DNA of 64,000 nucleotides from Sugiyamaella lignohabitans (Eukaryota; Ascomycota; Dipodascomycetes; Dipodascales; Trichomonascaceae), in the NCBI RefSeq assembly GCF_001640025.1, contig NC_031674.1:1736001-1800000 (forward strand), in the 5' to 3' direction. The notes under the pieces were generated by a model that did not search any database, was not told the DNA's origin, and was given only the letters and a program-made list of their open reading frames with translations. Positions 1 to 64,000 of the stretch are shown here, one piece after another; the first letter of the stretch is position 1; each line of letters opens with the position of its first letter. A program made the translations under genes and the position numbers.

Positions 1-1725
1 GGCTCATTTGGCTCGGGTGGTAATTTCCGTAACATGGGTGATAGAAATGTTTCTGGATCTTTTGGTGGTAACATGGGAGGTGGTCACAAGGGACTCAGTA
101 GAATGTCTTCTTCGACCAATCTCGGCGCTTCAATGGGTTCTAAGAGTGGTAGACAAGGTTCATCCAAGAGAAGAGGTGGTGGTGACAGACAAGGATCGAA
201 CCGTGGTGGAGACCATGGCGGTGCTCATGGCAGTCATAACGGTCCTAATGATGGATCTGCCCCAGCAGCACCAGCTGCTCCTGCTGAGAAGCTTGTCAGA
301 TCAGCCAATGCTTGGGTACCAAAAGTACGAACTGCTAAGCCAGCTGACGAAAATGCATTATTATCGCCCGAAGAGGTGCAAAGAAAGGTCAACTCTCTTC
401 TTAATAAGATGACTCTTGAGAACTTTGACCGTATCTCTCAGCAAATCATGGAAATTACTGATCAATCCAAGAAGGAGAAGGACGGTCGTACTTTAAGACA
501 GGTAATTGAATTGACATTTGCCAAGGCTGTAGATGAACCTCACTGGTCGAAAATGTATGCACAATTCTGTCGTCAAATGACATCTAAGGTTGACAAGGAC
601 ATTGAAGACGAGAATGTCAAGGATGCTAAGAACAATCCAGTTAAGGGAGGAGCTCTTTTCAGAAAGTATTTGCTTACCAGATGTCAAGAAGAGTTTGAAC
701 GTGGTTGGACTGACAAGTTGCCAACCAACCCTGACGGTTCAGCTATTGACCCCGAGGTCATGTCCGATGAGTATTATGTCATGGTGACTGCCAAGAGAAG
801 AGGTCTTGGTTTGATTCGTTTCATTGGTGAATTGTACATGTTGGAGCTGTTGTCGGAGAAGATCATTCATGCTTGTATCACCAAACTGTGTAGTCAAGAC
901 GACCCTAGTGAGGATGTTATTGAATCACTTTGTCAATTGATGACCACTGTGGGAGGTACTTTAGAAGCCACTACTACTCTTAAGACGCATTTCGAGTACT
1001 ACTTTGAACGAATGGACTTTTTCCGCAAGAAGGAGGGTTTGCCCAGTCGTCTGAAGTTCATGATTATGGACGTTCTCGATCTGAGAAAGGCGAAATGGCA
1101 GAACAAGCGACTTGACAAGGGTCCCAAGACCCTTTCCGAGATCCACGATGAGGCTGCTCGTAAGCAACAAGCTGAAGAAGCTGCTAGACAAGTTCGTAAC
1201 AACCGTTCTGGTCGTGGTTTAGGAGGTTCATACAGAGGAGATGCTCGTGGCGATGCTCGATCCGACTCGTTGAGATCCAGTAATATGATGGCCGGAGATC
1301 TGAGTAAAATCGGCATGATCCGAAGCCAGAGCGGTCACCAGACCCTTGGCCCTTCGTCTATGTTAAACAGAGATGTCGGTGGTAGTGGAAGTAGCCGAAA
1401 ATCTACCTCGTCAGCTGGTCTTTCGTTGTCTAAAGAAGGATCTAGAACCCCCAGTCAGAACACCCGGGCCAATATCTTTGAGCACCTGAATTCTGACGAG
1501 GAGTCTGGCAAGGATGATAAGAAGAGTGACGAAGAGGACACTAAAGACACTTCAGCTTCTGCTGCTGCTGCATCTGTTTCCAGCGAGTCAGTTACGAAAT
1601 CTGCTGAAAGTTCGCCAGAAAAGCCCGTTGCTGCCAGTGCCACTAGCAGTGAGCCATCTGAGACCGAGCCAACCGCAGAAACTGCTGCTGTTGCAACGTC
1701 TGAAGCTGCTGAAACCCAAGACTAA
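1..1725 (+). CDS. TIF4631: Translation initiation factor eIF4G, C-terminal part (5' end outside window)
   Basis: The scaffold of the eIF4F cap-binding complex, which links eIF4E, eIF4A and poly(A)-binding protein in the cytoplasm. The frame is open from base 1, so the gene starts before the window; 574 residues are visible. A Gly/Ser/Arg-rich stretch (about visible residues 1-80) precedes a full MIF4G domain (about 125-365) with the typical start SLLNKMTLENFDRI and the block GLGLIRFIGELY. After it come Arg-rich RNA-binding-like stretches and an acidic Ser/Ala/Glu-rich tail ending AAETQD. The N-terminal eIF4E- and PABP-binding regions are not visible. Two yeast paralogues exist, so the symbol is a family-level call. 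It is one of the few genes here without a sense-oriented DHE close to its stop; the nearest copy (2000-2055) faces the convergent neighbour. Confidence 0.93.
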   Translation, partial: GSFGSGGNFRNMGDRNVSGSFGGNMGGGHKGLSRMSSSTNLGASMGSKSGRQGSSKRRGGGDRQGSNRGGDHGGAHGSHNGPNDGSAPAAPAAPAEKLVRSANAWVPKVRTAKPADENALLSPEEVQRKVNSLLNKMTLENFDRISQQIMEITDQSKKEKDGRTLRQVIELTFAKAVDEPHWSKMYAQFCRQMTSKVDKDIEDENVKDAKNNPVKGGALFRKYLLTRCQEEFERGWTDKLPTNPDGSAIDPEVMSDEYYVMVTAKRRGLGLIRFIGELYMLELLSEKIIHACITKLCSQDDPSEDVIESLCQLMTTVGGTLEATTTLKTHFEYYFERMDFFRKKEGLPSRLKFMIMDVLDLRKAKWQNKRLDKGPKTLSEIHDEAARKQQAEEAARQVRNNRSGRGLGGSYRGDARGDARSDSLRSSNMMAGDLSKIGMIRSQSGHQTLGPSSMLNRDVGGSGSSRKSTSSAGLSLSKEGSRTPSQNTRANIFEHLNSDEESGKDDKKSDEEDTKDTSASAAAASVSSESVTKSAESSPEKPVAASATSSEPSETEPTAETAAVATSEAAETQD

Positions 1726-2069
1726 GTTTGTCACCCCATCCACGGTCGTCTCACCAGGCAGGCGACCAAAGGATGAGCCTCTGTCGACTCGTCACAAACA
1801 AAAAAAGAGACGAGAGAGACGCTGGCAAGACACTTTGAATGCATATAAAATAATCCCCGTCTAGATCTGAGCTCCCGCTACTACGTGTATATGCAGGTTC
1901 GGCCCAAAAGTTTTTTTACGTACCTTTTGAACTATTTGTTTATGTTATATTTGCTATATTGTAAGAAGAAGCATCGACCAGCCACCACGAACGCAGCCAC
2001 TCCTGCGAAGCAGGAGCAACCAGGGTCTGGGGCGGAGCCCCAGCCGCCGGAGGCAGTCTAACCACCCCC
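1726..2069. other. Intergenic, convergent 3' flanks
   Basis: Holds the 3' flanks of the eIF4G gene and of the minus-strand membrane-protein gene. AT-rich around 1910-1965, with one DHE at its right end. No gene seen. Confidence 0.7.
2000..2055 (-). repeat. DHE, type A, solo
   Basis: Reference type-A copy, 56 bp. Read on the minus strand: TGCCTCCGGCGG, hairpin 1 CTGGGGC-TCC-GCCCCAG (7-bp stem, 3-nt loop), linker ACCCTGGTTG, hairpin 2 CTCCTGC-TTC-GCAGGAG. It begins about 15 nt after the stop codon of the minus-strand gene ending at 2070 and lies in that gene's sense orientation. Confidence 0.95.
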
Positions 2070-3068
2070 CTACGGATGCTCGTCGGCGTAATTAGCAAGA
2101 TGGTGGAGTCTTTTGACGACGCGACGGCCATAGTGGACCCTTCGTCGGGGTTGTGCTGTCGTTTGGAGGTCATTCTCGTCGCTGGAGTGTGGATTTTGCG
2201 TCAATTCGAGCTCGTCGGATTTGCCCAGCGTCCCGTAGGGGTACTTATTAACGGCAGAGGAGTTGAAAGAGCGTCGTTTTGAGCTGCGAGAGAGCGTAAC
2301 GGCATAGGATCGAGGGTGCGAGTTGCGGCCCCAGATTCGATTCGTGATATCGGGCAGAAGCGTATCGATAGTATCCGCAAGCCAGCTGTTTTGTTCGTTG
2401 GCAACAGCAGCACGTCTGGCAGCAACAGGAGACGACTCGTCAGGCCGCCAACCTGTGACAAACACATCAGTTTCATGAGCAATGTCAGAAGTAACCGACG
2501 ACGAAACGTAGAACGTATTTGCCCGAAACAGCGAGCGACGGTGAACTACAGCCTTGTCAAGACCGAGCTGATGGATCTGCCAGGGGATTTTCAGGCCTGT
2601 GAACCTGTTAGCAGTACTGATAGGAGCTCTGTTCCAGAACAGTTCGTGGATCACACCAAAATCGAGCTCACCGGTCTCACAGCCAGTAAACCCTGCGCCG
2701 CGAGACAGAAGAGACTTGTTCGCCAATTTTCCAGCAGACTTTTTTTCACGTTTATAGTCTGGAGTGATGAGAACCATGACGATATACGAGAACAGTAGAG
2801 CAATCTCCAGAGGAATAATTACGAAAAAGTACGTCGCAGACACTCCTAGAGCCACCAAATCCCGCAGGAAAAAAATGCTTTTAATCACAAACACACAGCT
2901 CATCAACGCCAAATTCACCAACATCCGGTACACAGTAAACGACCAGGTCCCTCTGAACCTTCGCTCTGCGCTGATAAGCAGCTCGTCCAGTTCCGGGTCC
3001 GGCCATACCCCATCCAGAAACTCCTCCTTGTCACTCGCATCCCCTTCTCTCGACCTTTCAGCAGCCAT
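2070..3068 (-). CDS. Unknown membrane protein, hydrophobic N-terminal third
   Basis: An uninterrupted 332-residue frame. An in-frame TGA 15 nt upstream fixes the start at 3068. An acidic N-terminus (about residues 1-35) is followed by a long hydrophobic zone (about 48-102) that can hold two membrane segments. The remaining 230 residues are hydrophilic and rich in basic and Ser residues. I do not recognise a family; a resemblance to nuclear-rim proteins of the Nur1 type was considered but I see no clear motif. The start lies only 59 nt downstream of the stop of the preceding gene on the same strand, very tight for a yeast, and no DHE separates the two. A DHE follows this gene's own stop. Confidence 0.7.
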   Translation of the reverse strand: MAAERSREGDASDKEEFLDGVWPDPELDELLISAERRFRGTWSFTVYRMLVNLALMSCVFVIKSIFFLRDLVALGVSATYFFVIIPLEIALLFSYIVMVLITPDYKREKKSAGKLANKSLLSRGAGFTGCETGELDFGVIHELFWNRAPISTANRFTGLKIPWQIHQLGLDKAVVHRRSLFRANTFYVSSSVTSDIAHETDVFVTGWRPDESSPVAARRAAVANEQNSWLADTIDTLLPDITNRIWGRNSHPRSYAVTLSRSSKRRSFNSSAVNKYPYGTLGKSDELELTQNPHSSDENDLQTTAQPRRRVHYGRRVVKRLHHLANYADEHP

Positions 3069-3127
3069 TTCAGCTTCACCTCAATCCGACCCTCACTGTT
3101 CGGAAACCAAGTCACTAGCTCACCTGC

Positions 3128-3920
3128 TCAGACGAAACCCACTCTATAAATACCCAGCATACAAACCCTGGCAACCTGACTCGTCGCCTCGGCCGCTACC
3201 TGCCCCACAGACGACAGGTCACTCGCGGCCCTCATCTCCTGATACCAAAGATCTACACTCGTTAGCTGCCTCACTTCTGGGAGGGGGTGTGCCTCCGGCG
3301 GCTGGGGCTCCGCCCCAGACCCTGGTTGCTCCTCTCGCTTCGCTCGAGTCGTTGCTAGGGGGTCCGGGAGCACCTGGAAGGGCTGTTTCTGTGCATAAAT
3401 CAGGCACTTGTGGGACTTACGGCCTTGATTTTTTCCGAGAAATGCGAAATTCCGGCGTAGACCAGCAGCACAGACGTTATCAGCACAAACGAGTAAATAA
3501 AAAACTGGTCCTTCACGGACTCGCGCTCTGCAATTCATGTTAGTAAATGAGGCACATCATTCACACCTTCCTCCTCCAAAACCCCCAAAACTGGCTGCTA
3601 CCGCCAACGCAACTCCTCGAGCGCAGCGAGAGGAGCAACCAGGGTCTGGGGCGGAGCCCCAGCCGCCGGAGGCACACCCACTTACGGAAACACGAGGTGG
3701 ACACGGCCGCCGGGTCGGTCAGATTCTGGCACAGCGGCGACTGCTCGGTGCAGAATTTGCGAGTGCAGTTGTTACAAGTCAGGAGTTCTTTGTTAGGGCC
3801 CAGCAAAGGCACGACGGTGTAATTGAGGCCGCAATCACACCGGCAGAGTTGTAGATACCCCTGAACGAGCTGGATTGCCAGGGCCGTGGCCAGCAGAGCC
3901 AGTGTCTTTTGGAAATGCAT
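3128..3920 (-). CDS. Small Cys-rich secretory-pathway membrane protein (3 exons)
   Basis: Exons 3686-3920, 3421-3527 and 3128-3238 (minus strand) give about 150 residues. The start at 3920 is the first ATG in frame and begins a signal peptide (about residues 1-21). A luminal domain follows with eight cysteines (26, 28, 30, 49, 52, 57, 64, 77), including a CxxCTRxFC motif, then one membrane segment (about 87-108). This resembles a conserved fungal family of unnamed membrane proteins known to me only as hypothetical. Intron 1 (158 bp) has GTAAGT and ACTAAC...TTGCAG. Intron 2 (182 bp) starts GTAAGT; its 3' site is taken at GGTATCAG because the nearer TAG would stop the frame, so the last exon is the least certain part. 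Each intron carries one DHE. Confidence 0.65.
3290..3351 (+). repeat. DHE, type B, solo, inside an intron
   Basis: Perfect hairpin 1; the tail hairpin is type B, ending GCTCGAGTCG. It lies in intron 2 of the Cys-rich membrane-protein gene, antisense to that gene, 69 nt from the 5' splice site. Confidence 0.93.
3617..3674 (-). repeat. DHE, type B, solo, inside an intron
   Basis: Lies in intron 1 of the same gene, in sense orientation, starting 11 nt after its 5' splice site. The tail hairpin loop is changed (GCAGC instead of GAAGC), while hairpin 1 is intact. Confidence 0.93.
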
Positions 3921-4780
3921 TGAATGGACTGGGTTTGTTTTGAAAGTTTCACAGGTAACAGAGACGACACGGATGAATTGGTTCAGCAGAAAAAATCCAG
4001 GAAAAAAATTCACTATTGAGAAATAAATGGTTGATGGAGTGTCGGAGTTGGTGCGAGAAACGTGGTTTTATATTCTCCAGCCAGCAGGAACTGCTGATCT
4101 CTCGCTCCCTGATAACGATCACGTGATGTGTGATCTAAAATGTGGTAATTTTGGCGGTGGGTAAGGGTAAATGAGGCAAGTCGAGAGAGAGGCAAGGCTG
4201 AGGATGGATGGAGAGAGAAGCAGCAGCGGCGGGAGATACTCATTTGTTTGTAAGAGTCCACAACGCACAGTTCGGAGAGAGTGTGTGTGTTTGTAATATC
4301 TACAGCTGAGTGGCATTTGAGAAGTTAGCAATTGTAACAGCGAATTAAAACGACCTGAGAACCTGAGATTTGAGATTGAAGGTGACAAAGGGTTTAGTGA
4401 GTTGGGAATTGAACGACCAGTGAATTGAAGAACACGAACGAAGATTGAATCGACGACTGAATCGAAGACATTTTTTGACAGTCGAGAAGAGATTGAAGAA
4501 TCAGAATCAGATCAAAGAATCAAAAATCATTTGCTAAGTGTTTTGGTATTCCAGATTCAGATTTAGTTATCAGTTAACGAAACGACATACGACGAGACAC
4601 GACGAGAAACGAGAGATAGAAGCTTCTCGTAATCCACTTTCGTACTGTGTAAGAGACAAGTTTGGTATCAAGTTCTCCTGAATTAGCATCAGCATCTTCT
4701 GACTACAGAGTACAACAAAGTACATCTATAAAACTCCAGTTACTATCCGTTATTAACGTAACGTATCGACGAATCATATA
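3921..4780. other. Divergent promoter region
   Basis: Separates the minus-strand Cys-rich membrane-protein gene from RPT6 on the plus strand. The RPT6-proximal 450 bp (about 4320-4780) is strongly purine-biased on the plus strand (GA/CGA repeats such as GACGAGACACGACGAG), typical of a long 5' leader. No ORF I would support. Confidence 0.6.
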
Positions 4781-6049
4781 ATGGCAACAGCAGTGGCGGC
4801 TTCGTCAGTGCCTCAACCGGCTACTAGCAGTAATGCGACCGGATCCACTAAACTTAGTGGCCAAAAGTCGAATGCCGAGAGTGGCGTGGTTCCTTTTTTT
4901 GCACAAAAAATTGAAGAAACCGAGTTTCAAATCAATGAAAAGACCCAGAACTTGAGACGTCTCGAGGCCCAGCGCAACGCACTTAATGCCAAAGTGCGTC
5001 TATTGAAGGAAGAACTTCAACTGTTACAAGAACCTGGGTCATATGTTGGAGAAGTGGTTAAAGTCATGGGAAAGGAAAAAGTTCTTGTTAAAGTCCATCC
5101 CGAGGGGAAATACGTGGTTGATATCGCGTCGGATATCGATATTAAAAAGATCACTCCCAGTCTTCGAGTGTGTCTGCGATCCGATTCGTACCAATTACAC
5201 CAGATCTTGCCTAATAAAGTGGATCCTCTGGTGTCTTTGATGATGGTGGAAAAGGTTCCTGACAGTACTTTTGACATGGTCGGTGGTTTAGATAAACAGA
5301 TCAAGGAGATTAAAGAGGTCATTGAACTGCCTGTTAAGCATCCTGAACTTTTTGAGTCACTTGGAATTGCCCAACCTAAAGGTGTAATTCTGTATGGACC
5401 TCCTGGTACCGGAAAGACTCTGTTGGCCCGTGCTGTGGCCCATCATACCGAATGTAAATTTATTCGTGTCAGCGGTTCCGAGCTGGTACAAAAGTATATC
5501 GGTGAGGGTTCGAGAATGGTCCGTGAGTTGTTTGTTATGGCCCGTGAGCATGCTCCCAGTATTATTTTCATGGACGAGATCGATTCCATTGGATCCAGTC
5601 GTGTAGAGGGTTCGAGCGGTGGTGATTCCGAAGTACAAAGAACCATGTTGGAGTTATTAAACCAGTTGGACGGATTCGAGTCTTCTAAAGATATCAAGAT
5701 CATTATGGCCACCAATCGTCTGGATATTCTAGATCCTGCTCTGTTAAGGCCTGGTCGTATCGACCGTAAAATCGAGTTCCCTCCACCCACTGTTGAGGCC
5801 CGTACCGATATTCTGCGGATCCACTCGCGATCTATGAACCTGACCCGTGGCATCAATCTCCGCAAGATTGCCGAGAAAATGAACGGCTGCTCCGGTGCCG
5901 AAGTCAAGGGTGTCTGTACCGAAGCCGGTATGTACGCACTCCGTGAACGTCGTATCCACGTCAACCAAGAAGACTTCGAGCTCGCCGTGGCCAAGGTTAT
6001 GTCCCGCAACGACGAGGGCCAAATCTCCCTCGCCAAGTTCTTTAAATAG
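4781..6049 (+). CDS. RPT6: 26S proteasome regulatory ATPase Rpt6
   Basis: 422 residues, close to the usual length for this subunit. It is one of six AAA ATPases in the base of the 19S regulatory particle, which unfold ubiquitinated substrates and feed them into the 20S core. N-terminal coiled coil (about residues 45-85, heptads around [20 protein letters not shown]), OB domain, then the AAA domain with Walker A GPPGTGKT at 206-213, Walker B IIFMDEID at 261-268, sensor ATNR and the arginine-finger region RPGRIDRKI. It ends LAKFFK, the short hydrophobic Rpt6-type tail. No intron. CTG codons fall on the conserved Leu of [11 protein letters not shown], which shows that CTG is read as Leu in this organism. 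Confidence 0.97.
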
Positions 6050-6096
6050 TCTTTTTCCCTATCTAATACAATCCTCTTCATCCTCTGTCCCCCCTC

Positions 6097-6152
6097 TGCC
6101 TCCGGCGGCTGGGGCTCCGCCCCAGACCCGGGTTACTCCTGCTTCGCAGGAG
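6097..6152 (+). repeat. DHE, type A, solo
   Basis: Sense-oriented to RPT6, about 47 nt after its stop. Two linker substitutions (CCCGGGTTA); both stems intact. Confidence 0.93.
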
Positions 6153-6200
6153 TGGCTGGGACCGTGGCCGGCTGGAGAGGGTTCGACCTGCTGGTGGGTC

Positions 6201-6316
6201 GTGAGAGAGGATCGTGCTTTGAGGTGATAGGTGAAGCTATTTGGTACGTCATATGCTTGTGAGAGAGGATCGTGCTTTGAGGTGATAGGTGAAGCTATTT
6301 GGTACGTCATATGCTT
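6201..6316. repeat. 58-bp perfect tandem duplication
   Basis: 6201-6258 and 6259-6316 are the same 58-bp sequence (starting GTGAGAGAGGATCGTG, ending around CATATGCTT), joined head to tail. No mismatch seen, so the duplication is recent or maintained. Non-coding. Confidence 0.9.
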
Positions 6317-6477
6317 TCTCCCAATCTTTTTGGACCAGGGAGATTCGATGTCCATTCTGATATAGTAAGTGGTCCTCTAGTGCCCCTGGAAATAAATATT
6401 ATTAATTTATTATATGTTACGTCGGAAATGCCAGAAATCCGGTGAGACACCCATCTAAGGCGTGTGTTGTGAGGCCT

Positions 6478-6530
6478 CCATCTCCATCTCCAACTACAAC
6501 TACAACTACAACTACAACTCCAGCTCCAAC
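6478..6530. repeat. Short CCATCT / CAACTA microsatellite
   Basis: Imperfect tri/hexanucleotide run: CTCCAT repeats, then ACAACT repeats, then CCAGCTCC. Non-coding. Confidence 0.75.
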
Positions 6531-6794
6531 TCAAGTCGAGTCATTTTAAGAAACATATTATACTAATCTAATAGATAATTAATAATTAGGTTTCTAGTTA
6601 GATCGAGACAGAAGGGGCAGCTTCACGGGTTCTGACAGAATAATAAAAGCACAACAAATTTTGGTTGTGCTATCTCAGGAGTGGTATCCACACTCTCTAA
6701 CGTCTTAGATCCCCCAAAAAATCCCTGTCTCACATCCCTGTCTCACTCACCACCCGGTACTCTGGTTACCCCTCGCTGACCACAGTCCCAGTCA

Positions 6795-6850
6795 CTCCTG
6801 CGAAGCAGGAGCAACCAGGGTCTGGGGCGGAGCCCCAGCCGCCGGAGGCA
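6795..6850 (-). repeat. DHE, type A, solo
   Basis: Sense-oriented to YNG2, about 85 nt after its stop. Canonical sequence. Confidence 0.95.
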
Positions 6851-6935
6851 AAAGGCGACAAAGGAGGAAGATGATGGTATTAATAAATAAATAAATAGAA
6901 ATAGGTTTGGTAAGAGGACCAGTTGGTTAGAGTAT

Positions 6936-8196
6936 TTACTTGCGTCGTTTGTTGGACGAGGTGTCTTTGAAGTCGGGACCGGCATCGCGGGCTTCTTTCC
7001 GTTCTTTGGTACAGGTAGGACAGTACCAGGTACCGGAAGGCGGTTCCTTCAAACCGACACAGTCGTAGTGGAACCATTCGTACTGACAGTCGGGGTTATC
7101 ACAGGCAACCATGTTTCCAAACGACACCTGTTGACATGTACAATAAAGAACCTCTTCTTCTTCACGAACAGCACTCGTTAGACCGCCATTATGACTGCCA
7201 ACACCTCCAGACATCGGGACACCTAATCCATTAGCGCTGTTCATAACAGCAGCAGAAGAAGCACCAAGAGGTCGGTTCGATGTATGTTTAACAGAAACTC
7301 CATTTGGAGACGAAGCTGCTGTCGATAAATCATCATCCATTGCCACCATTGCAAGACGTTGTCGTTTTGATGGCCGAGCTGATGCCATTGGAGTGGAACT
7401 CCGTGACGCGCCAGGAGCTGGTGAACCCCGTTTCCTGTCTGATCCCGATATTCCAGCAGTAATAGCAGTTGAAGAAGCCATTCTAGAACTGGCAAGAGCA
7501 CCACTTCTGCCACTAGTAGCGCCAGGTCCATGTGTCGACTCTCTACCAGCCGGAACCGACCCCTGTCTGGTCGACGGAGCCGAGTCGGTATTATACGAGG
7601 AATACAGACCATTTGATGCCGATGGCGATGCTGGTGCTAGAAGTCCTTCTTCCTCGAGTTTCTTAATATCGTCGTTCAGTTTCTTGACCTGTTTGGAAAT
7701 AATATAAAGCCCCGTATTGGCGAGATCGCACTTGGCCTGCTGGATACCCATGGCCTTCTCGAAATCAGCGCGAATCTTCGGATACGCCGCTGCCTCTTTC
7801 GGATTATCTGCCAACGACCCATTTGCCCGAATAAACTTATGAATCTGGTTATCGCGCTGTTGAATCCGTTTCCTCGTCTCATAAAACTTCATATCCTTAT
7901 CGCCAATCTCCTCGAGAATATACGCGATTTCCGCCGGCAAATTCGTCACTGGCTCATTAGTACTCTATCCACGCGTGGTTGGGGTCTGCCTCCGGCGGCT
8001 GGGGCTCCGCCCCAGACCCTGGTTGCTCCTCTCGCTTCGCTCGAGTCGTTTTTCTTCCTGGTCCCCACGCCTCTCCTGCGAAGCAGGAGCAACCAGGGTC
8101 TGGGGCGGAGCCCCAGCCGCCGGAGGCAAACCGGGCAAAAAAGTTCGTCAACTTACAATCCGACACGTACTGCTCCAGTACCGACGCCGCATCCAT
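6936..8196 (-). CDS. YNG2: ING-family NuA4 subunit Yng2 (PHD finger), 2 exons
   Basis: Exon 1 8157-8196 and exon 2 6936-7948 encode 350 residues. The spliced N-terminus [20 protein letters not shown] matches the ING domain of yeast Yng2. A long Ser/Ala-rich linker and a C-terminal PHD finger (about residues 284-326) follow, with the Cys4-His-Cys3 pattern around [21 protein letters not shown] and WYCPTC. Yng2 belongs to the NuA4 histone H4/H2A acetyltransferase; its PHD reads H3K4 methylation. The 208-bp intron (7949-8156) starts GTAAGT, has branch point ACTAAT and ends GAGCCAG; it is filled by one DHE composite. It is convergent with RPT6 and co-directional with SET9 upstream. Confidence 0.93.
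7987..8128. repeat. DHE composite (B+ / A-) inside the YNG2 intron
   Basis: B arm 7987-8048 and A arm 8073-8128 as an inverted pair around a 24-nt spacer (TTTTCTTCCTGGTCCCCACG). On the YNG2 sense strand the A arm comes first. It starts 28 nt after the 5' splice site and ends 38 nt before the 3' splice site. Without it the intron would be 66 bp. Confidence 0.95.
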
Positions 8197-8331
8197 CGTG
8201 AAACTTGTTTTGTAGCTGTTGTCTGGTGGTGAGTTCCGTTAGTCAGCTGCGTCACTTCTCCAACATCAGAAAATACAAATCCCTACTTCACCAGTCTCCT
8301 TACCCTGGTAGCCGCTCACGCGGGTGGGGTG

Positions 8332-8472
8332 TGCCTCCGGCGGCTGGGGCTCCGCCCCAGACCCTGGTTGCTCCTGCTTCGCAGGAGAGGTGTGGCGATA
8401 GTCGGAGAAACGACTCGAGCGGAGCGAGAGGAGCAGCCAGGGTCTGGGGCGGAGCCCCAGCCGCCGGAGGCA
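8332..8472. repeat. DHE composite (A+ / B-) between SET9 and YNG2
   Basis: A arm 8332-8387, B arm 8411-8472. The B arm is sense-oriented to SET9 and starts about 48 nt after its stop. The A arm faces the YNG2 start, 136 nt away. Confidence 0.95.
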
Positions 8473-8520
8473 GAGGGGGAAGAGGAGTAGTGGAGGTGGT
8501 AGTACAGGTTGAATAAATAT

Positions 8521-10839
8521 TTACATTGAGTCCAGGAGCTTGCGTGAGGCGAGACGGCGGCGGGGGGTGTGGGGGAGATCTTGCTCGATGCGTTGGAGTT
8601 TGATACGGGACGAGGTTCGCGTGGGTTTGTGCTCGTGTTTGAGTTTTTTGGCTCTTTTGGTTCGCGGTTTCCTGTTTATAGTCCGTTTTTGGGGGATGGT
8701 AGAGGAATTTGTTTTGGTTTTGGTTTTGGTTGATGATTTGGCCGAGTCTTCTTTTTGCCGTTTTGCAAGCCAAACTGATACTCTGCGAGGAGCAGGCGGT
8801 TTGATTTCGTCCGAAACTGCTGGTGCGAGTTGTCTTCGTCGTCGACCTCGTTGAAAAACAAGTTTCTTTTCATCGCCATCGTCGTCATTATCACTGCTGT
8901 TCTGACTGTTGTCATTATCATTGTCGTCGTCAGTAGAGTCAAGGTCGTCGTGTGAATGGTCAAAAGGACTGCGATATACTTCGATTTTATCTTCTTGTTC
9001 CTTCATACTGGGCCAGAATGCATTGTATAGTATACAATGTCGATGACATCTGGGACAGTAGTTTCTAATGAGATTGCGAAGTACCAGTTTTTCTTCTTTG
9101 GGTCGCATAAACGGTGTTTTACAGTTGTGACATTTGAGAACAGACTGTTTGTTTTCTTCTTTAAACGGTTCCATGTAGAATTTCTTCTGATGCGTCTGAC
9201 ATTCCTCGAAGAGTGCGTTTTTGGACACTGTAGTAGTTTTGCCGCGAAGACTGAAGTTGAACGTCATGGACTTGCGTGGTCTTAATGCTCTCTTTGCCGC
9301 GGTTTCTGGTGTCGGGGTGCTATCTTCGCTTTCGGAACTCGCTTCTGGCTCGATACTGGTATGTGACAAGGGTGTACTCGACCGTTGAGGTGAGAATAAT
9401 GTAGGAGATGGAGATAGTGAGGGTGACGAGCTTGTCGTATTTCGTGAAAACGACTTGGGATTGGGTAATGTCAGCGACTGTCTTTTGTAACCCCGGGTAC
9501 TGGAAGAGGTCAGATTGATCTTTAGTTTCAGAGGATCGTGGTTTGTATTTGGTTCATTTGAAGTCACGGTCGATATAGAGCTTGATGCAATTGCTGATGT
9601 TGACTCAGAATGCAGTTCCCTGATTTGACTGGTGAGCTTACGAGTGTTTGTGCTGGTATTTGTACTAGAAACTGTGCTAGTGACTGTGCTAGTGACTGTG
9701 CTAGTGACTGTGCTGGTGCCGGTATTTTGTTCAATCGACTTTGCACTGGATTCTGCATTGAGCACGCCATTCACAGAGCTGGATGTCACTAGAATATCAT
9801 CATCATCGTCCTCGTCCTCGTCCTCGTCCTTGCCGTCACTAGAGTCACTGTCACTAGTTGAATCGATGGTCTCATAGTATGTCTTTATGATGGTGCTGGC
9901 CTCTCCCTCAGTATGCACCTCGGATTGTGTATGTACATCGGATTCCATGTGAACGTCGGATTCCATATGAACTTCAGACTCCATATGAACCTCAGATTCC
10001 CTATGAACTTCTGATTCCGTGGGAACCTCAGGTTCTGTATGAACCTCGGTGTCTGTGTCGACTTCAGGTTCCGAGTCGACATCCTCCTCCTTCTGGCACT
10101 TCCAACCATTTCTCTCAAGACCCTCACAAGTCGCACATAGACATTCCTTATTGTTTTTACCAAAATAATTCTCCGCGTACCCTACAGTAATCTCTTCACC
10201 AATAGAAATGTGTCGTTTAGCATGTAAAGACATGTTCATGCCAGCAGATACAAACCGAGCATTTGGTTCACAGTCGTGGTTGACAAACCTGGCAGGACCC
10301 AGCATGAGGCAGTTCCGACCTCTTCGACTGGAATTAATAATTGAAAAGTCTTTATCATTACTTTGATTAAGCTCGTCTTCCTCTTCATCAGTCAGTTGTA
10401 CCAGAAATCCACTTAAATAACGAATATCCTCACCTTGTTCATATGGCCTCCTGGCTACTACACAGGCTTCTGACTTATTAGTCCTCACTTTATATCGATC
10501 CGTAACTTCGATATTAAATGCACAGTCTTTTAAATAGATTTGTAGGTACCGTTTAGCATGCTTGTCAAACTCATTTCTTACCGAGGGGTCTTGAAACCGA
10601 GACAGAAAACTTTGTATGGCCCGTAAACTAACCAGCCGGTTTACTGCATTCGCAACGACGGGTTTTTCTGGTTTTATCAGTTCTTGTTGGATGATATGCA
10701 AAATCTCATTTTCGGGAATACCTCGGATCGGTTTATATTCTCGGACTTTCCGAATGGTCCCCCAATAGAACAACCGATCGATCAGGCAGTCGACCAGCAG
10801 GTCGTCAAAATATGCCAGGTCAGTGTAGGTAATAGTCAT
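8521..10839 (-). CDS. SET9: SET-domain histone H4-K20 methyltransferase (Set9/Suv4-20 type)
   Basis: 772 residues from the ATG at 10839 (MTITYTDLAYFDDLLVDCLI). The N-terminal helical region and SET core fit the Set9/SUV4-20 family: ...ARRPYEQGEDIRYLSG, the catalytic-pocket block GPARFVNHDCEPNARF, EEITVGYAENYFG, and a post-SET CLCATC. The family methylates histone H4 Lys20 in the nucleus. It is present in Schizosaccharomyces and many fungi but absent from S. cerevisiae. After the SET region comes an acidic zone with in-frame repeats of a heptad of type V-H-M/T-E-S-E/D (nt about 9910-10060) and a Thr-Ser-Thr-Val run (nt 9671-9715), then a long Ser-rich tail with CxxC pairs (CHNC, CPRC) and basic C-terminal clusters. 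No intron. The C-terminal half is poorly conserved and its role is unknown. Confidence 0.88.
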   Translation of the reverse strand: MTITYTDLAYFDDLLVDCLIDRLFYWGTIRKVREYKPIRGIPENEILHIIQQELIKPEKPVVANAVNRLVSLRAIQSFLSRFQDPSVRNEFDKHAKRYLQIYLKDCAFNIEVTDRYKVRTNKSEACVVARRPYEQGEDIRYLSGFLVQLTDEEEDELNQSNDKDFSIINSSRRGRNCLMLGPARFVNHDCEPNARFVSAGMNMSLHAKRHISIGEEITVGYAENYFGKNNKECLCATCEGLERNGWKCQKEEDVDSEPEVDTDTEVHTEPEVPTESEVHRESEVHMESEVHMESDVHMESDVHTQSEVHTEGEASTIIKTYYETIDSTSDSDSSDGKDEDEDEDDDDDILVTSSSVNGVLNAESSAKSIEQNTGTSTVTSTVTSTVTSTVSSTNTSTNTRKLTSQIRELHSESTSAIASSSISTVTSNEPNTNHDPLKLKINLTSSSTRGYKRQSLTLPNPKSFSRNTTSSSPSLSPSPTLFSPQRSSTPLSHTSIEPEASSESEDSTPTPETAAKRALRPRKSMTFNFSLRGKTTTVSKNALFEECQTHQKKFYMEPFKEENKQSVLKCHNCKTPFMRPKEEKLVLRNLIRNYCPRCHRHCILYNAFWPSMKEQEDKIEVYRSPFDHSHDDLDSTDDDNDNDNSQNSSDNDDDGDEKKLVFQRGRRRRQLAPAVSDEIKPPAPRRVSVWLAKRQKEDSAKSSTKTKTKTNSSTIPQKRTINRKPRTKRAKKLKHEHKPTRTSSRIKLQRIEQDLPHTPRRRLASRKLLDSM

Positions 10840-12042
10840 AATAAAAAAGAATGGAAAATATATATCTTGCAAAGAATTTGTGTGACAAAGTCAACTCGAG
10901 CCAGAGAATGGATCGCTCGGTTAAAATGTCCTTGTGTATGCAGTGAAGGGGACTATGGTATTTTGCTCTCACAATAGATTGTCCTGTCCTATAGCATGCT
11001 AATGTCTTTTGAGCTGGCTATTAATTTTTGACTGTGATTTGAAATGATATCGAGTTTGGCTTTAAAGATGGTCTTTGTAATTACCCTTGTTAATGACACT
11101 TGTGTCGACCCTAAAATGAACTGGAAATGACCAAAAAATGACCCAAAATAGCCCAAGAAGGTCCTAAAAATGCCTTTCGCACAATATAATCCCGGCAGTT
11201 GTTTACAGTTGCCGTTGGTGTGTCACTTTTCAGCTGAACTTCCAACTGAAATTTCACTTTTCAATCCGATTATGCCTTTGAGACCTAGTCCAGGAGCTTG
11301 TTAGTCTACAGTTGTTGTTCAACCACGAAACCGGCTCGACCACTGGATATCGAAGTTTTTCTCAGACCACCGAACCTCCTGCTCCACAAGATTCCGATTT
11401 AACTTTTGTGTTCTGAATAATGTCTGATGTCGCAGCGACAACCACAACAACAACAAATAAACTTAATGCAGAAGACACCGGACTCTCGAGGCTGACAATT
11501 CTGAAATAACGGTACAAAAAAGCCCTCAGAGAACCTTCTTTTCACACTCTTTTTTGTTCCCGCTTTTCACACTCTCTCCAGCGATGGAATCCAGACCCCG
11601 ACCCACTACCAGAACCAGCTCAAGTCCTTCTCACCGGGACAACCTTTTCTTAATCACTGAACAAAAACACCCTCTAACTCACTCTAACTCTCCACGCTGC
11701 ATACCTGCATGAACCCTGGCCGTGCGGCTGCGCACTCCGGGGGACAGGGGGTCTGCCTCCGGCGGCTGGGGCTCCGCCCCAGACCCTGGTAGCTCCTCTC
11801 GCTCCGCTCGAGTCGTTTCTCTGACCGGTCCCCAAACCTCTCCTGCGAAGCAGGAGCAACCAGGGTCTGGGGCGGAGCCCCAGCCGCCGGAGGCAGACCC
11901 CCCGACCCCATCGCGGCTACCTACGCGCGGGTGCTGCCAGGGGGATATGAGAACAGGAGCGGTATTGCAGATGGAGATCTCGTTTATTACGTCTTTGGAA
12001 GTAGTTATTGTTGCCAAAGTTGAGAGTCCGTTCCAGCATGTC
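10840..12042. other. Divergent promoter region of SET9 and VAC1/PEP7
   Basis: About 1.2 kb without a supported gene. The left part is AT-rich; 11550-11700 is pyrimidine-rich on the plus strand (CTCTAACTC repeats). One DHE composite lies close to the PEP7 start. Open frames reading through the composite are artefacts. Confidence 0.65.
11754..11895. repeat. DHE composite (B+ / A-) upstream of VAC1/PEP7
   Basis: B arm 11754-11815 (loop GCTCCGC), A arm 11840-11895, spacer containing CTGACCGGTCCCC. Flanking bases continue the inverted repeat (GGGGGTCT left, AGACCCCC right). It ends 147 nt before the chosen PEP7 ATG, and is one of the few composites clearly in a 5' flank. Confidence 0.95.
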
Positions 12043-14505
12043 ATGTCTCGTCGTTCGCGAGTGTTTGGGCCTCCGGGAACGGGTGTGGGTGTAAAGCCGT
12101 TTGCTACTTCGCCTTTGAAATCGTCGCCTTTGGCAACTCCACCAGTCAGTGCTGATGGCAGCGGCTCTGGCTCTAACAGTAGGGAGGACAGCCAGAATTT
12201 GCATTTGTCAGGAGTCAAGTCTCCCCTGGTGGGTTCGTTACTATCCAGTCCAAAACGTGTGGACTCGCCTCCCAGCAGTAGTGAACTGTCACTTTCCGAA
12301 TCAGTCAGCTCCAGTATCACTTCAGATGATACTACTATCGTACCGGAGCCGGCTTTTGATAAGCACGCCAGAGCCAGTGGAGGATCCAGCTTGCCAGTGT
12401 CGGTTCCTGGATCAGCTCCTGCTTTGAATGATGTTAATGGTTTTAGAGATGGACCAAGTGGTGAGCTAGGTTTTGAGTCTGTTATCAACTCGGGATACGG
12501 TTTGAGTGGTGCTGATGCTGGTGCTGGTTCTGGTAGTGGTAGCAGCCATGGACACAGTGGCTCTTCGAATATGGATATAGGAGACCAGTTGCATGATATT
12601 TCCAGTCTGGCTGCTTCAGGATCTGGGTTTTCTGGGTTGGATGGAGATGGTATTAAAGAATTGGTGGTTCCATCGTCGTTTGATTTGGCAACGTCGTCAG
12701 ATGATGTACCGAGTCTGATAGTGACAGATTCAGGAGTTGGTTCGGAAGTTGGTTCGGGAACTGGTTCAGCAGTCCCGGATCTGATGTGCCCGATTTGTGG
12801 TGATTCAATGGTGTCACTGCTTCAGCTGAACAGACATTTGGATGATGCCCACTCCGAGACAGTGACTCCGACCGAGAACGAGCAACTCAAAGGTTGGTTC
12901 AGAAAAAAGGTCGAACAGGCTAAACAGATCCAGCAGTTGCAAACTGTCACTTCAGTGTTTAGCCAGTCGCTGAATTTGAATTTGTTTGATGACAGTGGAA
13001 GCGACAGATCGGTAGTAGTAGGTTCTGGTACCAGTTCTGGCGCTGGAGTTGGAGCTGGGACGGGATCTGGCGGAAATGCAAGTGGTAGTTCGACTCCGAG
13101 ACGAAATGTTCAAGATAAATCCGAAGCAGTGACTCGAAAACACTGGAAAAATCATGGCACTGGTCCTGCTGGTCGAGACAAATGCTCGTACCCGACCTGT
13201 GACAAACTCCTTGTGTCTCGAAATGGTGCTATTCATTGTCGACAATGTGGCCAGTTGTTCTGTCGAGAACACAGCATGTACCAGATGAAACTGGCTCCTC
13301 AAACTGCCCGACACGATCCAACCAGCGGATCCAGTGTCTGGTGTCGAGTATGTCAGACTTGTTATGAGTCGCGTCCAGGATATAACGATCATTCGGGCAC
13401 CGTTCATGACCTGTCGGCATATTTTCTACAAGTTCGACAGAAACAAGTTGATATTAACGAATTAGAAGTGAACCGGCTTGAAAAACGGTTGATAAGACTA
13501 ATACGAGCTCTGGCTGATCTCGGTGAGGGCTTGTTTACATACACGACCAGCATACGCAGGAAATCGATAGAACATCACGTAGCTGTATGGCAGAATGATA
13601 AGGATGTACACAATTGTCCTATTTGCTCTCAAAAGTTTGGCTACTCGTTGCGAAAACATCACTGTCGAGTATGTGGCCAAGTCGTGTGTGCCGACTTGGG
13701 TACCGACTGTTCACGAGACGTTCCAATCAGTGTCCTCTCCAATAAGCTGGATAATGGGACGAACCAGCTTCCTCGCCGCGACGATATAGGTATTCGAATA
13801 TGCCGCGACTGTAAACGAACAATATTTGCCAAACGAAACTTTGAAGCCGAAGGTCAAGCCGACCGGCCTGATATGCTTAAAATCTACGATTCCATGGCTC
13901 ATATCAAACATTCTATTGATATCAGTCTTCCCAAATTCCAAGATATGTTAATGAAACTCAACGACCCCGAAAATCCCCCTCCCCACCAAGTTCTAGACGA
14001 AGCAGCCACTGTACGACGCAAGCTGCTCCAGTCATTTTCACAATACGACAGCATGGCCCGTAAAGTGCTGACTGCCGATGCATTACGAGAAACCGATAAA
14101 AGGCTCCAGAAACAAATATACCAGGTAGCTGCCCAGTATCTTCAAGAAAACATGTTACCATTAAAAGCACTTCCACGAGCCCTTAAACACAATAAAGCCG
14201 CCGCCGCTGCTGTTGCTTCTACCGAAGTGAGCAGCAGCAATTCCAGCATCTCCGAGAACATGGATCCCAGCTCAACTTCGACTCCTGTTCCACCTACACC
14301 GCTACTGTCTGATGACGAGATCCAATCGTACCGTGAACAACTCATTGTCATGGAAGAACAGAAGTTCATGGTCGAGAACATGATCTCCGAGTCCAAAACA
14401 CACCGCAGATTCAACGAAGTTGCTCCTCTCGAGGAAAACCTCCGTGACCTAGAACAAGAAGTCTCGCGAATCAAATCCGTGCTTGGCTCCTACGTCATCA
14501 CCTAA
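12043..14505 (+). CDS. PEP7: Endosomal Rab5 effector Vac1/Pep7 (C2H2 + two FYVE-type fingers)
   Basis: 820 residues. Start chosen at 12043 (MSRRSRVFGPPG), because the frame farther upstream runs through a DHE. Ser/Gly-rich N-terminus; C2H2 finger (about residue 249, CPICGDSMVSLLQLNRHLDDAH); a FYVE-like finger (about 381-450, CRQCGQLFC); and a canonical FYVE finger (about 525-590, CPICSQKFGYSLRKHHCRVCG, with the RKHHCR phosphoinositide motif). A C-terminal coiled region (about 755-818) corresponds to the Rab-binding end. The family binds PtdIns3P and the Rab Vps21 on endosomes and promotes Golgi-to-vacuole vesicle docking with Vps45 and Pep12. No intron. It ends 61 nt before a sense DHE. Confidence 0.93.
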   Translation: MSRRSRVFGPPGTGVGVKPFATSPLKSSPLATPPVSADGSGSGSNSREDSQNLHLSGVKSPLVGSLLSSPKRVDSPPSSSELSLSESVSSSITSDDTTIVPEPAFDKHARASGGSSLPVSVPGSAPALNDVNGFRDGPSGELGFESVINSGYGLSGADAGAGSGSGSSHGHSGSSNMDIGDQLHDISSLAASGSGFSGLDGDGIKELVVPSSFDLATSSDDVPSLIVTDSGVGSEVGSGTGSAVPDLMCPICGDSMVSLLQLNRHLDDAHSETVTPTENEQLKGWFRKKVEQAKQIQQLQTVTSVFSQSLNLNLFDDSGSDRSVVVGSGTSSGAGVGAGTGSGGNASGSSTPRRNVQDKSEAVTRKHWKNHGTGPAGRDKCSYPTCDKLLVSRNGAIHCRQCGQLFCREHSMYQMKLAPQTARHDPTSGSSVWCRVCQTCYESRPGYNDHSGTVHDLSAYFLQVRQKQVDINELEVNRLEKRLIRLIRALADLGEGLFTYTTSIRRKSIEHHVAVWQNDKDVHNCPICSQKFGYSLRKHHCRVCGQVVCADLGTDCSRDVPISVLSNKLDNGTNQLPRRDDIGIRICRDCKRTIFAKRNFEAEGQADRPDMLKIYDSMAHIKHSIDISLPKFQDMLMKLNDPENPPPHQVLDEAATVRRKLLQSFSQYDSMARKVLTADALRETDKRLQKQIYQVAAQYLQENMLPLKALPRALKHNKAAAAAVASTEVSSSNSSISENMDPSSTSTPVPPTPLLSDDEIQSYREQLIVMEEQKFMVENMISESKTHRRFNEVAPLEENLRDLEQEVSRIKSVLGSYVIT

Positions 14506-14565
14506 CTCTGCTATATATTATTATTTATTACTGTTCCTGCCAACTTTCTTCTACCTGGTGTGCAA

Positions 14566-14626
14566 TGCCTCCGGCGGCTGGGGCTTCGCCCCAGACCCCA
14601 CGGCTCCTCTCGCTTCGCTCGAGTCG
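14566..14626 (+). repeat. DHE, type B, solo
   Basis: Sense to PEP7, 60 nt after its stop. Hairpin-1 loop is TTC instead of TCC with the stem unchanged; linker ACCCCACG. Confidence 0.93.
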
Positions 14627-15130
14627 GGTGTTGGGGGGACATCTGGGTGAGTCCATGTCCACATATCTCTCTCACTATTACCAGAGCTATCATATTGTTT
14701 GTATTTTTGGCTTGTATTGATGAGAAAAAACCCCTCCATTTTGCTAATGAACTCCAAGAGTGAATTTTGGATTGTAGAGACCAAATCCCACTCTGTAATC
14801 CAATGACATGCTGAAGTCTCTAGAGTTTTGCCATAAGTCTATCGAGAACTCTAATAAAAAGTTCGAACGCTTCGAATTCATCAACCAGCCTAAAGATATT
14901 CTCGACCGACGTTAGGAAAGCAATAATCGTACTATAGAACAACTATTATAGAAATGTTTTTAATTATGATTTGAGTATTTAAAGTTAAAAACAGTTCAAG
15001 TTCCTGTTATCACCTTCTCTTCTTGAATTAATATTATAAATTTATTTACAAGGTTCTATGGAGCTGTAAATTTCAGCCAACTACTCATGGGCCACACTTT
15101 CCGCCACTCAGTCACAAATAAATTCGATTG

Positions 15131-15374
15131 CCATGTCCGTTCACTGACATTCCCGTTCACGCGTCGTCCGTCCTGTGCTACGTGCGATCACTGACATGTC
15201 CATTCACTGGCATACCCGATCACTGACATGCCCGATCACTGACATGCCCATTCACTGACATACCCTTTCACTGACATGACCATTCACTGACATGCCCGTT
15301 CACTGATATGTGCGATCACTGATATGTGCGATCACTGACATGCCCGATCACTGACATGTCCATTCACTGACATG
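15131..15374. repeat. 16-bp minisatellite array (CACTGACATGYCCATT-like), copy 1
   Basis: About 12 tandem 16-bp units from 15184 to 15374, each built on CACTGACAT, with a less regular lead-in from 15131. Unit differences cluster at the same positions (ATT/GAT before CACTG; GTCC/GCCC/GTGC after ACAT). The left flank (TGTGCTACGTGCGATCACTG) and right flank (CTGAATGAAATAGTGAG) recur at the second array near 32.5-32.8 kb. Confidence 0.93.
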
Positions 15375-15548
15375 TCATTTTTCTGAAATATCCGATCTCT
15401 GAATGAAATAGTGAGAGTTCTTATAGTAAAAATATTCTGAATAGTAATCTTTTTTTCAAAAAGCAGTACTTTGGGTAGTTATTTTCAAGCCTAAAGCTTA
15501 TGGACTAGAAAGAAACGCTAACGGCCCTAAAATCACAACTCCCCAACA

Positions 15549-15604
15549 TGCCTCCGGCGGCTGGGGCTCCGCCCCAGACCCTGGTTGCTCCTGCTTCGCA
15601 GGAG
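15549..15604 (+). repeat. DHE, type A, solo, not gene-proximal
   Basis: Canonical copy about 1 kb downstream of PEP7 and 390 nt from the HEM15 stop. One of few solos not adjacent to a stop codon or in an intron. Confidence 0.95.
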
Positions 15605-15905
15605 ATGGCGGGGACTTGTAGACGGGGTGCCTTTCCATGGATCAGTAGTGATAAAGACTCAACACTATTTGGATTCCACTTGGTGACACCTGACCCCGCT
15701 ACCGATACTGGCCATCATGCTGCCAGAGTCCAGACAAATCCACACCTGGTTTATATTAGCAGGACCCCTGAAATTTCCGAAAATATAAATAACAAATAGA
15801 ACAGGGTGAGACCGAGCTCCCACGAGTCGGAGTGTCTTTTTGGTGGTTCTCCGATACAAGAAACTGGCTCTTGGTCTGAGAATTTCACTCCAGGGTCCCC
15901 GCCAT

Positions 15906-15961
15906 CTCCTGCGAAGCAGGAGCAACCAGGGTCTGGGGCGGAGCCCCAGCCGCCGGAGGCA
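15906..15961 (-). repeat. DHE, type A, solo
   Basis: Sense to HEM15, about 29 nt after its stop. Canonical sequence. Confidence 0.95.
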
Positions 15962-15990
15962 TGTTCGGTAGCGTAACAGCAAGATGGGGA

Positions 15991-17305
15991 TTAGATTCGC
16001 ATTATGTACGGTTTGATGGCGGCACCGCTCTCGACCTGTTTTTCAGTAGACTCGGCGAGATGGGCGTGGGCAATGTCGGCAATTGCCTTGATGAACTCGG
16101 GGTCTCCATTCAGCGACTCGGCACGACGTAAAAGTTCGGGACGCTTCATTTCTTCCTTCAGTTCAATATCAATTTCATGCAATGTCTCAATATGGTCTGA
16201 TGTAAACGCTACAGGAACCACGACAATTCCCTTTGTACTCTCACGTTGTTCCAGAGCAGCAACTACTTTAGCAGTCTGAGCACCTAACCAAGGCCGAGGA
16301 CCCACTTGAGACTGCCAGACTACTCGGTACGGGTTGGAGAACTTGAGTTCCTGCATCACATGAAACGCAGTAGCAGCGACCTCGGCTGGATATGGGTCAC
16401 CCTGATTAACAACCGACATAGGAATCGAGTGTGCAGAAAACAGAATCACTACTTGATCACGAATAGATTCGTCAAATGCATTAAGCTGGTCCTGGATATG
16501 ACGAGCAAATGTCTTTACCAGACCAGGATGTGTAGGCCATCGTTCAATAAAACTCCAGGTAATCTTGCCATTCGGATCCAGTTCCCTCTGAACTTTCCTC
16601 AACTCATTAAAACTACTTCGAGTAGTCGAGTAACTATATTGCGGATACTGGGTAAAAGCCACAGCCCTCGTGATCCCGTCGTCCAGCAGTTGTTTATATG
16701 TAGTATCAGTCAACGGAGCAGCATATCTAAACGCGATATATGGTTTATGAGGAGCTGTCTCTGGGGAAAGCTCATCCAGCAGTTTACAAGCCTCAGAAGC
16801 CTGCAGCGACGTCCACTTGCGAATGGGCGACCCACCTCCAATCTCCTCATACTTCTTCTCGATATCTGCTGTCCTTCGATACGCAATAGCCTTGGCGATC
16901 CACGACTGAAACGGACCCAACGGGATCAAATCGCCATCCGAAAACAGTCGCAACAAGAAATCATGGGTCTCTGGAATCGTCGAAGGACCTCCCATATTCA
17001 TCATGACAATAGCCTACACCCAGTCAGTTCTCGTTCTTCCGAAGTGTGCCTCCGGCGGCTGGGGCTCCGCCCCAGACCCTGGCTGCTCCTCTCGCTTCGC
17101 TCGAGTCGTTTCGTCGACGGATCCCACAAAAAAAACTCCTGCGAAGCAGGAGCAACCAGGGTCTGGGGCGGAGCCCCAGCCGCCGGAGGCACATCCCCCC
17201 TCTCGGAAGCTCACTTACGGTGCCGTTTGTGGACGAGCTGGCGAACCGGCGGCCCAGTGGGTGCCGCGATATCGCCAGAGTCTTCAGAATTTGTCTCGAA
17301 ATCAT
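15991..17305 (-). CDS. HEM15: Ferrochelatase, mitochondrial (2 exons)
   Basis: Exon 1 17219-17305 and exon 2 15991-17013 encode 369 residues. Inserts Fe2+ into protoporphyrin IX, the last step of haem synthesis, on the matrix side of the inner mitochondrial membrane. Exon 1 carries a basic presequence (MISRQILKTLAISRHPLGRR). Splicing joins NGT to AIVMMNMGGPST, giving the conserved family start. Hallmarks: GGGSPIRKWT, FRYAAPLT, the catalytic-His segment LFSAHSIP (about residue 225), and YRVVWQSQVGPRPWLGAQT. The 205-bp intron has GTAAGT, branch ACTGAC and GTGTAG and holds a DHE composite. Confidence 0.95.
17047..17191. repeat. DHE composite (B+ / A-) inside the HEM15 intron
   Basis: B arm 17047-17108, A arm 17136-17191, spacer TTCGTCGACGGATCCC plus an A-run. 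A-first on the HEM15 sense strand; 27 nt from the 5' splice site and 33 nt from the 3' splice site. Net intron without it would be 60 bp. Confidence 0.95.
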
Positions 17306-17924
17306 TGGAAATGGGCTGTTGTTGAATGGAGAAGGTCAATTGTGGCGTTCAATGGTCAACCACGCCACTCTCACTACCGAGACCGAGCTAACCTGCGAGC
17401 AACTGAAAAATGCCGATCAGTCACCCCCATCGGGCCCAGACCCTCCTGCACCGATCGGCGCAGCCCCCCTGAACCCTGAACCTTCCCCCGCTCTCACCAC
17501 CCCTCACGGGTATGAACCGGCACCAAAACCCGTGTCTCGAACCCACCGCACCCGCTCTTTCGCTCCTGGTCACTGTCAAACCCCGCCAGGGACCGGGAAA
17601 ACAGGCTCGCCGCGGGCGCCACATGGCCTGCAGCTGGACCCTGGCACGGATTCAGGGGGTGGCACCTGCCTCCGGCGGCTGGGGCTCCGCCCCAGACCCT
17701 GGCTGCTCCTCTCGCTACGCTCGAGTCGTTCCGTGGACGGATCCTCCTAAAAACTCCTGCGAAGCAGGAGCAACCAGGGTCTGGGGCGGAGCCCCAGCCG
17801 CCGGAGGCAGGTCCCCCATCAGCCGTGCGGGGGTGAGAAACGTGATTGAGGTTCACGAGAGTACGAGAGTGAGACGACGCCAGATCCGATCAAGAGACCC
17901 AATTGGTAGAAAGTGCGGTGCGGG
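17306..17924. other. Divergent promoter HEM15 / ALE1
   Basis: About 620 bp, GC-rich in the middle (17480-17640), with a DHE composite nearer ALE1. No gene supported. Confidence 0.6.
17667..17809. repeat. DHE composite (B+ / A-) in the HEM15/ALE1 promoter region
   Basis: B arm 17667-17728 (loop GCTACGC), A arm 17754-17809, spacer CCGTGGACGGATCCTCC. Flanks extend the inverted repeat (GGGGGTGGCACC left, GGTCCCCC right). It ends 115 nt before the ALE1 ATG. Confidence 0.95.
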
Positions 17925-19818
17925 ATGCCGTCAGTAGCTTTTCTGGACACGTTTTTCGAGACCACGGGTGCGTCGACAGGCCTGCCGCCGGATTTGCTCC
18001 GGATCGCGGCGTGTCTGACGCTGTCGTACCCGCTGTGTGCGGTGCTCAAACGACTGCCCGACTCGAATCTTCTGCTGCGCCAGGTGTATATTTTGGGGTG
18101 AGTGAGTCTGCCTCCGGCGGCTGGGGCTCCGCCCCAGACCCTGGTTGCTCCTGCTTCGCAGGAGTGGCTGGGAAACTCGACGAAAACGACTCGAGCGGAG
18201 CGAGAGGAGCAGCGGGGTCTGGGGCGGAGCCCCAGCCGCCGGAGGCATGTCCCCAGTCGGTTGTCGTTACTAACGGTTTAAAAGCGTGGCATTTGTGTAT
18301 TTGGTGGGTATTTTCAATTTGTGGGGTGGGTTGAAGACGTGTTTGATTAGTACTCTGTTCACGTACTATGTTTCAAAGAGGTTTGCTCGGTCGGCGTTGA
18401 TGCCGTGGGCCAACTTCGTTTTTGTCATGGGCCATTTGTTTATTAATCATGTTGAGGCACAGATCAAGCCGGATTTCGATGTTAATGTCATTGATATAAC
18501 CGGTGCTCAGATGGTCTTGTGTATGAAACTCAGTTCGTTTGGCTGGAATGTGTACGATGGCACGCTGTCAGAATCTAGTCTGTCGGAATTACAAAAAGAC
18601 CGGGCAGTTCGAAAACACCCGTCATTGATTGAGTTTTTGTCATACGCTTTTTTCTTCCCGTCTCTTATGACAGGCCCGTCTTATGACTATATGGAGTTTG
18701 CTCGCTGGATGGATCTGTCCATGTTCGATGTCATTCATAAGAAAGCTAGTGGTGATACTATTGTAAAGCGACGGATCCCTCGTAGTGGTCGTGTGGCCAC
18801 CAAGAAACTGGTGCAGGGAATCCTGTGGATCGTGCTATGGACCCAGATCACGAACTATATTTCTCTTGAGTACGCTCAATCTGATAAGTTCACTGTAGAA
18901 TTGCCATTTATTGTGCGTGCTTTCTATCTGTACGCACTAGGTATCACATACAGACTGAAATATTACGGTGCTTGGACAATTTCCGAGGGCGCGTGTATTC
19001 TCAGTGGATTAGGATTCAACGGGAAATATACCAATCCCAAGACCGGTAAGACCAAGTATCTATGGAACAGGGTGCAAAATATCGACCCTTGGGCCTTTGA
19101 AACGGGTCAGAATACTCATATCCTGTTGGCAGCCTGGAACATGAACACTAATAAATGGCTGAAAAACTATGTGTATCTCCGAGTGACTCCTAAGGGCCGT
19201 AAACCCGGGTTCAGAAGTACTTTAGCTACATTTGTGACTTCTGCTCTGTGGCATGGAACAAGACCGGGATATTATCTGACATTTGTCGGAGGTGCATTTT
19301 TCCAGTCTGTAGGCAAACTTTTCAGACGAAACCTTCGTCCCATCTTTGTATCTGCTGACGGAGTCACTCCTGGTCCATATAAAGTGTATTACGACATTAC
19401 CTGTTTTGTGGTGACACAGTTGGCATTTGGATACATTGTCCAACCCTTCATTATCCTGGACCTGAAACCATCATTGGCCATGTGGGCATCTGTATACTAC
19501 TACGTCCACATCGCAATAGCAATTTCAATGTTCCTTTTCCTTGGACCTCCAAAGAAATATATCACCAAAGCACTTAAGAAACTACAGCCAGTACCATTAT
19601 CACACAGCGAACAAATCAAGATCGATTCACTACGACTCAAACAAATCAAGGCCGACCTCGACATTCTCACAAGCCAGACGTCACTGGGAATCCCCCAACC
19701 CGACATTGACCACCTCGATGACGAAATCCATGACGCCATCCGCGAAATGGACGAGCTCCGAGCCGACCTCATCCAGCAACTCCAGGACTTCCGGGCCACC
19801 CACCCGGCTCACCGCTAA
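17925..19818 (+). CDS. ALE1: Lysophospholipid acyltransferase, MBOAT family (2 exons)
   Basis: Exons 17925-18097 and 18285-19818 encode 568 residues. Ale1 reacylates lysophospholipids with acyl-CoA in the ER membrane (Lands cycle). Many membrane segments. The MBOAT active-site region is ALWHGTRPGYYLTF, with the catalytic His near residue 380, preceded by the conserved WNMNTNKWLKNYVYLR block. A charged cytosolic C-terminal helix rich in DELRADLIQQ ends the protein. The intron (187 bp) splits a Gly codon; GTGAGT, branch ACTAAC, TTTAAAAG. The splice gives the continuous hydrophobic run YILGVAFVYLVGIF. Convergent with AKR1. Confidence 0.93.
18109..18247. repeat. DHE composite (A+ / B-) inside the ALE1 intron
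   Basis: A arm 18109-18164, B arm 18187-18247 (linker shortened to GCAGCGGGG). A-first in sense; 11 nt from the 5' splice site, 37 nt from the 3' splice site. Net intron 48 bp. Confidence 0.95.
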
Positions 19819-19846
19819 TTCTACTTTAATAAACTATCCCGGACTC

Positions 19847-19992
19847 TGCCTCCGGCGGCTGGGGCTGCGCCCCAGACCCCCCGGCTCCTCTCGCTGCGCT
19901 CGAGTCGTTATGTGGCCGGTCCCGTCAGTCGTAAAACTCCTGCGAAGCAGGAGCAACCAGGGTCTGGGGCGGAGCCCCAGCCGCCGGAGGCA
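19847..19992. repeat. DHE composite (B+ / A-) between convergent ALE1 and AKR1
   Basis: B arm 19847-19907, A arm 19937-19992. It fills a 200-bp gap so that each arm reads TGCCTCC-first from its own gene, 28 nt after the ALE1 stop and 26 nt after the AKR1 stop. Hairpin-1 loop of the B arm is TGC. Flanks extend the palindrome perfectly (CGGACTC left, GAGTCCG right). Confidence 0.95.
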
Positions 19993-20018
19993 GAGTCCGT
20001 TACAACGAGAATCTTTTA

Positions 20019-22292
20019 TTACACGTGTTGGTACCCGTCGTGGCCCCTGGGTTTCGGGAAGTCCCACAGTTGGTAGTAGTCGATGGGATTGCCGCCGAGA
20101 GAACCAGGGGCGCCATGGGGTTCTTCGAGGATGTTGTAGTTGCCGCCAGGACACCAGAAATCGGTGCAGTTGGTGACAATGCCGTGATTGGCCGGGTTGC
20201 TGCTGGCGCCGGGGTTGTTGCGGATAAACGTGTCTTTTGATGTGGACACGAACTGGTCGATTCCGAGCACTCGGAACGCTGTAGACCAGCAACGGGTTCG
20301 TGGAGCTGCTGGCATGTTCGCCATATGACTTAAAGCTGCCATGTTACTGGGATGATCGCGGGGTGAACTCGAGAAATCGTCGGCTCCCATAAACCCGAAC
20401 CGGTGAAGATTTGTTGCTTCGTTAGTGGTCATGGATCGCGCAATCTGAACCAGCTGTACAAACGTCAAAAACACTATCCATACCAGTTGAAACGAGTCCC
20501 AAAATGCGACTGTCGTCGAGTACGGGGCATACTCAAATGCTCTACACAGGGTAGCACCAAGAATTTCACATGCAACCGTCTCGACAGGCAGTGTGGTAAT
20601 ATAGTATCCGAAATAGATCCATAAGAAAAGCGAGATTCCAAATAACAGACTCAGAACGTACACAATAAACAGCCGGTGGTTGCGTGCTCCCACCACGTTA
20701 TTGATCCATGGACAGTAATGATCGAATCGGGCCACCACGCGTTTCGACTTTCTATCGTACTTGGATCGCAGTGGTTTGCGAACATAGGTGATAATGCAAA
20801 AGTGTCGTGAGTCGAAATCTCCTTTATCAATGAGCTCTTCAATGATCTTCTTCTGCTCGCTGATTCCTGATGGTTTAGGAATGTATCCAGGATCCATGGT
20901 CATGGTCTTGTAAAATGCATACATAGCCAGGGCAAACACTGAAAAAAACGCCAGGTTCAGAATAGGTGCTATGGCTATTGTAGCAGGCAGAATGAAAAAC
21001 AGGTAGACCACCCAGGTGATATTACAACTGGCAAGAAATACCCCAGACAGAAATGGCGACCGTAATAACGCTCCATGACCGAAATATGCGTTAGGAAATA
21101 TGAAATCGTTCAACACTCTAAGATATCCATAATAGAATCCGGCCGTAATAGGCCATGCTATAAACCATGGCAGCCATGCGAAAAAGCCAAAAACAGTTGG
21201 AAACACCAGTGATGGCGACAGGAATATAATTATATTGGTATGTCTTTCGCTTAAAAACCGGGGTCTGTAATCACCGTTTGTCAGTCGTCCTGCTTCTACT
21301 AATGCACTTTCAAACGCTTGGACCGTATTCATTTCTTGGCTCATGGTTCTGGGGGTTTTCCCCTCGTTGGACGGGGCAAACACGTCTGACCCTTCTTCAA
21401 TCAGTTTCTGAATACACGGTTTTGAGCCTTTAACAATAGCCCAGTGTAAAGGAATAAATCCCATTTTATCCTTTAATTTAACATCAGCTCCCCATTTCAA
21501 CAGAGTATCAATAGTAAGTGCGTCTCCCTGATATGCAGCCCAGTGAAGACTACTACGGCCATTAGGATCCACTATATCAACTTGTAATCCGTGATGTAAC
21601 AAATAAATGACCAGCATCACATTTGATGAGTGGGTAGCCAGATGTAAAGCATTGAACCCCTGAGCATCTGTTCTCAACGGATCTGCTCCATGATTGAGCA
21701 GAAGATGAACTATATACACCAGACCACTTCGACAGGCCCAATGTAGAGGAGTAGCTTGTAATTGACCACCTTTCAAGTCGACTGTAGCTCCCTGTTTAAT
21801 GAGATACTCGCAAACTGTCAGTCTATTATTAATTGCTGCCCAATGAAGAGCGCTTGTTCCGTCTTCCGACAAATCATGGACCGACGCTTTCTCCTGTTCA
21901 ACCAGGGCTGTCAGTCCTTCTAAATCGCCTGTCTGTGCTGCTCGTATCAGCGGCGACGGTTCCGGAGGCGGTCCTCCCTGTTGATTATTTGACCCTGAAT
22001 CATCGTTTGGGCCGGTTCTATCGTTTCTGTCGCTGTTATTTATGTTCTCCGGGTCATTAATCCCGCTGACAGACCCTGAATTTACATCTTCTAACGACTG
22101 ATTTGCTGACGCGAAATTACTGAGATCGCCATCTTCACCAATGAACTCGCCTCCATTACTCAACTTTGCAAAACTTCCCTGAGCATTGACCTCAGACTCG
22201 CTGACCGTGGCAACTGTGCCCCTGGAATTCACCAGAGTCGCCAGCTCTGCGGCCTCGTCGCTGGTCGACCGACTTTTCTTATTCCTTGCCAT
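20019..22292 (-). CDS. AKR1: Ankyrin-repeat palmitoyltransferase Akr1
   Basis: 757 residues from the ATG at 22292 (MARNKKSRSTSDEAAEL). DHHC-family S-acyltransferase of Golgi/endosomal membranes; in yeast it palmitoylates Yck2-type kinases and acts in endocytosis. After an acidic, Asn/Ser-rich N-terminus come about six ankyrin repeats (about residues 115-320, e.g. ALHWAAINNRLTVCEYLI), then paired membrane segments. The Cys-rich catalytic region carries the Akr1-type DHYC (not DHHC) in RFDHYCPWINNVVGARNHR, about residue 520. Two more membrane segments and a hydrophilic tail follow. No intron. The open frame extends 17 codons upstream, but the ATG at 22292 fits the family better. Confidence 0.93.
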   Translation of the reverse strand: MARNKKSRSTSDEAAELATLVNSRGTVATVSESEVNAQGSFAKLSNGGEFIGEDGDLSNFASANQSLEDVNSGSVSGINDPENINNSDRNDRTGPNDDSGSNNQQGGPPPEPSPLIRAAQTGDLEGLTALVEQEKASVHDLSEDGTSALHWAAINNRLTVCEYLIKQGATVDLKGGQLQATPLHWACRSGLVYIVHLLLNHGADPLRTDAQGFNALHLATHSSNVMLVIYLLHHGLQVDIVDPNGRSSLHWAAYQGDALTIDTLLKWGADVKLKDKMGFIPLHWAIVKGSKPCIQKLIEEGSDVFAPSNEGKTPRTMSQEMNTVQAFESALVEAGRLTNGDYRPRFLSERHTNIIIFLSPSLVFPTVFGFFAWLPWFIAWPITAGFYYGYLRVLNDFIFPNAYFGHGALLRSPFLSGVFLASCNITWVVYLFFILPATIAIAPILNLAFFSVFALAMYAFYKTMTMDPGYIPKPSGISEQKKIIEELIDKGDFDSRHFCIITYVRKPLRSKYDRKSKRVVARFDHYCPWINNVVGARNHRLFIVYVLSLLFGISLFLWIYFGYYITTLPVETVACEILGATLCRAFEYAPYSTTVAFWDSFQLVWIVFLTFVQLVQIARSMTTNEATNLHRFGFMGADDFSSSPRDHPSNMAALSHMANMPAAPRTRCWSTAFRVLGIDQFVSTSKDTFIRNNPGASSNPANHGIVTNCTDFWCPGGNYNILEEPHGAPGSLGGNPIDYYQLWDFPKPRGHDGYQHV

Positions 22293-22545
22293 GACTTTTA
22301 AATCCCAGCCACTCTCAATTTTCACTCTCAATCCCAACAACAAATAAAAAAATTAATAAATTCTCAGCCACAAATCCTCCTCCGTCGGCTTGCAACTGTC
22401 GAACCAGGCTTAGACCTCCTTCCGACATGCAACTCATCACAGGTCCAAATGGGTTAGGTCTCGCTGCAGATGGACCCTGCTGCGGTTGCTTTCTCATCAG
22501 GGTCTTTTAGCTTTCTGATTCAATTTTCCGCTGGGGATGGGGGTA

Positions 22546-22595
22546 TGCCTCCGGCGGCTGGGGCTCCGCCCCAGACCCCGTGGCTCGCTCCGCTC
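22546..22595 (+). repeat. DHE, truncated type B, solo
   Basis: Hairpin 1 intact. Hairpin 2 is shortened to GGCTCGCTCCGCTCG and lacks the CTCCT start and GAGTCG end. Lies 254 nt upstream of the AKR1 ATG, pointing away from it. Confidence 0.85.
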
Positions 22596-23238
22596 GTTTC
22601 GTGGGGATGGGTGGTTTTTTGGGGGGTACGGGGTCGGGAGCGGACCCGGATGGTCCGTTCCTGGGAACTGAGTTTGGGATTTGAGAGTGGAATTGCGGTA
22701 TCGGTAGAGCTGTGAAATGGCTTTTTAAGTTGGAAACTCTGTTTTTGGCACGAAATTGAATAATTTAGCAGTCGGATCCCGCTCTCGGAGCTGATTATGC
22801 ACCTTCGTATTTCATCTATATACGAGCCATGTAACTACCGCTGGTCTCATCTGATGTTTCTTTTCCTTTTTATAGAATTCACAGAATAACGGCTTTTTAA
22901 AGCTTCTAGTGTTAATTTTAGAACCGTGAGACGAGCATGAATCGGGTCTGAGAGGCATTTGGCGTGTTCTAGACCTGCATGAGACCAGCAGATGACAGCT
23001 GACAGCTGCAGGTACCGTCAGCTCTTCCCCGTTCAGCAACTGAAATAATTTGTCTTTTGACAAAGTTTCAGAACCAGATCAGTCAGAAAACGGTATACAC
23101 CTTAAATTGAAGGTTGTTACTGACGTGTATCAGGGACTCAGTCACAGGATCGACAGGGGTGTCGTGCGAGTTAATACACAGATCGTCGTCCCTGCATTTC
23201 GTCCAACAACCCCCCTGGCGGACGACCCTCCCGAAGCT

Positions 23239-23292
23239 GCTCGCGAAGCGAGCACAACGGGGTCTGGGGCAGCGCCCCAGCCGCCGGAGGCA
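23239..23292 (-). repeat. DHE, type C, solo
   Basis: Hairpin 1 loop AGC (CTGGGGC-GCT-GCCCCAG in reading sense). Hairpin 2 is type C, GCTCGC-TTC-GCGAGC, after linker ACCCCGTTGT. Sense to the bHLH gene, about 108 nt after its stop. Confidence 0.93.
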
Positions 23293-23400
23293 GGAGGAGT
23301 TGGAGGATAAATTAGATTGGCAAGATAAAATAAATAATTAGAACAGATTATGCGAAACATATTAAGGGGGGGGATCAAGCAGCGGGATTAGTGAGACAGT

Positions 23401-25209
23401 TTATAAGGGGGGTGGCAGTGGGAAGGAGCGGGGAGGTGGAGTGAAGGCTCCTGAGGGCCGGGAGACAGGTGAGGATGACAGTCGAGGAATGGTGTAGTTC
23501 TCGTTGGGGAGACTGAAGTTGCGTTTGGTGGAGATTGAAGGCGACTGTAGAGGTCGTGTTGTAGGTGGTGTGGAGGTGGGCCGTGAAATGGACTCGTTGT
23601 ATGCATAATTATATGTTGGAGGAGGGGGGGCTACAGATCCGTAGCGTTGAGGAACCGCTTGTGGAGGGATCACAGGTTGAGTGTGAAGGTGGTGTGGATG
23701 GTGAACGTGAAGAGGTGGAGGCTGTACAAGGGGGATGGCTGTTGGAGATCGTTGAGGTGGTGGAGGTGGAGGAGGAGGTCGACGAGGAGGTGGTCCTGGA
23801 TGGGCTGTTTGGCGATGTTGGTCTTCCGGTTGCTGGTGTCGATGAGGGTGTTGTTGTTGGTGTGGCTGGTGGTGATTCTGCTGTTGGGGAGGAGGGGGGT
23901 GTAGATTTGGGTTTGGTTGAGATATAGTTCGTTCAGGACGGACAGCACTAGGAGGTGGTGGAGGAGGAGGTGGAAGAGTGGCCGAGGTAGGAGACCGAGA
24001 TGGACGAGATGTGTTCATATTATACATTGGATTTGAAGGAGAAGAGGTAGCAGACGAGGAATTAGTCACTGTCGATGAGTTGGAATATCGAAGTGATTGA
24101 ATCTCTAATTCCAGAGAGTTGATATATTCAACGGCCTTTTTGAGGATCATGGCTTTAGAATCCTGTGTTCCTTGGCAAAACGGAACAGCATTTTTGAGCA
24201 GTTTGAAACCGCCGTTGATATTCTCTCTACGACGTTGTTCAGAAAGAATATGGGCATGTCTTCGACTGGAAACACTGGTGCTAGAGATTGTGGTAGGAGC
24301 CATAACAGGAATAGTGGCCGTTCCGGATGGTGCTATTGGCAGGTACTCTTCTTTATCGTCTTCAGAAGTTTCTTCTGGCTGAGTTTCTGAATGAGAGTAA
24401 GCTACAGACTCGGGATTGGAGTTCCCAGAGGGTATAGAGTTAGTTGATGACGAGTAGTTTACAGGTTGTGAGGGGTACTGATGAGGTAACGTGTGGGTGG
24501 TTGAGTGTCCATAGTCTCTGTGTTCAGGCTCGGAATAAGGCAATTCTGGAGCTGCTGCAACTTGTAGTGGTGGTGGAACATGCTGCTGTTGTTGCCGTTG
24601 TTTCTGTGGCAGATGGGGCAGCTGTTGCTGTTGCTGTTGTGGAAGCTGCTGGAGTGGAGGTTGTTGGTCTTGTCCCATTTGCTGCGACCTAGGCTGTAAT
24701 CTTCGTCGTCCTTCGAGAACAGCTTTCTTTTCATGAACAGTGTCGGGTAAAGGCTGTTCACTGAGCTGTCTTTTATGAGCTAGAATGGAACTAAGAGGGA
24801 TAGACCGTGAAGTACTGCTGGTTTGAGCCGGTTCAGCAGAGACTGAACTTGACACAGAAGATCCACTGCCGAATTTAAACTGGCTTGGCAGAGGAGGAAG
24901 CTCACGAGTCACAGTTTCAGCAATTGTAGGGACAGGTTCAGGTGACGGTTTAGGAGATGGTTCAGGAGATGGCAGATTTTTGACATTCTCATTATGCAGG
25001 GCATGTGTATTGGCAGAACCTCTGTTGGGGGAGGTTATAGACTCGTTATTAGACATTTCGAGGCCTTTTTTGCTGTTATTGTTATTAGAATCCTGGACAA
25101 TCGAGCTGTCGGGAGATATTAGTCCACTTTTAGGAGTAGTGGACGACGAAGTGTGCAGGCGAGCGCCATTATTTGAGCTGGACTGCGACACAATGTCTTT
25201 GAGATCCAT
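23401..25209 (-). CDS. bHLH transcription factor, Gln/Pro-rich
   Basis: 602 residues, no intron. A basic helix-loop-helix domain at about 313-373 (RRHAHILSEQRRRENINGGF, then loop CQGTQDSKAM, then ILKKAVEYINSLELEI) predicts a dimeric E-box-binding nuclear regulator. The H-x3-E-x2-R-RR pattern of the basic region fits CANNTG binding. The basic region resembles filamentous-fungal and AP-4-like bHLH factors more than Ino2/Ino4, so I assign no orthologue. The N-terminal half is Ser/Pro/Gln-rich with a Gln-Leu-Pro-Gln block (nt about 24570-24690). The C-terminal 230 residues are extremely Pro/His/Gln-rich, a likely activation region. A very long intergenic region lies upstream, as is common for regulators. 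Confidence 0.85.
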   Translation of the reverse strand: MDLKDIVSQSSSNNGARLHTSSSTTPKSGLISPDSSIVQDSNNNNSKKGLEMSNNESITSPNRGSANTHALHNENVKNLPSPEPSPKPSPEPVPTIAETVTRELPPLPSQFKFGSGSSVSSSVSAEPAQTSSTSRSIPLSSILAHKRQLSEQPLPDTVHEKKAVLEGRRRLQPRSQQMGQDQQPPLQQLPQQQQQQLPHLPQKQRQQQQHVPPPLQVAAAPELPYSEPEHRDYGHSTTHTLPHQYPSQPVNYSSSTNSIPSGNSNPESVAYSHSETQPEETSEDDKEEYLPIAPSGTATIPVMAPTTISSTSVSSRRHAHILSEQRRRENINGGFKLLKNAVPFCQGTQDSKAMILKKAVEYINSLELEIQSLRYSNSSTVTNSSSATSSPSNPMYNMNTSRPSRSPTSATLPPPPPPPPSAVRPERTISQPNPNLHPPPPQQQNHHQPHQQQHPHRHQQPEDQHRQTAHPGPPPRRPPPPPPPPQRSPTAIPLVQPPPLHVHHPHHLHTQPVIPPQAVPQRYGSVAPPPPTYNYAYNESISRPTSTPPTTRPLQSPSISTKRNFSLPNENYTIPRLSSSPVSRPSGAFTPPPRSFPLPPPL

Positions 25210-27681
25210 TGATGGGTACTAGTGGGGTTTTGTTGATGACAAGGTCAAAGCAGAACGCGACACTATGAGAAGAGATCAACGAGACACGGTCGACAGCACC
25301 AGTTGAAAATGAAAATCAGGGGTAAGCAGTAGAAGTTGACAACAGTCAAACAGGAAGACAGGATACAAATAGTTACCGATATGAACAGACAGCAGGTAGA
25401 CAGCAGACAAACAGCAAAAAGAAAGACAAAAAAACAGGCAGAAAGACAGAAAGAACGACAGACGGAAAAACAGACGGATGGTGGGGTTTCACACGCCGCT
25501 TGAGCAGTTAGTCGAAGTTAAATGAGACTGCAGATTGAACTTTGGTAACAACAGTTCCACAAATAAAAAGGTACCAGACTTTTTTTTTTTTTCGACAGAA
25601 TCAATCAGCCCACCAAGACACCAGATTTTATGCGAAATTCAGGAGAAACCAATTAATGATAAACCAGGAACAGACAATATATAGATATATATATAGATAT
25701 GCAGCCAATACGTGAGAACGCGTATGTCGGTAGAGAGAATGGTTATTAAGTCTCTGTGCGTGAGCCTAACTAACTTTAGCCACCAGGTTTTAACGTTAAC
25801 GTTTTATTCTCTGCAGATAGCCAAAGTGATAATTGAGTTGATGTGATAGTCACAGCAGTACAGACAGTGGATATTTTAGGTTAACTGCCTTGAAACCTTA
25901 GTGCAGTTGGGAATATGACGAAACAAGCAAATGGGGCGTTGATAATGGTAGATAGATGGAAAGGAGCCGACAGCAAGCCAAGTGGGATAAAGTCAACGAT
26001 CCCCCAAAAGAATTCAAACTTAATAGGGAGATAGAAAAGACAAGATCACAGGTCACAGGACAGGGATTTAGGACTGAGTAGAGAGAACTGATGAATTCAC
26101 GAACAGGACACGACCAAAGGAACAAAAGACCACGAGAGACGAATGAATCAAGCGTATTACAACCAAAAAGCCAACCAATTAACGAATGAAGAAGAACGAC
26201 TAACGAATTAAGGAACCAAACAGGAATCACCGAACACTGAACACTGAACAAATAAAAATTAGCGAATGAAAATGTACAACAACCAAGACTTGTGAAAGCA
26301 CAATTTGATAATGTCAAACAAAGAAAACCAAAAGAAAAAAAATTCCAACTGGATAGAGCCTCAAGTTAAACTTCAATTGGCAGTATAACTTTCGTGAGTC
26401 GAGGGAGATTGTGTGAAAAGAGGACATGAAGTTGCATGTCAGTTTGTTCACAAATGCCAGTTTATCAATTGCCAATCTCGGATAGATATTACCCAACCAC
26501 GTCAAACAGGTACAGCCGATTTAACAAGGATTCGATTGATTATACAGGTAAAAGCACCGAACAGTGCACCAACAGCAGACAGGAAAAAAAAAGTTATGTT
26601 TAGAAAAATTAACTACGTTGGCCCACGCGTCGAGTCGGCAGATGGCATCGCATACTAGGTAATCATATTTCTCTATATTGCTTAGTGGGTCCAGCACCCT
26701 CGCCCAGTTTGGTTATAAAATTGCCCAAACTGGCAACGCCGTAGATCGCTGGCGATCGGCTGGTGCATACTAATTTATATGCATACAGATCCACTTTAAA
26801 GTTACCCCTTTTTTTTGACGACTTCCAGCCAGCCATCGGAGGGTGGTCTGGATGTGTTGGAGAGTCGACCCCATATTTTGCTGGTGATTGGTGTGCAATT
26901 GGTTGTACGGGTCAAATGCTGGTGTCCAGGAGTTATTTGGTGATGTTACAATGGGCTGTCCGCAGATACGAAAAGGACGCTGACCGCTGGATTCGACCGA
27001 GCCAGTCGGTGGATCTGAAAAGCATTAGATAAGATTGGGGTTCCTGTAGGTCCCCTGTACAGTGGGAGGTGCCAGCCGGACAATCGAGTATCATCGGAGC
27101 CTCGGTTCTCGAGCAGCATCCGCATCAGCAGCAGTGTTTGAATCTCGATTTCTGTCGCAAAACACCTGCGGAAAGTGAAATCGGTTCAATCAAAACGCAC
27201 TTCAGCAGCGACAAATCGGAGATGCACGGTATCACCAGGAACGCCAGGTCCCACTAGGGAGCCATCAGCCGGTAGCAGGACACAATCGAGTTTGGACCCC
27301 AGTTCGAGGTACCAGGAACCGTCTCTCGCACGGATCTGAGACCCGATCAGCAGGCAGACAGGCCGACAGACAATCGCGGTCCCTCGTGTGCTGTCGCATT
27401 CGCATTATCACGTGGTCGAACCGAAGGAGAAGAACCTGTGAAAAAACCACCCGACGAGCGAGCTTGACCGAGGAGAAACCTACCCCTGACCCCGCCAATG
27501 GACGGAAAAACCTGCTGCTGCGGAGCTCAACTCGAAGGGTCGCGTTCCGTGGCCCGCGCGTTTCAGCACTGCCGATGCCAACCTAAACATTGCCAGTGGC
27601 TGGCTGAGCCGATGCCAACTCAGTCACGAGGAGCATCACGGATGTTTCAGAGCCAAAGTTACTTCTGACAGGGGTGCTCAC

Positions 27682-27850
27682 TGGCCTCCGGCGGCTGGGG
27701 CTCCGTCCCAGACCCTGTTGTGCTCGCTCCGCGAGCGGCGTGGGGGTGGCGCCGGCCGGTGAAAAATCACCCCTCCACGCCCCGAGGGGTGAAGGGCTCG
27801 CGAAGCGAGCCACAACGGGGTCTGGGGCAGCGCCCCAGCCGCCGGAGGCA
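27682..27850. repeat. DHE composite (C+ / C-), long spacer
   Basis: C arm 27682-27736 (hairpin 1 with one G-T pair, CTGGGGC-TCC-GTCCCAG; tail loop TCC) and C arm 27796-27850. A 59-nt GC-rich spacer separates them. The only C/C pair in the window. Confidence 0.9.
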
Positions 27851-28034
27851 CACCCCCCTCCCCCTCGCTGCCCCTGACGCACCTCTCAAGTGTAGCCATG
27901 CAGATACAAAAATAGCAGTGGGTCCCGACGCACAGCAGAATGTGGTTGGTCGCCAGCTCCCTGCGTACAGCAGGAGGGGCAGCCAGCGGGGGATCCGATT
28001 ACGATGGTCCCGTGCATACACGGGCACGAGGGCG

Positions 28035-28175
28035 TGCCTCCGGCGGCTGGGGCTCCGCCCCAGACCCTGGTAGCTCCTCTCGCTGCGCTCGAGTCGGTTT
28101 CGACGGGGTCCCCACACCTCTCCTGCGAAGCAGGAGCAACCAGGGTCTGGGGCGGAGCCCCAGCCGCCGGAGGCA
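28035..28175. repeat. DHE composite (B+ / A-)
   Basis: B arm 28035-28096 (loop GCTGCGC), A arm 28120-28175; spacer GTTTCGACGGGGTCCCCACACCT close to the family spacer. In the gene-poor region. Confidence 0.95.
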
Positions 28176-28326
28176 GACCCCCGGCTGGCCCGTGTACACA
28201 GCCCGGTTCGGCACTGCCATGTTTCACAAGCACACCTATAAACTAACGGGTGCTATGGCCCGGGTTCCAGGTGGGCGATCGCGGCCGTTCGCGGCTAGCG
28301 GCGATGCAGGGACGGGTGGCCCTGCA

Positions 28327-28467
28327 TGCCTCCGGCGGCTGGGGCTCCGCCCCAGACCCTGGTTGCTCCTGCTTCGCAGGAGGGGTGCGGGGACCGTGTC
28401 GAAACCGACTCGAGCGCAGCGAGAGGAGCTACCAGGGTCTGGGGCGGAGCCCCAGCCGCCGGAGGCA
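28327..28467. repeat. DHE composite (A+ / B-)
   Basis: A arm 28327-28382, B arm 28406-28467; spacer GTGCGGGGACCGTGTCGAAAC is the reverse of the family spacer. Flanks CCTGCA and GCAGG extend the inverted repeat. Confidence 0.95.
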
Positions 28468-28599
28468 GCAGGACCCCGCCAGAGGTCGCGCGACCGGTGC
28501 AGCGGTTCATCAAATTATTATTTGCGATACTGTTAACGGCGCAGATGCAGGGGTGTGAACAGTGACTGTCCAATCTGCCCGCGTCGCAGTTCTCGCAAA

Positions 28600-28655
28600 C
28601 TCCTGCGAAGCAGGAGCAACCAGGGTCTGGGGCGGAGCCCCAGCCGCCGGAGGCA
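28600..28655 (-). repeat. DHE, type A, solo
   Basis: Canonical copy in the gene-poor region, not adjacent to any gene I recognise. Confidence 0.95.
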
Positions 28656-29742
28656 CGGGTCACACCCCGCAACCACACCGCCGCGTGGCGTGTGGCCCGG
28701 GCCTAGCGCCATCGGATCAGGAATGTCAAGCCCCGATTTCACAGTGACTCAAGTGACCTTGAACCAGTGATGGGCCTCATTCCTCGGCGGGGCGCGTACC
28801 CCGCTGAGGGGATCGGCTGGTCCCCCGCAGAGGATGCAGCTAATGTGGCCCCAAAGTGGCGTTTTGCTCATTCCAGCATGCATGACTGCGATTAGATGCC
28901 CCTCATTAACCGGATTTACCCTGCACATAAATGCCTTTGCTGCACCAGCTAATTATCTGGATTGCAGCCGTTTTGTATCAGTATTACATAGCACTCTCCC
29001 ACTTAGTAACAATTGCCCTGTTTGGATCCGCCAACTGGGACGACGACCGCTGCTGCTGCTAAGTTTTTCAGTTTACCTTTCTTACTTAGTTTGTTTATTA
29101 TCACTTGAGTTTTTATTATTATTTTATTTTTCTTGGGACTTGTTTCATTTTATCGTTAAATTACTTGTTTTTTCCAATTCGTGTTTCACATTTTTTACCC
29201 GTTTATTATTACTTGGAACTGCTTGTTTTTTCATATAAAGCTAGTGGACAATCCTTATCGCGATAAATCTCGTTTTTGTTGTTTGTTGCTTCTTCTGCTA
29301 CTTCTACTTTTCAAGTATCTCAGTGTGGCAATAACAAAGGTATAATTGAACTAATCCAGCAACTTGAATTTCATTTCTAAGTCACTATAGGGAAACAGAA
29401 ACAGGAAATAGGAAACAGGAACTGGTATATTTTTGTTATCATTGCGGCACTTCCGGAAATCCGTCATTTTCAAACAAGATAAAACAAGATAACAAGATAC
29501 AGACAGTGAGATTTTTTTACTGTGTACTCTCTGGCCACGCCTGTTCAAGATAAACAGCCAGCACTTACCAACAACAACCAGTTGGAGAAACCGCTATTGC
29601 ATCTGTTGTTGCAACTACAGCCTCTGCAAGAGTCTGCTGCATCAAGCACCCACTGCAACAACCCCAGCAACAGTCAGTCAGTCAGTCAGTGCTCGGTCAT
29701 TGCTTCAGCCACTGCTTCTGCCGCTGCTAATTAGAACAAAAT

Positions 29743-29750
29743 CTATATAA
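29743..29750 (+). promoter_or_regulatory. Candidate TATA box of the PBI2-like gene
   Basis: CTATATAA about 235 bp before the ATG, in the only TATA-like context upstream. It would imply a leader of roughly 150-200 nt. Not tested. Confidence 0.35.
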
Positions 29751-29813
29751 TCTCGCGTCGGGCTCACACCTCGAGGTTATCAGCAGATTGCCAATTGTCT
29801 CGTCCGTTCGAGC

Positions 29814-29842
29814 TACCACCATCACCACCACCACCACCACCA
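29814..29842. repeat. (ACC)n microsatellite in the PBI2-like leader
   Basis: CTACCACCATCACCACC followed by further ACC units, non-coding. A short AGTC run lies nearby at about 29673-29690. Confidence 0.8.
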
Positions 29843-29985
29843 ATTGTCAGCAACTTCGACCGTATCACTGGTAGCCACTGAGACTACCACTTGACTCTAT
29901 CGTTCTACTGAAAGAAGTCTTGACGACAGAATCCAGAATCGACAGTCTCAACAAAACTACAACTCTAACTCCACTACAAACAGCA

Positions 29986-30345
29986 ATGAAAGTGTCTACA
30001 ACGCTGGCATTTGTGGCCACACTGGCCACCATGGCTCTGTCTGCCCAGTCTGCGGCTCTGGCTGGTACTACTACTCTTCAGAAGGCCGCCTCGGACTCGT
30101 CACTCATGAAGTATATCATTATTTTCGAGAAAGGACTCGAGACCCCAGACCGTGTTGTCAAGGCCGCAGAGAAGAAACTCAAGGAAATCGGCGCTTACAT
30201 CACCTACGAATACAACACGGTTGTCAAGGGCTTTGCAGTATCTGCTCCTGCCGATGTCATTGCCATCTTCGAGAAGAATGACAACGACGCCCAGTACCCC
30301 TTCATAGTCGAGGTCGACCAAGTCGTCTCTGCTAACAACCACTAA
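29986..30345 (+). CDS. Secreted / vacuole-targeted I9-type proteinase inhibitor (Pbi2-like)
   Basis: 119 residues. Start at 29986 (MKVSTTLAFVATLATMALSA), which begins a clear signal peptide (about residues 1-24). Residues about 40-115 form an inhibitor-I9 / subtilisin-propeptide fold: KYIIIFEKG, an amphipathic helix RVVKAAEKKLKEIG, YEYNTVVKGFAVSAPADVI and IVEVDQVVSANNH. S. cerevisiae Pbi2 (proteinase B inhibitor) has the same core but no signal peptide, so this copy is predicted to enter the secretory pathway, where it could inhibit or chaperone a subtilisin-type protease. No adjacent protease gene. Confidence 0.85.
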   Translation: MKVSTTLAFVATLATMALSAQSAALAGTTTLQKAASDSSLMKYIIIFEKGLETPDRVVKAAEKKLKEIGAYITYEYNTVVKGFAVSAPADVIAIFEKNDNDAQYPFIVEVDQVVSANNH

Positions 30346-30666
30346 TCACGACCTAATGACCCCTACCACCACCACCCCTGGCGCAAACGCAATACCCTCA
30401 TTTCTCTGGCAGGACCAGTTCGCTCGCTCGTTACGAAAAGCCTATTATTTTTTATATGTCTATTTATTAATGCTAAACTCATCTCTCCACGGGCGGTAGG
30501 GTGCTGCCTCCGGCGGCTGGGGCTCCGCCCCAGACCCTGGTTGCTCCTGCTTCGCAGGAGATCTTATGTATCGTCGACGCAACCGACTCGAGCGAAGCGA
30601 GAGGAGCTACCAGAGTCTGGGGCGGAGCCCCAGCCGCCGGAGGCATACCACCGTCCCGGTGTCTGT
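30346..30666. other. Convergent 3' region PBI2-like / PFD4
   Basis: Contains an AT-rich stretch (30435-30475, likely 3'-end signals) and one DHE composite; nothing else. Confidence 0.65.
30505..30645. repeat. DHE composite (A+ / B-) between convergent genes
   Basis: A arm 30505-30560, 159 nt after the PBI2-like stop; B arm 30584-30645, 21 nt after the PFD4 stop. Each arm is sense to its own gene. Spacer contains CGTCGACG. Confidence 0.95.
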
Positions 30667-31116
30667 CTACCTTTCGAGGTTGATGGCATTGCCGAATTTG
30701 CCGTACAGCTTTGTTTTCAGTTCGTCCATGCTTTTTTCGGTGTCAGCCACTTTCTTTTGTGTGTCAGCCAATTGCTCGTCCAGTTTGGCTGTGTCCTGTT
30801 CCAAGCGTTCGAGCACCTCGGGTTGCGGCAGGAACACAAACGTGTCTCCAATTTTATATTGCACTTTCTCGTCCTCGTCTACGAGCTCCAGTTCCATGAC
30901 CACATCGTCCAGAAACTCTTTCTCTGCTTGCTGTTCTTTTAATGTTTGTTCGTAGATAGCCAGTCGGGAGTTGAGTTTAGAGAACTCGTTGATCCGCTTC
31001 TGGTCCTCCCAAACGACCTCTACATCCGGGCCCTTTCGACCCTCTGGTAGCTACAATTGTTAGTCCCTTGACCTGGCTGCCTTTCCATAAAACTTTTGAC
31101 TACTCACCATTTGCAT
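30667..31116 (-). CDS. GIM3: Prefoldin subunit 4 (9-nt first exon)
   Basis: Exon 1 31108-31116 (ATGCAAATG only) and exon 2 30667-31050 encode 130 residues. Beta-type subunit of the hexameric prefoldin (GimC) chaperone that hands nascent actin and tubulin to the CCT chaperonin. Coiled-coil helices at both ends flank the beta-hairpin core VQYKIGDTFVFL; the C-terminus KFGNAINLER is the family signature. The 57-bp intron (GTGAGT, GGGACTAACAATTGTAG) is the shortest here and holds no DHE. Splicing gives MQMLPEGRK, matching the MELLPQG start of the yeast protein, which supports the tiny exon. Confidence 0.93.
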
Positions 31117-31252
31117 TGCGCTTATATTTTCACTCTGAATTCGACTGTCGTCTGCTTTTTCCAACCCGGCTCAGCATTAGCTTCACGAACAGATCATACC
31201 GTGCGGCGCATGCGGTGCGAGCTCGCAACTCACCAGGTTCCTGGAGGGGGTG

Positions 31253-31392
31253 TGCCTCCGGCGGCTGGGGCTCCGCCCCAGACCCTGGTTGCTCCTGCTT
31301 CGCAGGAGATTACGGGCACCGTCGACGGAAACGACTCGAGCGGAGCGAGAGGAGCAGCGGGGTCTGGGGCGGAGCCCCAGCCGCCGGAGGCA
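31253..31392. repeat. DHE composite (A+ / B-) upstream of PFD4
   Basis: A arm 31253-31308, B arm 31332-31392 (short linker GCAGCGGGG), spacer with CGTCGACGG. 137 nt upstream of the PFD4 ATG; a GTGAGT-like site lies just beside it on the minus strand, so a leader intron is possible. Confidence 0.93.
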
Positions 31393-31578
31393 GTGTGGCC
31401 CACGGGCAGAGTTGTCGGTTTTACAGAAAACTCAATTGCCTGTCGGTTGTATGCAATTTGCTGAAGTTGTCTGCCATCAGAATCGGTTTCTGCTCTTTGC
31501 TTGCTTCAAGCGGAGGTTGCAGCTGGAGCGTAACCAGAGTCTGAGTTTGTAGTGGAGTGATCATCTGCTGCGTCCTGT

Positions 31579-32440
31579 TTATATGCTAGTAGTAATTCCA
31601 ATGATTTGAACTTGGTAACCAATGGGCTTGTCTATCAGCTTGTTCAGGCACTTGTAGACTAAACTGGTAGTCCGTCCTCTCGCGCTGATGATGGGTATTC
31701 TGTTTTGCAATTGGAGGTTTGTGATATAAGAGAGAGGTTGTTGGTGCCTGTTGTATCTAAACATTAGGAAATGATCCAGTATCATGTGTGGCTGTGACAA
31801 CCTGAATGAGAATAAATCTGAATAATTGCTCTACGACTTCTATAGGGTTTTTGATTGATTTTTGCTCTCTGTCCAATTATTTAAACATTTGAATATTTCA
31901 AGCCTGGCGTTCCAATATAGAGTAAACCCGTCTTGATGTTGGTACAGATCCGGTACTTGAGATGGTTGGTGGATTTCAATAAGGCGTGTTTGGTGTTTTG
32001 GGATTTTCCTGATCTGTCCTCAACTTGTTCAGCAAACAAATTAATGATCTCAGAAAATAGCTTGATAGAACCTAACTTCTCTTAGGAGCTTCTTGTATCC
32101 TCATGCCAGATGTTTTTCACATTCTCCCTAAGACTATTCAGGATGACAGAGCACTTCGCAAAAATTTGTTAAACTGCCTTTCTTCTTCAGCCAACGGAGT
32201 ATCACTCCACGAAGAAATGTAGTTTTTGAACCAGTTTTCTGTCGATTCTCCTGAATCTTTTAATGATGCTCAGAACTTGCATCTCCGTATGGACCAGTAA
32301 GTTGCTGGAAGGTCCGTTAAAATACTCTTCACAGCCTCGTACCCTTGACATGGAATCAAAGTGAAATTAAAAGGAAACTGTCCTGTAAATTTCATGATGA
32401 CAGCATTTTCCTAAAACATTTCTCCAGGTTCTCTTAGACC
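31579..32440 (-). pseudogene. Decayed retroelement-like coding relic
   Basis: On the minus strand a protein-like frame runs from about 32390 to 32105, broken by one TGA near 32277. Its second half contains the segment STENWFKNYISSWSD. About 350 nt farther on, 31800-31579 is open again, with a segment around YITNLQLQNRIPIISARG whose spacing recalls the region after the DTG of a Ty1/copia protease. The assignment to a retroelement is inference; the evidence is frame preservation and composition only. Confidence 0.35.
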
Positions 32441-32534
32441 ACAGATGAAAATACGGAGACAGCTGACCATTTCAATATATCAGAGGGGTATGAACATGAT
32501 GCCTCTGGAGTATCCAGCATGTCCGTTTTGTGCT

Positions 32535-32792
32535 ATGTCCATTCACTGACATGTACGATCACTAACAAGTCCGATCACTGACATGTCCATTCACTGACGT
32601 GTCCATTCACTGACATGTACGATCACTGACAAGTCCGATCACTGACATGTCCATTCACTGACATGTCCATTCATGTCCGTTCACTGACATGCCCATTCAT
32701 GTCCGTTCACTGACATGTCCATTCACTGACATGTCCATTCACTGACATGTTCATTTACTGACATGTCCATTCACTGACATGCCCATTTACTG
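32535..32792. repeat. 16-bp minisatellite array, copy 2
   Basis: About 16 units of the CACTGACATG family, same orientation as the array at 15.2 kb. Includes two shortened units (CATTCATGTCCGTT). It shares the left flank TGTGCTAYGT and the right flank CTGAATGRAATAGTGAG with copy 1. Confidence 0.93.
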
Positions 32793-33927
32793 AATGGAAT
32801 AGTGAGGAGTGAGATGTTGTTTATTTATTCATTTATTGGTCATATCTTCTTTATACCAGAGCAATTATTGCAGTCTGATCTCACTTATCAAATGATCTTG
32901 TGAACCTCTCCTCTCAAATCTGGCATACTTCTGGTCCTCCATTATCTGGCTCTTTCAGGTGCTGGAACTATCTCAATGGTTTGTACCAGCAGTCATAGGT
33001 GTTTTCCATGTACTCAATCTCTTCTCATACATCTGGGTATCGTGTATAATCAATTCATACTTCAATCGAGCCAATTGTAACTTATTTATTCGTTATTTGC
33101 TCACTCTTGCAATAACAACTCTATAGCTAGTAACTACGTAATTAACCCTACGTAATTAATCAGACATCTCGTCCCACCACTAACCATTTAGTGTTCCTGC
33201 TCCCTGATAGTCACACGGGATAACCTGACTCCTCCTATAACAAATCTTCTCGAAAACGGCTCCACGAACAAGGACCGTAAATTTCGGCTGAAAATCCCAT
33301 TAGCAATAGCTCACATCCCCCCCTCCCCGAAGACCGTGTTCCCCAGCAATCCCAAAAGGGAATCTCTTATATCCGGAGTTATGTCTGATACCAGGGGTAA
33401 ATCGACGATCCGGGGTATTTTTCCACGACAGGCTCACCTGCATCCTTAGCCACCACTAACATTTCACGAAAAACCTTCTGAACCGAACAGCAGATAAATT
33501 TTGGAGTTGGAAATTAAAATTAAAGACAAACAGGCTGCAGCCGCGAATCGAATAAGCTCGTGGCCAAACTGTAACTGAGATTCAGTTCAGAGGTTCATGT
33601 GGAAAAACATCCCTGGAGCCACACTGGCAATGTCGTAACTTGCTCGTCAAATGAACCCCGTATTTTTTTTTGGCATTTTTGAATCACCAGTTTACCAGGG
33701 CCAGACAGTCATCTCAATTTCACGCAGTAGCAGCAGAGGCAGTAGCAGGATCGCAATGTTTACTACTTATCGCATATGCGCTTCCCCACGTAATCCTAGC
33801 ACCGATAAGAGATTGACGAGCGACATCTGACCCTTGTATTTGTCACCCAGCCAAACACGCCATTCTTCTTCACGCAACAAAACCACTGTCATAACCCATC
33901 ACTATTCCTCACATCCAACCGAAATCA

Positions 33928-34728
33928 ATGTCCGACATCCCACCGAGCGCTGTTTCCCTTCTGAAATCAGGCACCTTTGTAAGTCACTCAGGGGGACCGG
34001 GTGTGCCTCCGGCGGCTGGGGCTCCGCCCCAGACCCTGGTTGCTCCTGCTTCGCAGGAGAATCAGCTGCTAGAATCGTCGACACAACGACTCGAGCGAAG
34101 CGAGAGGAGCAACCAGGGTCTGGGGCGGAGCCCCAGCCGCCGGAGGCAGATCCGGCCTCCCCAGTGCCCCGATCCGATCTAACAGAACCAGCTTCATTTG
34201 GGCACGTCCAAGAACGATACTCCACACGTGAGTCTTATGACGTACACGTATATTGGACCCGGAGATGGCGAGCCCTATGAATCGGATGGTGTCGTGATTA
34301 TAGCTACTCCCAAAGATACTCAGAAGTTCGAGAATATTTCGAGCAATCCCAAGGTATCGTTGCTGTTGCACGACTGGGTCACCGCTCGTAGTTTAGGAGC
34401 CGCCAAACAGGGCTCGACGACCACAACAGCAAATTCAATTACTACCGACCGAGCTGGCGACGGTCAACATCTCAGCGGACTGGCGCAGTTTCTCCAGGAT
34501 TTGAACCAGTCGGAACTATCGAGCATCAGCGCTACATTCAGCGGCCACGCAGTGATTCTGGAACCAGGTTCCGATAAAGAGAAGTTCTTCCGCGATAAGC
34601 ACATGGCAGCACACACAGCCGACGCCCGCTGTTTCTTCCACGATGCAGCCATTGTCGCTGTCAAAGTGCAAACCGTGACGGTCGCTGACAGCCACAACCG
34701 GGTCACTCGTAACTCAGTGTCTTCATAA
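33928..34728 (+). CDS. Pyridoxamine-phosphate-oxidase-like FMN-binding protein (2 exons)
   Basis: Exons 33928-33978 and 34192-34728 encode 195 residues. Resembles the small fungal split-barrel family of S. cerevisiae YLR456W/YPR172W: HLGTSKNDTPHVSLMTYTY, then VIIATPKDTQKFENISSNPKVSLLLHDW, which forms the flavin-binding barrel. The true function of that family is not established, so I give no symbol and no reaction. The 213-bp intron (GTAAGT...TCTAACAGAACCAG) follows codon 17 and holds a DHE composite. The first AG after the branch point (TAACAG) is skipped in favour of the AG 6 nt later, which keeps the frame and the conserved LHLGT. Convergent with PSF2. Confidence 0.82.
34004..34148. repeat. 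DHE composite (A+ / B-) inside the PNPOx-like gene's intron
   Basis: A arm 34004-34059, B arm 34087-34148; spacer with CGTCGACA. A-first in sense; 25 nt from the 5' splice site, 43 nt from the 3' splice site. Net intron 68 bp. Confidence 0.95.
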
Positions 34729-34765
34729 CAATAGCATGTGATTTTTTTTTTGGGGACGAGGGGTC

Positions 34766-34909
34766 TGCCTCCGGCGGCTGGGGCTCCGCCCCAGACCCTG
34801 GTTGCTCCTCTCGCTTCGCTCGAGTCGTTGCGTCGACAATGCCAGCAACTGTTCTCCTGCGAAGCAGGAGCAACCCGGGTCTAGGGCGGAGCCCCAGCAG
34901 CCGGAGGCA
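34766..34909. repeat. DHE composite (B+ / A-), A arm decaying
   Basis: B arm 34766-34827, sense to the PNPOx-like gene, 37 nt after its stop. A arm 34854-34909 carries three changes (CAACCCGGG, CTAGGGC, CAGCAGCC), one of them breaking a stem pair. Followed after 39 bp by another A copy. Confidence 0.93.
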
Positions 34910-34948
34910 GTTCCCCCTCTCACGGTCAGATCCCGTCAGGATCAGATT

Positions 34949-35004
34949 CTCCTGCGAAGCAGGAGCAACCAGGGTCTGGGGCGGAGCCCCAGCCGCCGGA
35001 GGCA
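34949..35004 (-). repeat. DHE, type A, solo (third copy in a cluster)
   Basis: Canonical, sense to PSF2, 35 nt after its stop. With the composite next to it the 311-bp gap between two convergent genes holds three arms. Confidence 0.95.
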
Positions 35005-35039
35005 GTCCCCCCTCCAGGAGAGGGGAGGTAGTGAGAGGT

Positions 35040-35639
35040 TCATACGTCGTCATTGTCATAATCGTCGTCGTCGTGATCGGGTTCGGGTTCGGTGAGACTG
35101 GTTATTCGCCGGAGTTGGTCCATGACCAGGATGGCGAACGGCCGTAGCTCGTTGATTTCCATGTGTCCTAGGTTGTCCATTTGGACGTGAGATTCGTTGA
35201 GTTCTGAGATACCGGCGCGCGCTTTTGCCAGTCGCACTTCTCGAATATCCTGGAGTAATGACCGGACTTTGGCAAGGGGACTTTTTAAATCGTCCGAGGC
35301 ATGTGCTAGTAACGACTGACTAAGTTCCATCCATCGCCAGGGCAATTGGTCTGAAAACCGGTCTTGAACTGTGGTTTCTCGTTCATACACTTGACGTAGA
35401 TGTTCTTCTTCTAACCACGAGGGCATGACTATTTTACACCGGGCCTGTTTTTTCAGAATCAGAGCCAGCCATAACGGTACCTGCATTTGTACCATGGGAC
35501 TCATTTTCGGCACTCGCAGTCCTATCAGTTTCAGACTGTCCATCGACTGCAGTGGAACTATGCTTATCAGTTCGTCTTCTGCCAGGAAATTGATTTCAGA
35601 CGGCAGCAGCGTCGTCGCCAGTTTATTCGGTAAAGCCAT
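35040..35639 (-). CDS. PSF2: GINS complex subunit Psf2
   Basis: 199 residues from the ATG at 35639 (MALPNKLATTLLPSEINFLAEDE), which fits the family start better than the ATG-like codon 10 codons upstream. Psf2, with Sld5, Psf1 and Psf3, forms GINS, which joins Cdc45 and Mcm2-7 as the replicative helicase. Family blocks: VPLWLALILKKQARCKIVMPSWL, PWRWMELSQSLL, IQDIRE-like LLQDIREVRLAKARAGI, and NLGHMEINELRPF. Acidic C-terminus of Asp repeats. No intron. Confidence 0.94.
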   Translation of the reverse strand: MALPNKLATTLLPSEINFLAEDELISIVPLQSMDSLKLIGLRVPKMSPMVQMQVPLWLALILKKQARCKIVMPSWLEEEHLRQVYERETTVQDRFSDQLPWRWMELSQSLLAHASDDLKSPLAKVRSLLQDIREVRLAKARAGISELNESHVQMDNLGHMEINELRPFAILVMDQLRRITSLTEPEPDHDDDDYDNDDV

Positions 35640-36412
35640 TTCTACCTCTCGAACAAACTGGTTAATCAATCAACAAACTGAGATCAGACCCGCGTTTTGT
35701 CGCGATCTCCCCTGCATCCTGTGAACATGCGAACCCGTGGGGCTCAAATTTCACTTCTTCCCGGATACAGAAATGCAGATCTTTTCATTTACCCCAATGA
35801 AAACGGCCTTCCCTGCCCTCTATCTTCTTCTAACTGCCATTATTCAAAAAAACCTATTTCCTAAATGGGAAAATAGTTTCACTAGACCCATTGCCTTTTT
35901 TCCTTCTCTGTAAAATCGATCTCAAAACCACCAAACCCCGATATAAGCATTGTCTCTTGGGCATGCCTCCGGCGGCTGGGGCTCCGCCCCAGACCCTGGA
36001 TGCTCCTCTCGCTCCGCTCGAGTCGTCTCCCCCGCCGTCCAGACCCTCTCCGGTCCCGGCAAAAACTGGGGTCCCCCGCTAAAACGACTCGAGCACAGCG
36101 AGAGGAGCCGTGGGGTCTGGGGCGCAGCCCCAGCCGCCGGAGGCACACCCCACCCCCACAATTAAAGGCCCGTTTCAGGACCAGTCAGGCCATCCCCGCT
36201 GCGGGTGGAGTGACCGAGAAATGGCCGGAAATCAGGCGTTGAGTCACGTGACCAGCGGGATGCAGAGTGAAAATCGGTGATGTATATTTCAGGGGAAAAA
36301 GTATTTCAGCAGGGTAGAGAGTGAGGGATTTGATTCTTTTTTAATTTTTTTTTGGGGTGTGAATTTTTCTGGTGGATACCGGGTGTAGAGAGAGATTGAT
36401 TGTGGACACCGG
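35640..36412. other. Divergent promoter PSF2 / ARG2
   Basis: 770 bp; T-rich around 35755-35890, a long DHE composite in the middle, and a T-run at 36330-36353 just before ARG2. No gene. Confidence 0.6.
35964..36145. repeat. DHE composite (B+ / B-), long spacer
   Basis: B arm 35964-36025 (loop GCTCCGC), B arm 36084-36145 (loop GCACAGC, hairpin-1 loop GCA side changed). Spacer 58 nt, C-rich, unlike the usual 25-nt A/B spacer; probably two independent copies. Confidence 0.92.
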
Positions 36413-38337
36413 ATGGCGGAGATCGTGCGTCAGATTCGCAGACCCGCGGGAACTGTCTCAGGTGCCTGGCAGGCCCTGGTCGGCTGCTGGTCATCGGTCG
36501 CTTGTGAAGGCCAGAAATGGGGTCGAGCTAGATTTCATAGCGAGAAAGCACTTCTGCGAGAAAAGGAGTCGAAATTCCTCAATGCCCAGGCGGCATTGAA
36601 CGCTGAAAAAAAGGTGTGTGTGTGGTTTTTGTGTGGCTTTTGTGTGCCTCCGGCGGCTGGGGCTGCGCTCCAGACCCCCCGGCTCCTCTCACTTCGTTCG
36701 AGTCGTTTGCGTGGGGTATCGGGAGCTCCGTGAAACGGAGCACAACCAGGTCTGGGCGGAGCCCAGCCGCCGGAGGCATGTTCTCGGAAAGTAAAACTAA
36801 CTCATGGTAGGATCTGATTCTGTCGGTTCTGAGATCCACGGCCACTAAACGCGAGGCCAGACAGTATATTTCGAGGTATTCGCCGGCTCTGGATCAGGCG
36901 GTTGATGTGGGAAATGCAGGAAGTGCGCTGTTTCCGTTGAAAGTCAAACGGGTACCGAGTCAGAAACAGATGCGGGTGTCGGTGATTAAAGTGCGTGATG
37001 AGCAGTTTATCGGTAAAGAGACTCTTAATCGCATTGGCACTACGGTATCTCAGCTTATGAAATTGGGAGTTTCTCCGGTTATTGTATTGGATGGTGATAG
37101 TGAAAGGGAACAGTTTCTAGACCGGACAGAACGCCCGTTTAATCACTATCAGGATTCTATCAAGAAACGGGCTCTTAAAATGGCGGCGGTGTTAGAAGAG
37201 AATAATCCCATCTCGTCTCGACCGGTTGAAGATTTATTTAATATGAATGCTAATGGACTTGTACTGTCCTCGGTAAGTGCTGTCTTGAACCCTCTTTCTC
37301 TGGGTATTGTTCCTGTAGTGGCACCATTGGCTTATGATACTCAGACTAGTGAACACAAGATTATCAGTGCAAACGATACTATCCAATCGCTTGTTGGCAG
37401 TCTGCATGGAAATAACGAGTCGACTGATAGATCCACTGTAGAAAAAATCATCTTTATAGACCCCGTAGGAGGCATTCCTTCTGTGGAACGAGGCGGTATC
37501 ACGGCTTCGCATATATTTATAAATCTCGAGCGAGAGTTTTCCGAGATCTCGTCCGAACTGGTGCTCACAAACTACCTTCCACAAGACATTCAGAAACTAC
37601 ATCTCAAAAACCTACAGACCATGAAATCAGTTCTTTCGTTACTACCTCTGACATCGGCCGGAATCATCACCACTCCAGAAGTAGCTGCTCTGTCTCCTAA
37701 TCACAACCGAAATCCCATTATATACAATGTACTCACGGACCGGCCAGTCACCTCGTCTTCTCTTCCAGTGACCATGAAACGTACACCCAGAGTCCAAACC
37801 ACGATTTTGCGAAAAGGTATGACTGTCAAGACTATGTACTCAGAAAAGGGGCTCAATCTGTTGAAAGAAGCCAAAGTTGGTAACATTGATCTGACTAAAC
37901 TGGTCGGTCTTATCAACGACTCGTTTCGAAAGACCCTCGATTTAGACCATTATCTCAACCGTGTCAATGGCAAAGTCGCTGGAATCATAATTGCTGGCGA
38001 CTATGAAGGGGCCGCTATCATTACCTGGGAAGAAGCACGAGGTGCTCGGGTAGCTTATCTCGACAAGTTTGCAGTCAAGAGTTCGTCTCAAGGAGGGTCC
38101 GGGGTCGCTGACATTGTATTCAAAGCTATGATGGTACGCATGTTCCCACGAGAGATCCTCTGGCGGTCGCGGGCCAACAACCCCGTCAACAAATGGTACT
38201 TCGAGCGATCCAAAGGCACTCAACGAGTACCCAACTCCCACTGGATGATGTTCTGGAATGGCTCTGACTCCCGTGAGACCACCGATCTGGCTGCCTATGA
38301 ACAAATCTGTGCATCCATCGAGCCATCTCTCCGATGA
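36413..38337 (+). CDS. ARG2: N-acetylglutamate synthase, mitochondrial (2 exons)
   Basis: Exons 36413-36613 and 36811-38337 encode 575 residues, as in yeast Arg2 (574). First enzyme of arginine synthesis, acetyl-CoA plus glutamate, in mitochondria. The intron after EKK joins to DLILSVLRSTATKREARQYI, the conserved family start. Amino-acid-kinase-like domain, then a C-terminal vertebrate-like NAT domain with GDYEGAAIITWE, YLDKFAVKSSSQGGSGVADIVFKAM and LWRSRANNPVNKWYFERS. The intron (197 bp) starts GTGTGT and ends ACTAACTCATGGTAG, and holds a DHE composite. Convergent with VPS4. Confidence 0.95.
36645..36778. repeat. DHE composite (B+ / D-) inside the ARG2 intron, diverged
   Basis: B arm 36645-36705 (hairpin 1 TGC loop with one broken pair; tail changed to CTCACTTCGTTCGAG). 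The right arm 36725-36778 has a unique tail hairpin GCTCCGT-GAA-ACGGAGC (type D), and hairpin 1 is shortened on both sides to CTGGGC-GGA-GCCCAG. 31 nt from the 5' splice site, 32 nt from the 3' splice site. Confidence 0.92.
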
Positions 38338-38344
38338 CGGGATC

Positions 38345-38397
38345 TGCCTCCAGAGGCTGGGGTGCTGCACCAGACCCCGTTGTGCTCGCTCCGAGCT
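38345..38397 (+). repeat. DHE, type C, degraded
   Basis: Begins only 7 nt after the ARG2 stop, in sense. TGCCTCCAGAGG replaces the usual start, hairpin 1 is CTGGGGT-GCT-GCACCAG with broken pairs, and the tail is GCTCGCTCCGAGC. An old copy; the intact one at 38453 may have replaced it. Confidence 0.85.
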
Positions 38398-38452
38398 TTG
38401 ACTGAGGTTCTTGATATTAATTTATTTGCTATTTAATTCGGTGAAGGGGTTC

Positions 38453-38506
38453 TGCCTCCGGCGGCTGGGGCGCTGCCCCAGACCCCGTTGTGCTCGCTTC
38501 GCGAGC
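38453..38506 (+). repeat. DHE, type C, solo
   Basis: Intact C copy in the same direction as the degraded one, 115 nt after the ARG2 stop. Hairpin-1 loop GCT. Confidence 0.94.
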
Positions 38507-38743
38507 TTGGACTGGGGTTCCTGGTGCTTTTGCTGTGGTTGGTCGATGGCGAGGTTCTCTTTCGACTGCTAGGACACGAACTTCAGTCCAGATCTCCCTC
38601 GACAATCCAGTTAGGGTCGAGAGGAGGTGTCTGTGTTACTCTTTTGGTGTTGCGATTTTACAAGAAGATTCTCCCTCCCACTGCTGGGTTCACTTTTTTC
38701 ACTCCAGATCCCTCTCAACAATCCACTCAGGGAACCACACGCC

Positions 38744-38804
38744 CGACTCGAGCGAAGCGAGAGGAGCAGCGGGGTCTGGGGCGGAGCCCCAGCCGCCGGA
38801 GGCA
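38744..38804 (-). repeat. DHE, type B, solo
   Basis: Sense to VPS4, 54 nt after its stop; linker GCAGCGGGG. Confidence 0.94.
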
Positions 38805-38858
38805 GAGTCACCTTCTAAGAGAGTATTTAATATGCTATAGGGGAGGATGGGTATAGGG

Positions 38859-40317
38859 CTAGTTTCCTTCCTGGCCAAAGTCGTTGGTGAAGTCGACCTG
38901 TTTGGTGATGTCGTCGCCGTTGACGGTCGGCCGGGTGGCTTTGATGGCTTTGATGAAGTCTTTGATGGTCAGTGGAGGTTCTTCGAGTTCGTCGGTTTCG
39001 ACCTGCATCCAGTTCATTTCGATGGCTCCAGGTTCGCCAGGTGAACAGGGAGTCAGCTTTCGTTGACCAGAACTAGCAGGGGCTACTTCTTTGAAATGAG
39101 TCGCGTTCTGGATATTACGAATGGGTTGCATTAAAGCGTCTCGAACTGCCACAGCCACATCGTGGCCCGAATACCCGTCAGTCATTTCCGCCAGTAGTCG
39201 GTAATCGGACGATTGTAACGTGGTCGGAGTGGAGCCGACATTCAATTCAAACATTCTTGTTCGGGCTTCAACATCAGGTAGCGAAATATAAATTCGCTTC
39301 TCAAAACGACGTCGAATAGCAGCGTCCAGTTGCCAAGGAATATTAGTAGCTCCAAGCACCAGCACTCCGCCCGAGTCGTTACCAACTCCGTTCATTTGTA
39401 CCAACAACTCGGTCTTGATTCGTCGTGAAGCTTCAGATTCGCCTTCTCCTCGTGGTCCACATAAAGCATCGACCTCATCAATGAAAATAATAGCAGGTCG
39501 GTTTTCTCGTGCCATGTTAAACAGTTGCTTGACTAACCGTTCACTTTCACCCATCCACTTTGAAACTAGATCAGACGACGACACAGAAAAAAACGTCGAA
39601 TTAGCCTCAGTGGCTACTGCCTTGGCAAGAAACGATTTTCCTGTTCCTGGAGGTCCATACAATAGAATACCTGATGTGGGTTTCCGTTTTCCTGTAAACA
39701 AATGTGGGAATTTCACAGGCAGAATCACAGCTTCTTTAAGTGCTTCCTTGGCTCCTTCTAAACCGGCGATATCCTCCCACCGAACATTAGGCTTTTCTGA
39801 AAGAATGGCTCCTTGAAGCGCATTTCGCAGTTTCTTTGTATCGTTATCGTCATCATCATCGCCACCACCACCTCCACCTGACCCTTTCTTAGCCTTAGTA
39901 CTGCCACTACCAGCAGACGCTTCACCTGTCGAGCCCTTCTTGGTCTCTGCTTTCTCTAAATGATCTTTCAATTGCTCAGCTCGCGACAGGTACTCAGTCA
40001 GTTTCGACCGGATCATTTCTTTGCTTCGTGGGTTTTTCTCATCTGTCTTGTTAGAATCGTGTTGAAGGGGGGACTGCCTCCGGCGGCTGGGGCGCTGCCC
40101 CAGACCCCGTTGTGCTCGCTTCGCGAGCTTTTTGTCGGGTGAGTGGCAGTTGTAAAGAGATTGGGAGAGGGAGGAACTTACATTTGATGGCCATCATGAA
40201 ATAATCCAGAGCATTGAAGTACTGTTTGTATGCCTCTTCATACCGCTCTGCAGTGTCCGCCTCAATGGCTTTCTGGACGATATCAATGGCCTTGCTGAGA
40301 AAATCTGCTGTAGCCAT
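38859..40317 (-). CDS. VPS4: ESCRT disassembly AAA ATPase Vps4 (2 exons)
   Basis: Exon 1 40182-40317 and exon 2 38859-40042 encode 439 residues. Vps4 disassembles ESCRT-III on endosomes. N-terminal MIT domain (about residues 1-78, [18 protein letters not shown]; splice restores [15 protein letters not shown]), an acidic Gly/Asp linker, then the AAA domain: Walker A GPPGTGKS 175-182, Walker B IIFIDEVD about 230-237, arginine-finger region [10 protein letters not shown], and C-terminal beta-domain/helix. The 139-bp intron has GTAAGT and TCTAACAAGACAG and holds one C-type DHE. A TATATATAT sequence lies about 45 bp before the ATG. Confidence 0.96.
40075..40128 (+). repeat. DHE, type C, solo, inside the VPS4 intron
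   Basis: Antisense to VPS4; 53 nt from the 5' splice site and 32 nt from the 3' splice site. Intact C-type hairpins. Confidence 0.94.
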
Positions 40318-40994
40318 GGCTCTATTACGTTCTGTCGCGTGTCTTTCTGTCTGTCAATGTATATATATCCCGAAATCTCAGCTTGTTTTTGGGTCTGGAT
40401 GTGATTGATTGACTGATTATGAACTGGACTGATCTGTATCAGTCAACTGTCCGTTTGATGCAAAGTGTTCTGAGTGGAGTTGATTTATGACTCCAAGGGT
40501 TTGGTGAGTGATTCTGTGTGGTTCTCTAAAATACAAATCTTGTTTCTGAAAACTAAATTTCGGTCAGAAACGACGAGGATGTTTCTAAGTGTGAGTTGAG
40601 TGGAGATGCTTAGTTAGGTGGATTCTGTTTCTCCGCTTTTGTTATCCTCCGAACGATCGATAGCGGCACTTGTCAGACAGGCACGGCGCTATGTGGTCCG
40701 CGAACTGGCTGCTGAAAATCCCAACCGCTATCGCCCTTATCTTTTCCCAACGAGGATAAAAGTCGCATCGCCGATCGCCATTCTTATCAGTCGGACCCTT
40801 CTCCAGACCCCACACCCCGACCCTCCACAGTCCCAACCACTCCTGCGAAGCAGGAGCAACCAGGGTCTGGGGCGGAGCCCCAGCCGCCGGAGGCATCTGG
40901 TTCTTAAAAAAGTATTTTTTTTATTGGTTTTGACAGGAAAATTGTTATGAAAAAGAAGTATAAAAGGCACAGTCTCGCTCGCAGGTCGGGGGTT
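40318..40994. other. Intergenic upstream of VPS4 / downstream of the HsbA-like gene
   Basis: 680 bp: VPS4 promoter at the left, one DHE and an AT-rich 3' flank at the right. No gene. Confidence 0.6.
40840..40895 (-). repeat. DHE, type A, solo
   Basis: Sense to the HsbA-like gene, 99 nt after its stop. Canonical. Confidence 0.95.
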
Positions 40995-41567
40995 TTAACA
41001 GGGAGAAACGGGAGCAGCAGCGCCAGAAGCTCCATAAGCAGTGAGAGCAGAAGCAAAGCCGTTGTTGATGGCAGTCAAGGAACTCTTGGCTGAAGTTAAA
41101 GCGCTACAGGGGACTTTGGCATAGACTTGCGATTCAAGTTTGAAGGTTCCTGACTGAAGACTGGTCAAGTCATTGACAATGATGCTGCTAACACCAACAG
41201 CATTGAAATCAGCCTGCTTGCTGGTGATGTCCGACAACAATTGAGTGATACTAGGAGCAGCTGCCAAAAGAGCAGCCACAATAACCTGCTCGTCGCAGGC
41301 AGTGGGTGCTGACAGAGCTCCGGCGTTGGTAATAGCAGCATTGACAGCGCTCTGGATGTTTTGCTCCGAAGTCTGGATGTTCAAGGCAGCCAACAATCCT
41401 TGAGAGCTGGTGAACGATCGGACAAGACTGTCGGTAGATGTACAGGCCGACTGGATACTGGCCAGGTTGCTGGCAATGGCTGCACCCTGAGAAGATGGAG
41501 TACAGGATTGTGCAAGCACTGAGCCTACAAGAAGAACAAGAGGAGACAATGAGGTGATGGCGACCAT
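40995..41567 (-). CDS. HsbA-like secreted / cell-wall protein
   Basis: 190 residues with a signal peptide (MVAITSLSPLVLLVGSVLAQS, cleavage about 19-20). Helical, Ala/Ser/Leu-rich, with four cysteines in the mature part in the arrangement of the hydrophobic-surface-binding protein A / cell-wall galactomannoprotein family (C22, C42, C90, one near 154, and a C-terminal Cys). Family members bind hydrophobic surfaces or sit in the wall; the role here is unknown. The C-terminus is short and Ala/Pro-rich (GASGAAAPVSPC) with no obvious GPI signal. No intron. Codon choice is strongly biased to GCT/GCC, GTC and TCT, suggesting high expression. Confidence 0.8.
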   Translation of the reverse strand: MVAITSLSPLVLLVGSVLAQSCTPSSQGAAIASNLASIQSACTSTDSLVRSFTSSQGLLAALNIQTSEQNIQSAVNAAITNAGALSAPTACDEQVIVAALLAAAPSITQLLSDITSKQADFNAVGVSSIIVNDLTSLQSGTFKLESQVYAKVPCSALTSAKSSLTAINNGFASALTAYGASGAAAPVSPC

Positions 41568-41700
41568 TTTGCTTGTGAGTTATTTAGTTTTGATGGTGAG
41601 TGAGCAGATAAAAAAGTGCTTGTGTGGTTGTTTGTTCAGTTACTGAATGGATACTGTTGGTATTAGTTAAGACAAGGCAATTCCATGGGATCTTCTTGTC

Positions 41701-41709
41701 TTTTTATAA
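41701..41709 (-). promoter_or_regulatory. Candidate TATA box of the HsbA-like gene
   Basis: TTATAAAAA on the minus strand, about 135 bp before the ATG, a usual yeast distance. Confidence 0.4.
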
Positions 41710-42145
41710 TTTTCTCGCCAGGAAAAGACCCAGTGTTTCCCCTCACCATTGAGATACGATGCCAAACTCAAAACTTCACTAGTTCCGGTTGACGACGCCA
41801 TTACATTGCGATTCACTACCTCTTTGTCTCCTTGTTGATTCACACGTAAATCACACCCCCGCTCTTTTCAAACTGCCATTAAATACAACTTTTCCAGTTC
41901 GAAACCTTAATTCTCATTATTTTAAAAAAGAAACGAAAATAAACAGTTGAACTTTAAATCTGTTCTCAGCATCCTGCACCATCCTGACAGTACCACAAGC
42001 TACGGCAAGCCACAGCTGCACTACTCTTTTCAACCATCTGCCGGTTGCCACGGGCCATCACACGTCACTGTATCTTCGTGTGTATTATCATGTCAACAGG
42101 CTTCTTGTGTATATTACGACGACCATCTTTTTGGTGATGGGGGAC

Positions 42146-42199
42146 TGCCTCCGGCGGCTGGGGCGCTGCCCCAGACCCCGTTGTGCTCGCTTCGCGAGC
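42146..42199 (+). repeat. DHE, type C, solo
   Basis: Intact C copy 580 bp upstream of the HsbA-like gene, not adjacent to a stop. Last DHE before a gap of almost 8 kb. Confidence 0.94.
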
Positions 42200-43828
42200 G
42201 CAATAGAGGCGACGTAGTCTTGTACTGTTTGTCAATGGAGAACTGTTGTGTCTTGGTTTGACACCGAGCTGCGGGTTTTACTCTCCCATGGACCTCAGAG
42301 ATCGACTCTGTCTACGGCACCACAATGTGGGGTAATAGTTCCTGATTCAATTCCCCATGTCTTTAATTCTTTGATTGCCCCCGCCAAGGTTCTCGGCACG
42401 ATTCGGTCGGATTGGCTGAGAACAGAGGGCGTCCTGCAGGGCTTCCTTAAAGCAGGGGTAATCTCATCGACCGAGGATATTTTCTATGTCTGACTGTGGT
42501 GGGGTGTGCAGTGGGGGTATCTGGCTTTTGGTTCCTTGGCGCCTCCTCCATTATAATATCTGGTCTGGACTCTAGTTTGTTTAATTGCTTCTTAGCATAG
42601 TTAGTTGGTTCTTCATGATATTATATTGTCATGTGGTATATGTCATAATTCCGATATCGTGGGTAGTCAGAAATCGACGTTGGTATGAACCAACCGAGTT
42701 CGGCTTGGTTCAGTGTCCCAGCGCCGCTCAAAATAAATTAATTATTTAATATAACTATAAACCCTTCAATCTAAAAGCTTCTAGCAGACGGGTATTAGTT
42801 TTTAAAGTTTTTGGTGATGAGGACCTAAACTGATCTTTTGGGATAGCGGCATCGGACTGAGACCGACTCGGAGATCTGTTCCCGCCTTTGAAACACGGGT
42901 CATCCTTTGATCACAATGTCAGCATCTGTTACCATCTGTACTAGCTTCTAAGATAAAGTGCCATAGTCATTCGAAGAATTCCCGTCATGTCCTTCCTGTT
43001 CACGTTTGTTCTTGTATCCACCGCATTGTAAGAAAAGCCTTCTCTCCAATCCGTAATATTACTAGAGAAGTCATAATTACTCATGTAGATCCGAAAGTGG
43101 GTCTCTGGATATGAATACCAATGTGGATATAGCTCCTTCAACAAATTTTACCGGTGATAATACAGCACGCACAGCCAGCCTAGTCTCCATAGCAGCGCTA
43201 AGGAAAGGTAACTGTTGAGACCCAGTGGCCGGAAGCAGAATGGTTCTTGGGTCGAAGATGACTTTGTTGATTTGCTCGTTCAGACCCTATGTTACTTTAC
43301 TTACACTGTCCAGAGAAGTAAGTACAAACTCATTTTGATGCTTGCAAGTACTTTCCGCCAAGGTTTGGGATGGTCAAGAACAAACACTATACCTGGGAAG
43401 CAGCTAAGTAGAGCTAATATCATACTCCTGAAGAGAATAGTTCCACTATACTATTTAATACTGTTGACCCTGGCATATTCTGTAGAGGACCCATTACCAT
43501 ATGGCTGTTTACTTAATTAATAACTAATGGAAGTTACTTCCGGTCATGAACCTGATTCAATGGTCCTGCTGCACAACAGGTTTCGGAACGACAATGAAAA
43601 GGGATATTCTAAGGTTGTGCCTCGGTTACATTGTTGATTCCGGTTAAATAAAGAATTCCTGGATACTTCGCTCTCTTGATTTAATAATATATTTTCACAG
43701 ACAACTGCAGGATCCACTAGTGGTATTTGAAGGATAATCATTTTCCAGACAGTGAAGAGCAAATTTGAAGAGGATTATTGTCATAATAATCGATTTCTTT
43801 GATGTGAGTGAGGGTCATATTTCGTACT

Positions 43829-45909
43829 ATGTGCCAAATTTTCCTCATAGAGTTCCAATTGGTCTACGTTGAACACAGGGTTTTATTGCGTCAAGACTTG
43901 GGTAACAATAGACGGTAGGCGTTGTCGTTGATTTTTGCCGCAATTGTAAAGGGTCCAATCCATTTCCTATCAATTTTGCGTTTTGGACCTCGGTCATGGT
44001 TAAGCTTGTCCGTGGAAAGTAAAACTCGATCCGTCAGTTTGAAAACTTTGTGAATTCGATGCTTGTTGTGATACTTAGCTTGCTGCTGTTGGCTGTGTCG
44101 AATTATTTCCTTAGTACTGTTGTGGAGGTCAGCCTGACGTGCTCACTTGGCTTCCATTGTTGGATAAGCTTCCGCGGCTTCAAAATTGAAATGAATATTG
44201 GGTTCGAACCCAAACACTACCTTATAAGGGCTGTTCTTGATAGATTCATTATAAGTGGCGTTGATGGCGAAGGTGGCTTCCGACAATAACTCAGACCAAT
44301 CGTTGTGCTGAAGTTTAATATATTCCGCGATATGGCGTGTGACTTCCCTGTTCATGGGTTCTGTCTGATCATCCGTCTGAGGGTGGTATGCAGCGGAGAA
44401 CTGAAGTTTAATATCTCGACTCGCGGTGAATGATCGCCAAAAGTTTGATGTAAATTGCGTGCCTCTATCTGAGATGATGGTGTCGGGACGGCCAAAGCGG
44501 TCGAAGTAGTCTTTCATACACGTTGCGAGTTCTATGGCGTTGGTGTTGGTGGAGCATGGGTAACACTGGACGTATTTGCTGAAGCAGTCAACAATCACTA
44601 GAACCTGAGTTGACTTCCGGGGACCAGATTCCGGCAAGCTCGTTACAAAATCTAATGATATGGATTGGAAAGGGCGATCGGGGATCGGTAAAGGCTCTAA
44701 GAGGCCGTATGGTGCGTGGTTGCGTATTCGGAATTTTTGACATGTCAAGCAACTTTTGACGTATTTTTCCACATACTCGCTGATGTGGGGCCATGTGAAA
44801 ACTTCAGTTAATGTTTGTCTCGTGCGACGAATTCCGTGATGACCGCCAATCCAATGATCGTGGAAAAGTTTGATCAAATTCTCACGTAAATCTTCATCCA
44901 CTCCTACGACAATTTTTCCCAGGTAACACAAAATATCATTTCTATAAGAATAACAAAGTTTATCCTTCTTGTCGCCTGGGAATGGACTGTGTTGGGGACT
45001 ACGGAAGTGTTGAAGAATCTTTGAGTACTTAGGATCTTTCTCCAGAGATTGATTTATCCGATTGATCATCTCGGCGTCGTGCGAAAAGGCCACAGATTGT
45101 ATTGACTTTTGAGAAGTAGCTGTCGCTTCCACCGGTCGTTTCACGGATTGGGGATTGCGTGTTTGTTGACTTTTGTTCGTCTGTCTACTGCAGTCCTTTG
45201 TGTTGTGTCCGTGGCTCTTGTGAATCGAGCACCATTTGGTTGATTTCCCTTTCCCTATCCCTTGTAGTTCGACATGCTGCTCTGCTCTCAGGGTTGCCAT
45301 GCGCACGAAGTCGTCAACAGTTAAATCTTTGTGCTCGCTGTTCAGTCGCTCCAATTCTTGACGGAAACGCACATTTTGTACCGCCGCAATCAATTGACTA
45401 ATCACCACGTCCTCGTCTAACTTGGAGTGTTGGGCCTCAACGCGCTTTCTAGTTAAGAATTCCGGGTAATCCGAGATCTTGTTGCATTTCTCATTAAGCA
45501 ACTTGGCCCGTGCATTTTTTGTCGCTTGTGCATGTTGTTTTTCGAGTAGGGTCCATAAGTTCTCCCAAGGGTATGGCTCTTGTTCGAACCAATGAATTGC
45601 CTGGATTTTGTAATCGGATTTAGGTAAGAGACTGATGATGTCTGTTGCTACGTCTGCATCTGATTGGGTGCGTTCACGATATGCCACGTATCTCTTTGCA
45701 CGTCTGAGCCACAGAAGTGTGGTTTCGACGGTATAAGGTGGAGGAGGGGGGTTGGATTCGGTTTTGGGGCGTGAGTAGGAATTGCCGAGGCCGTGCTTAT
45801 GACTAATCGATTCCCATTGTTTAGTCTTATTCTTGTCCATACCTTCAAGGAAAGGTGCCGTATCCCCTTCTAAGGAGTCGACCTGAGTGACGGCAAGCTC
45901 TTTGGTCAT
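43829..45909 (-). pseudogene. Ty3/gypsy relic: in-frame Gag-integrase fusion lacking protease/RT/RNase H
   Basis: A 588-codon frame (45909-44143). Residues about 60-215 look like Gag; a zinc knuckle follows (C227, H230, H235, C240). A short linker then goes directly into the RNase H-integrase spacer, an HHCC zinc domain (about 346-390) and an integrase core with D420, D481 and E517, i.e. D,D(35)E. Protease, reverse transcriptase and RNase H are missing without loss of frame. A TGA at 44145-44143 ends the frame before the GPY/F-like C-terminal module, which continues in the same frame to a second TGA at 43893-43891; the remaining end is frameshifted. A dead, internally deleted copy, although the fused frame itself is intact. 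No LTR pair identified. Confidence 0.85.
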
Positions 45910-46369
45910 TCTTGCTTCTTTCTCTTCCCTTTTGCGAAATTGAATTCTGTTACTAATGCGTCAGGCTTGTTGATTTCAGGAAGGAGTGGTTTTCTTGTTT
46001 TACTCTCGTGTGACTTGCCATGTAATCAAACACGAGGCATTTCCCAAGAAATTTTTTTTCAGGTTCGATATTCTGTAAGGAAGGTTCTTCTATAACAACA
46101 ATAGTTCCTGAAATGTACCGTCTTCAATGCTAATAGAGTCTGGTTCTGTTAGCTCTAGGATAGTTGAAAAATATTTATTAATGGTAACTCACCTGGTCCT
46201 GTTAGCTCTAGGATTAGTTGAAGCTGAAGGACCAGAAACAGGAGAGCTGCAGGAGCAGATATAAGCAGATATATATACGGAGAGCTAGTCATGTGACTTC
46301 GTTGAATTAGGTTACCGTAATATCTTGAATACCATCCAAGGATGCTGAGAGTACTTAAATCATAACAGA
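45910..46369. other. 5' flank of the Ty3 relic up to tRNA-Gly
   Basis: Probable site of the relic's 5' LTR and primer-binding site, but termini were not resolved. A 27-bp imperfect direct repeat (CTGTTAGCTCTAGGAT-AGTTGA) occurs at about 46144 and 46198. TATATATA lies at about 46269-46276. Confidence 0.45.
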
Positions 46370-46440
46370 GCGTTAATGGTTTAGTGGTAAAATTCATCGT
46401 TGCCATCGATGAGCCCCCGGTTCGATTCCGGGTTAACGCA
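46370..46440 (+). tRNA. tRNA-Gly (GCC)
   Basis: 71 nt, no intron. Acceptor GCGTTAA pairs with TTAACGC; the anticodon loop contains GCC (TTGCCAT); T arm CCCGG-TTCGATT-CCGGG; discriminator A. A T6 run at about 46444-46449 is the Pol III terminator. Confidence 0.96.
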
Positions 46441-48133
46441 TGCTTTTTTGCTTTCTCCTAACTTTTAGCACATGAGTATCTATCCAAATGATTTTTTACG
46501 TACTTCTTACTATAATTTAGGTAATTATAGGTCGCATCATTTATACATAACCAGGATGACCACCTTCTTATTACCTATTGCAGGCTTACCGTGGCTATTT
46601 TAGATTTCAAAATATTGACACCAGTGGATTTCCTATTTAGTTTATTAAGAATATTTGTGATATTTCGACGAGTAGATGGAGACGGTTCAGCTACCGTTTA
46701 TAAAGCATTTTGTAAAAAGAAAGCGATTCAATCAATAAATCTTATTTAAAGTCCTATACTATACATAATTAACACAATTCAACTAATTACAGATCGCATC
46801 ATTTGTACATCAAAGAAACCAGTTCTACTCATGTCTAGATACGAATCTCATGAACAGTTTTCTTGTTCCTCTTTAGATTCCTTTTAAGTATTCCTAAGTT
46901 TCCATTCAAGTTTTGAGAATTAGAATATTCTTGAAAATCTCTAAATTCGTCTAAAAGATTAAAATAAGAGAATGGGAATGGAAATGAAATAAAAAGATGG
47001 CAAATGAAATCAATCTTTGACAGATCCCTTGCATATGTCAGTGATCGAAGGTGGAATGGTGAAGCAGAAGCGGTTCAAACACCGGGTAACACTGTAATAC
47101 CCCCTACTTGATATTTGTTGATGCTGAAGTGCAAAAGCTGTTGATACAGATATGCAGAAGAGTAGGAATCACATGACTGTTAGCTGGAACAAGCAACAAT
47201 AAGTCTGTGAGTTATACCTGCCTATTGCAGCATCTTAAGATTGCACTCGTGAGATTACGATCTGATAAGGTTGATAACCAACTATTATAAATGAAGGTCA
47301 ATGTCCATGAACTTCACAGCCAACATGCTAAATGTGTGAATACTAATGCGATATTAACTAGTAGAGGTAACATAGCTACTAGAAACAAGTATCTGTGACT
47401 GGCAACTATTTAGATCATATTTTGACTGATCTACTTATCCACTTTCACCCCTTTATAATAATATTATTTTATTCTTCTTCTTTTAAACGTCAAAAATATT
47501 AAAGCAATTCCAGGCGACACTATGAGTTGGATCACTCAATAAACTGTCCAGGACGGAAATCTCGTCTAATATGTCAAATTAGGGTCTCCAGCTGATCGGG
47601 TTCAACCAGTAGTTGTCCGGAACATGTGCTGTTTCGGTTCATAGAACCCGAAGATAAGGGGCTAGGTGTTTCAAACGGAGAAAAAACAGAAGAAATCGAG
47701 AGCTGAGCAGAATCACTCACTAAATCATGTTTTAAGTTATCTACTATATATATATATCATTATAATTAGCAATTTATCGTCCGATTTTTAAAATAGCACT
47801 AAAGTTGTTTTCACTGGAGGTAATATTTGACATTGGTATACGGAGAAAGCAATCTTAAAAACTGGCAGATCTCACGTGGTCCCGAATTTTCTCTGAAATT
47901 ATTTGAAATATCCAAGACTGTTTAAAGTCCATCACCGGTGCGGATGATTCTTTAAGTTTGAAGCCCAAGCAACCGGCCCACTTAGATATTCAGTCCCGTG
48001 ACCGACCCACTCAATGAGATTGATATATTCATGCATAAAGTCACGTTCATAAGTTCATTGTCAACAAAGCTATTCTCGGAACCAGATTATCAACCATAGA
48101 CTCCAACAGAAAATAGTTTGACGGCTTCCAAAA
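46441..48133. other. AT-rich intergenic between tRNA-Gly and EXO70
   Basis: 1.7 kb. A TGTAATACCCC motif at 47093 resembles a gypsy LTR start but no matching end was found. (TA)n run at 47742-47756. No ORF supported. Confidence 0.5.
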
Positions 48134-49975
48134 ATGGCGCTTCAAGTCAGTGCTGCAGAAGTACATGTTCTTGAAGAAACGCTGGCTAAAGTAAGCTCAT
48201 TGACTGGTCAAGTCAATGCTACGCTGGGGAAGATATCATCGAACGCTGACTTTGCCGAGAAAGCAATTACGCCAATATCTGGACGAACTAAAATGTTTGC
48301 TATTCTCACTAGAAGCGTTGATTCCAGTCTATCGGTAATTGAGGAGATTCGTGGATATGCTAATATAACTGGTGAATGTGAAACCATCATTAAAGCTGGT
48401 CCGGAGGCTAGCGGTATTTCAACATATATCAATACAATTGAACGACTGCACACGTCACTGGATGAATTGATGAAGAGTCAACTGAGAAAATTCTATAAAG
48501 TGGTGGATAAAACTGAAGCACTGATTAAATCAGGGAACAATCAACTCAAGGAATATTTCCGATCGATACTGGCATCAGCATATGAGCAAGTCGACATAAA
48601 CAAATGCCTTGAAGGAGCCAAAACGACTCCTAATAATACAGCTCAAATGCCCTCTCTATCTGATGAGAATGTTAATACGGTTGCTACTTTGTTTGAATAT
48701 TTCAGACTGTCGAAACAAAGTCTAGATGATTTATATGTTGAAATGGCAACAAGAGTAGTCTCAACATCGCTAGCTCCGTTTCATAAGGAAGCTCTTAAAG
48801 CCAGGACTGCGTCAAGTATGACTTCTTATAAACCAGGCACCTGTGCACTAAATCCATATGCCATTGCTGTGCGAGGGCTAATAGTAGCCAGGGCGGATGA
48901 TTTAACTCTTATTGGTGCCAAAACCGACAACGACAAGCAGAAGATGTATCTTCTTGACCAGGTCACTAAAGTGTTGTTAAACGACTTTATTCAGGTTTGC
49001 ACGACTATCAATGATTTTATAAACAAAAATATGGAGACTGAACAGATCTTGGTATTTGAAGTGGTTGATGCTATCATGGCGATTACAGGTACGCTGAGAA
49101 TGATACTCATACCAGTACCGGCTAATTTAACGGAACTCATGGCAAAGGCCAAGGCTACAGCTAAAAGAGTATTTGTGGAATTCTTGAAAATGGTTGAATC
49201 CAAAGTCAATTCTGCAACTTATTCACCGGGTGAACAATTTGTTCCTACTCTCGATATCATGTCCAAATTAAAGCAAATTGCAGAATTCAAAAATGGTGCA
49301 CCTGCTGCTATAGAAGGGTTGGCCCCTGGGTCATGGATGCCTCAACCAGAACCAGAATGGAAAAGGTCCGTTAAAGGACTGTCATCAATTACCACGCAGA
49401 CAGGTAATGACCCGTGGAATACATTATCAGCATTTTTTTCGGATGCCATCGATGCTCTGATACTGACCCTTGAGCTTAGACTATCAGCTAGCGGCAAGAA
49501 AGATCATCAAATAGGACTGACACTGCTGCTAAATCTAGCATTTATTGAGTCATATATAACAAAGAGCAATGTGTCTGCAGTTCTCAGTGTAGCAGGAGCC
49601 GAACGACTTCAGAGACTGCGGAAACATGCGTTTGATTTGTTTCTCAGAGCATGGCACAAAGTATCTCATGGACTCATGGAGACGACGTTACCAGCTGGCA
49701 AGCAGCTCAGTTCCAAAGACAGAGAAGTGGTTAAAGAGAAATTTAAGGTATTCAACGCGGAGTTTGAAGCGCTCCTCACCCGCCACAAATCACTCAACAT
49801 TAAAGACGTAGCAATTAAACAGGAATCTGTCAAAGAGATCAAGTCCCTGGTAGGCCCTATATATTATAAGTTCTACGACAGACATAAGGGAGGTGATTTC
49901 ACAAAGAACATCGACAAGTATATAAAGTACGACAAAGTCAGCCTGGACAAGGCGATTAATACTCTTTTATTATAG
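48134..49975 (+). CDS. EXO70: Exocyst subunit Exo70
   Basis: 613 residues, no intron, usual length. Exo70 anchors the exocyst at the plasma membrane through PtdIns(4,5)P2 and Rho GTPases during polarised secretion. N-terminal coiled coil (about 5-70, EVHVLEETLAKVSSLTGQVNA), helical rod throughout, and the conserved basic C-terminal domain ending YYKFYDRHKGGDFTKNIDKYIKY, the lipid-binding signature. Convergent with the CHIP-like gene; the DHE between them is sense to the latter, not to EXO70. Confidence 0.93.
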   Translation: MALQVSAAEVHVLEETLAKVSSLTGQVNATLGKISSNADFAEKAITPISGRTKMFAILTRSVDSSLSVIEEIRGYANITGECETIIKAGPEASGISTYINTIERLHTSLDELMKSQLRKFYKVVDKTEALIKSGNNQLKEYFRSILASAYEQVDINKCLEGAKTTPNNTAQMPSLSDENVNTVATLFEYFRLSKQSLDDLYVEMATRVVSTSLAPFHKEALKARTASSMTSYKPGTCALNPYAIAVRGLIVARADDLTLIGAKTDNDKQKMYLLDQVTKVLLNDFIQVCTTINDFINKNMETEQILVFEVVDAIMAITGTLRMILIPVPANLTELMAKAKATAKRVFVEFLKMVESKVNSATYSPGEQFVPTLDIMSKLKQIAEFKNGAPAAIEGLAPGSWMPQPEPEWKRSVKGLSSITTQTGNDPWNTLSAFFSDAIDALILTLELRLSASGKKDHQIGLTLLLNLAFIESYITKSNVSAVLSVAGAERLQRLRKHAFDLFLRAWHKVSHGLMETTLPAGKQLSSKDREVVKEKFKVFNAEFEALLTRHKSLNIKDVAIKQESVKEIKSLVGPIYYKFYDRHKGGDFTKNIDKYIKYDKVSLDKAINTLLL

Positions 49976-50126
49976 ACGGATTTTTTTATTGTTCCTTTTG
50001 GTCTCTTAAAACTGCCCGTGCTGGTATGGGCCCTGCTCTAGACCCCTGTGCTCCAGACCTGAGTATCTCCATTTGCGCTCATGATTACTTGGTCGCCACC
50101 CGAAATCCGAGAAGAGTCCTAATCAT

Positions 50127-50181
50127 CTCCTGCGAAGCAGGAGCAACGGGGTTTGGGGCGGAGCCCCAGCCGCCGGAGGCA
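50127..50181 (-). repeat. DHE, type A, solo
   Basis: Sense to the CHIP-like gene, 59 nt after its stop. Linker CAACGGGG and one stem change (TTTGGGGC). A possible badly decayed second copy at about 50014-50060 is too degenerate to call. Confidence 0.9.
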
Positions 50182-50240
50182 ACTTCCCGAGAAAGAGTTC
50201 TAGCTAAAAACTATCCCTTAATATACAGGATCAAAATGGA

Positions 50241-51589
50241 TCAAAATGCACCCTCCTTTCTCATGAAATCCTCGGCCGCACTTTTGAGCTGGAGGTTAGG
50301 AATGAGGTCTGTTTTCGACAATGGCTGCCGAGAGAACGGATCAGTGCGACTTGTTTTCAGGTGTTGGAGGATCCATGAGCGTTCGAACGTCTGGCCCGAT
50401 TTGCTGATGACGGGGTCTACAAATAAGTTGAATGAGATTGGATCCAGTAAGTAATCTGGAACTTCTCTTTTCTCATACTTGTGGTCAGCACGGGCAAATA
50501 TTGTTGCCAGATCACGAAGCTTTTCTTCGTAGCTAGTTTCCAAATATTGCTTTTCGTCTTCAAACTCATCTGATGGCAACGTTTCACTGGCATGCTGGAT
50601 CTCCTGTCGTTTTTTCTCTTCCAACAGACCCTTGAGCTCACTCAGTAAAGGTGCCTCATTTGCAATTCTTTTTTCTTCTTTGGCCTGGTGACGCCGTTAG
50701 CAGTGGATCACTTGTTTGTCTCAGACGGCAGGTTAACCTGGATCCTCAATGGATTACTTACATCCCACTTTTTCTGTCGCACTTGTAGGATAGCCTGACA
50801 AATGGACGATGCTGACGGTGAGTTCTGTGCCAGTGCCATTTCATATGCTTTTAACAGGTTTGTTTCCGCTTGGGTCAGCCGATTAAGTTCCATCTGACCC
50901 AAACCAAGAAAATAAAGACCTTTGACTGAAATCTGTTAGCATCAAATACCGCAAATGACATGGGCCAAATCACGGTGCCAGCTGATTAATAGCCAATAGC
51001 CCCATAGATAGTAGTACATACATGCAGAGTTCGCAGTGCCATTGTTATTTGCCAATTCAATGACTCGCTCACTATCTTGAACTGTTTCTTCAAATTTACC
51101 AAGTTTGTAATTGCTCATAGCTCTCTGAATGATTTGTTAGTACCAATGCTTATATTACATCATTTAAGCGTTTGTTGATCAGGCTTAGATAGTCGGCAAA
51201 AAAACATACATTACTGTAGTAAGTCATATTAGAAGGGTCTCTAATAATCCTGTTAAGTCAACTGTTAGTATTGGTTCACCAGTTAATTATTAGGGATACA
51301 AATCAAGTGTCACTCCGACTCATCCCACATCCAGCACATACGCTTTAGTGTACTCCTATAATAATAGTTAGAATCATCCTTTGAATACAGAAAAATATTT
51401 CCTCTAATTCTCAGATCTATCATTACTTACCGCTACAGCATCTTGGTATTCCTGGTTTTTATAATGTACATTTCCCTTCTATTAATTGTTAGATCAAACC
51501 TCATTCCGGTGCCAGCGTGTATTGAGCAGCTCATCAAGTGGGGCATCTTTTTCACTTACCTCCTTATGTTGATTCGCAATGGGATCCAT
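50241..51589 (-). CDS. CHIP/STUB1-like TPR + U-box ubiquitin ligase (7 exons)
   Basis: Exons 51560-51589, 51431-51478, 51342-51355, 51210-51249, 51022-51124, 50762-50925 and 50241-50684 encode 280 residues. Each junction keeps frame and has GTAAGT or GTATGT plus CTAAC near the 3' AG. N-terminal TPR repeats (KEKGNVHYKNQEYQDAVAEY; NYKLGKFEETVQDSERVIEL; KGLYFLGLGQMELNRLTQAE), a charged helical hairpin, then a U-box (about residues 205-275: VPDYLLDPISFNLFVDPVISKSG, DPFSRQPL, LIPNLQLKSA). In animals and plants CHIP binds Hsp70/Hsp90 tails and ubiquitinates their clients. S. cerevisiae has no CHIP. The introns are 75-96 bp and DHE-free, unlike most other introns here. Confidence 0.9.
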
Positions 51590-52690
51590 TAGTTATGATT
51601 TGCTCCAATATACAATCTACTGCATCTATCAAGGACAGTCCTGATTAGATCTATCCGATATATATCAAGTTTACCGTTCCGAAATAACCTGTCAAAACTC
51701 AGATTAGCTAAGACGACTGGGATGGAACATTGCAGAATCTTGATAGCGCCGTTCTACCTGCCTTTCTGCATTATCAAAATCAGGGGTAATGTGCATGCAT
51801 ATCCTCAACAGGAAGCGATCTACCGGTGGTTTCATATTTATTGAGGCACCATTTGCTTCTATCGTTGATATTTAACTATATGAAACATGAGCAGCATAAA
51901 AGGCCAAGTCACTAAAGCACCGAAAAGTAACCAGAAAGAGAAAGAGTATATATTACATGCCTCATATTTTGTTTTCGATAAAGCAGGAGTGATAAGTATT
52001 GCAAATAAACGTCATATATTTTAGAAGTTTGATGTTGTTAATTGATGAGAAATAAGAGTTATTGTTTTCTTTTTGAATTCATATTCAATACCTATTGAAC
52101 ACTTACGATTGATTCAATCACTGAAATAGTTTTATCATGTTTGTTTAAAGAGAGATCATTGTCACCGCTCTAATCGATATCTGGCCGATACTCGAGCACC
52201 GATATTCCTGGTCTGAAACACAATGAGGCTCCGAAAGCCTCCAGTAGGAGAATGAACCAACATCCTAAGCTCGGGGTGTAATATTTTACAATGGTCTTGT
52301 CGATAGGAAAAATTATAATTAATAATATTTTTTATTCTTCTTTATAATTTATTATTTTAATATAATTATATGAATAGGATGTTCGAATTAATATAATTCA
52401 TAATATTTCGTTCCCCTTCTTATGTATGATTAGTACAATTCAAGCAATTTCCGTGCCATGATTTAAAGATCACCAAGAGCGTTCTCAGGCAGGAGCATTG
52501 ATATGCAATCTGAAGGGCCAAAAAAACACAACCAGCCTTACTAGATTTGTAAAAGATCGACATGAATAGTTAAATCTCGGAATTTGGCCAAATAAATCGA
52601 ATCATATCCCTAGATATACAAAAATTGGAGGAGAGCTCTCTTTTAATATAACGGACTCAAAAACAAGGGAATTGTGAAAATTCCAGATAA
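51590..52690. other. AT-rich intergenic between the CHIP-like gene and tRNA-Cys
   Basis: 1.1 kb, very AT-rich at 52310-52400. GGGGTGTAATATTTTACA at about 52275 recalls an LTR end on the minus strand but is unsupported. No gene. Confidence 0.5.
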
Positions 52691-52778
52691 GCTCGTGTGG
52701 CGTAACGGTAGCGCGTGAGATTGCAATTCTTTAATTACAAACATCTTTAGGTTCCCGGTTCGAATCCGGGCACGAGCT
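52691..52778 (+). tRNA. tRNA-Cys (GCA) with a 16-nt intron
   Basis: Acceptor GCTCGTG pairs with CACGAGC; D arm GGCGTAACGGTAGCGC; anticodon GCA in TTGCAA; T arm CCCGG-TTCGAAT-CCGGG. The extra bases 52727-52742 (TTCTTTAATTACAAAC) sit one base after the anticodon, the standard place for a tRNA intron. The lower anticodon stem has one T-T mismatch. T-run terminator just downstream. The exon sequence resembles yeast tRNA-Cys. Confidence 0.92.
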
Positions 52779-53721
52779 TTATCTTTTTTTGGCTCGATGA
52801 CGTTCGCTAATTTCGGAATGACCGTATGGTTTTTTATTTCCTATCCATTATTGACTTAAACTACAGTCTCGTGAACCAATATAAACATATCTGATGGAAA
52901 CTAGCCCAATATTAAACTCTTCTAAGGGTCAACTTCATCGCTTCTTTATCCACTATCTTCAAAAAAAAAAATAAAAAAATTCGTGACGACAATCACAAAA
53001 TTACCTCAAGGGAGAAGACCTATGCTAAAGGAAAGAAATGAATAAAGTTTCTATGTAGAGTTTAACTTTAATTACAGGACCCGCTAGCGCAGGGCACGTA
53101 AATGATGTTCCACAGAAAATGCCTGTTTCATAAATGGTACGGCTGAACTGATATGTTTATTGTATGAAGATGAACACAGGAGGTTAGGTGAGGTTTGGTT
53201 TACACGTAGATACACAGGCCGGATAAATAGATCAGTCGGCACGAGGAGATCTGTCAACAGTCCAGCCGTTATTTCGTTTATTTTTGTTTTGCGAAACGCG
53301 GGTCGTGTGTTTCTTTGTACACAAAATCTTGTTTGATCTCAAAGTAAGTGGTTCTGTTGGGTTGGCTTTGAAAAATGGTGACTTTGTCGTGATTTCGGAG
53401 ATACCATTGAAATATCAGTGGATTAGATTGATTGTAAACAATGGTGAATCCCCAGAAGATTTAATCCTAGCGACTGATATTTCGATCCGGAATCCCCGGG
53501 GGTTCCCGGCGAAATCTCCTGCGAAGCAGGAGCCACGGGGTCTTGGGCAGCGCCCCAACTGCCGGGTTTTCTCAGCTTTATCAGGAGATTTCTAGAATTG
53601 TTGACTAACACGAGATAGATAACCGGCGAACTAGAGTGTCCATCTGTTAACGATATAATACATCGTCAATTGAGTTTAACTGTCAGGACTGGCAATTGGT
53701 CGTGATCCGTGTCATCGTTCC
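52779..53721. other. Promoter side of the GT34 gene
   Basis: 940 bp. A-rich at 52960-52980, one decayed DHE near 53.5 kb. The open frame 53284-53595 runs through the DHE and is not supported. Confidence 0.55.
53516..53567 (-). repeat. DHE, type A, strongly decayed
   Basis: Tail hairpin CTCCTGC-GAA-GCAGGAG intact, but hairpin 1 is TTGGGC-AGC-GCCCCAA and the end is CTGCCGGG instead of CCGCCGGAGGCA. Its changes still allow a shorter hairpin 1. Confidence 0.75.
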
Positions 53722-55206
53722 ATGTCTTCGCTAGGTATCAATCTAAGACCTAGAAAGAGATCGTCTGTTTCATTGCCTCGTTTCCAGACACCAGAGTTAG
53801 ATCTCGCCGAATCTGATAACGACGTTTCTTCGTCTGCTATTGAAGAGTCCCCTGCATCGTCTTCGTCTGCATTAGCATCAGCATCGGAATCACTACATTC
53901 AACTAGTAAATCAAAAACAAACCAAGCCATGTCGTCATCTTCAGACCATTTAGATCCTGAAAATGGCCATTATCTTGATTACGACCGGAAAATCCACCAC
54001 AATCGTAATAGATCCTCATTTTCATACTCTTATCCATCCAACGATGGAAGTGGCTCATGGAGTATGAAATCAAAAACAGTTTCGTTTGATACTGATAAGG
54101 CCACCACCTATGTAGGTATCCTTGCCTTTTGTCTACTTACATTGTACATCATTTCTGGTTTAATATCTTCTAATCCAAATGGTTATGTACCAATTATCGC
54201 CGATTCGGCTCATGTCGAGCTAACAAATGATCCTATAATCATCCCCAAAATGAACGATTTGGCTCTGTTCAAAAGTCGAGGTGTACCAAAGCGTGCTCCT
54301 AATGATAATGCTAAAGAAGTCAAGGAAAAGCCTGGTAGTAGTGTTAGTAATGCTCATGGTGGAGCTGCTGCCCCTGGCTCGGGACCTGGCTCGACCACTT
54401 CGTTTGTGTTCGACGGTGGTAAGCATGGCCCTTCTCCATCAGTAGTTGTAGTTATGGGAATTGACTACGAGAAATACAAGCCTGACTACTTGACAAAAAT
54501 CATCGAAAACCGTGTCGAGTACGCCAAAGCTCATGGCTATGGAACTTATATGAGATTTGTACAAGAGTTCAAATCTCACTATAGTGACTCATCTTCTTCC
54601 AGTTCTTCATGGGCCAAGCTCGATATTATGAGAGCGGCTTTCCTGGCGTTTCCAAAAGCAAAATACTTTTGGTATATTGATCAGTCCGCATTAATTATGA
54701 ATCCTCTGATTGATATCGAACAAGAATTTATTTCATCCAAGGAGCTTGAGAATAAAATGTTGAAGGGAATTCCAGTTGTTAAGTCGGCTGACTTTATCAA
54801 AACATATAAGTTTACCAAGCCTGAAGATATAAAAATGGTCATCAGCCAGGATACTGTTGGTCTTAATCCGGCGTCATTTATCATACACAACTCCGACTAT
54901 GGAATCAGTCTGCTGGAGTTTTGGGGGGACCAGCTTTACCGTACTTATGGCCAATTCACAGAGTCTGAGGCATCGGCGCTTAATCATCTTACCCAATGGC
55001 ACCCATGCTTTTTGTCAAAATTGGCCGTAGTCCCCGCCAAATACCTCTGCTCATACCCACCCACTTCGCCCCTCGTCAAGAAGGATCCTACTCTGGCGTA
55101 TACGGACGGTGACTTTGTGGTCCAACTGGACTGTGACCCTCATGTCAAGACCTGTAATGACGTCTTCCAGCGATTCTGGAATGGCCGTGGCCGTGTAAAC
55201 CTTTGA
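53722..55206 (+). CDS. MNN11: GT34 alpha-mannosyltransferase (Mnn10/Mnn11 family)
   Basis: 494 residues, type II membrane protein: Ser-rich cytosolic tail, one membrane segment (about 128-150, TYVGILAFCLLTLYIISGLIS), a Ser/Gly stem, then a GMA12/MNN10-type domain (about 235-485). It starts SVVVVMGIDYEKYKPDYL and includes WAKLDIMRAAFLAFPKAKYFWYIDQSALIMNP, the donor/metal site, SQDTVGLNPASFIIHNS, and HPCFLSKLAVVPAKYLCSYP. The FWYIDQ form is nearer Mnn11 than Mnn10, so the symbol is tentative. The usual last acidic residue of the DxD-like site appears as Ser (DQS), worth checking. It would extend alpha-1,6-mannan in the Golgi. No intron. Confidence 0.85.
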   Translation: MSSLGINLRPRKRSSVSLPRFQTPELDLAESDNDVSSSAIEESPASSSSALASASESLHSTSKSKTNQAMSSSSDHLDPENGHYLDYDRKIHHNRNRSSFSYSYPSNDGSGSWSMKSKTVSFDTDKATTYVGILAFCLLTLYIISGLISSNPNGYVPIIADSAHVELTNDPIIIPKMNDLALFKSRGVPKRAPNDNAKEVKEKPGSSVSNAHGGAAAPGSGPGSTTSFVFDGGKHGPSPSVVVVMGIDYEKYKPDYLTKIIENRVEYAKAHGYGTYMRFVQEFKSHYSDSSSSSSSWAKLDIMRAAFLAFPKAKYFWYIDQSALIMNPLIDIEQEFISSKELENKMLKGIPVVKSADFIKTYKFTKPEDIKMVISQDTVGLNPASFIIHNSDYGISLLEFWGDQLYRTYGQFTESEASALNHLTQWHPCFLSKLAVVPAKYLCSYPPTSPLVKKDPTLAYTDGDFVVQLDCDPHVKTCNDVFQRFWNGRGRVNL

Positions 55207-56593
55207 ATCTTCTAGCTAGTAAATTGTATTTTTAGACTTTTCTCAGGTGCGTTACGCATTATTCGGAGCTTGAGACTTCGCAAAGGCACCTGAACCGGAA
55301 GATCCAGCTCCACACTTACGTAAGAATAAGCAATGGTGGCACCTGCCTCCGGCGGCTGGGGCTCCGCCCCAGACCCTGGTTGCTCCTCTCGCTGCGCTCG
55401 AGTCGTTTCTCCGCCCAAAGTATGTACTCCAGTATTATCTTCCGGCGCGATATGCTCCAACCGGCGGGCTGCGAGAACGCTATAAATTTTAAGAAGGAAA
55501 ATTATTGTATTTAGTTGAAGAAGAATGGGCATGTTTAGTCAGTGTAAAAGAAACCGTGGTCCAAGATGGGATGTCCAAGATACTCGTAGACAAACCAGGA
55601 GGGAGAAGATTAGCTACTGGTAGTAATAAAAGTACCAATGACAGACGCTGGTTTTCTGAAATAGTTGTCAGATATCGTAGCAGCATGAGTGGCTAGTCAA
55701 TGTCCTGAGCTATTTGGAGCTACAATGGCAATTGGCATTCCTGGGTGTGGAAAATGATCCACTAGCATAACGAAGACCAATTAAAGATGAGTCATGGAAA
55801 ACATACCAAATCTAGTGCAGTCAAGCGACATGATTTGGACATGATATCAATCCGTGACACACCTAGTCATTGCAGTATACAGAGTATGTTCCAATTCATA
55901 ACAGATGGAGGATGTCAGAGCCAGTGGTTGTAGTATAATAGCTTTGTCATTTTCTTGCAAAATGGATCTGAAAAACTCAGGATAGATTATCAGCTAGTTT
56001 GCAATTCAAAGTAAGGAAAAGGATAAAGAATTAATAATAATATTATATTAATACAAGGTAGTAGAAGGGCCCGGCCCAGATAATAACGAAACTTCACACT
56101 AATTCACCAGGTACTCAGATTCCAGCGCTCCCACAAGCACAAATCAGACAAATAAAAGGATGGAAACAAAAGCACGCTCATTGACTAGACTTCCTACTGG
56201 ACATGGAGTACCAACTAGTGCTACATGATCCGAAAATAGTACTCGGATATGAGAGTAGCTGAAGATGCTAGTGCGTGCAATGAAACTGGATAGTGAAACT
56301 AAGGAACTGCTCTGGCTGAAACATCAGGGTATGCCTCGGGATGACAATACCAGATCTAGATTAGTCAAGCGACAGGACACCACATCGCGACACGTCTAGT
56401 CTTAGGGGGAAGATGCTGCCAATGTCCAAAGTTTATCTGATTTATGGAAACTGAAGTACCGGGCGAATTGATAGTGATAATGAAGTAGAGACTGAAGAGT
56501 GTCTCCGGTGAGTGAATGAAATTGTAATGCCGAAAAAAAAGTTTGTTTACGTTCCATGTGGTCTCTAGAGGAATTAATGAGACGAACGACAAA
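55207..56593. other. Intergenic, convergent region
   Basis: 1.4 kb. One DHE near the GT34 stop. Minus-strand frames at 55489-55686 and 55212-55532 (the latter through the DHE) have hydrophobic N-termini, but I cannot connect them into a gene. The rest is AT-rich without visible structure. Confidence 0.5.
55344..55405 (+). repeat. DHE, type B, solo
   Basis: Sense to the GT34 gene, 137 nt after its stop. Tail loop GCTGCGC. Confidence 0.94.
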
Positions 56594-57268
56594 CTATTGA
56601 GTGACTTGGGATGATGACTTCTTCTTGAAGAACTTCTTAAGTTTCTTGAATTTGAGAAAAGACTTTCTGGGTTTGGTTGTCGTTTCAACGGAAGAAGACG
56701 ACTCAGATGATGTGGAGGTAACCTCGGTGGAATCCTTTGAGGAATGTTTTTTAAACTTCAACTTCTTGAATAATCGCTTAATTCCGGATTTCTTCTTCTT
56801 TGGAATTGCCTGTGTCTGTAATGGTGACAATTCAATGGCAGGAGTTGCCAATGTCTGTAATGGCGACATGGCTGGGTTCTGAGATGCAGTGATAGATGGA
56901 ATCAGAGAACTCACATCGGACGAAGTGCCTACAATTTTGTTTATCTGCTCAGAAGCAAGAATTGTTCCTGTTCTCGAATTCTTGACAACCTTCTGACTGC
57001 GGTAGGCATGATTCCCACCAGCAGAGAAGACCAGGCATGTTTTACCCATTGCTTTACCAAGAGCAGAAGCAGCTCCGACCACCAATTTATCTCCCACAGT
57101 CGGTTGGGGTTTGGATGGTTGGCGGACAATCTCAGGGGTACCATCATGATCGGGGTACGGAACATAGAGGAAGCAGTAGACGAGATAACCAATAAAGAGG
57201 AAGAAAAAAATGATGGAATAAATCAAGCAGAGCTTGGCAACAAGAGGGGTCTCAATTTCGTTCGTCAT
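56594..57268 (-). CDS. Unknown one-TM protein with a Lys/Ser-rich tail
   Basis: 224 residues from the ATG at 57268 (MTNEIETPLVAKLC); the frame runs farther upstream but is Phe/Cys-rich leader-like there. One membrane segment (about 14-37), a juxtamembrane PYPDHDGTP, a moderately conserved-looking block TVGDKLVVGAASALGKAMGK, a duplicated SPLQTLATPAIELSPLQTQ, then a C-terminal half of Lys-Phe-Lys and Ser/Thr runs. Predicted type with a short N-terminal side and basic C-terminal tail; no family recognised. No DHE follows it. A TATATATA lies at about 57500, roughly 235 bp upstream. Confidence 0.65.
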   Translation of the reverse strand: MTNEIETPLVAKLCLIYSIIFFFLFIGYLVYCFLYVPYPDHDGTPEIVRQPSKPQPTVGDKLVVGAASALGKAMGKTCLVFSAGGNHAYRSQKVVKNSRTGTILASEQINKIVGTSSDVSSLIPSITASQNPAMSPLQTLATPAIELSPLQTQAIPKKKKSGIKRLFKKLKFKKHSSKDSTEVTSTSSESSSSVETTTKPRKSFLKFKKLKKFFKKKSSSQVTQ

Positions 57269-58554
57269 GATTGCACCAGTAGTCCAGAAACTAATAGGAT
57301 GAGAACAATCAAGACAATCAAAACAATCACAAAAAAACACAATAAAAATAATAAAATAATCCAGTAAACAATCAGTTACTAGCGGCGCAAACACGGGGTG
57401 ATCTTCAAAACGTTAAAATCTCGATGTAACAAAATTGTTCAGCGAGTCAAACGTTGTGTCAAAGATGAAGAAAAATCTATCAGACGGGGCGGACAGCCCC
57501 TGTATATATACTTTTAATTTATAAATTATGGCGCTTTTGAATTATGCGGAGAGGGTCATGTGGTAAGGGAAGCATCGGTATAGTGCTTGAACCTGCATCA
57601 ACACGTATATCGAGCGTGAAGCACGTGACAGGCAAAAGTTCCTTAATACTTCATCACGGTCTGTCTGAACCCGAAAACACGTAATTAGTGACTAGAACAA
57701 ATAGTCCGTAGTTTTCAGGGAGTCTAGGATTTTTTCTGTACTTTTACCAGTCAAAACTCATGTGACTCAAATGATCTGCGAGGTGACGATAATCGCGATA
57801 ATGCATCATGCAATCAATCCCTGCATTGATAAGGCAAGTCGGTTATCAAGCTCAGGGTCCAACTAAATTTACATTTGTTTAGTGAAAAAAGACAAAAAGC
57901 TACTGATTATTTTTGAAGTTTGCCGAGTGTTGTGCTATATTGCCTCTATATATTTAATCTTGATTCGAATCCATTATCAATTGGCATCTTAACATGCCCC
58001 AATGACTGCCAATGGAGGCATGATTGAAACTCGAAATAAGGTTGAGAACAATACAATTCGTAATAGAAAGCTCAAATTAGTATCTTAGAGAGTGGAATGA
58101 CTGGCGAGTAGGATCCTGAATTCAATATGAGGTAGCCAGACTTGTTGAATCGATCTGTTGACAGTCTGTATCACACTCTATACCATTCCATATCGTGTCT
58201 GGTTCGAACATTCATATGCCCACTGGTCCAACAGTCTCCATTCTGAAGGAAGTACTAGATACAAATGTGTTTATTCATATTATGTGCTACACACCCGGTC
58301 ACAGACGTAGTGGGACAACAGAGGTATCCAAAGTCTCGACCAGCCCGGTTATGGTCTCACACCTCGATCCACTCCTAGTTCTTTTTGCCCAGAGCCAGGG
58401 CACCCCACGTAAACGACTCGAGCGAAGCGAGAGGAGCCACGGGGTCTGGGGCAGCGCCCCAGCCGCCGGAGGCAGACCCGGTACCTGAAACACGTCGCAG
58501 GACGTGGCAGCAGACTGTGACAGATAAATAAATAAATTGTTAAATATGCAGATG
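57269..58554. other. Intergenic
   Basis: 1.3 kb. Contains the promoter of the one-TM gene on the left and the SSN3 3' flank with a DHE on the right. No gene supported. Confidence 0.55.
58414..58474 (-). repeat. DHE, type B, solo
   Basis: Sense to SSN3, 80 nt after its stop. Hairpin-1 loop is GCT in reading sense, as in type C copies, but the tail is type B, showing that the two hairpins vary independently. Confidence 0.94.
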
Positions 58555-60477
58555 CTACTTTTGTTTCTTGCGGACCTGGGTGCTGTCGTCGATAGCAGTC
58601 CGTTTTGTGCCGGGAAAAGAGCTGGCTTTGATATCGTTATCTTCGCTGGAGATCCTGCGGCAGGGGTACTCGAAGTTCTGGCCTTCGAACACGTTTTGCG
58701 AGACTCGAGGTGCTTCGGTGAAGTAAGGATGCAGTAGAGCGTCGTTGGCAGTGATGCGTTTAGCGGGATCGTACTCGAGAAGATCAGACAGTAGTTCAAA
58801 GCCCTTTGCATTAGTCCAGCCTGTCGAATGGTACCATGATTCTAAGTTAGGAGAGTATGGTTTCATCGACTGGAGTGAGTGGTATTCAGGATACTTTGAC
58901 AGGGCCGGCCATTTTTCCACAGTAGGAGTCCCAAGAATCTCCACTACTTTTTGCACTTGATTTCGTTGGAATGGTACATTTCGTTTATTATCCATTTTGG
59001 CTTCTTCACCCTTGAAAATGGGTCTTAGTGAGAGAAGTTCGGCAAATACACATCCCACAGCCCACAGGTCGATTGCTGGTGTATAGTGTCTAGCACCAAA
59101 AAGCAGTTCAGGAGCTCGGTACCAAATGGTCACTACCACCTTATCTCCAGCCCACAGTGATTGTAATGGTTCTTTAAACAGTCTTGCTAGACCCAGATCG
59201 CCGATTTTGACGACGCCATCACTAGTAAGCATGATATTAGCAGGTTTCAAATCACGATGAAGAACCCAGTTCTGATGCAGATACGACACCCCGTTCAATA
59301 GCTGCCATAGCACCGATTTTACAGTTGATTCGGGGATAGCACGACGTTCGGGATGACAGTGAAAGTGGATAATCTGTAGTAAATCGTGTTCGGCAAAATC
59401 AAACACCATATAAATGCTTTTATCTTCGAGAATGATCTCGACCAGTTTAGTGATGTTCTTGTGATTAAGTTCGCGACATAGAGCCATTTCTCGACACGCC
59501 GACTGTGAAATGCCAGTGTAATGTGTAACTTCACCCTCTTTATCTGCTTTAAATTTCTTTATAGCACACACACGATTCTCTTTCAGGTTCTTTGAATTGG
59601 CTTTGTAAACTCGTCCATACGTACCAGCGGCTATATAACCGACAATGTCATATTTGGCGAGCACTCGTACCCGTTCCTGGTCCTTTCGCGCTTTATAAGC
59701 AGCCAAAGGGTTTGCTACTGACGCTGGCATGTTGAGTCTTCGGGCTTGTGAATGTGCCAGAGTCTGCGAAAATGTCTGTCCGGGCTGAACCTGTTTATCC
59801 AACCCACCACTCAGTCCTCGCAGTGGGAAGTTATACGACGATGGTATACTTGAAATAGTCGAACCTTGACTATGGCTCTGATTGTGTCCTTGACTGATAC
59901 TCTGACTACGACTCTGACCGAGGCTCTGACTACGACTCTGACTGAGGCTCTGACTACGACTCTGACTTAGGCTCTGATTGTGGTTCTGACTCGAACTTAA
60001 CCCGTGACCGTTGGTCTGAATACCAGACTGACTTTGTTGTGTCTGAGATCCACTCGAAAGACTCTGTCGTTGTAACTCTACGGGCTTACGAGCCAACTGA
60101 CTCAACACACTCTGATACTTCTGATGCTGCTGTTGTTGCTGCTGCTGTTGCTCTTGCTGTTGCTGCTGCTGACGACGCTGGCGCTGCTGAAATTGCTGTA
60201 ACTGGTCTAAACGTAACTGGCGTTGTTGTGGATTCGTGGTGCCAATAGTCCCAGACCCATTGCTCATATGAAGTAAGTTATGATAAGGCTGCGACGAAGA
60301 AGAGGATGACGATGACGATCTATTGGACCCTATGGCCCCACTAGTAACTGCTATACCCGGATCGGACCCGCTAATACTACCATTTCCATTCCCACTTGTG
60401 CCACGGTTCAAAGACTTATTTAAATCCACTTTTGAAGCTATACTCCTATTACCCTCGGTCCTCCAATGATCCACCAT
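58555..60477 (-). CDS. SSN3: Mediator kinase Ssn3/Srb10 (CDK8)
   Basis: 640 residues from the ATG at 60477 ([10 protein letters not shown]); the frame is open farther up but has no ATG. Cyclin-C-dependent kinase of the Mediator CDK8 module, nuclear. Long low-complexity N-terminus: a Gln-rich run (nt about 60125-60185) and a coding minisatellite of SQSRSQSL type (nt about 59876-59985). Kinase domain about 268-590: glycine loop [13 protein letters not shown], the CDK8 helix [15 protein letters not shown] (SMSACRE-like), [18 protein letters not shown], and [31 protein letters not shown] is diagnostic for CDK8. No intron seen in the coding part. Confidence 0.94.
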
Positions 60478-61589
60478 TGATAGTAGGAGTCCAACTACAC
60501 CCCAGCCTGCCGCTAAACTTCTCACCCTGAGGTAGGGGTAGCTGGGCGCGCGGGGCGCGCGGGGGTGTAAATCCTCGCTCACCAGCCATACCTGCCCCTC
60601 TCTCCCCCCTCCCGCCTCCGCCGCCTCCCCCGCACTCTCGGACTTACCGGCCGCGCCCTATCTCCGCCATCTCCTCCTCATCCGGCCACTCTTCCCTGCC
60701 TCAAAAGCACGTTCTTCCCACCGTCCCAGCCAGTCCGGACCCGAATCTACAGACCCGAACCCGTTGAAGCAACCGCCAGACGCTCTCGTATACACAAGTG
60801 GGGGAATAGCGGGGTTACCGGGGAAAGATGGGATACAGGCGGGAGGGTCTTGCCTCCGGCGGCTGGGGCTCCGCCCCAGACCCCGCTGCTCCTCTCGCTC
60901 TGCTCGAGTCGGACTGCTGGGATCCCGGGCTTCTCCTGCGGAGCAGGAGCTACGGGGTCTGGGGCGGAGCCCCAGCCGCCGGAGGCAGGCCCCTCACCTC
61001 GACAGAGCTAGTGCTGCCACGGGTAAGGGCTGATAACCGTTTGGAAAAGGGGCTGGGAGGCGAGGAGATGGGGTGGAGGCCCGGTGAAAGGTGGTGATGA
61101 GTGCCGATCCTCGCGTTATCTTATCGGACCCTGCATATAAGGGGTTTAACTTTGACTCAGTCTGGGTCTCGGCAGAGACTGCACAAAATATAGAAAATAC
61201 AGGCGAATGTCTGGGTGGGAAGTCGCAAAGTGACTGAGACTGGTCGCCTGGCTTGGCTAGCAGTGAAAAAGGCGGAAAAGGTATGGTTTGGCTGCATAGT
61301 GAAAAGTCGAGAATCGGACTCTTGAATATTTTGATGAGGTAAATGCATGTATGAATAGATTTATAATTGTGTCTTCGTGGTTAGCAGGCTGATGTCGATG
61401 CTGATAATTAATTATCTACAAGTTATTTCAAAGTCCAGATATGGACCAGAGGGAAGAACCGCCTCAGCAACTGTCGGCTAATCACATGTATGGGGCGGGT
61501 AAGGGGATAGCGCGGAACGGGATCTTGTCGAGCGAAGATAGCAAGGTTTAGCTGGATTGCGACCCGATTGATATGAGTTTTGGGCCGAG
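60478..61589. other. Divergent promoter SSN3 / CQD1
   Basis: 1.1 kb. GC-rich CGCGCGGGGCGCGCGGGG at about 60547-60565, a pyrimidine tract (60597-60640), a DHE composite, and a short uORF at the right end. No other gene. Confidence 0.6.
60851..60987. repeat. DHE composite (B+ / A-) between SSN3 and CQD1
   Basis: B arm 60851-60911 (loop GCTCTGC), A arm 60933-60987 (loop GCGGAGC, linker CTACGGGG). Short spacer GACTGCTGGGATCCCGGG. Flanks GGGTCT / GGCCCC. Confidence 0.93.
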
Positions 61590-61593
61590 ATGA
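61573..61593 (+). promoter_or_regulatory. uORF overlapping the CQD1 start codon
   Basis: ATG AGT TTT GGG CCG AGA TGA: six codons whose TGA (61591-61593) overlaps the CQD1 ATG (61590-61592) as ATGA. If it lies in the leader it would reduce or couple initiation on CQD1. A second in-frame ATG follows directly. Confidence 0.5.
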
Positions 61594-64000
61594 TGGGCTT
61601 GAGAACGCCAGCTATGTTGTGGTCTTTGCCTGCGAGGCAGACCCTGAAGAATTGCTATAGACAGGCGCTGTGCCAACCGCAATTGAACATTCTCGGGTTT
61701 GGCCAGCCAACGGTGACCGCGACATGTGTGTCGAGAATCACTTCACAGCATTTCGGTGTGGTCGGTTCGACCTGCCGATTTTCGACGTCAGCAGTTCGAA
61801 TCAGTTCACGAACTTCCAGTAATCATTATTCTAAATTTGCAGGGCACGGGAAATGGACAGCCGTCGCCGGAAGTGCCTTTGCTATAGTCCTGGCTTCTTA
61901 TGTCTATAGCGAGTCGACTATATATAACGATTCCCCGAGACCGGAATTACCGGATGATAGCGGTGTTGGTCATAAACTCGATCGGATTCATAAGTCACAC
62001 AAAGAAGATGACCTATCGAACGACCCTGAGACTAGGGAAATGGCTATCTATGATATTCTTCAACTGGAATCCCAGCAAGATGCCAACCGGTCGGTTCTAT
62101 CCAGCACCATCCATTTCATACAGGCCAATTTCATAGAACCACTAGGAACTTGTGCTCGGTTCGTACAGCTGGTAGTACTGTTTTTGCCTGTAATACTATC
62201 ACTACCAATTGTTCTGGTGGGCCCACGAATCCAATCTCTAAAAGACGGTAATATAAAGCTGCTGAACCAGCGTCAGGGATCGATCATTTGGTACCGATAT
62301 TTAACATGGACCATGGAGATGTCTGGTCCTTCTTTTATAAAGGTATATGAAGAAGATGAGGGGGATTATTTATTTTGGTGGGCAGATTGGCTGTTGATAA
62401 CTACAATAGCATTTGCTGCATTCTAGCCACCATGTTGTGTGTGGGTGTTTTTTTTATCAACATTTGTTCAATATAAAAGAAAAAAAAAAAAACTAACTCT
62501 TTTCTCAGCTCGGCCAATGGGCTGCCTCCAGAACAGACATATTCCCAGAAACTTTCTGTCGGGAAATGTCGAAATTACATTCGAATGCTAGGGCCCATTC
62601 TCTAGCCGATACCAAACGAATCGTGTCCAAGGCATTCCATGGCATGCCATTTGACGACATTTTTGAAGAGTTTATCGAGACTCCTTTGGGAGTAGGAGCC
62701 ATGGCCCAAGTGTACAAAGCTAAACTCTCGCCACAAATAATAGCCAATCAACAAGAAAATCGATTAAATGTCGATATATTAAATGGCAAGCATCGTCATG
62801 TACCAAAGTTTATCCAGGAGAACCTAGAGAAATTACAACCCAAGGATATTACTCCACCATCGGACTGGGTTGTCATTAAAGTATTACATCCAAAAGTAGA
62901 GCAGAAAGTAGAGCGGGATCTCAAGATCATGCGGTTCTTTGCCAATGTTATAGATATTATCCCTACTATGGAATGGCTGTCATTGCCGGCAGAAGTGGAT
63001 CAATTCGCACTCATGATGCGGTTTCAATTGAATCTGCGGCTCGAGGCTGAGAATTTGTTAATATTCAGACAGAATTTCGCTGATAGAAAGGACATTCTGT
63101 TTCCAAAACCATATATCAACTTCAGCACCAGTAAAGTGTTGGTTGAAGAGTATATTAGTGGTATACCCATGACCAAACTCATGCAGAGATCGAATGGTAG
63201 CGGAAATATCGAAAAGGAAATTTCCAACAAGGGCCTGGATGCGTTTTTGAAAATGCTTTTAGTGGACAACTTCATCCATGCCGATTTGCACCCGGGAAAT
63301 ATTTATGTCAAGTTCTATAAAAAGGGCAAACTCAATCTGTTAGCTACTCAAGACACTGTAACGAGCCAAGAAGTCGAGCAAGCTACCCAACGACTTATGT
63401 CTTTAGTCGATGATGGAGATAAATTCCGCCAGGAGCTCGACACTCTCTATGAAGAGGGATACAGACCCCAGGTATGTTTCATCGATGCCGGTCTTGTAAC
63501 CGAGTTGAACCAGGTCAATAGAAGGAATTTTATCGATCTGTTTAAAGCCATTGCTGCTTTTGATGGATACCGAGTAGGCGAGCTGATGGTTGAACGGTCG
63601 CGAACGCCCGAATCGACGGTTGATAGCGAGATCTTCTACCTCAAAGTGCAACGGCTGGTGCGTCATATCAAGGAGCGAACGTTCGCGTTAGGAAGTGTTA
63701 AACTTGGCGATTTACTGGGTCAGATGCTGGGCATGGTTCGCGAGCACCACGTGCGTATGGAAGGTGACTTCGTAACCGTAGTGCTATCGATCCTGCTGCT
63801 AGAAGGTATCGGGCGACAGCTGGACCCCGACATCGACCTGTTCAAATCGGCCATCCCCATTCTCCGGCAGATCAGCCCGGCCAAAAACCAGGATCTCAAG
63901 GTGCTCAGCGACGACTCCTTGTCCATGATCAAGGTATGGCTGGCCCTCGAAGTGCGTCAATTCATCAACGCGTCTGTCCAGGACATCCACAACCTGGTCC
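61590..64000 (+). CDS. CQD1: Mitochondrial ABC1/UbiB-family protein Cqd1 (2 exons, 3' end outside window)
   Basis: Exons 61590-62342 and 62509 to the window end, about 748 residues visible. UbiB-like atypical kinase of the inner mitochondrial membrane; yeast Cqd1 (YPL109C) influences coenzyme Q distribution. N-terminal presequence (to about residue 75), a membrane segment (about 88-106), then a hydrophobic helix (about 188-212). The family KxGQ motif is split by the intron exactly after Lys (SFIK | LGQWAASRTDIFP). Further marks: GVGAMAQVYKA, VIKVLHP, HADLHPGN and FIDAGLV. The 166-bp intron starts GTATAT, ends ACTAACTCTTTTCTCAG, and has no DHE. If retained it adds 27 in-frame codons and a stop at 62426, removing the whole kinase domain. 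Confidence 0.92.

Follow-up and report, generated by a model that had tools for sequence, protein, structure and literature searches.

A dispersed near-palindromic element with exon-facing arms in the yeast Sugiyamaella lignohabitans

Introduction

MITEs and foldback elements are short, non-coding and carry long terminal inverted repeats. In bacteria, REPINs form inverted palindrome doublets around a spacer of lower conservation and also have single units; they lie outside coding sequence at high copy number (PMC3116915), and the available portion of that paper does not mention an orientation toward genes. The GC-rich clusters and double hairpin elements of fungal mitochondria are, in the accessible text of PMC5499181, GC-rich, palindromic, dispersed and intergenic; the same text names Bellasio et al. 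2016 as the S. lignohabitans genome paper. Introners are repeated elements in many introns.

Here we characterize an element of S. lignohabitans that shares features with each of these systems. With REPINs it has in common the inverted doublet, the less conserved spacer, the single units, the location outside coding sequence and the high copy number. REPINs are bacterial, whereas this element is eukaryotic and nuclear, amounts to an estimated ~10,000 arms genome-wide, has copies in spliceosomal introns and is built from arms of about 55–59 bp with two hairpins each. Its composites resemble MITEs and foldback elements in being short and non-coding with inverted terminal arms, but each arm can fold alone, two arm types occur per composite and no target-site duplication was detectable at 1–12 bp. 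Like the mitochondrial clusters it is GC-rich, palindromic, dispersed and intergenic, but its contig, 4.95 Mb long, carries nuclear genes. It shares with introners the presence in many introns, but no splice site is a constant component of it: the donor-to-front spacing varies in the matches listed, and GTRAGT, the only donor motif counted, was found within 30 nt at 130 matches compared with 1,064 exact composites. Among the literature matches listed, no title or abstract opening describes the element, and the exact motif strings returned 0 papers. In the available part of PMC13130702, a paper on a relative, "palindrom" and "hairpin" have 0 matches each.

Results

Architecture and distribution of the element

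The motif TGCCTCC occurs 57 times in the 64-kb stretch of DNA analysed here, in the following called the window, where 7.9 occurrences are expected. It marks the front of an arm. An S arm, a short spacer (~25 nt) and an inverted L arm make up a near-palindromic unit of ~140 bp, the composite, in which both fronts point outward. A fuzzy 33-nt arm model allowing up to 5 errors returned 55 arms in the window, namely 17 composites and 21 solos, and a whole-genome search found 1,064 exact composites. Neighbouring arms less than 200 nt apart were in plus-minus orientation in 49 of 61 pairs. Among 49 composites from the window and the element-blind set, 39 combined one S with one L arm; the others were one SS, one LL and eight with M or untyped arms. 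Over all sets, the two arms differed in type in 54 composites and agreed in 4, such that S + L composites are clearly units. The M type is mainly solo (16 solos, 7 composite arms), and a TCGGGCGTGG-like tail is present on many L solos. The one intronic composite that was folded gave a single long hairpin (z -15.7), while five solo stretches folded modestly better than their shuffles (z -1.7 to -3.2). Non-coding DNA holds the element, often just past AT-rich gene ends and within introns. At gathering cut-offs, Rfam found two tRNAs and nothing else in the window, and an exact arm 26-mer had 0 matches in viral contigs.

The window elements are listed below (positions within the window; composites carry no strand; gene names of the PBI2-like/PFD4 pair are those of the earlier note).

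2001..2055, minus: solo S, sense, 14 nt past the stop at 2070
3290..3344, plus: solo L, front toward CTAACGAG, 24 nt off; intron-like
3620..3674, minus: solo L, GTAAGT starts 11 nt ahead of front; intron-like
6097..6151, plus: solo S, sense, 47 nt past proteasomal ATPase gene stop
6796..6850, minus: solo S, sense, 85 nt past ING/PHD gene stop
7987..8128: composite L-S, ING/PHD gene, GTAAGT on one side, CTAATGAG on the other; intron-like
8332..8472: composite S-L, 48 nt past the stop at 8521 (minus ORF)
11754..11895: composite L-S, 52 nt upstream of FYVE ORF start
14566..14620, plus: solo L, sense, 60 nt past FYVE gene stop
15549..15603, plus: solo S, back toward ferrochelatase stop, 388 nt
15907..15961, minus: solo S, sense, 29 nt past ferrochelatase stop
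17047..17191: composite L-S, ferrochelatase gene, after GTAAGT, no match to the branchpoint pattern; intron-like
17667..17809: composite L-S, inter-ORF
18109..18247: composite S-L, MBOAT gene, GTGAGT on one side, CTAAC on the other; intron-like
19847..19992: composite L-S, flanked by two convergent stops at 28 and 26 nt
22546..22600, plus: solo, untyped, front toward ankyrin/DHHC gene start, 254 nt; antisense to gene
23238..23292, minus: solo M, sense, 108 nt past the stop at 23401
27682..27850: composite M-M
28035..28175: composite L-S
28327..28467: composite S-L
28601..28655, minus: solo S
30505..30645: composite S-L, PBI2-like/PFD4 pair
31253..31392: composite S-L
34004..34148: composite S-L, GTAAGT on one side, CTAACAG on the other; intron-like
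34766..34909: composite L-S, 37 nt past the stop at 34728
34950..35004, minus: solo S, sense, 35 nt past the stop at 35040
35964..36145: composite L-L
36645..36778: composite of L arm and variant arm, N-acetylglutamate synthase gene, before CTAAC; intron-like
38345..38399, plus: solo M, sense, 7 nt past the stop at 38337
38453..38507, plus: solo M, sense, second copy past the stop at 38337
38750..38804, minus: solo L, sense, 54 nt past VPS4 stop
40075..40129, plus: solo M, VPS4 gene, between GTAAGT and CTAACAAG, front toward CTAACAAG; antisense to gene
40841..40895, minus: solo S, sense, 99 nt past the stop at 40995
42146..42200, plus: solo M, front toward ORF start, 579 nt
50127..50181, minus: solo S, back 152 nt from plus ORF stop; minus ORF ending at 50241 on the front side
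53516..53565, minus: decayed S-like arm
55344..55398, plus: solo L, sense, 137 nt past the stop at 55206
58420..58474, minus: solo L, sense, 80 nt past kinase gene stop
60851..60987: composite L-S, 374 nt upstream of kinase ORF start

Orientation behind stop codons

An earlier note on the window had reported an arm in sense orientation behind 19 of 23 visible stops. Counting ORFs of at least 150 aa and elements within 250 nt of the stop, we found an element at 17 of 21 window stops: 12 sense solos, 4 composites and one antisense solo (151 nt). The same note had all 13 solos with a nearest stop in sense orientation. In our re-count 13 of 14 faced the stop with their front (within 300 nt), and the claim is fair since the exception, 50127-50181, fronts a minus ORF (127 aa, end at 50241) that lies under the ORF cut-off. 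The orientation recurred in 20 element-blind 10-kb regions, where 30 of 65 stops had an element (14 sense solos, 13 composites, 3 antisense; 35 had none within 250 nt), with a lower element density in this sample than in the window. All 14 sense solos were located 21–64 nt behind the stop, the antisense solos at 10, 160 and 161 nt; the composites began at similar distances of 1–83 nt. Loci chosen for the element (30, merged to 11 pieces) provided 17 further stops, of which 4 had a sense solo, 8 a composite and 2 an antisense arm, and 3 had no element. For convergent genes the note had described either one copy each or one composite facing both. "One copy each" did not hold for ARG2/VPS4, which has two arms on the plus strand and one on the minus strand, nor for PEP7/HEM15, with a third arm at 15549. 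The reported orientation at 3' ends is thus confirmed, but it is part of a wider pattern.

Arms face exons at starts, stops and splice ends

The element also occurs outside 3' ends. Each solo was assigned to the closest ORF end within 300 nt. The front pointed toward that end for 34 of 40 solos at stops and for 11 of 11 at starts; in the element-blind set alone the front-to-back ratio was 16:3 at stops and 8:0 at starts (together 24:3, binomial p 4.9e-5). At ORF starts this makes the arms antisense to the gene (11/11 solos within 300 nt, 18/21 within 1 kb). Fronts were likewise enriched genome-wide next to donor-like and branchpoint-like motifs: in the 30 nt before a front, GTRAGT was found 275 times (130 before a composite) compared with about 118 expected, and in the 30 nt beyond a front, CTAACAG was found 141 times (63 beyond a composite) compared with about 15. 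The back of the S arm was not enriched, being followed by CTAACAG 4 times (about 7 expected) and preceded by GTRAGT 18 times (about 53 expected). These expectations are arithmetic from element-blind densities (per 200 kb, 98 fronts and 44 backs of S arms), and the counts may include an element twice where the motif repeats, as at C2:1754098 and 1754102. Fronts hence lie at the donor as well as the acceptor end of introns. The rule is exon-facing rather than gene-sense, and it holds before, inside and after genes. An S-first rule in introns was considered and dropped: behind GTRAGT, L came first 134 times and S 70 times, with a background of 88 L and 76 S.

Given this rule, orientation alone is no argument for a function at 3' ends. 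The earlier note had read the arms as acting there. Their position behind stops agrees with this reading, while the step from orientation to termination, processing or blocking of read-through is weakened, since start-side arms are antisense and fronts lie at both splice ends. Near-stop sense solos have 68–74% AT in the 20–60 nt before the arm and 36–51% behind it. The tract itself is ordinary, because element-free genes are also 64–68% AT in the first 80 nt after the stop. Poly(A) signals are expected in such AT-rich stretches. As the stretch precedes the arm, the arm would lie at the end of the 3' UTR or beyond. Judged from these sequence features, a 3'-end element that might act in termination, poly(A) site choice, mRNA stability or read-through blocking appears quite unlikely, even with the narrow spacing of the 14 element-blind sense solos, the AT-rich stretch upstream and the modest folding of the five solo stretches. 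In addition to the arms at starts and splice ends, it is opposed by the 35 of 65 element-blind stops with nothing within 250 nt, which therefore exclude a general 3'-end signal, and by the 24 near-stop composites, which show no S/L polarity (10 LS, 9 SL). Fronts near stops had no G-rich collar (G 0.32, compared with 0.48–0.56 in other fronts).

Conservation of arms and spacers

In 54 S/L composites, S arms had a mean pair identity of 0.955 and L arms of 0.930, while spacers reached 0.541 (0.429 when shuffled). Composites with more diverged spacers did not have significantly more arm mismatches (summed Spearman -0.04, p 0.78; S arms alone -0.19, p 0.16). Within hairpin 1, loop positions varied in 11–22% and stem positions in 0.4–2.9% of the aligned arms (245/257). 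Raw mean mismatches per 30 nt were lowest, 0.23, with the front at most 110 nt from an ORF, compared with 0.65 at 111–400 nt and 0.40 far away; these differences are small. Such conservation of arms and stems next to diverging spacers, together with the mismatch minimum near ORFs, would be expected if selection kept the arms as exon-boundary elements (in chromatin, topology or as recombination barrier) that must face coding sequence. We nevertheless regard this as very unlikely: a young or homogenised family would look the same, many stops have no arm, and in the 24 near-stop composites the proximal arm was better than the distal one in 8 cases, worse in 3 and equal in 13.

The divergence of solos barely exceeds that of composite arms (pairwise identity 0.946 vs 0.963, 4/200 permutations; mismatch test p 0.38; 12 of 250 arms removed as indel-like). 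Scanning the next 120 nt of 80 S or L solos gave a distal-arm score below 14 in 72; 8 scored at least 14, of which two lie next to an already known pair (L039). In the upstream control there were 5. Solos as composites decayed by point mutation found little support, with few intermediates (nhmmer) and few remnants. Distant plus-minus solo pairs with no ORF between them (24) were of the same type in 12 cases, of different type in 4, and untyped or with M in 8. The idea that solo pairs are ends of longer elements with shared content found no support: 74 ORF-free gaps gave 10 match rows of 19–56 nt.

Search for traces of mobility

Direct flank similarity of 49 composites, as expected for target-site duplications, had a z of 0.0. 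For 70 composites and lengths of 1–12 none beat all 300 shuffles; the best, 3 nt, was seen 6 times (null mean 2.8, maximum 7). Insertion inside a pre-existing palindrome was a weak candidate (inverted flank similarity z 2.5, 49 composites; best single positions z 2.7 and 2.0 of 20 tested in 70 composites). The Y1 RAYT transposase profile PF01797 had 0 matches in the genome, while the control matched 5 of 14 genomes, all prokaryotic. The Helitron Rep/helicase profile PF14214 also had 0 matches, but its control matched no genome either.

These results bear on the possibility that the solo arm is a mobile unit with a built-in insertion polarity, front toward exons, which would for example target exon borders where DNA is single-stranded or nucleosome-free; composites would then be older or special. 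In its favour, stop distances are similar for solos and composites, no trace of a second arm is seen at 72 of 80 solos, L and M solos carry tails of their own, and 12 of the 16 S/L-typed distant pairs are same-type, unlike the arms of composites. We still consider it rather unlikely. The S + L composites behave as units, neither a target-site duplication nor a Y1 transposase match was found, and we know of no insertion mechanism that reads exon direction at promoters, donors, acceptors and stops alike. That the genome harbours a eukaryotic nuclear REPIN-like system whose ~10,000 near-identical arms, on both sides of exons and within introns, face the coding sequence because they were placed or retained by a process sensing exon borders, and not the direction of transcription, is unlikely as well.

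Discussion

Our preferred reading, held tentatively at a probability of roughly 0.4, is a non-autonomous REPIN-like palindromic element whose solos are composites broken at the centre with loss of the exon-distal arm. It builds on the architecture, the S/L pairing, the conserved arms next to variable spacers and the exon-facing rule. The composite would spread through non-coding DNA as a non-autonomous palindromic mobile element, and most solo arms would be half-composites. The palindrome may break at its centre, as cruciform or hairpin, and repair may remove one arm plus the DNA outside of it. Deletions toward the exon would presumably be purged by selection and those away from it tolerated, so that the surviving arm would keep its front toward the closest exon, on whichever side of a gene.

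In favour of this loss of the exon-distal arm are the S+L pairing in 39 of 49 composites, the diverged spacers between conserved arms, the similar stop distances of element-blind composites and sense solos, and the 72 of 80 solos without distal-arm sequence. That arm loss starts from the centre we infer. According to the available text of PMC7999016, palindromes in yeast give hairpin-capped breaks that are opened by MRX-Sae2. The same text, in which the words center-break and asymmetric deletion are absent, states that such breaks are repaired mainly by homologous recombination and that the risk falls with longer spacers (in eukaryotic cells stalling occurs at a 12-bp but not a 52-bp spacer), both of which count against the reading. 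Random breakage should moreover leave more pieces of the distal arm than the 8 in 80 (control 5), and independent halves should give about half same-type pairs among distant solos rather than 12 of 16. The missing G-rich collar of near-stop fronts and the finding that solos hardly surpass composite arms in divergence likewise speak against it. Because of the L tails and the mostly solo M type, some solos may be separate units.

A single rule at stops, starts and splice ends is unexpected for ordinary transposable elements or transcription signals, and it offers a testable means of deciding between polar insertion and selective loss. In a yeast nucleus, within introns and at gene ends, an architecture like that of REPINs would extend this type of element beyond bacteria. 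If central breakage explains the rule, the S. lignohabitans genome would be a natural record of many palindrome-breakage events.

Abundance and anatomy of the element

The window corresponds to C2:1736001-1800000. The genome (15,932,016 bases in 4 contigs) was searched with the 19-mer TGCCTCCGGCGGCTGGGGC, which gave 2,675 forward and 2,667 reverse exact matches genome-wide, while the same 19-mer read backwards as a control gave none. Arms, i.e. repeat units with a TGCCTCC "front" end and an opposite "back" end, were detected with at most 5 errors in 33 nt. An nhmmer search added 12 arms at E < 0.01, one being clipped by a locus edge. Besides the window we used an element-blind set (20 evenly spaced 10-kb regions taken with content ignored, 200 kb in total, from 0.3–1.66 Mb of C1 and C2 only) and a third set of loci chosen by element presence. 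Genes are ORF proxies rather than annotations. Extrapolation from the 127 arms of the element-blind set gives an estimated genome total of ~10,100 arms, or 3.6% of bases. Arm density was higher in the window than in this sample.

Each arm consists, in this order, of TGCCTCCGGCGG, hairpin 1 (CTGGGGC-loop-GCCCCAG), ACCC, a short linker and hairpin 2, whose main forms are S (CTCCTGC..GCAGGAG), L (CTCCTCTCGC..GCTCGAG) and M (GTGCTCGC..GCGAGC). Variation per position of hairpin 1 was 11–22% in the loop and 0.4–2.9% in the stem (245 of 257 aligned arms, 12 being excluded as indel-like). Composites, in which two inverted arms surround a spacer with their fronts outward, combined one S with one L arm in 39 of 49 cases in the window and element-blind set and in 54 of 70 cases over all sets, the others being 4 same-type composites and 12 with M or untyped arms. 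For the 54 S/L composites the arm identities were 95.5% and 93.0% and the spacer identity 54.1% (shuffled 42.9%); arm mismatches did not rise significantly with spacer divergence. Solos, i.e. single arms without partner, were of type S and L in 32 cases each among 84. As RNA, one intronic composite is predicted to fold into a single long hairpin (-142.5 kcal/mol, z -15.7), and five solo stretches have predicted fold z values of -1.7 to -3.2.

Other features of the window

An ORF of 588 aa at 44143-45909 (-) carries Integrase_H2C2 and rve domains and is presumably a piece of a retrotransposon pol. From 46 to 58 kb the 2-kb bins have 36–44% GC and are poor in arms, with copies at 50127 and 55344 and a decayed copy at 53516. 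Two tandem arrays ~17 kb apart (15188-15374 and 32535-32793) consist of the related 16-bp units TCACTGACATGCCCGT and ATGTCCATTCACTGAC, and a perfect 58-bp tandem duplication (6201-6316) lies between solo arms at 6097 and 6850. A tRNA-Cys (GCA) is predicted at 52690-52779; its length of 90 bases suggests an intron.

Orientation of arms relative to coding sequence

In the window an element lay at most 250 nt from 17 of 21 ORF stops, namely 12 sense solos (reading TGCCTCC-first along the gene), 4 composites and 1 antisense arm. In the element-blind set this held for 30 of 65 stops, with 14 sense solos at 21–64 nt, 13 composites at 1–83 nt and 3 antisense solos at 10, 160 and 161 nt. The sense orientation behind stops that the earlier note had described was thus borne out in the window and replicated in the blind sample. 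Several of the gene names it had given match Pfam domains.

Pfam assignments in the window
4781-6049, proteasomal ATPase
6936-7892, ING/PHD
11947-14505, FYVE
15991-17004, ferrochelatase
18400-19818, MBOAT
20019-22292, ankyrin/DHHC
36970-38337, NAT domain of N-acetylglutamate synthase
38859-40016, Vps4_C

For the orientation test each solo was assigned to the nearest end of an ORF (150 aa or longer) in a range of 300 nt, a limit that excludes 59 of 110 solos with no ORF end in range (window 4, element-blind 36, element-chosen 19). Stop-nearest solos pointed their front to the ORF in 34 cases and their back in 6 (13:1 in the window, 16:3 element-blind, 5:2 at element-chosen loci), and start-nearest solos in 11 and 0 cases (window 3:0, element-blind 8:0). 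At a range of 1 kb, with 39 solos excluded, 36 fronts and 14 backs faced stops, and 18 fronts and 3 backs faced starts. An arm with its front toward a start is antisense to the gene. The orientation rule is therefore broader than the 3'-end sense rule first reported: common to all borders tested is coding sequence on the front side of the arm. Composites comply because they are symmetric. The sense bias at stops is real, but the 3'-end role derived from it is weakened, since selection at 3' ends predicts random or sense solos at starts and all 11 within 300 nt were antisense. Three of these 11 fronts had a branchpoint-like motif within 30 nt, which makes an intronic position possible for these solos; a fourth match falls within the ORF, and the remaining start-nearest solos had no motif within 30 nt.

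Intron-like motifs at arm fronts

Genome-wide, GTRAGT followed by a front gave 275 matches (130 of them composites; estimated chance ~118), and a front followed by CTAACAG gave 141 (63 composites; estimated chance ~15). For backs, counted for S arms only, GTRAGT followed by a back gave 18 matches (estimated chance ~53) and a back followed by CTAACAG gave 4 (estimated chance ~7). All matches are motif-based candidate introns. Ahead of 250 sampled fronts GTRAGT occurred 18 times and its reverse complement 5 times, CTGTTAG 8 times and CTAACAG once. The first arm behind GTRAGT was L in 134 and S in 70 matches genome-wide (sample background L 88, S 76); near-stop composites had no L-first bias. The extract of PMC5499181 gives introns for 5% of 6,820 S. 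lignohabitans genes. The 275 donor-to-front matches, against ~118 estimated by chance, suggest that the element is present in a sizeable fraction of introns.

Base composition around near-stop arms

Near-stop sense solos (n = 26) were preceded by 68–74% AT in the bins 20–60 nt before the arm (resting on 22, 19, 12 and 9 arms). AT was 39% in the final 10 nt and 36–51% over the 120 nt that follow the element. Composites near stops had 56–72% AT in the bins 20–60 nt before. By eye, runs such as TATTTATTA and AATAAA, uncounted, were seen in many of the stretches. Element-free genes (n = 40) had 64–68% AT across the first 80 nt past the stop and 55–64% thereafter, which shows that the tract is not peculiar to element-bearing genes. 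The contribution of the arm is to terminate it. Judging from this position, the arm probably occupies the last stretch of the 3' UTR or lies downstream of the cleavage site. In a 327-kb sample a G-rich collar at -14 to -3 preceded fronts away from stops (G 0.48–0.56) and was absent at near-stop fronts (0.32); G was 0.50 before near-splice composite fronts and 0.37 before five near-splice solos.

Relation to known systems

The closest system is the bacterial REPIN, an inverted doublet of REP palindromes, which according to the extract of PMC3116915 has a less conserved spacer and more diverged singlets. Inverted doublets and a less conserved spacer are found here as well; singlets may be more diverged here too, the difference being weak. 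We do not claim REPIN membership, since no Y1 transposase match was found in the genome. The element does not fit a standard MITE, because no target-site duplication was seen at composite flanks, nor an introner, because splice sites do not form a fixed part of it. Among the matches listed, mostly from outside subscription journals, there was no published description of the element.

Origin of solos

Loss from palindrome centres is a known process. In the account we favour, the composite is the primary and putatively mobile unit, from which solos would derive: the palindrome would break at its centre and one arm would be lost, with losses toward the exon presumably purged, such that the exon-distal arm is missing. 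This account is favoured by the similar stop distances of solos and composites, the equal frequency of S and L solos, the variable spacer and the absence of a distal-arm trace (score of 14 or more) in 72 of 80 solos. Hairpin-capped breaks at yeast palindromes, described in the extract of the review PMC7999016, also agree with it; the same extract names homologous recombination as the chief repair of such breaks in yeast, which speaks against it. Also against it, partial distal arms are few, L and M solos carry tails, fronts near stops lack the G collar, and distant pairs tend to be of the same type. Of such plus-minus solo pairs (200–1600 nt apart, ORF-free gap), 12 of 16 S/L-typed ones were same-type, in contrast to composites, which are nearly always S+L. 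Solo orientation might alternatively result from insertion with polarity or from retention of exon-facing arms.
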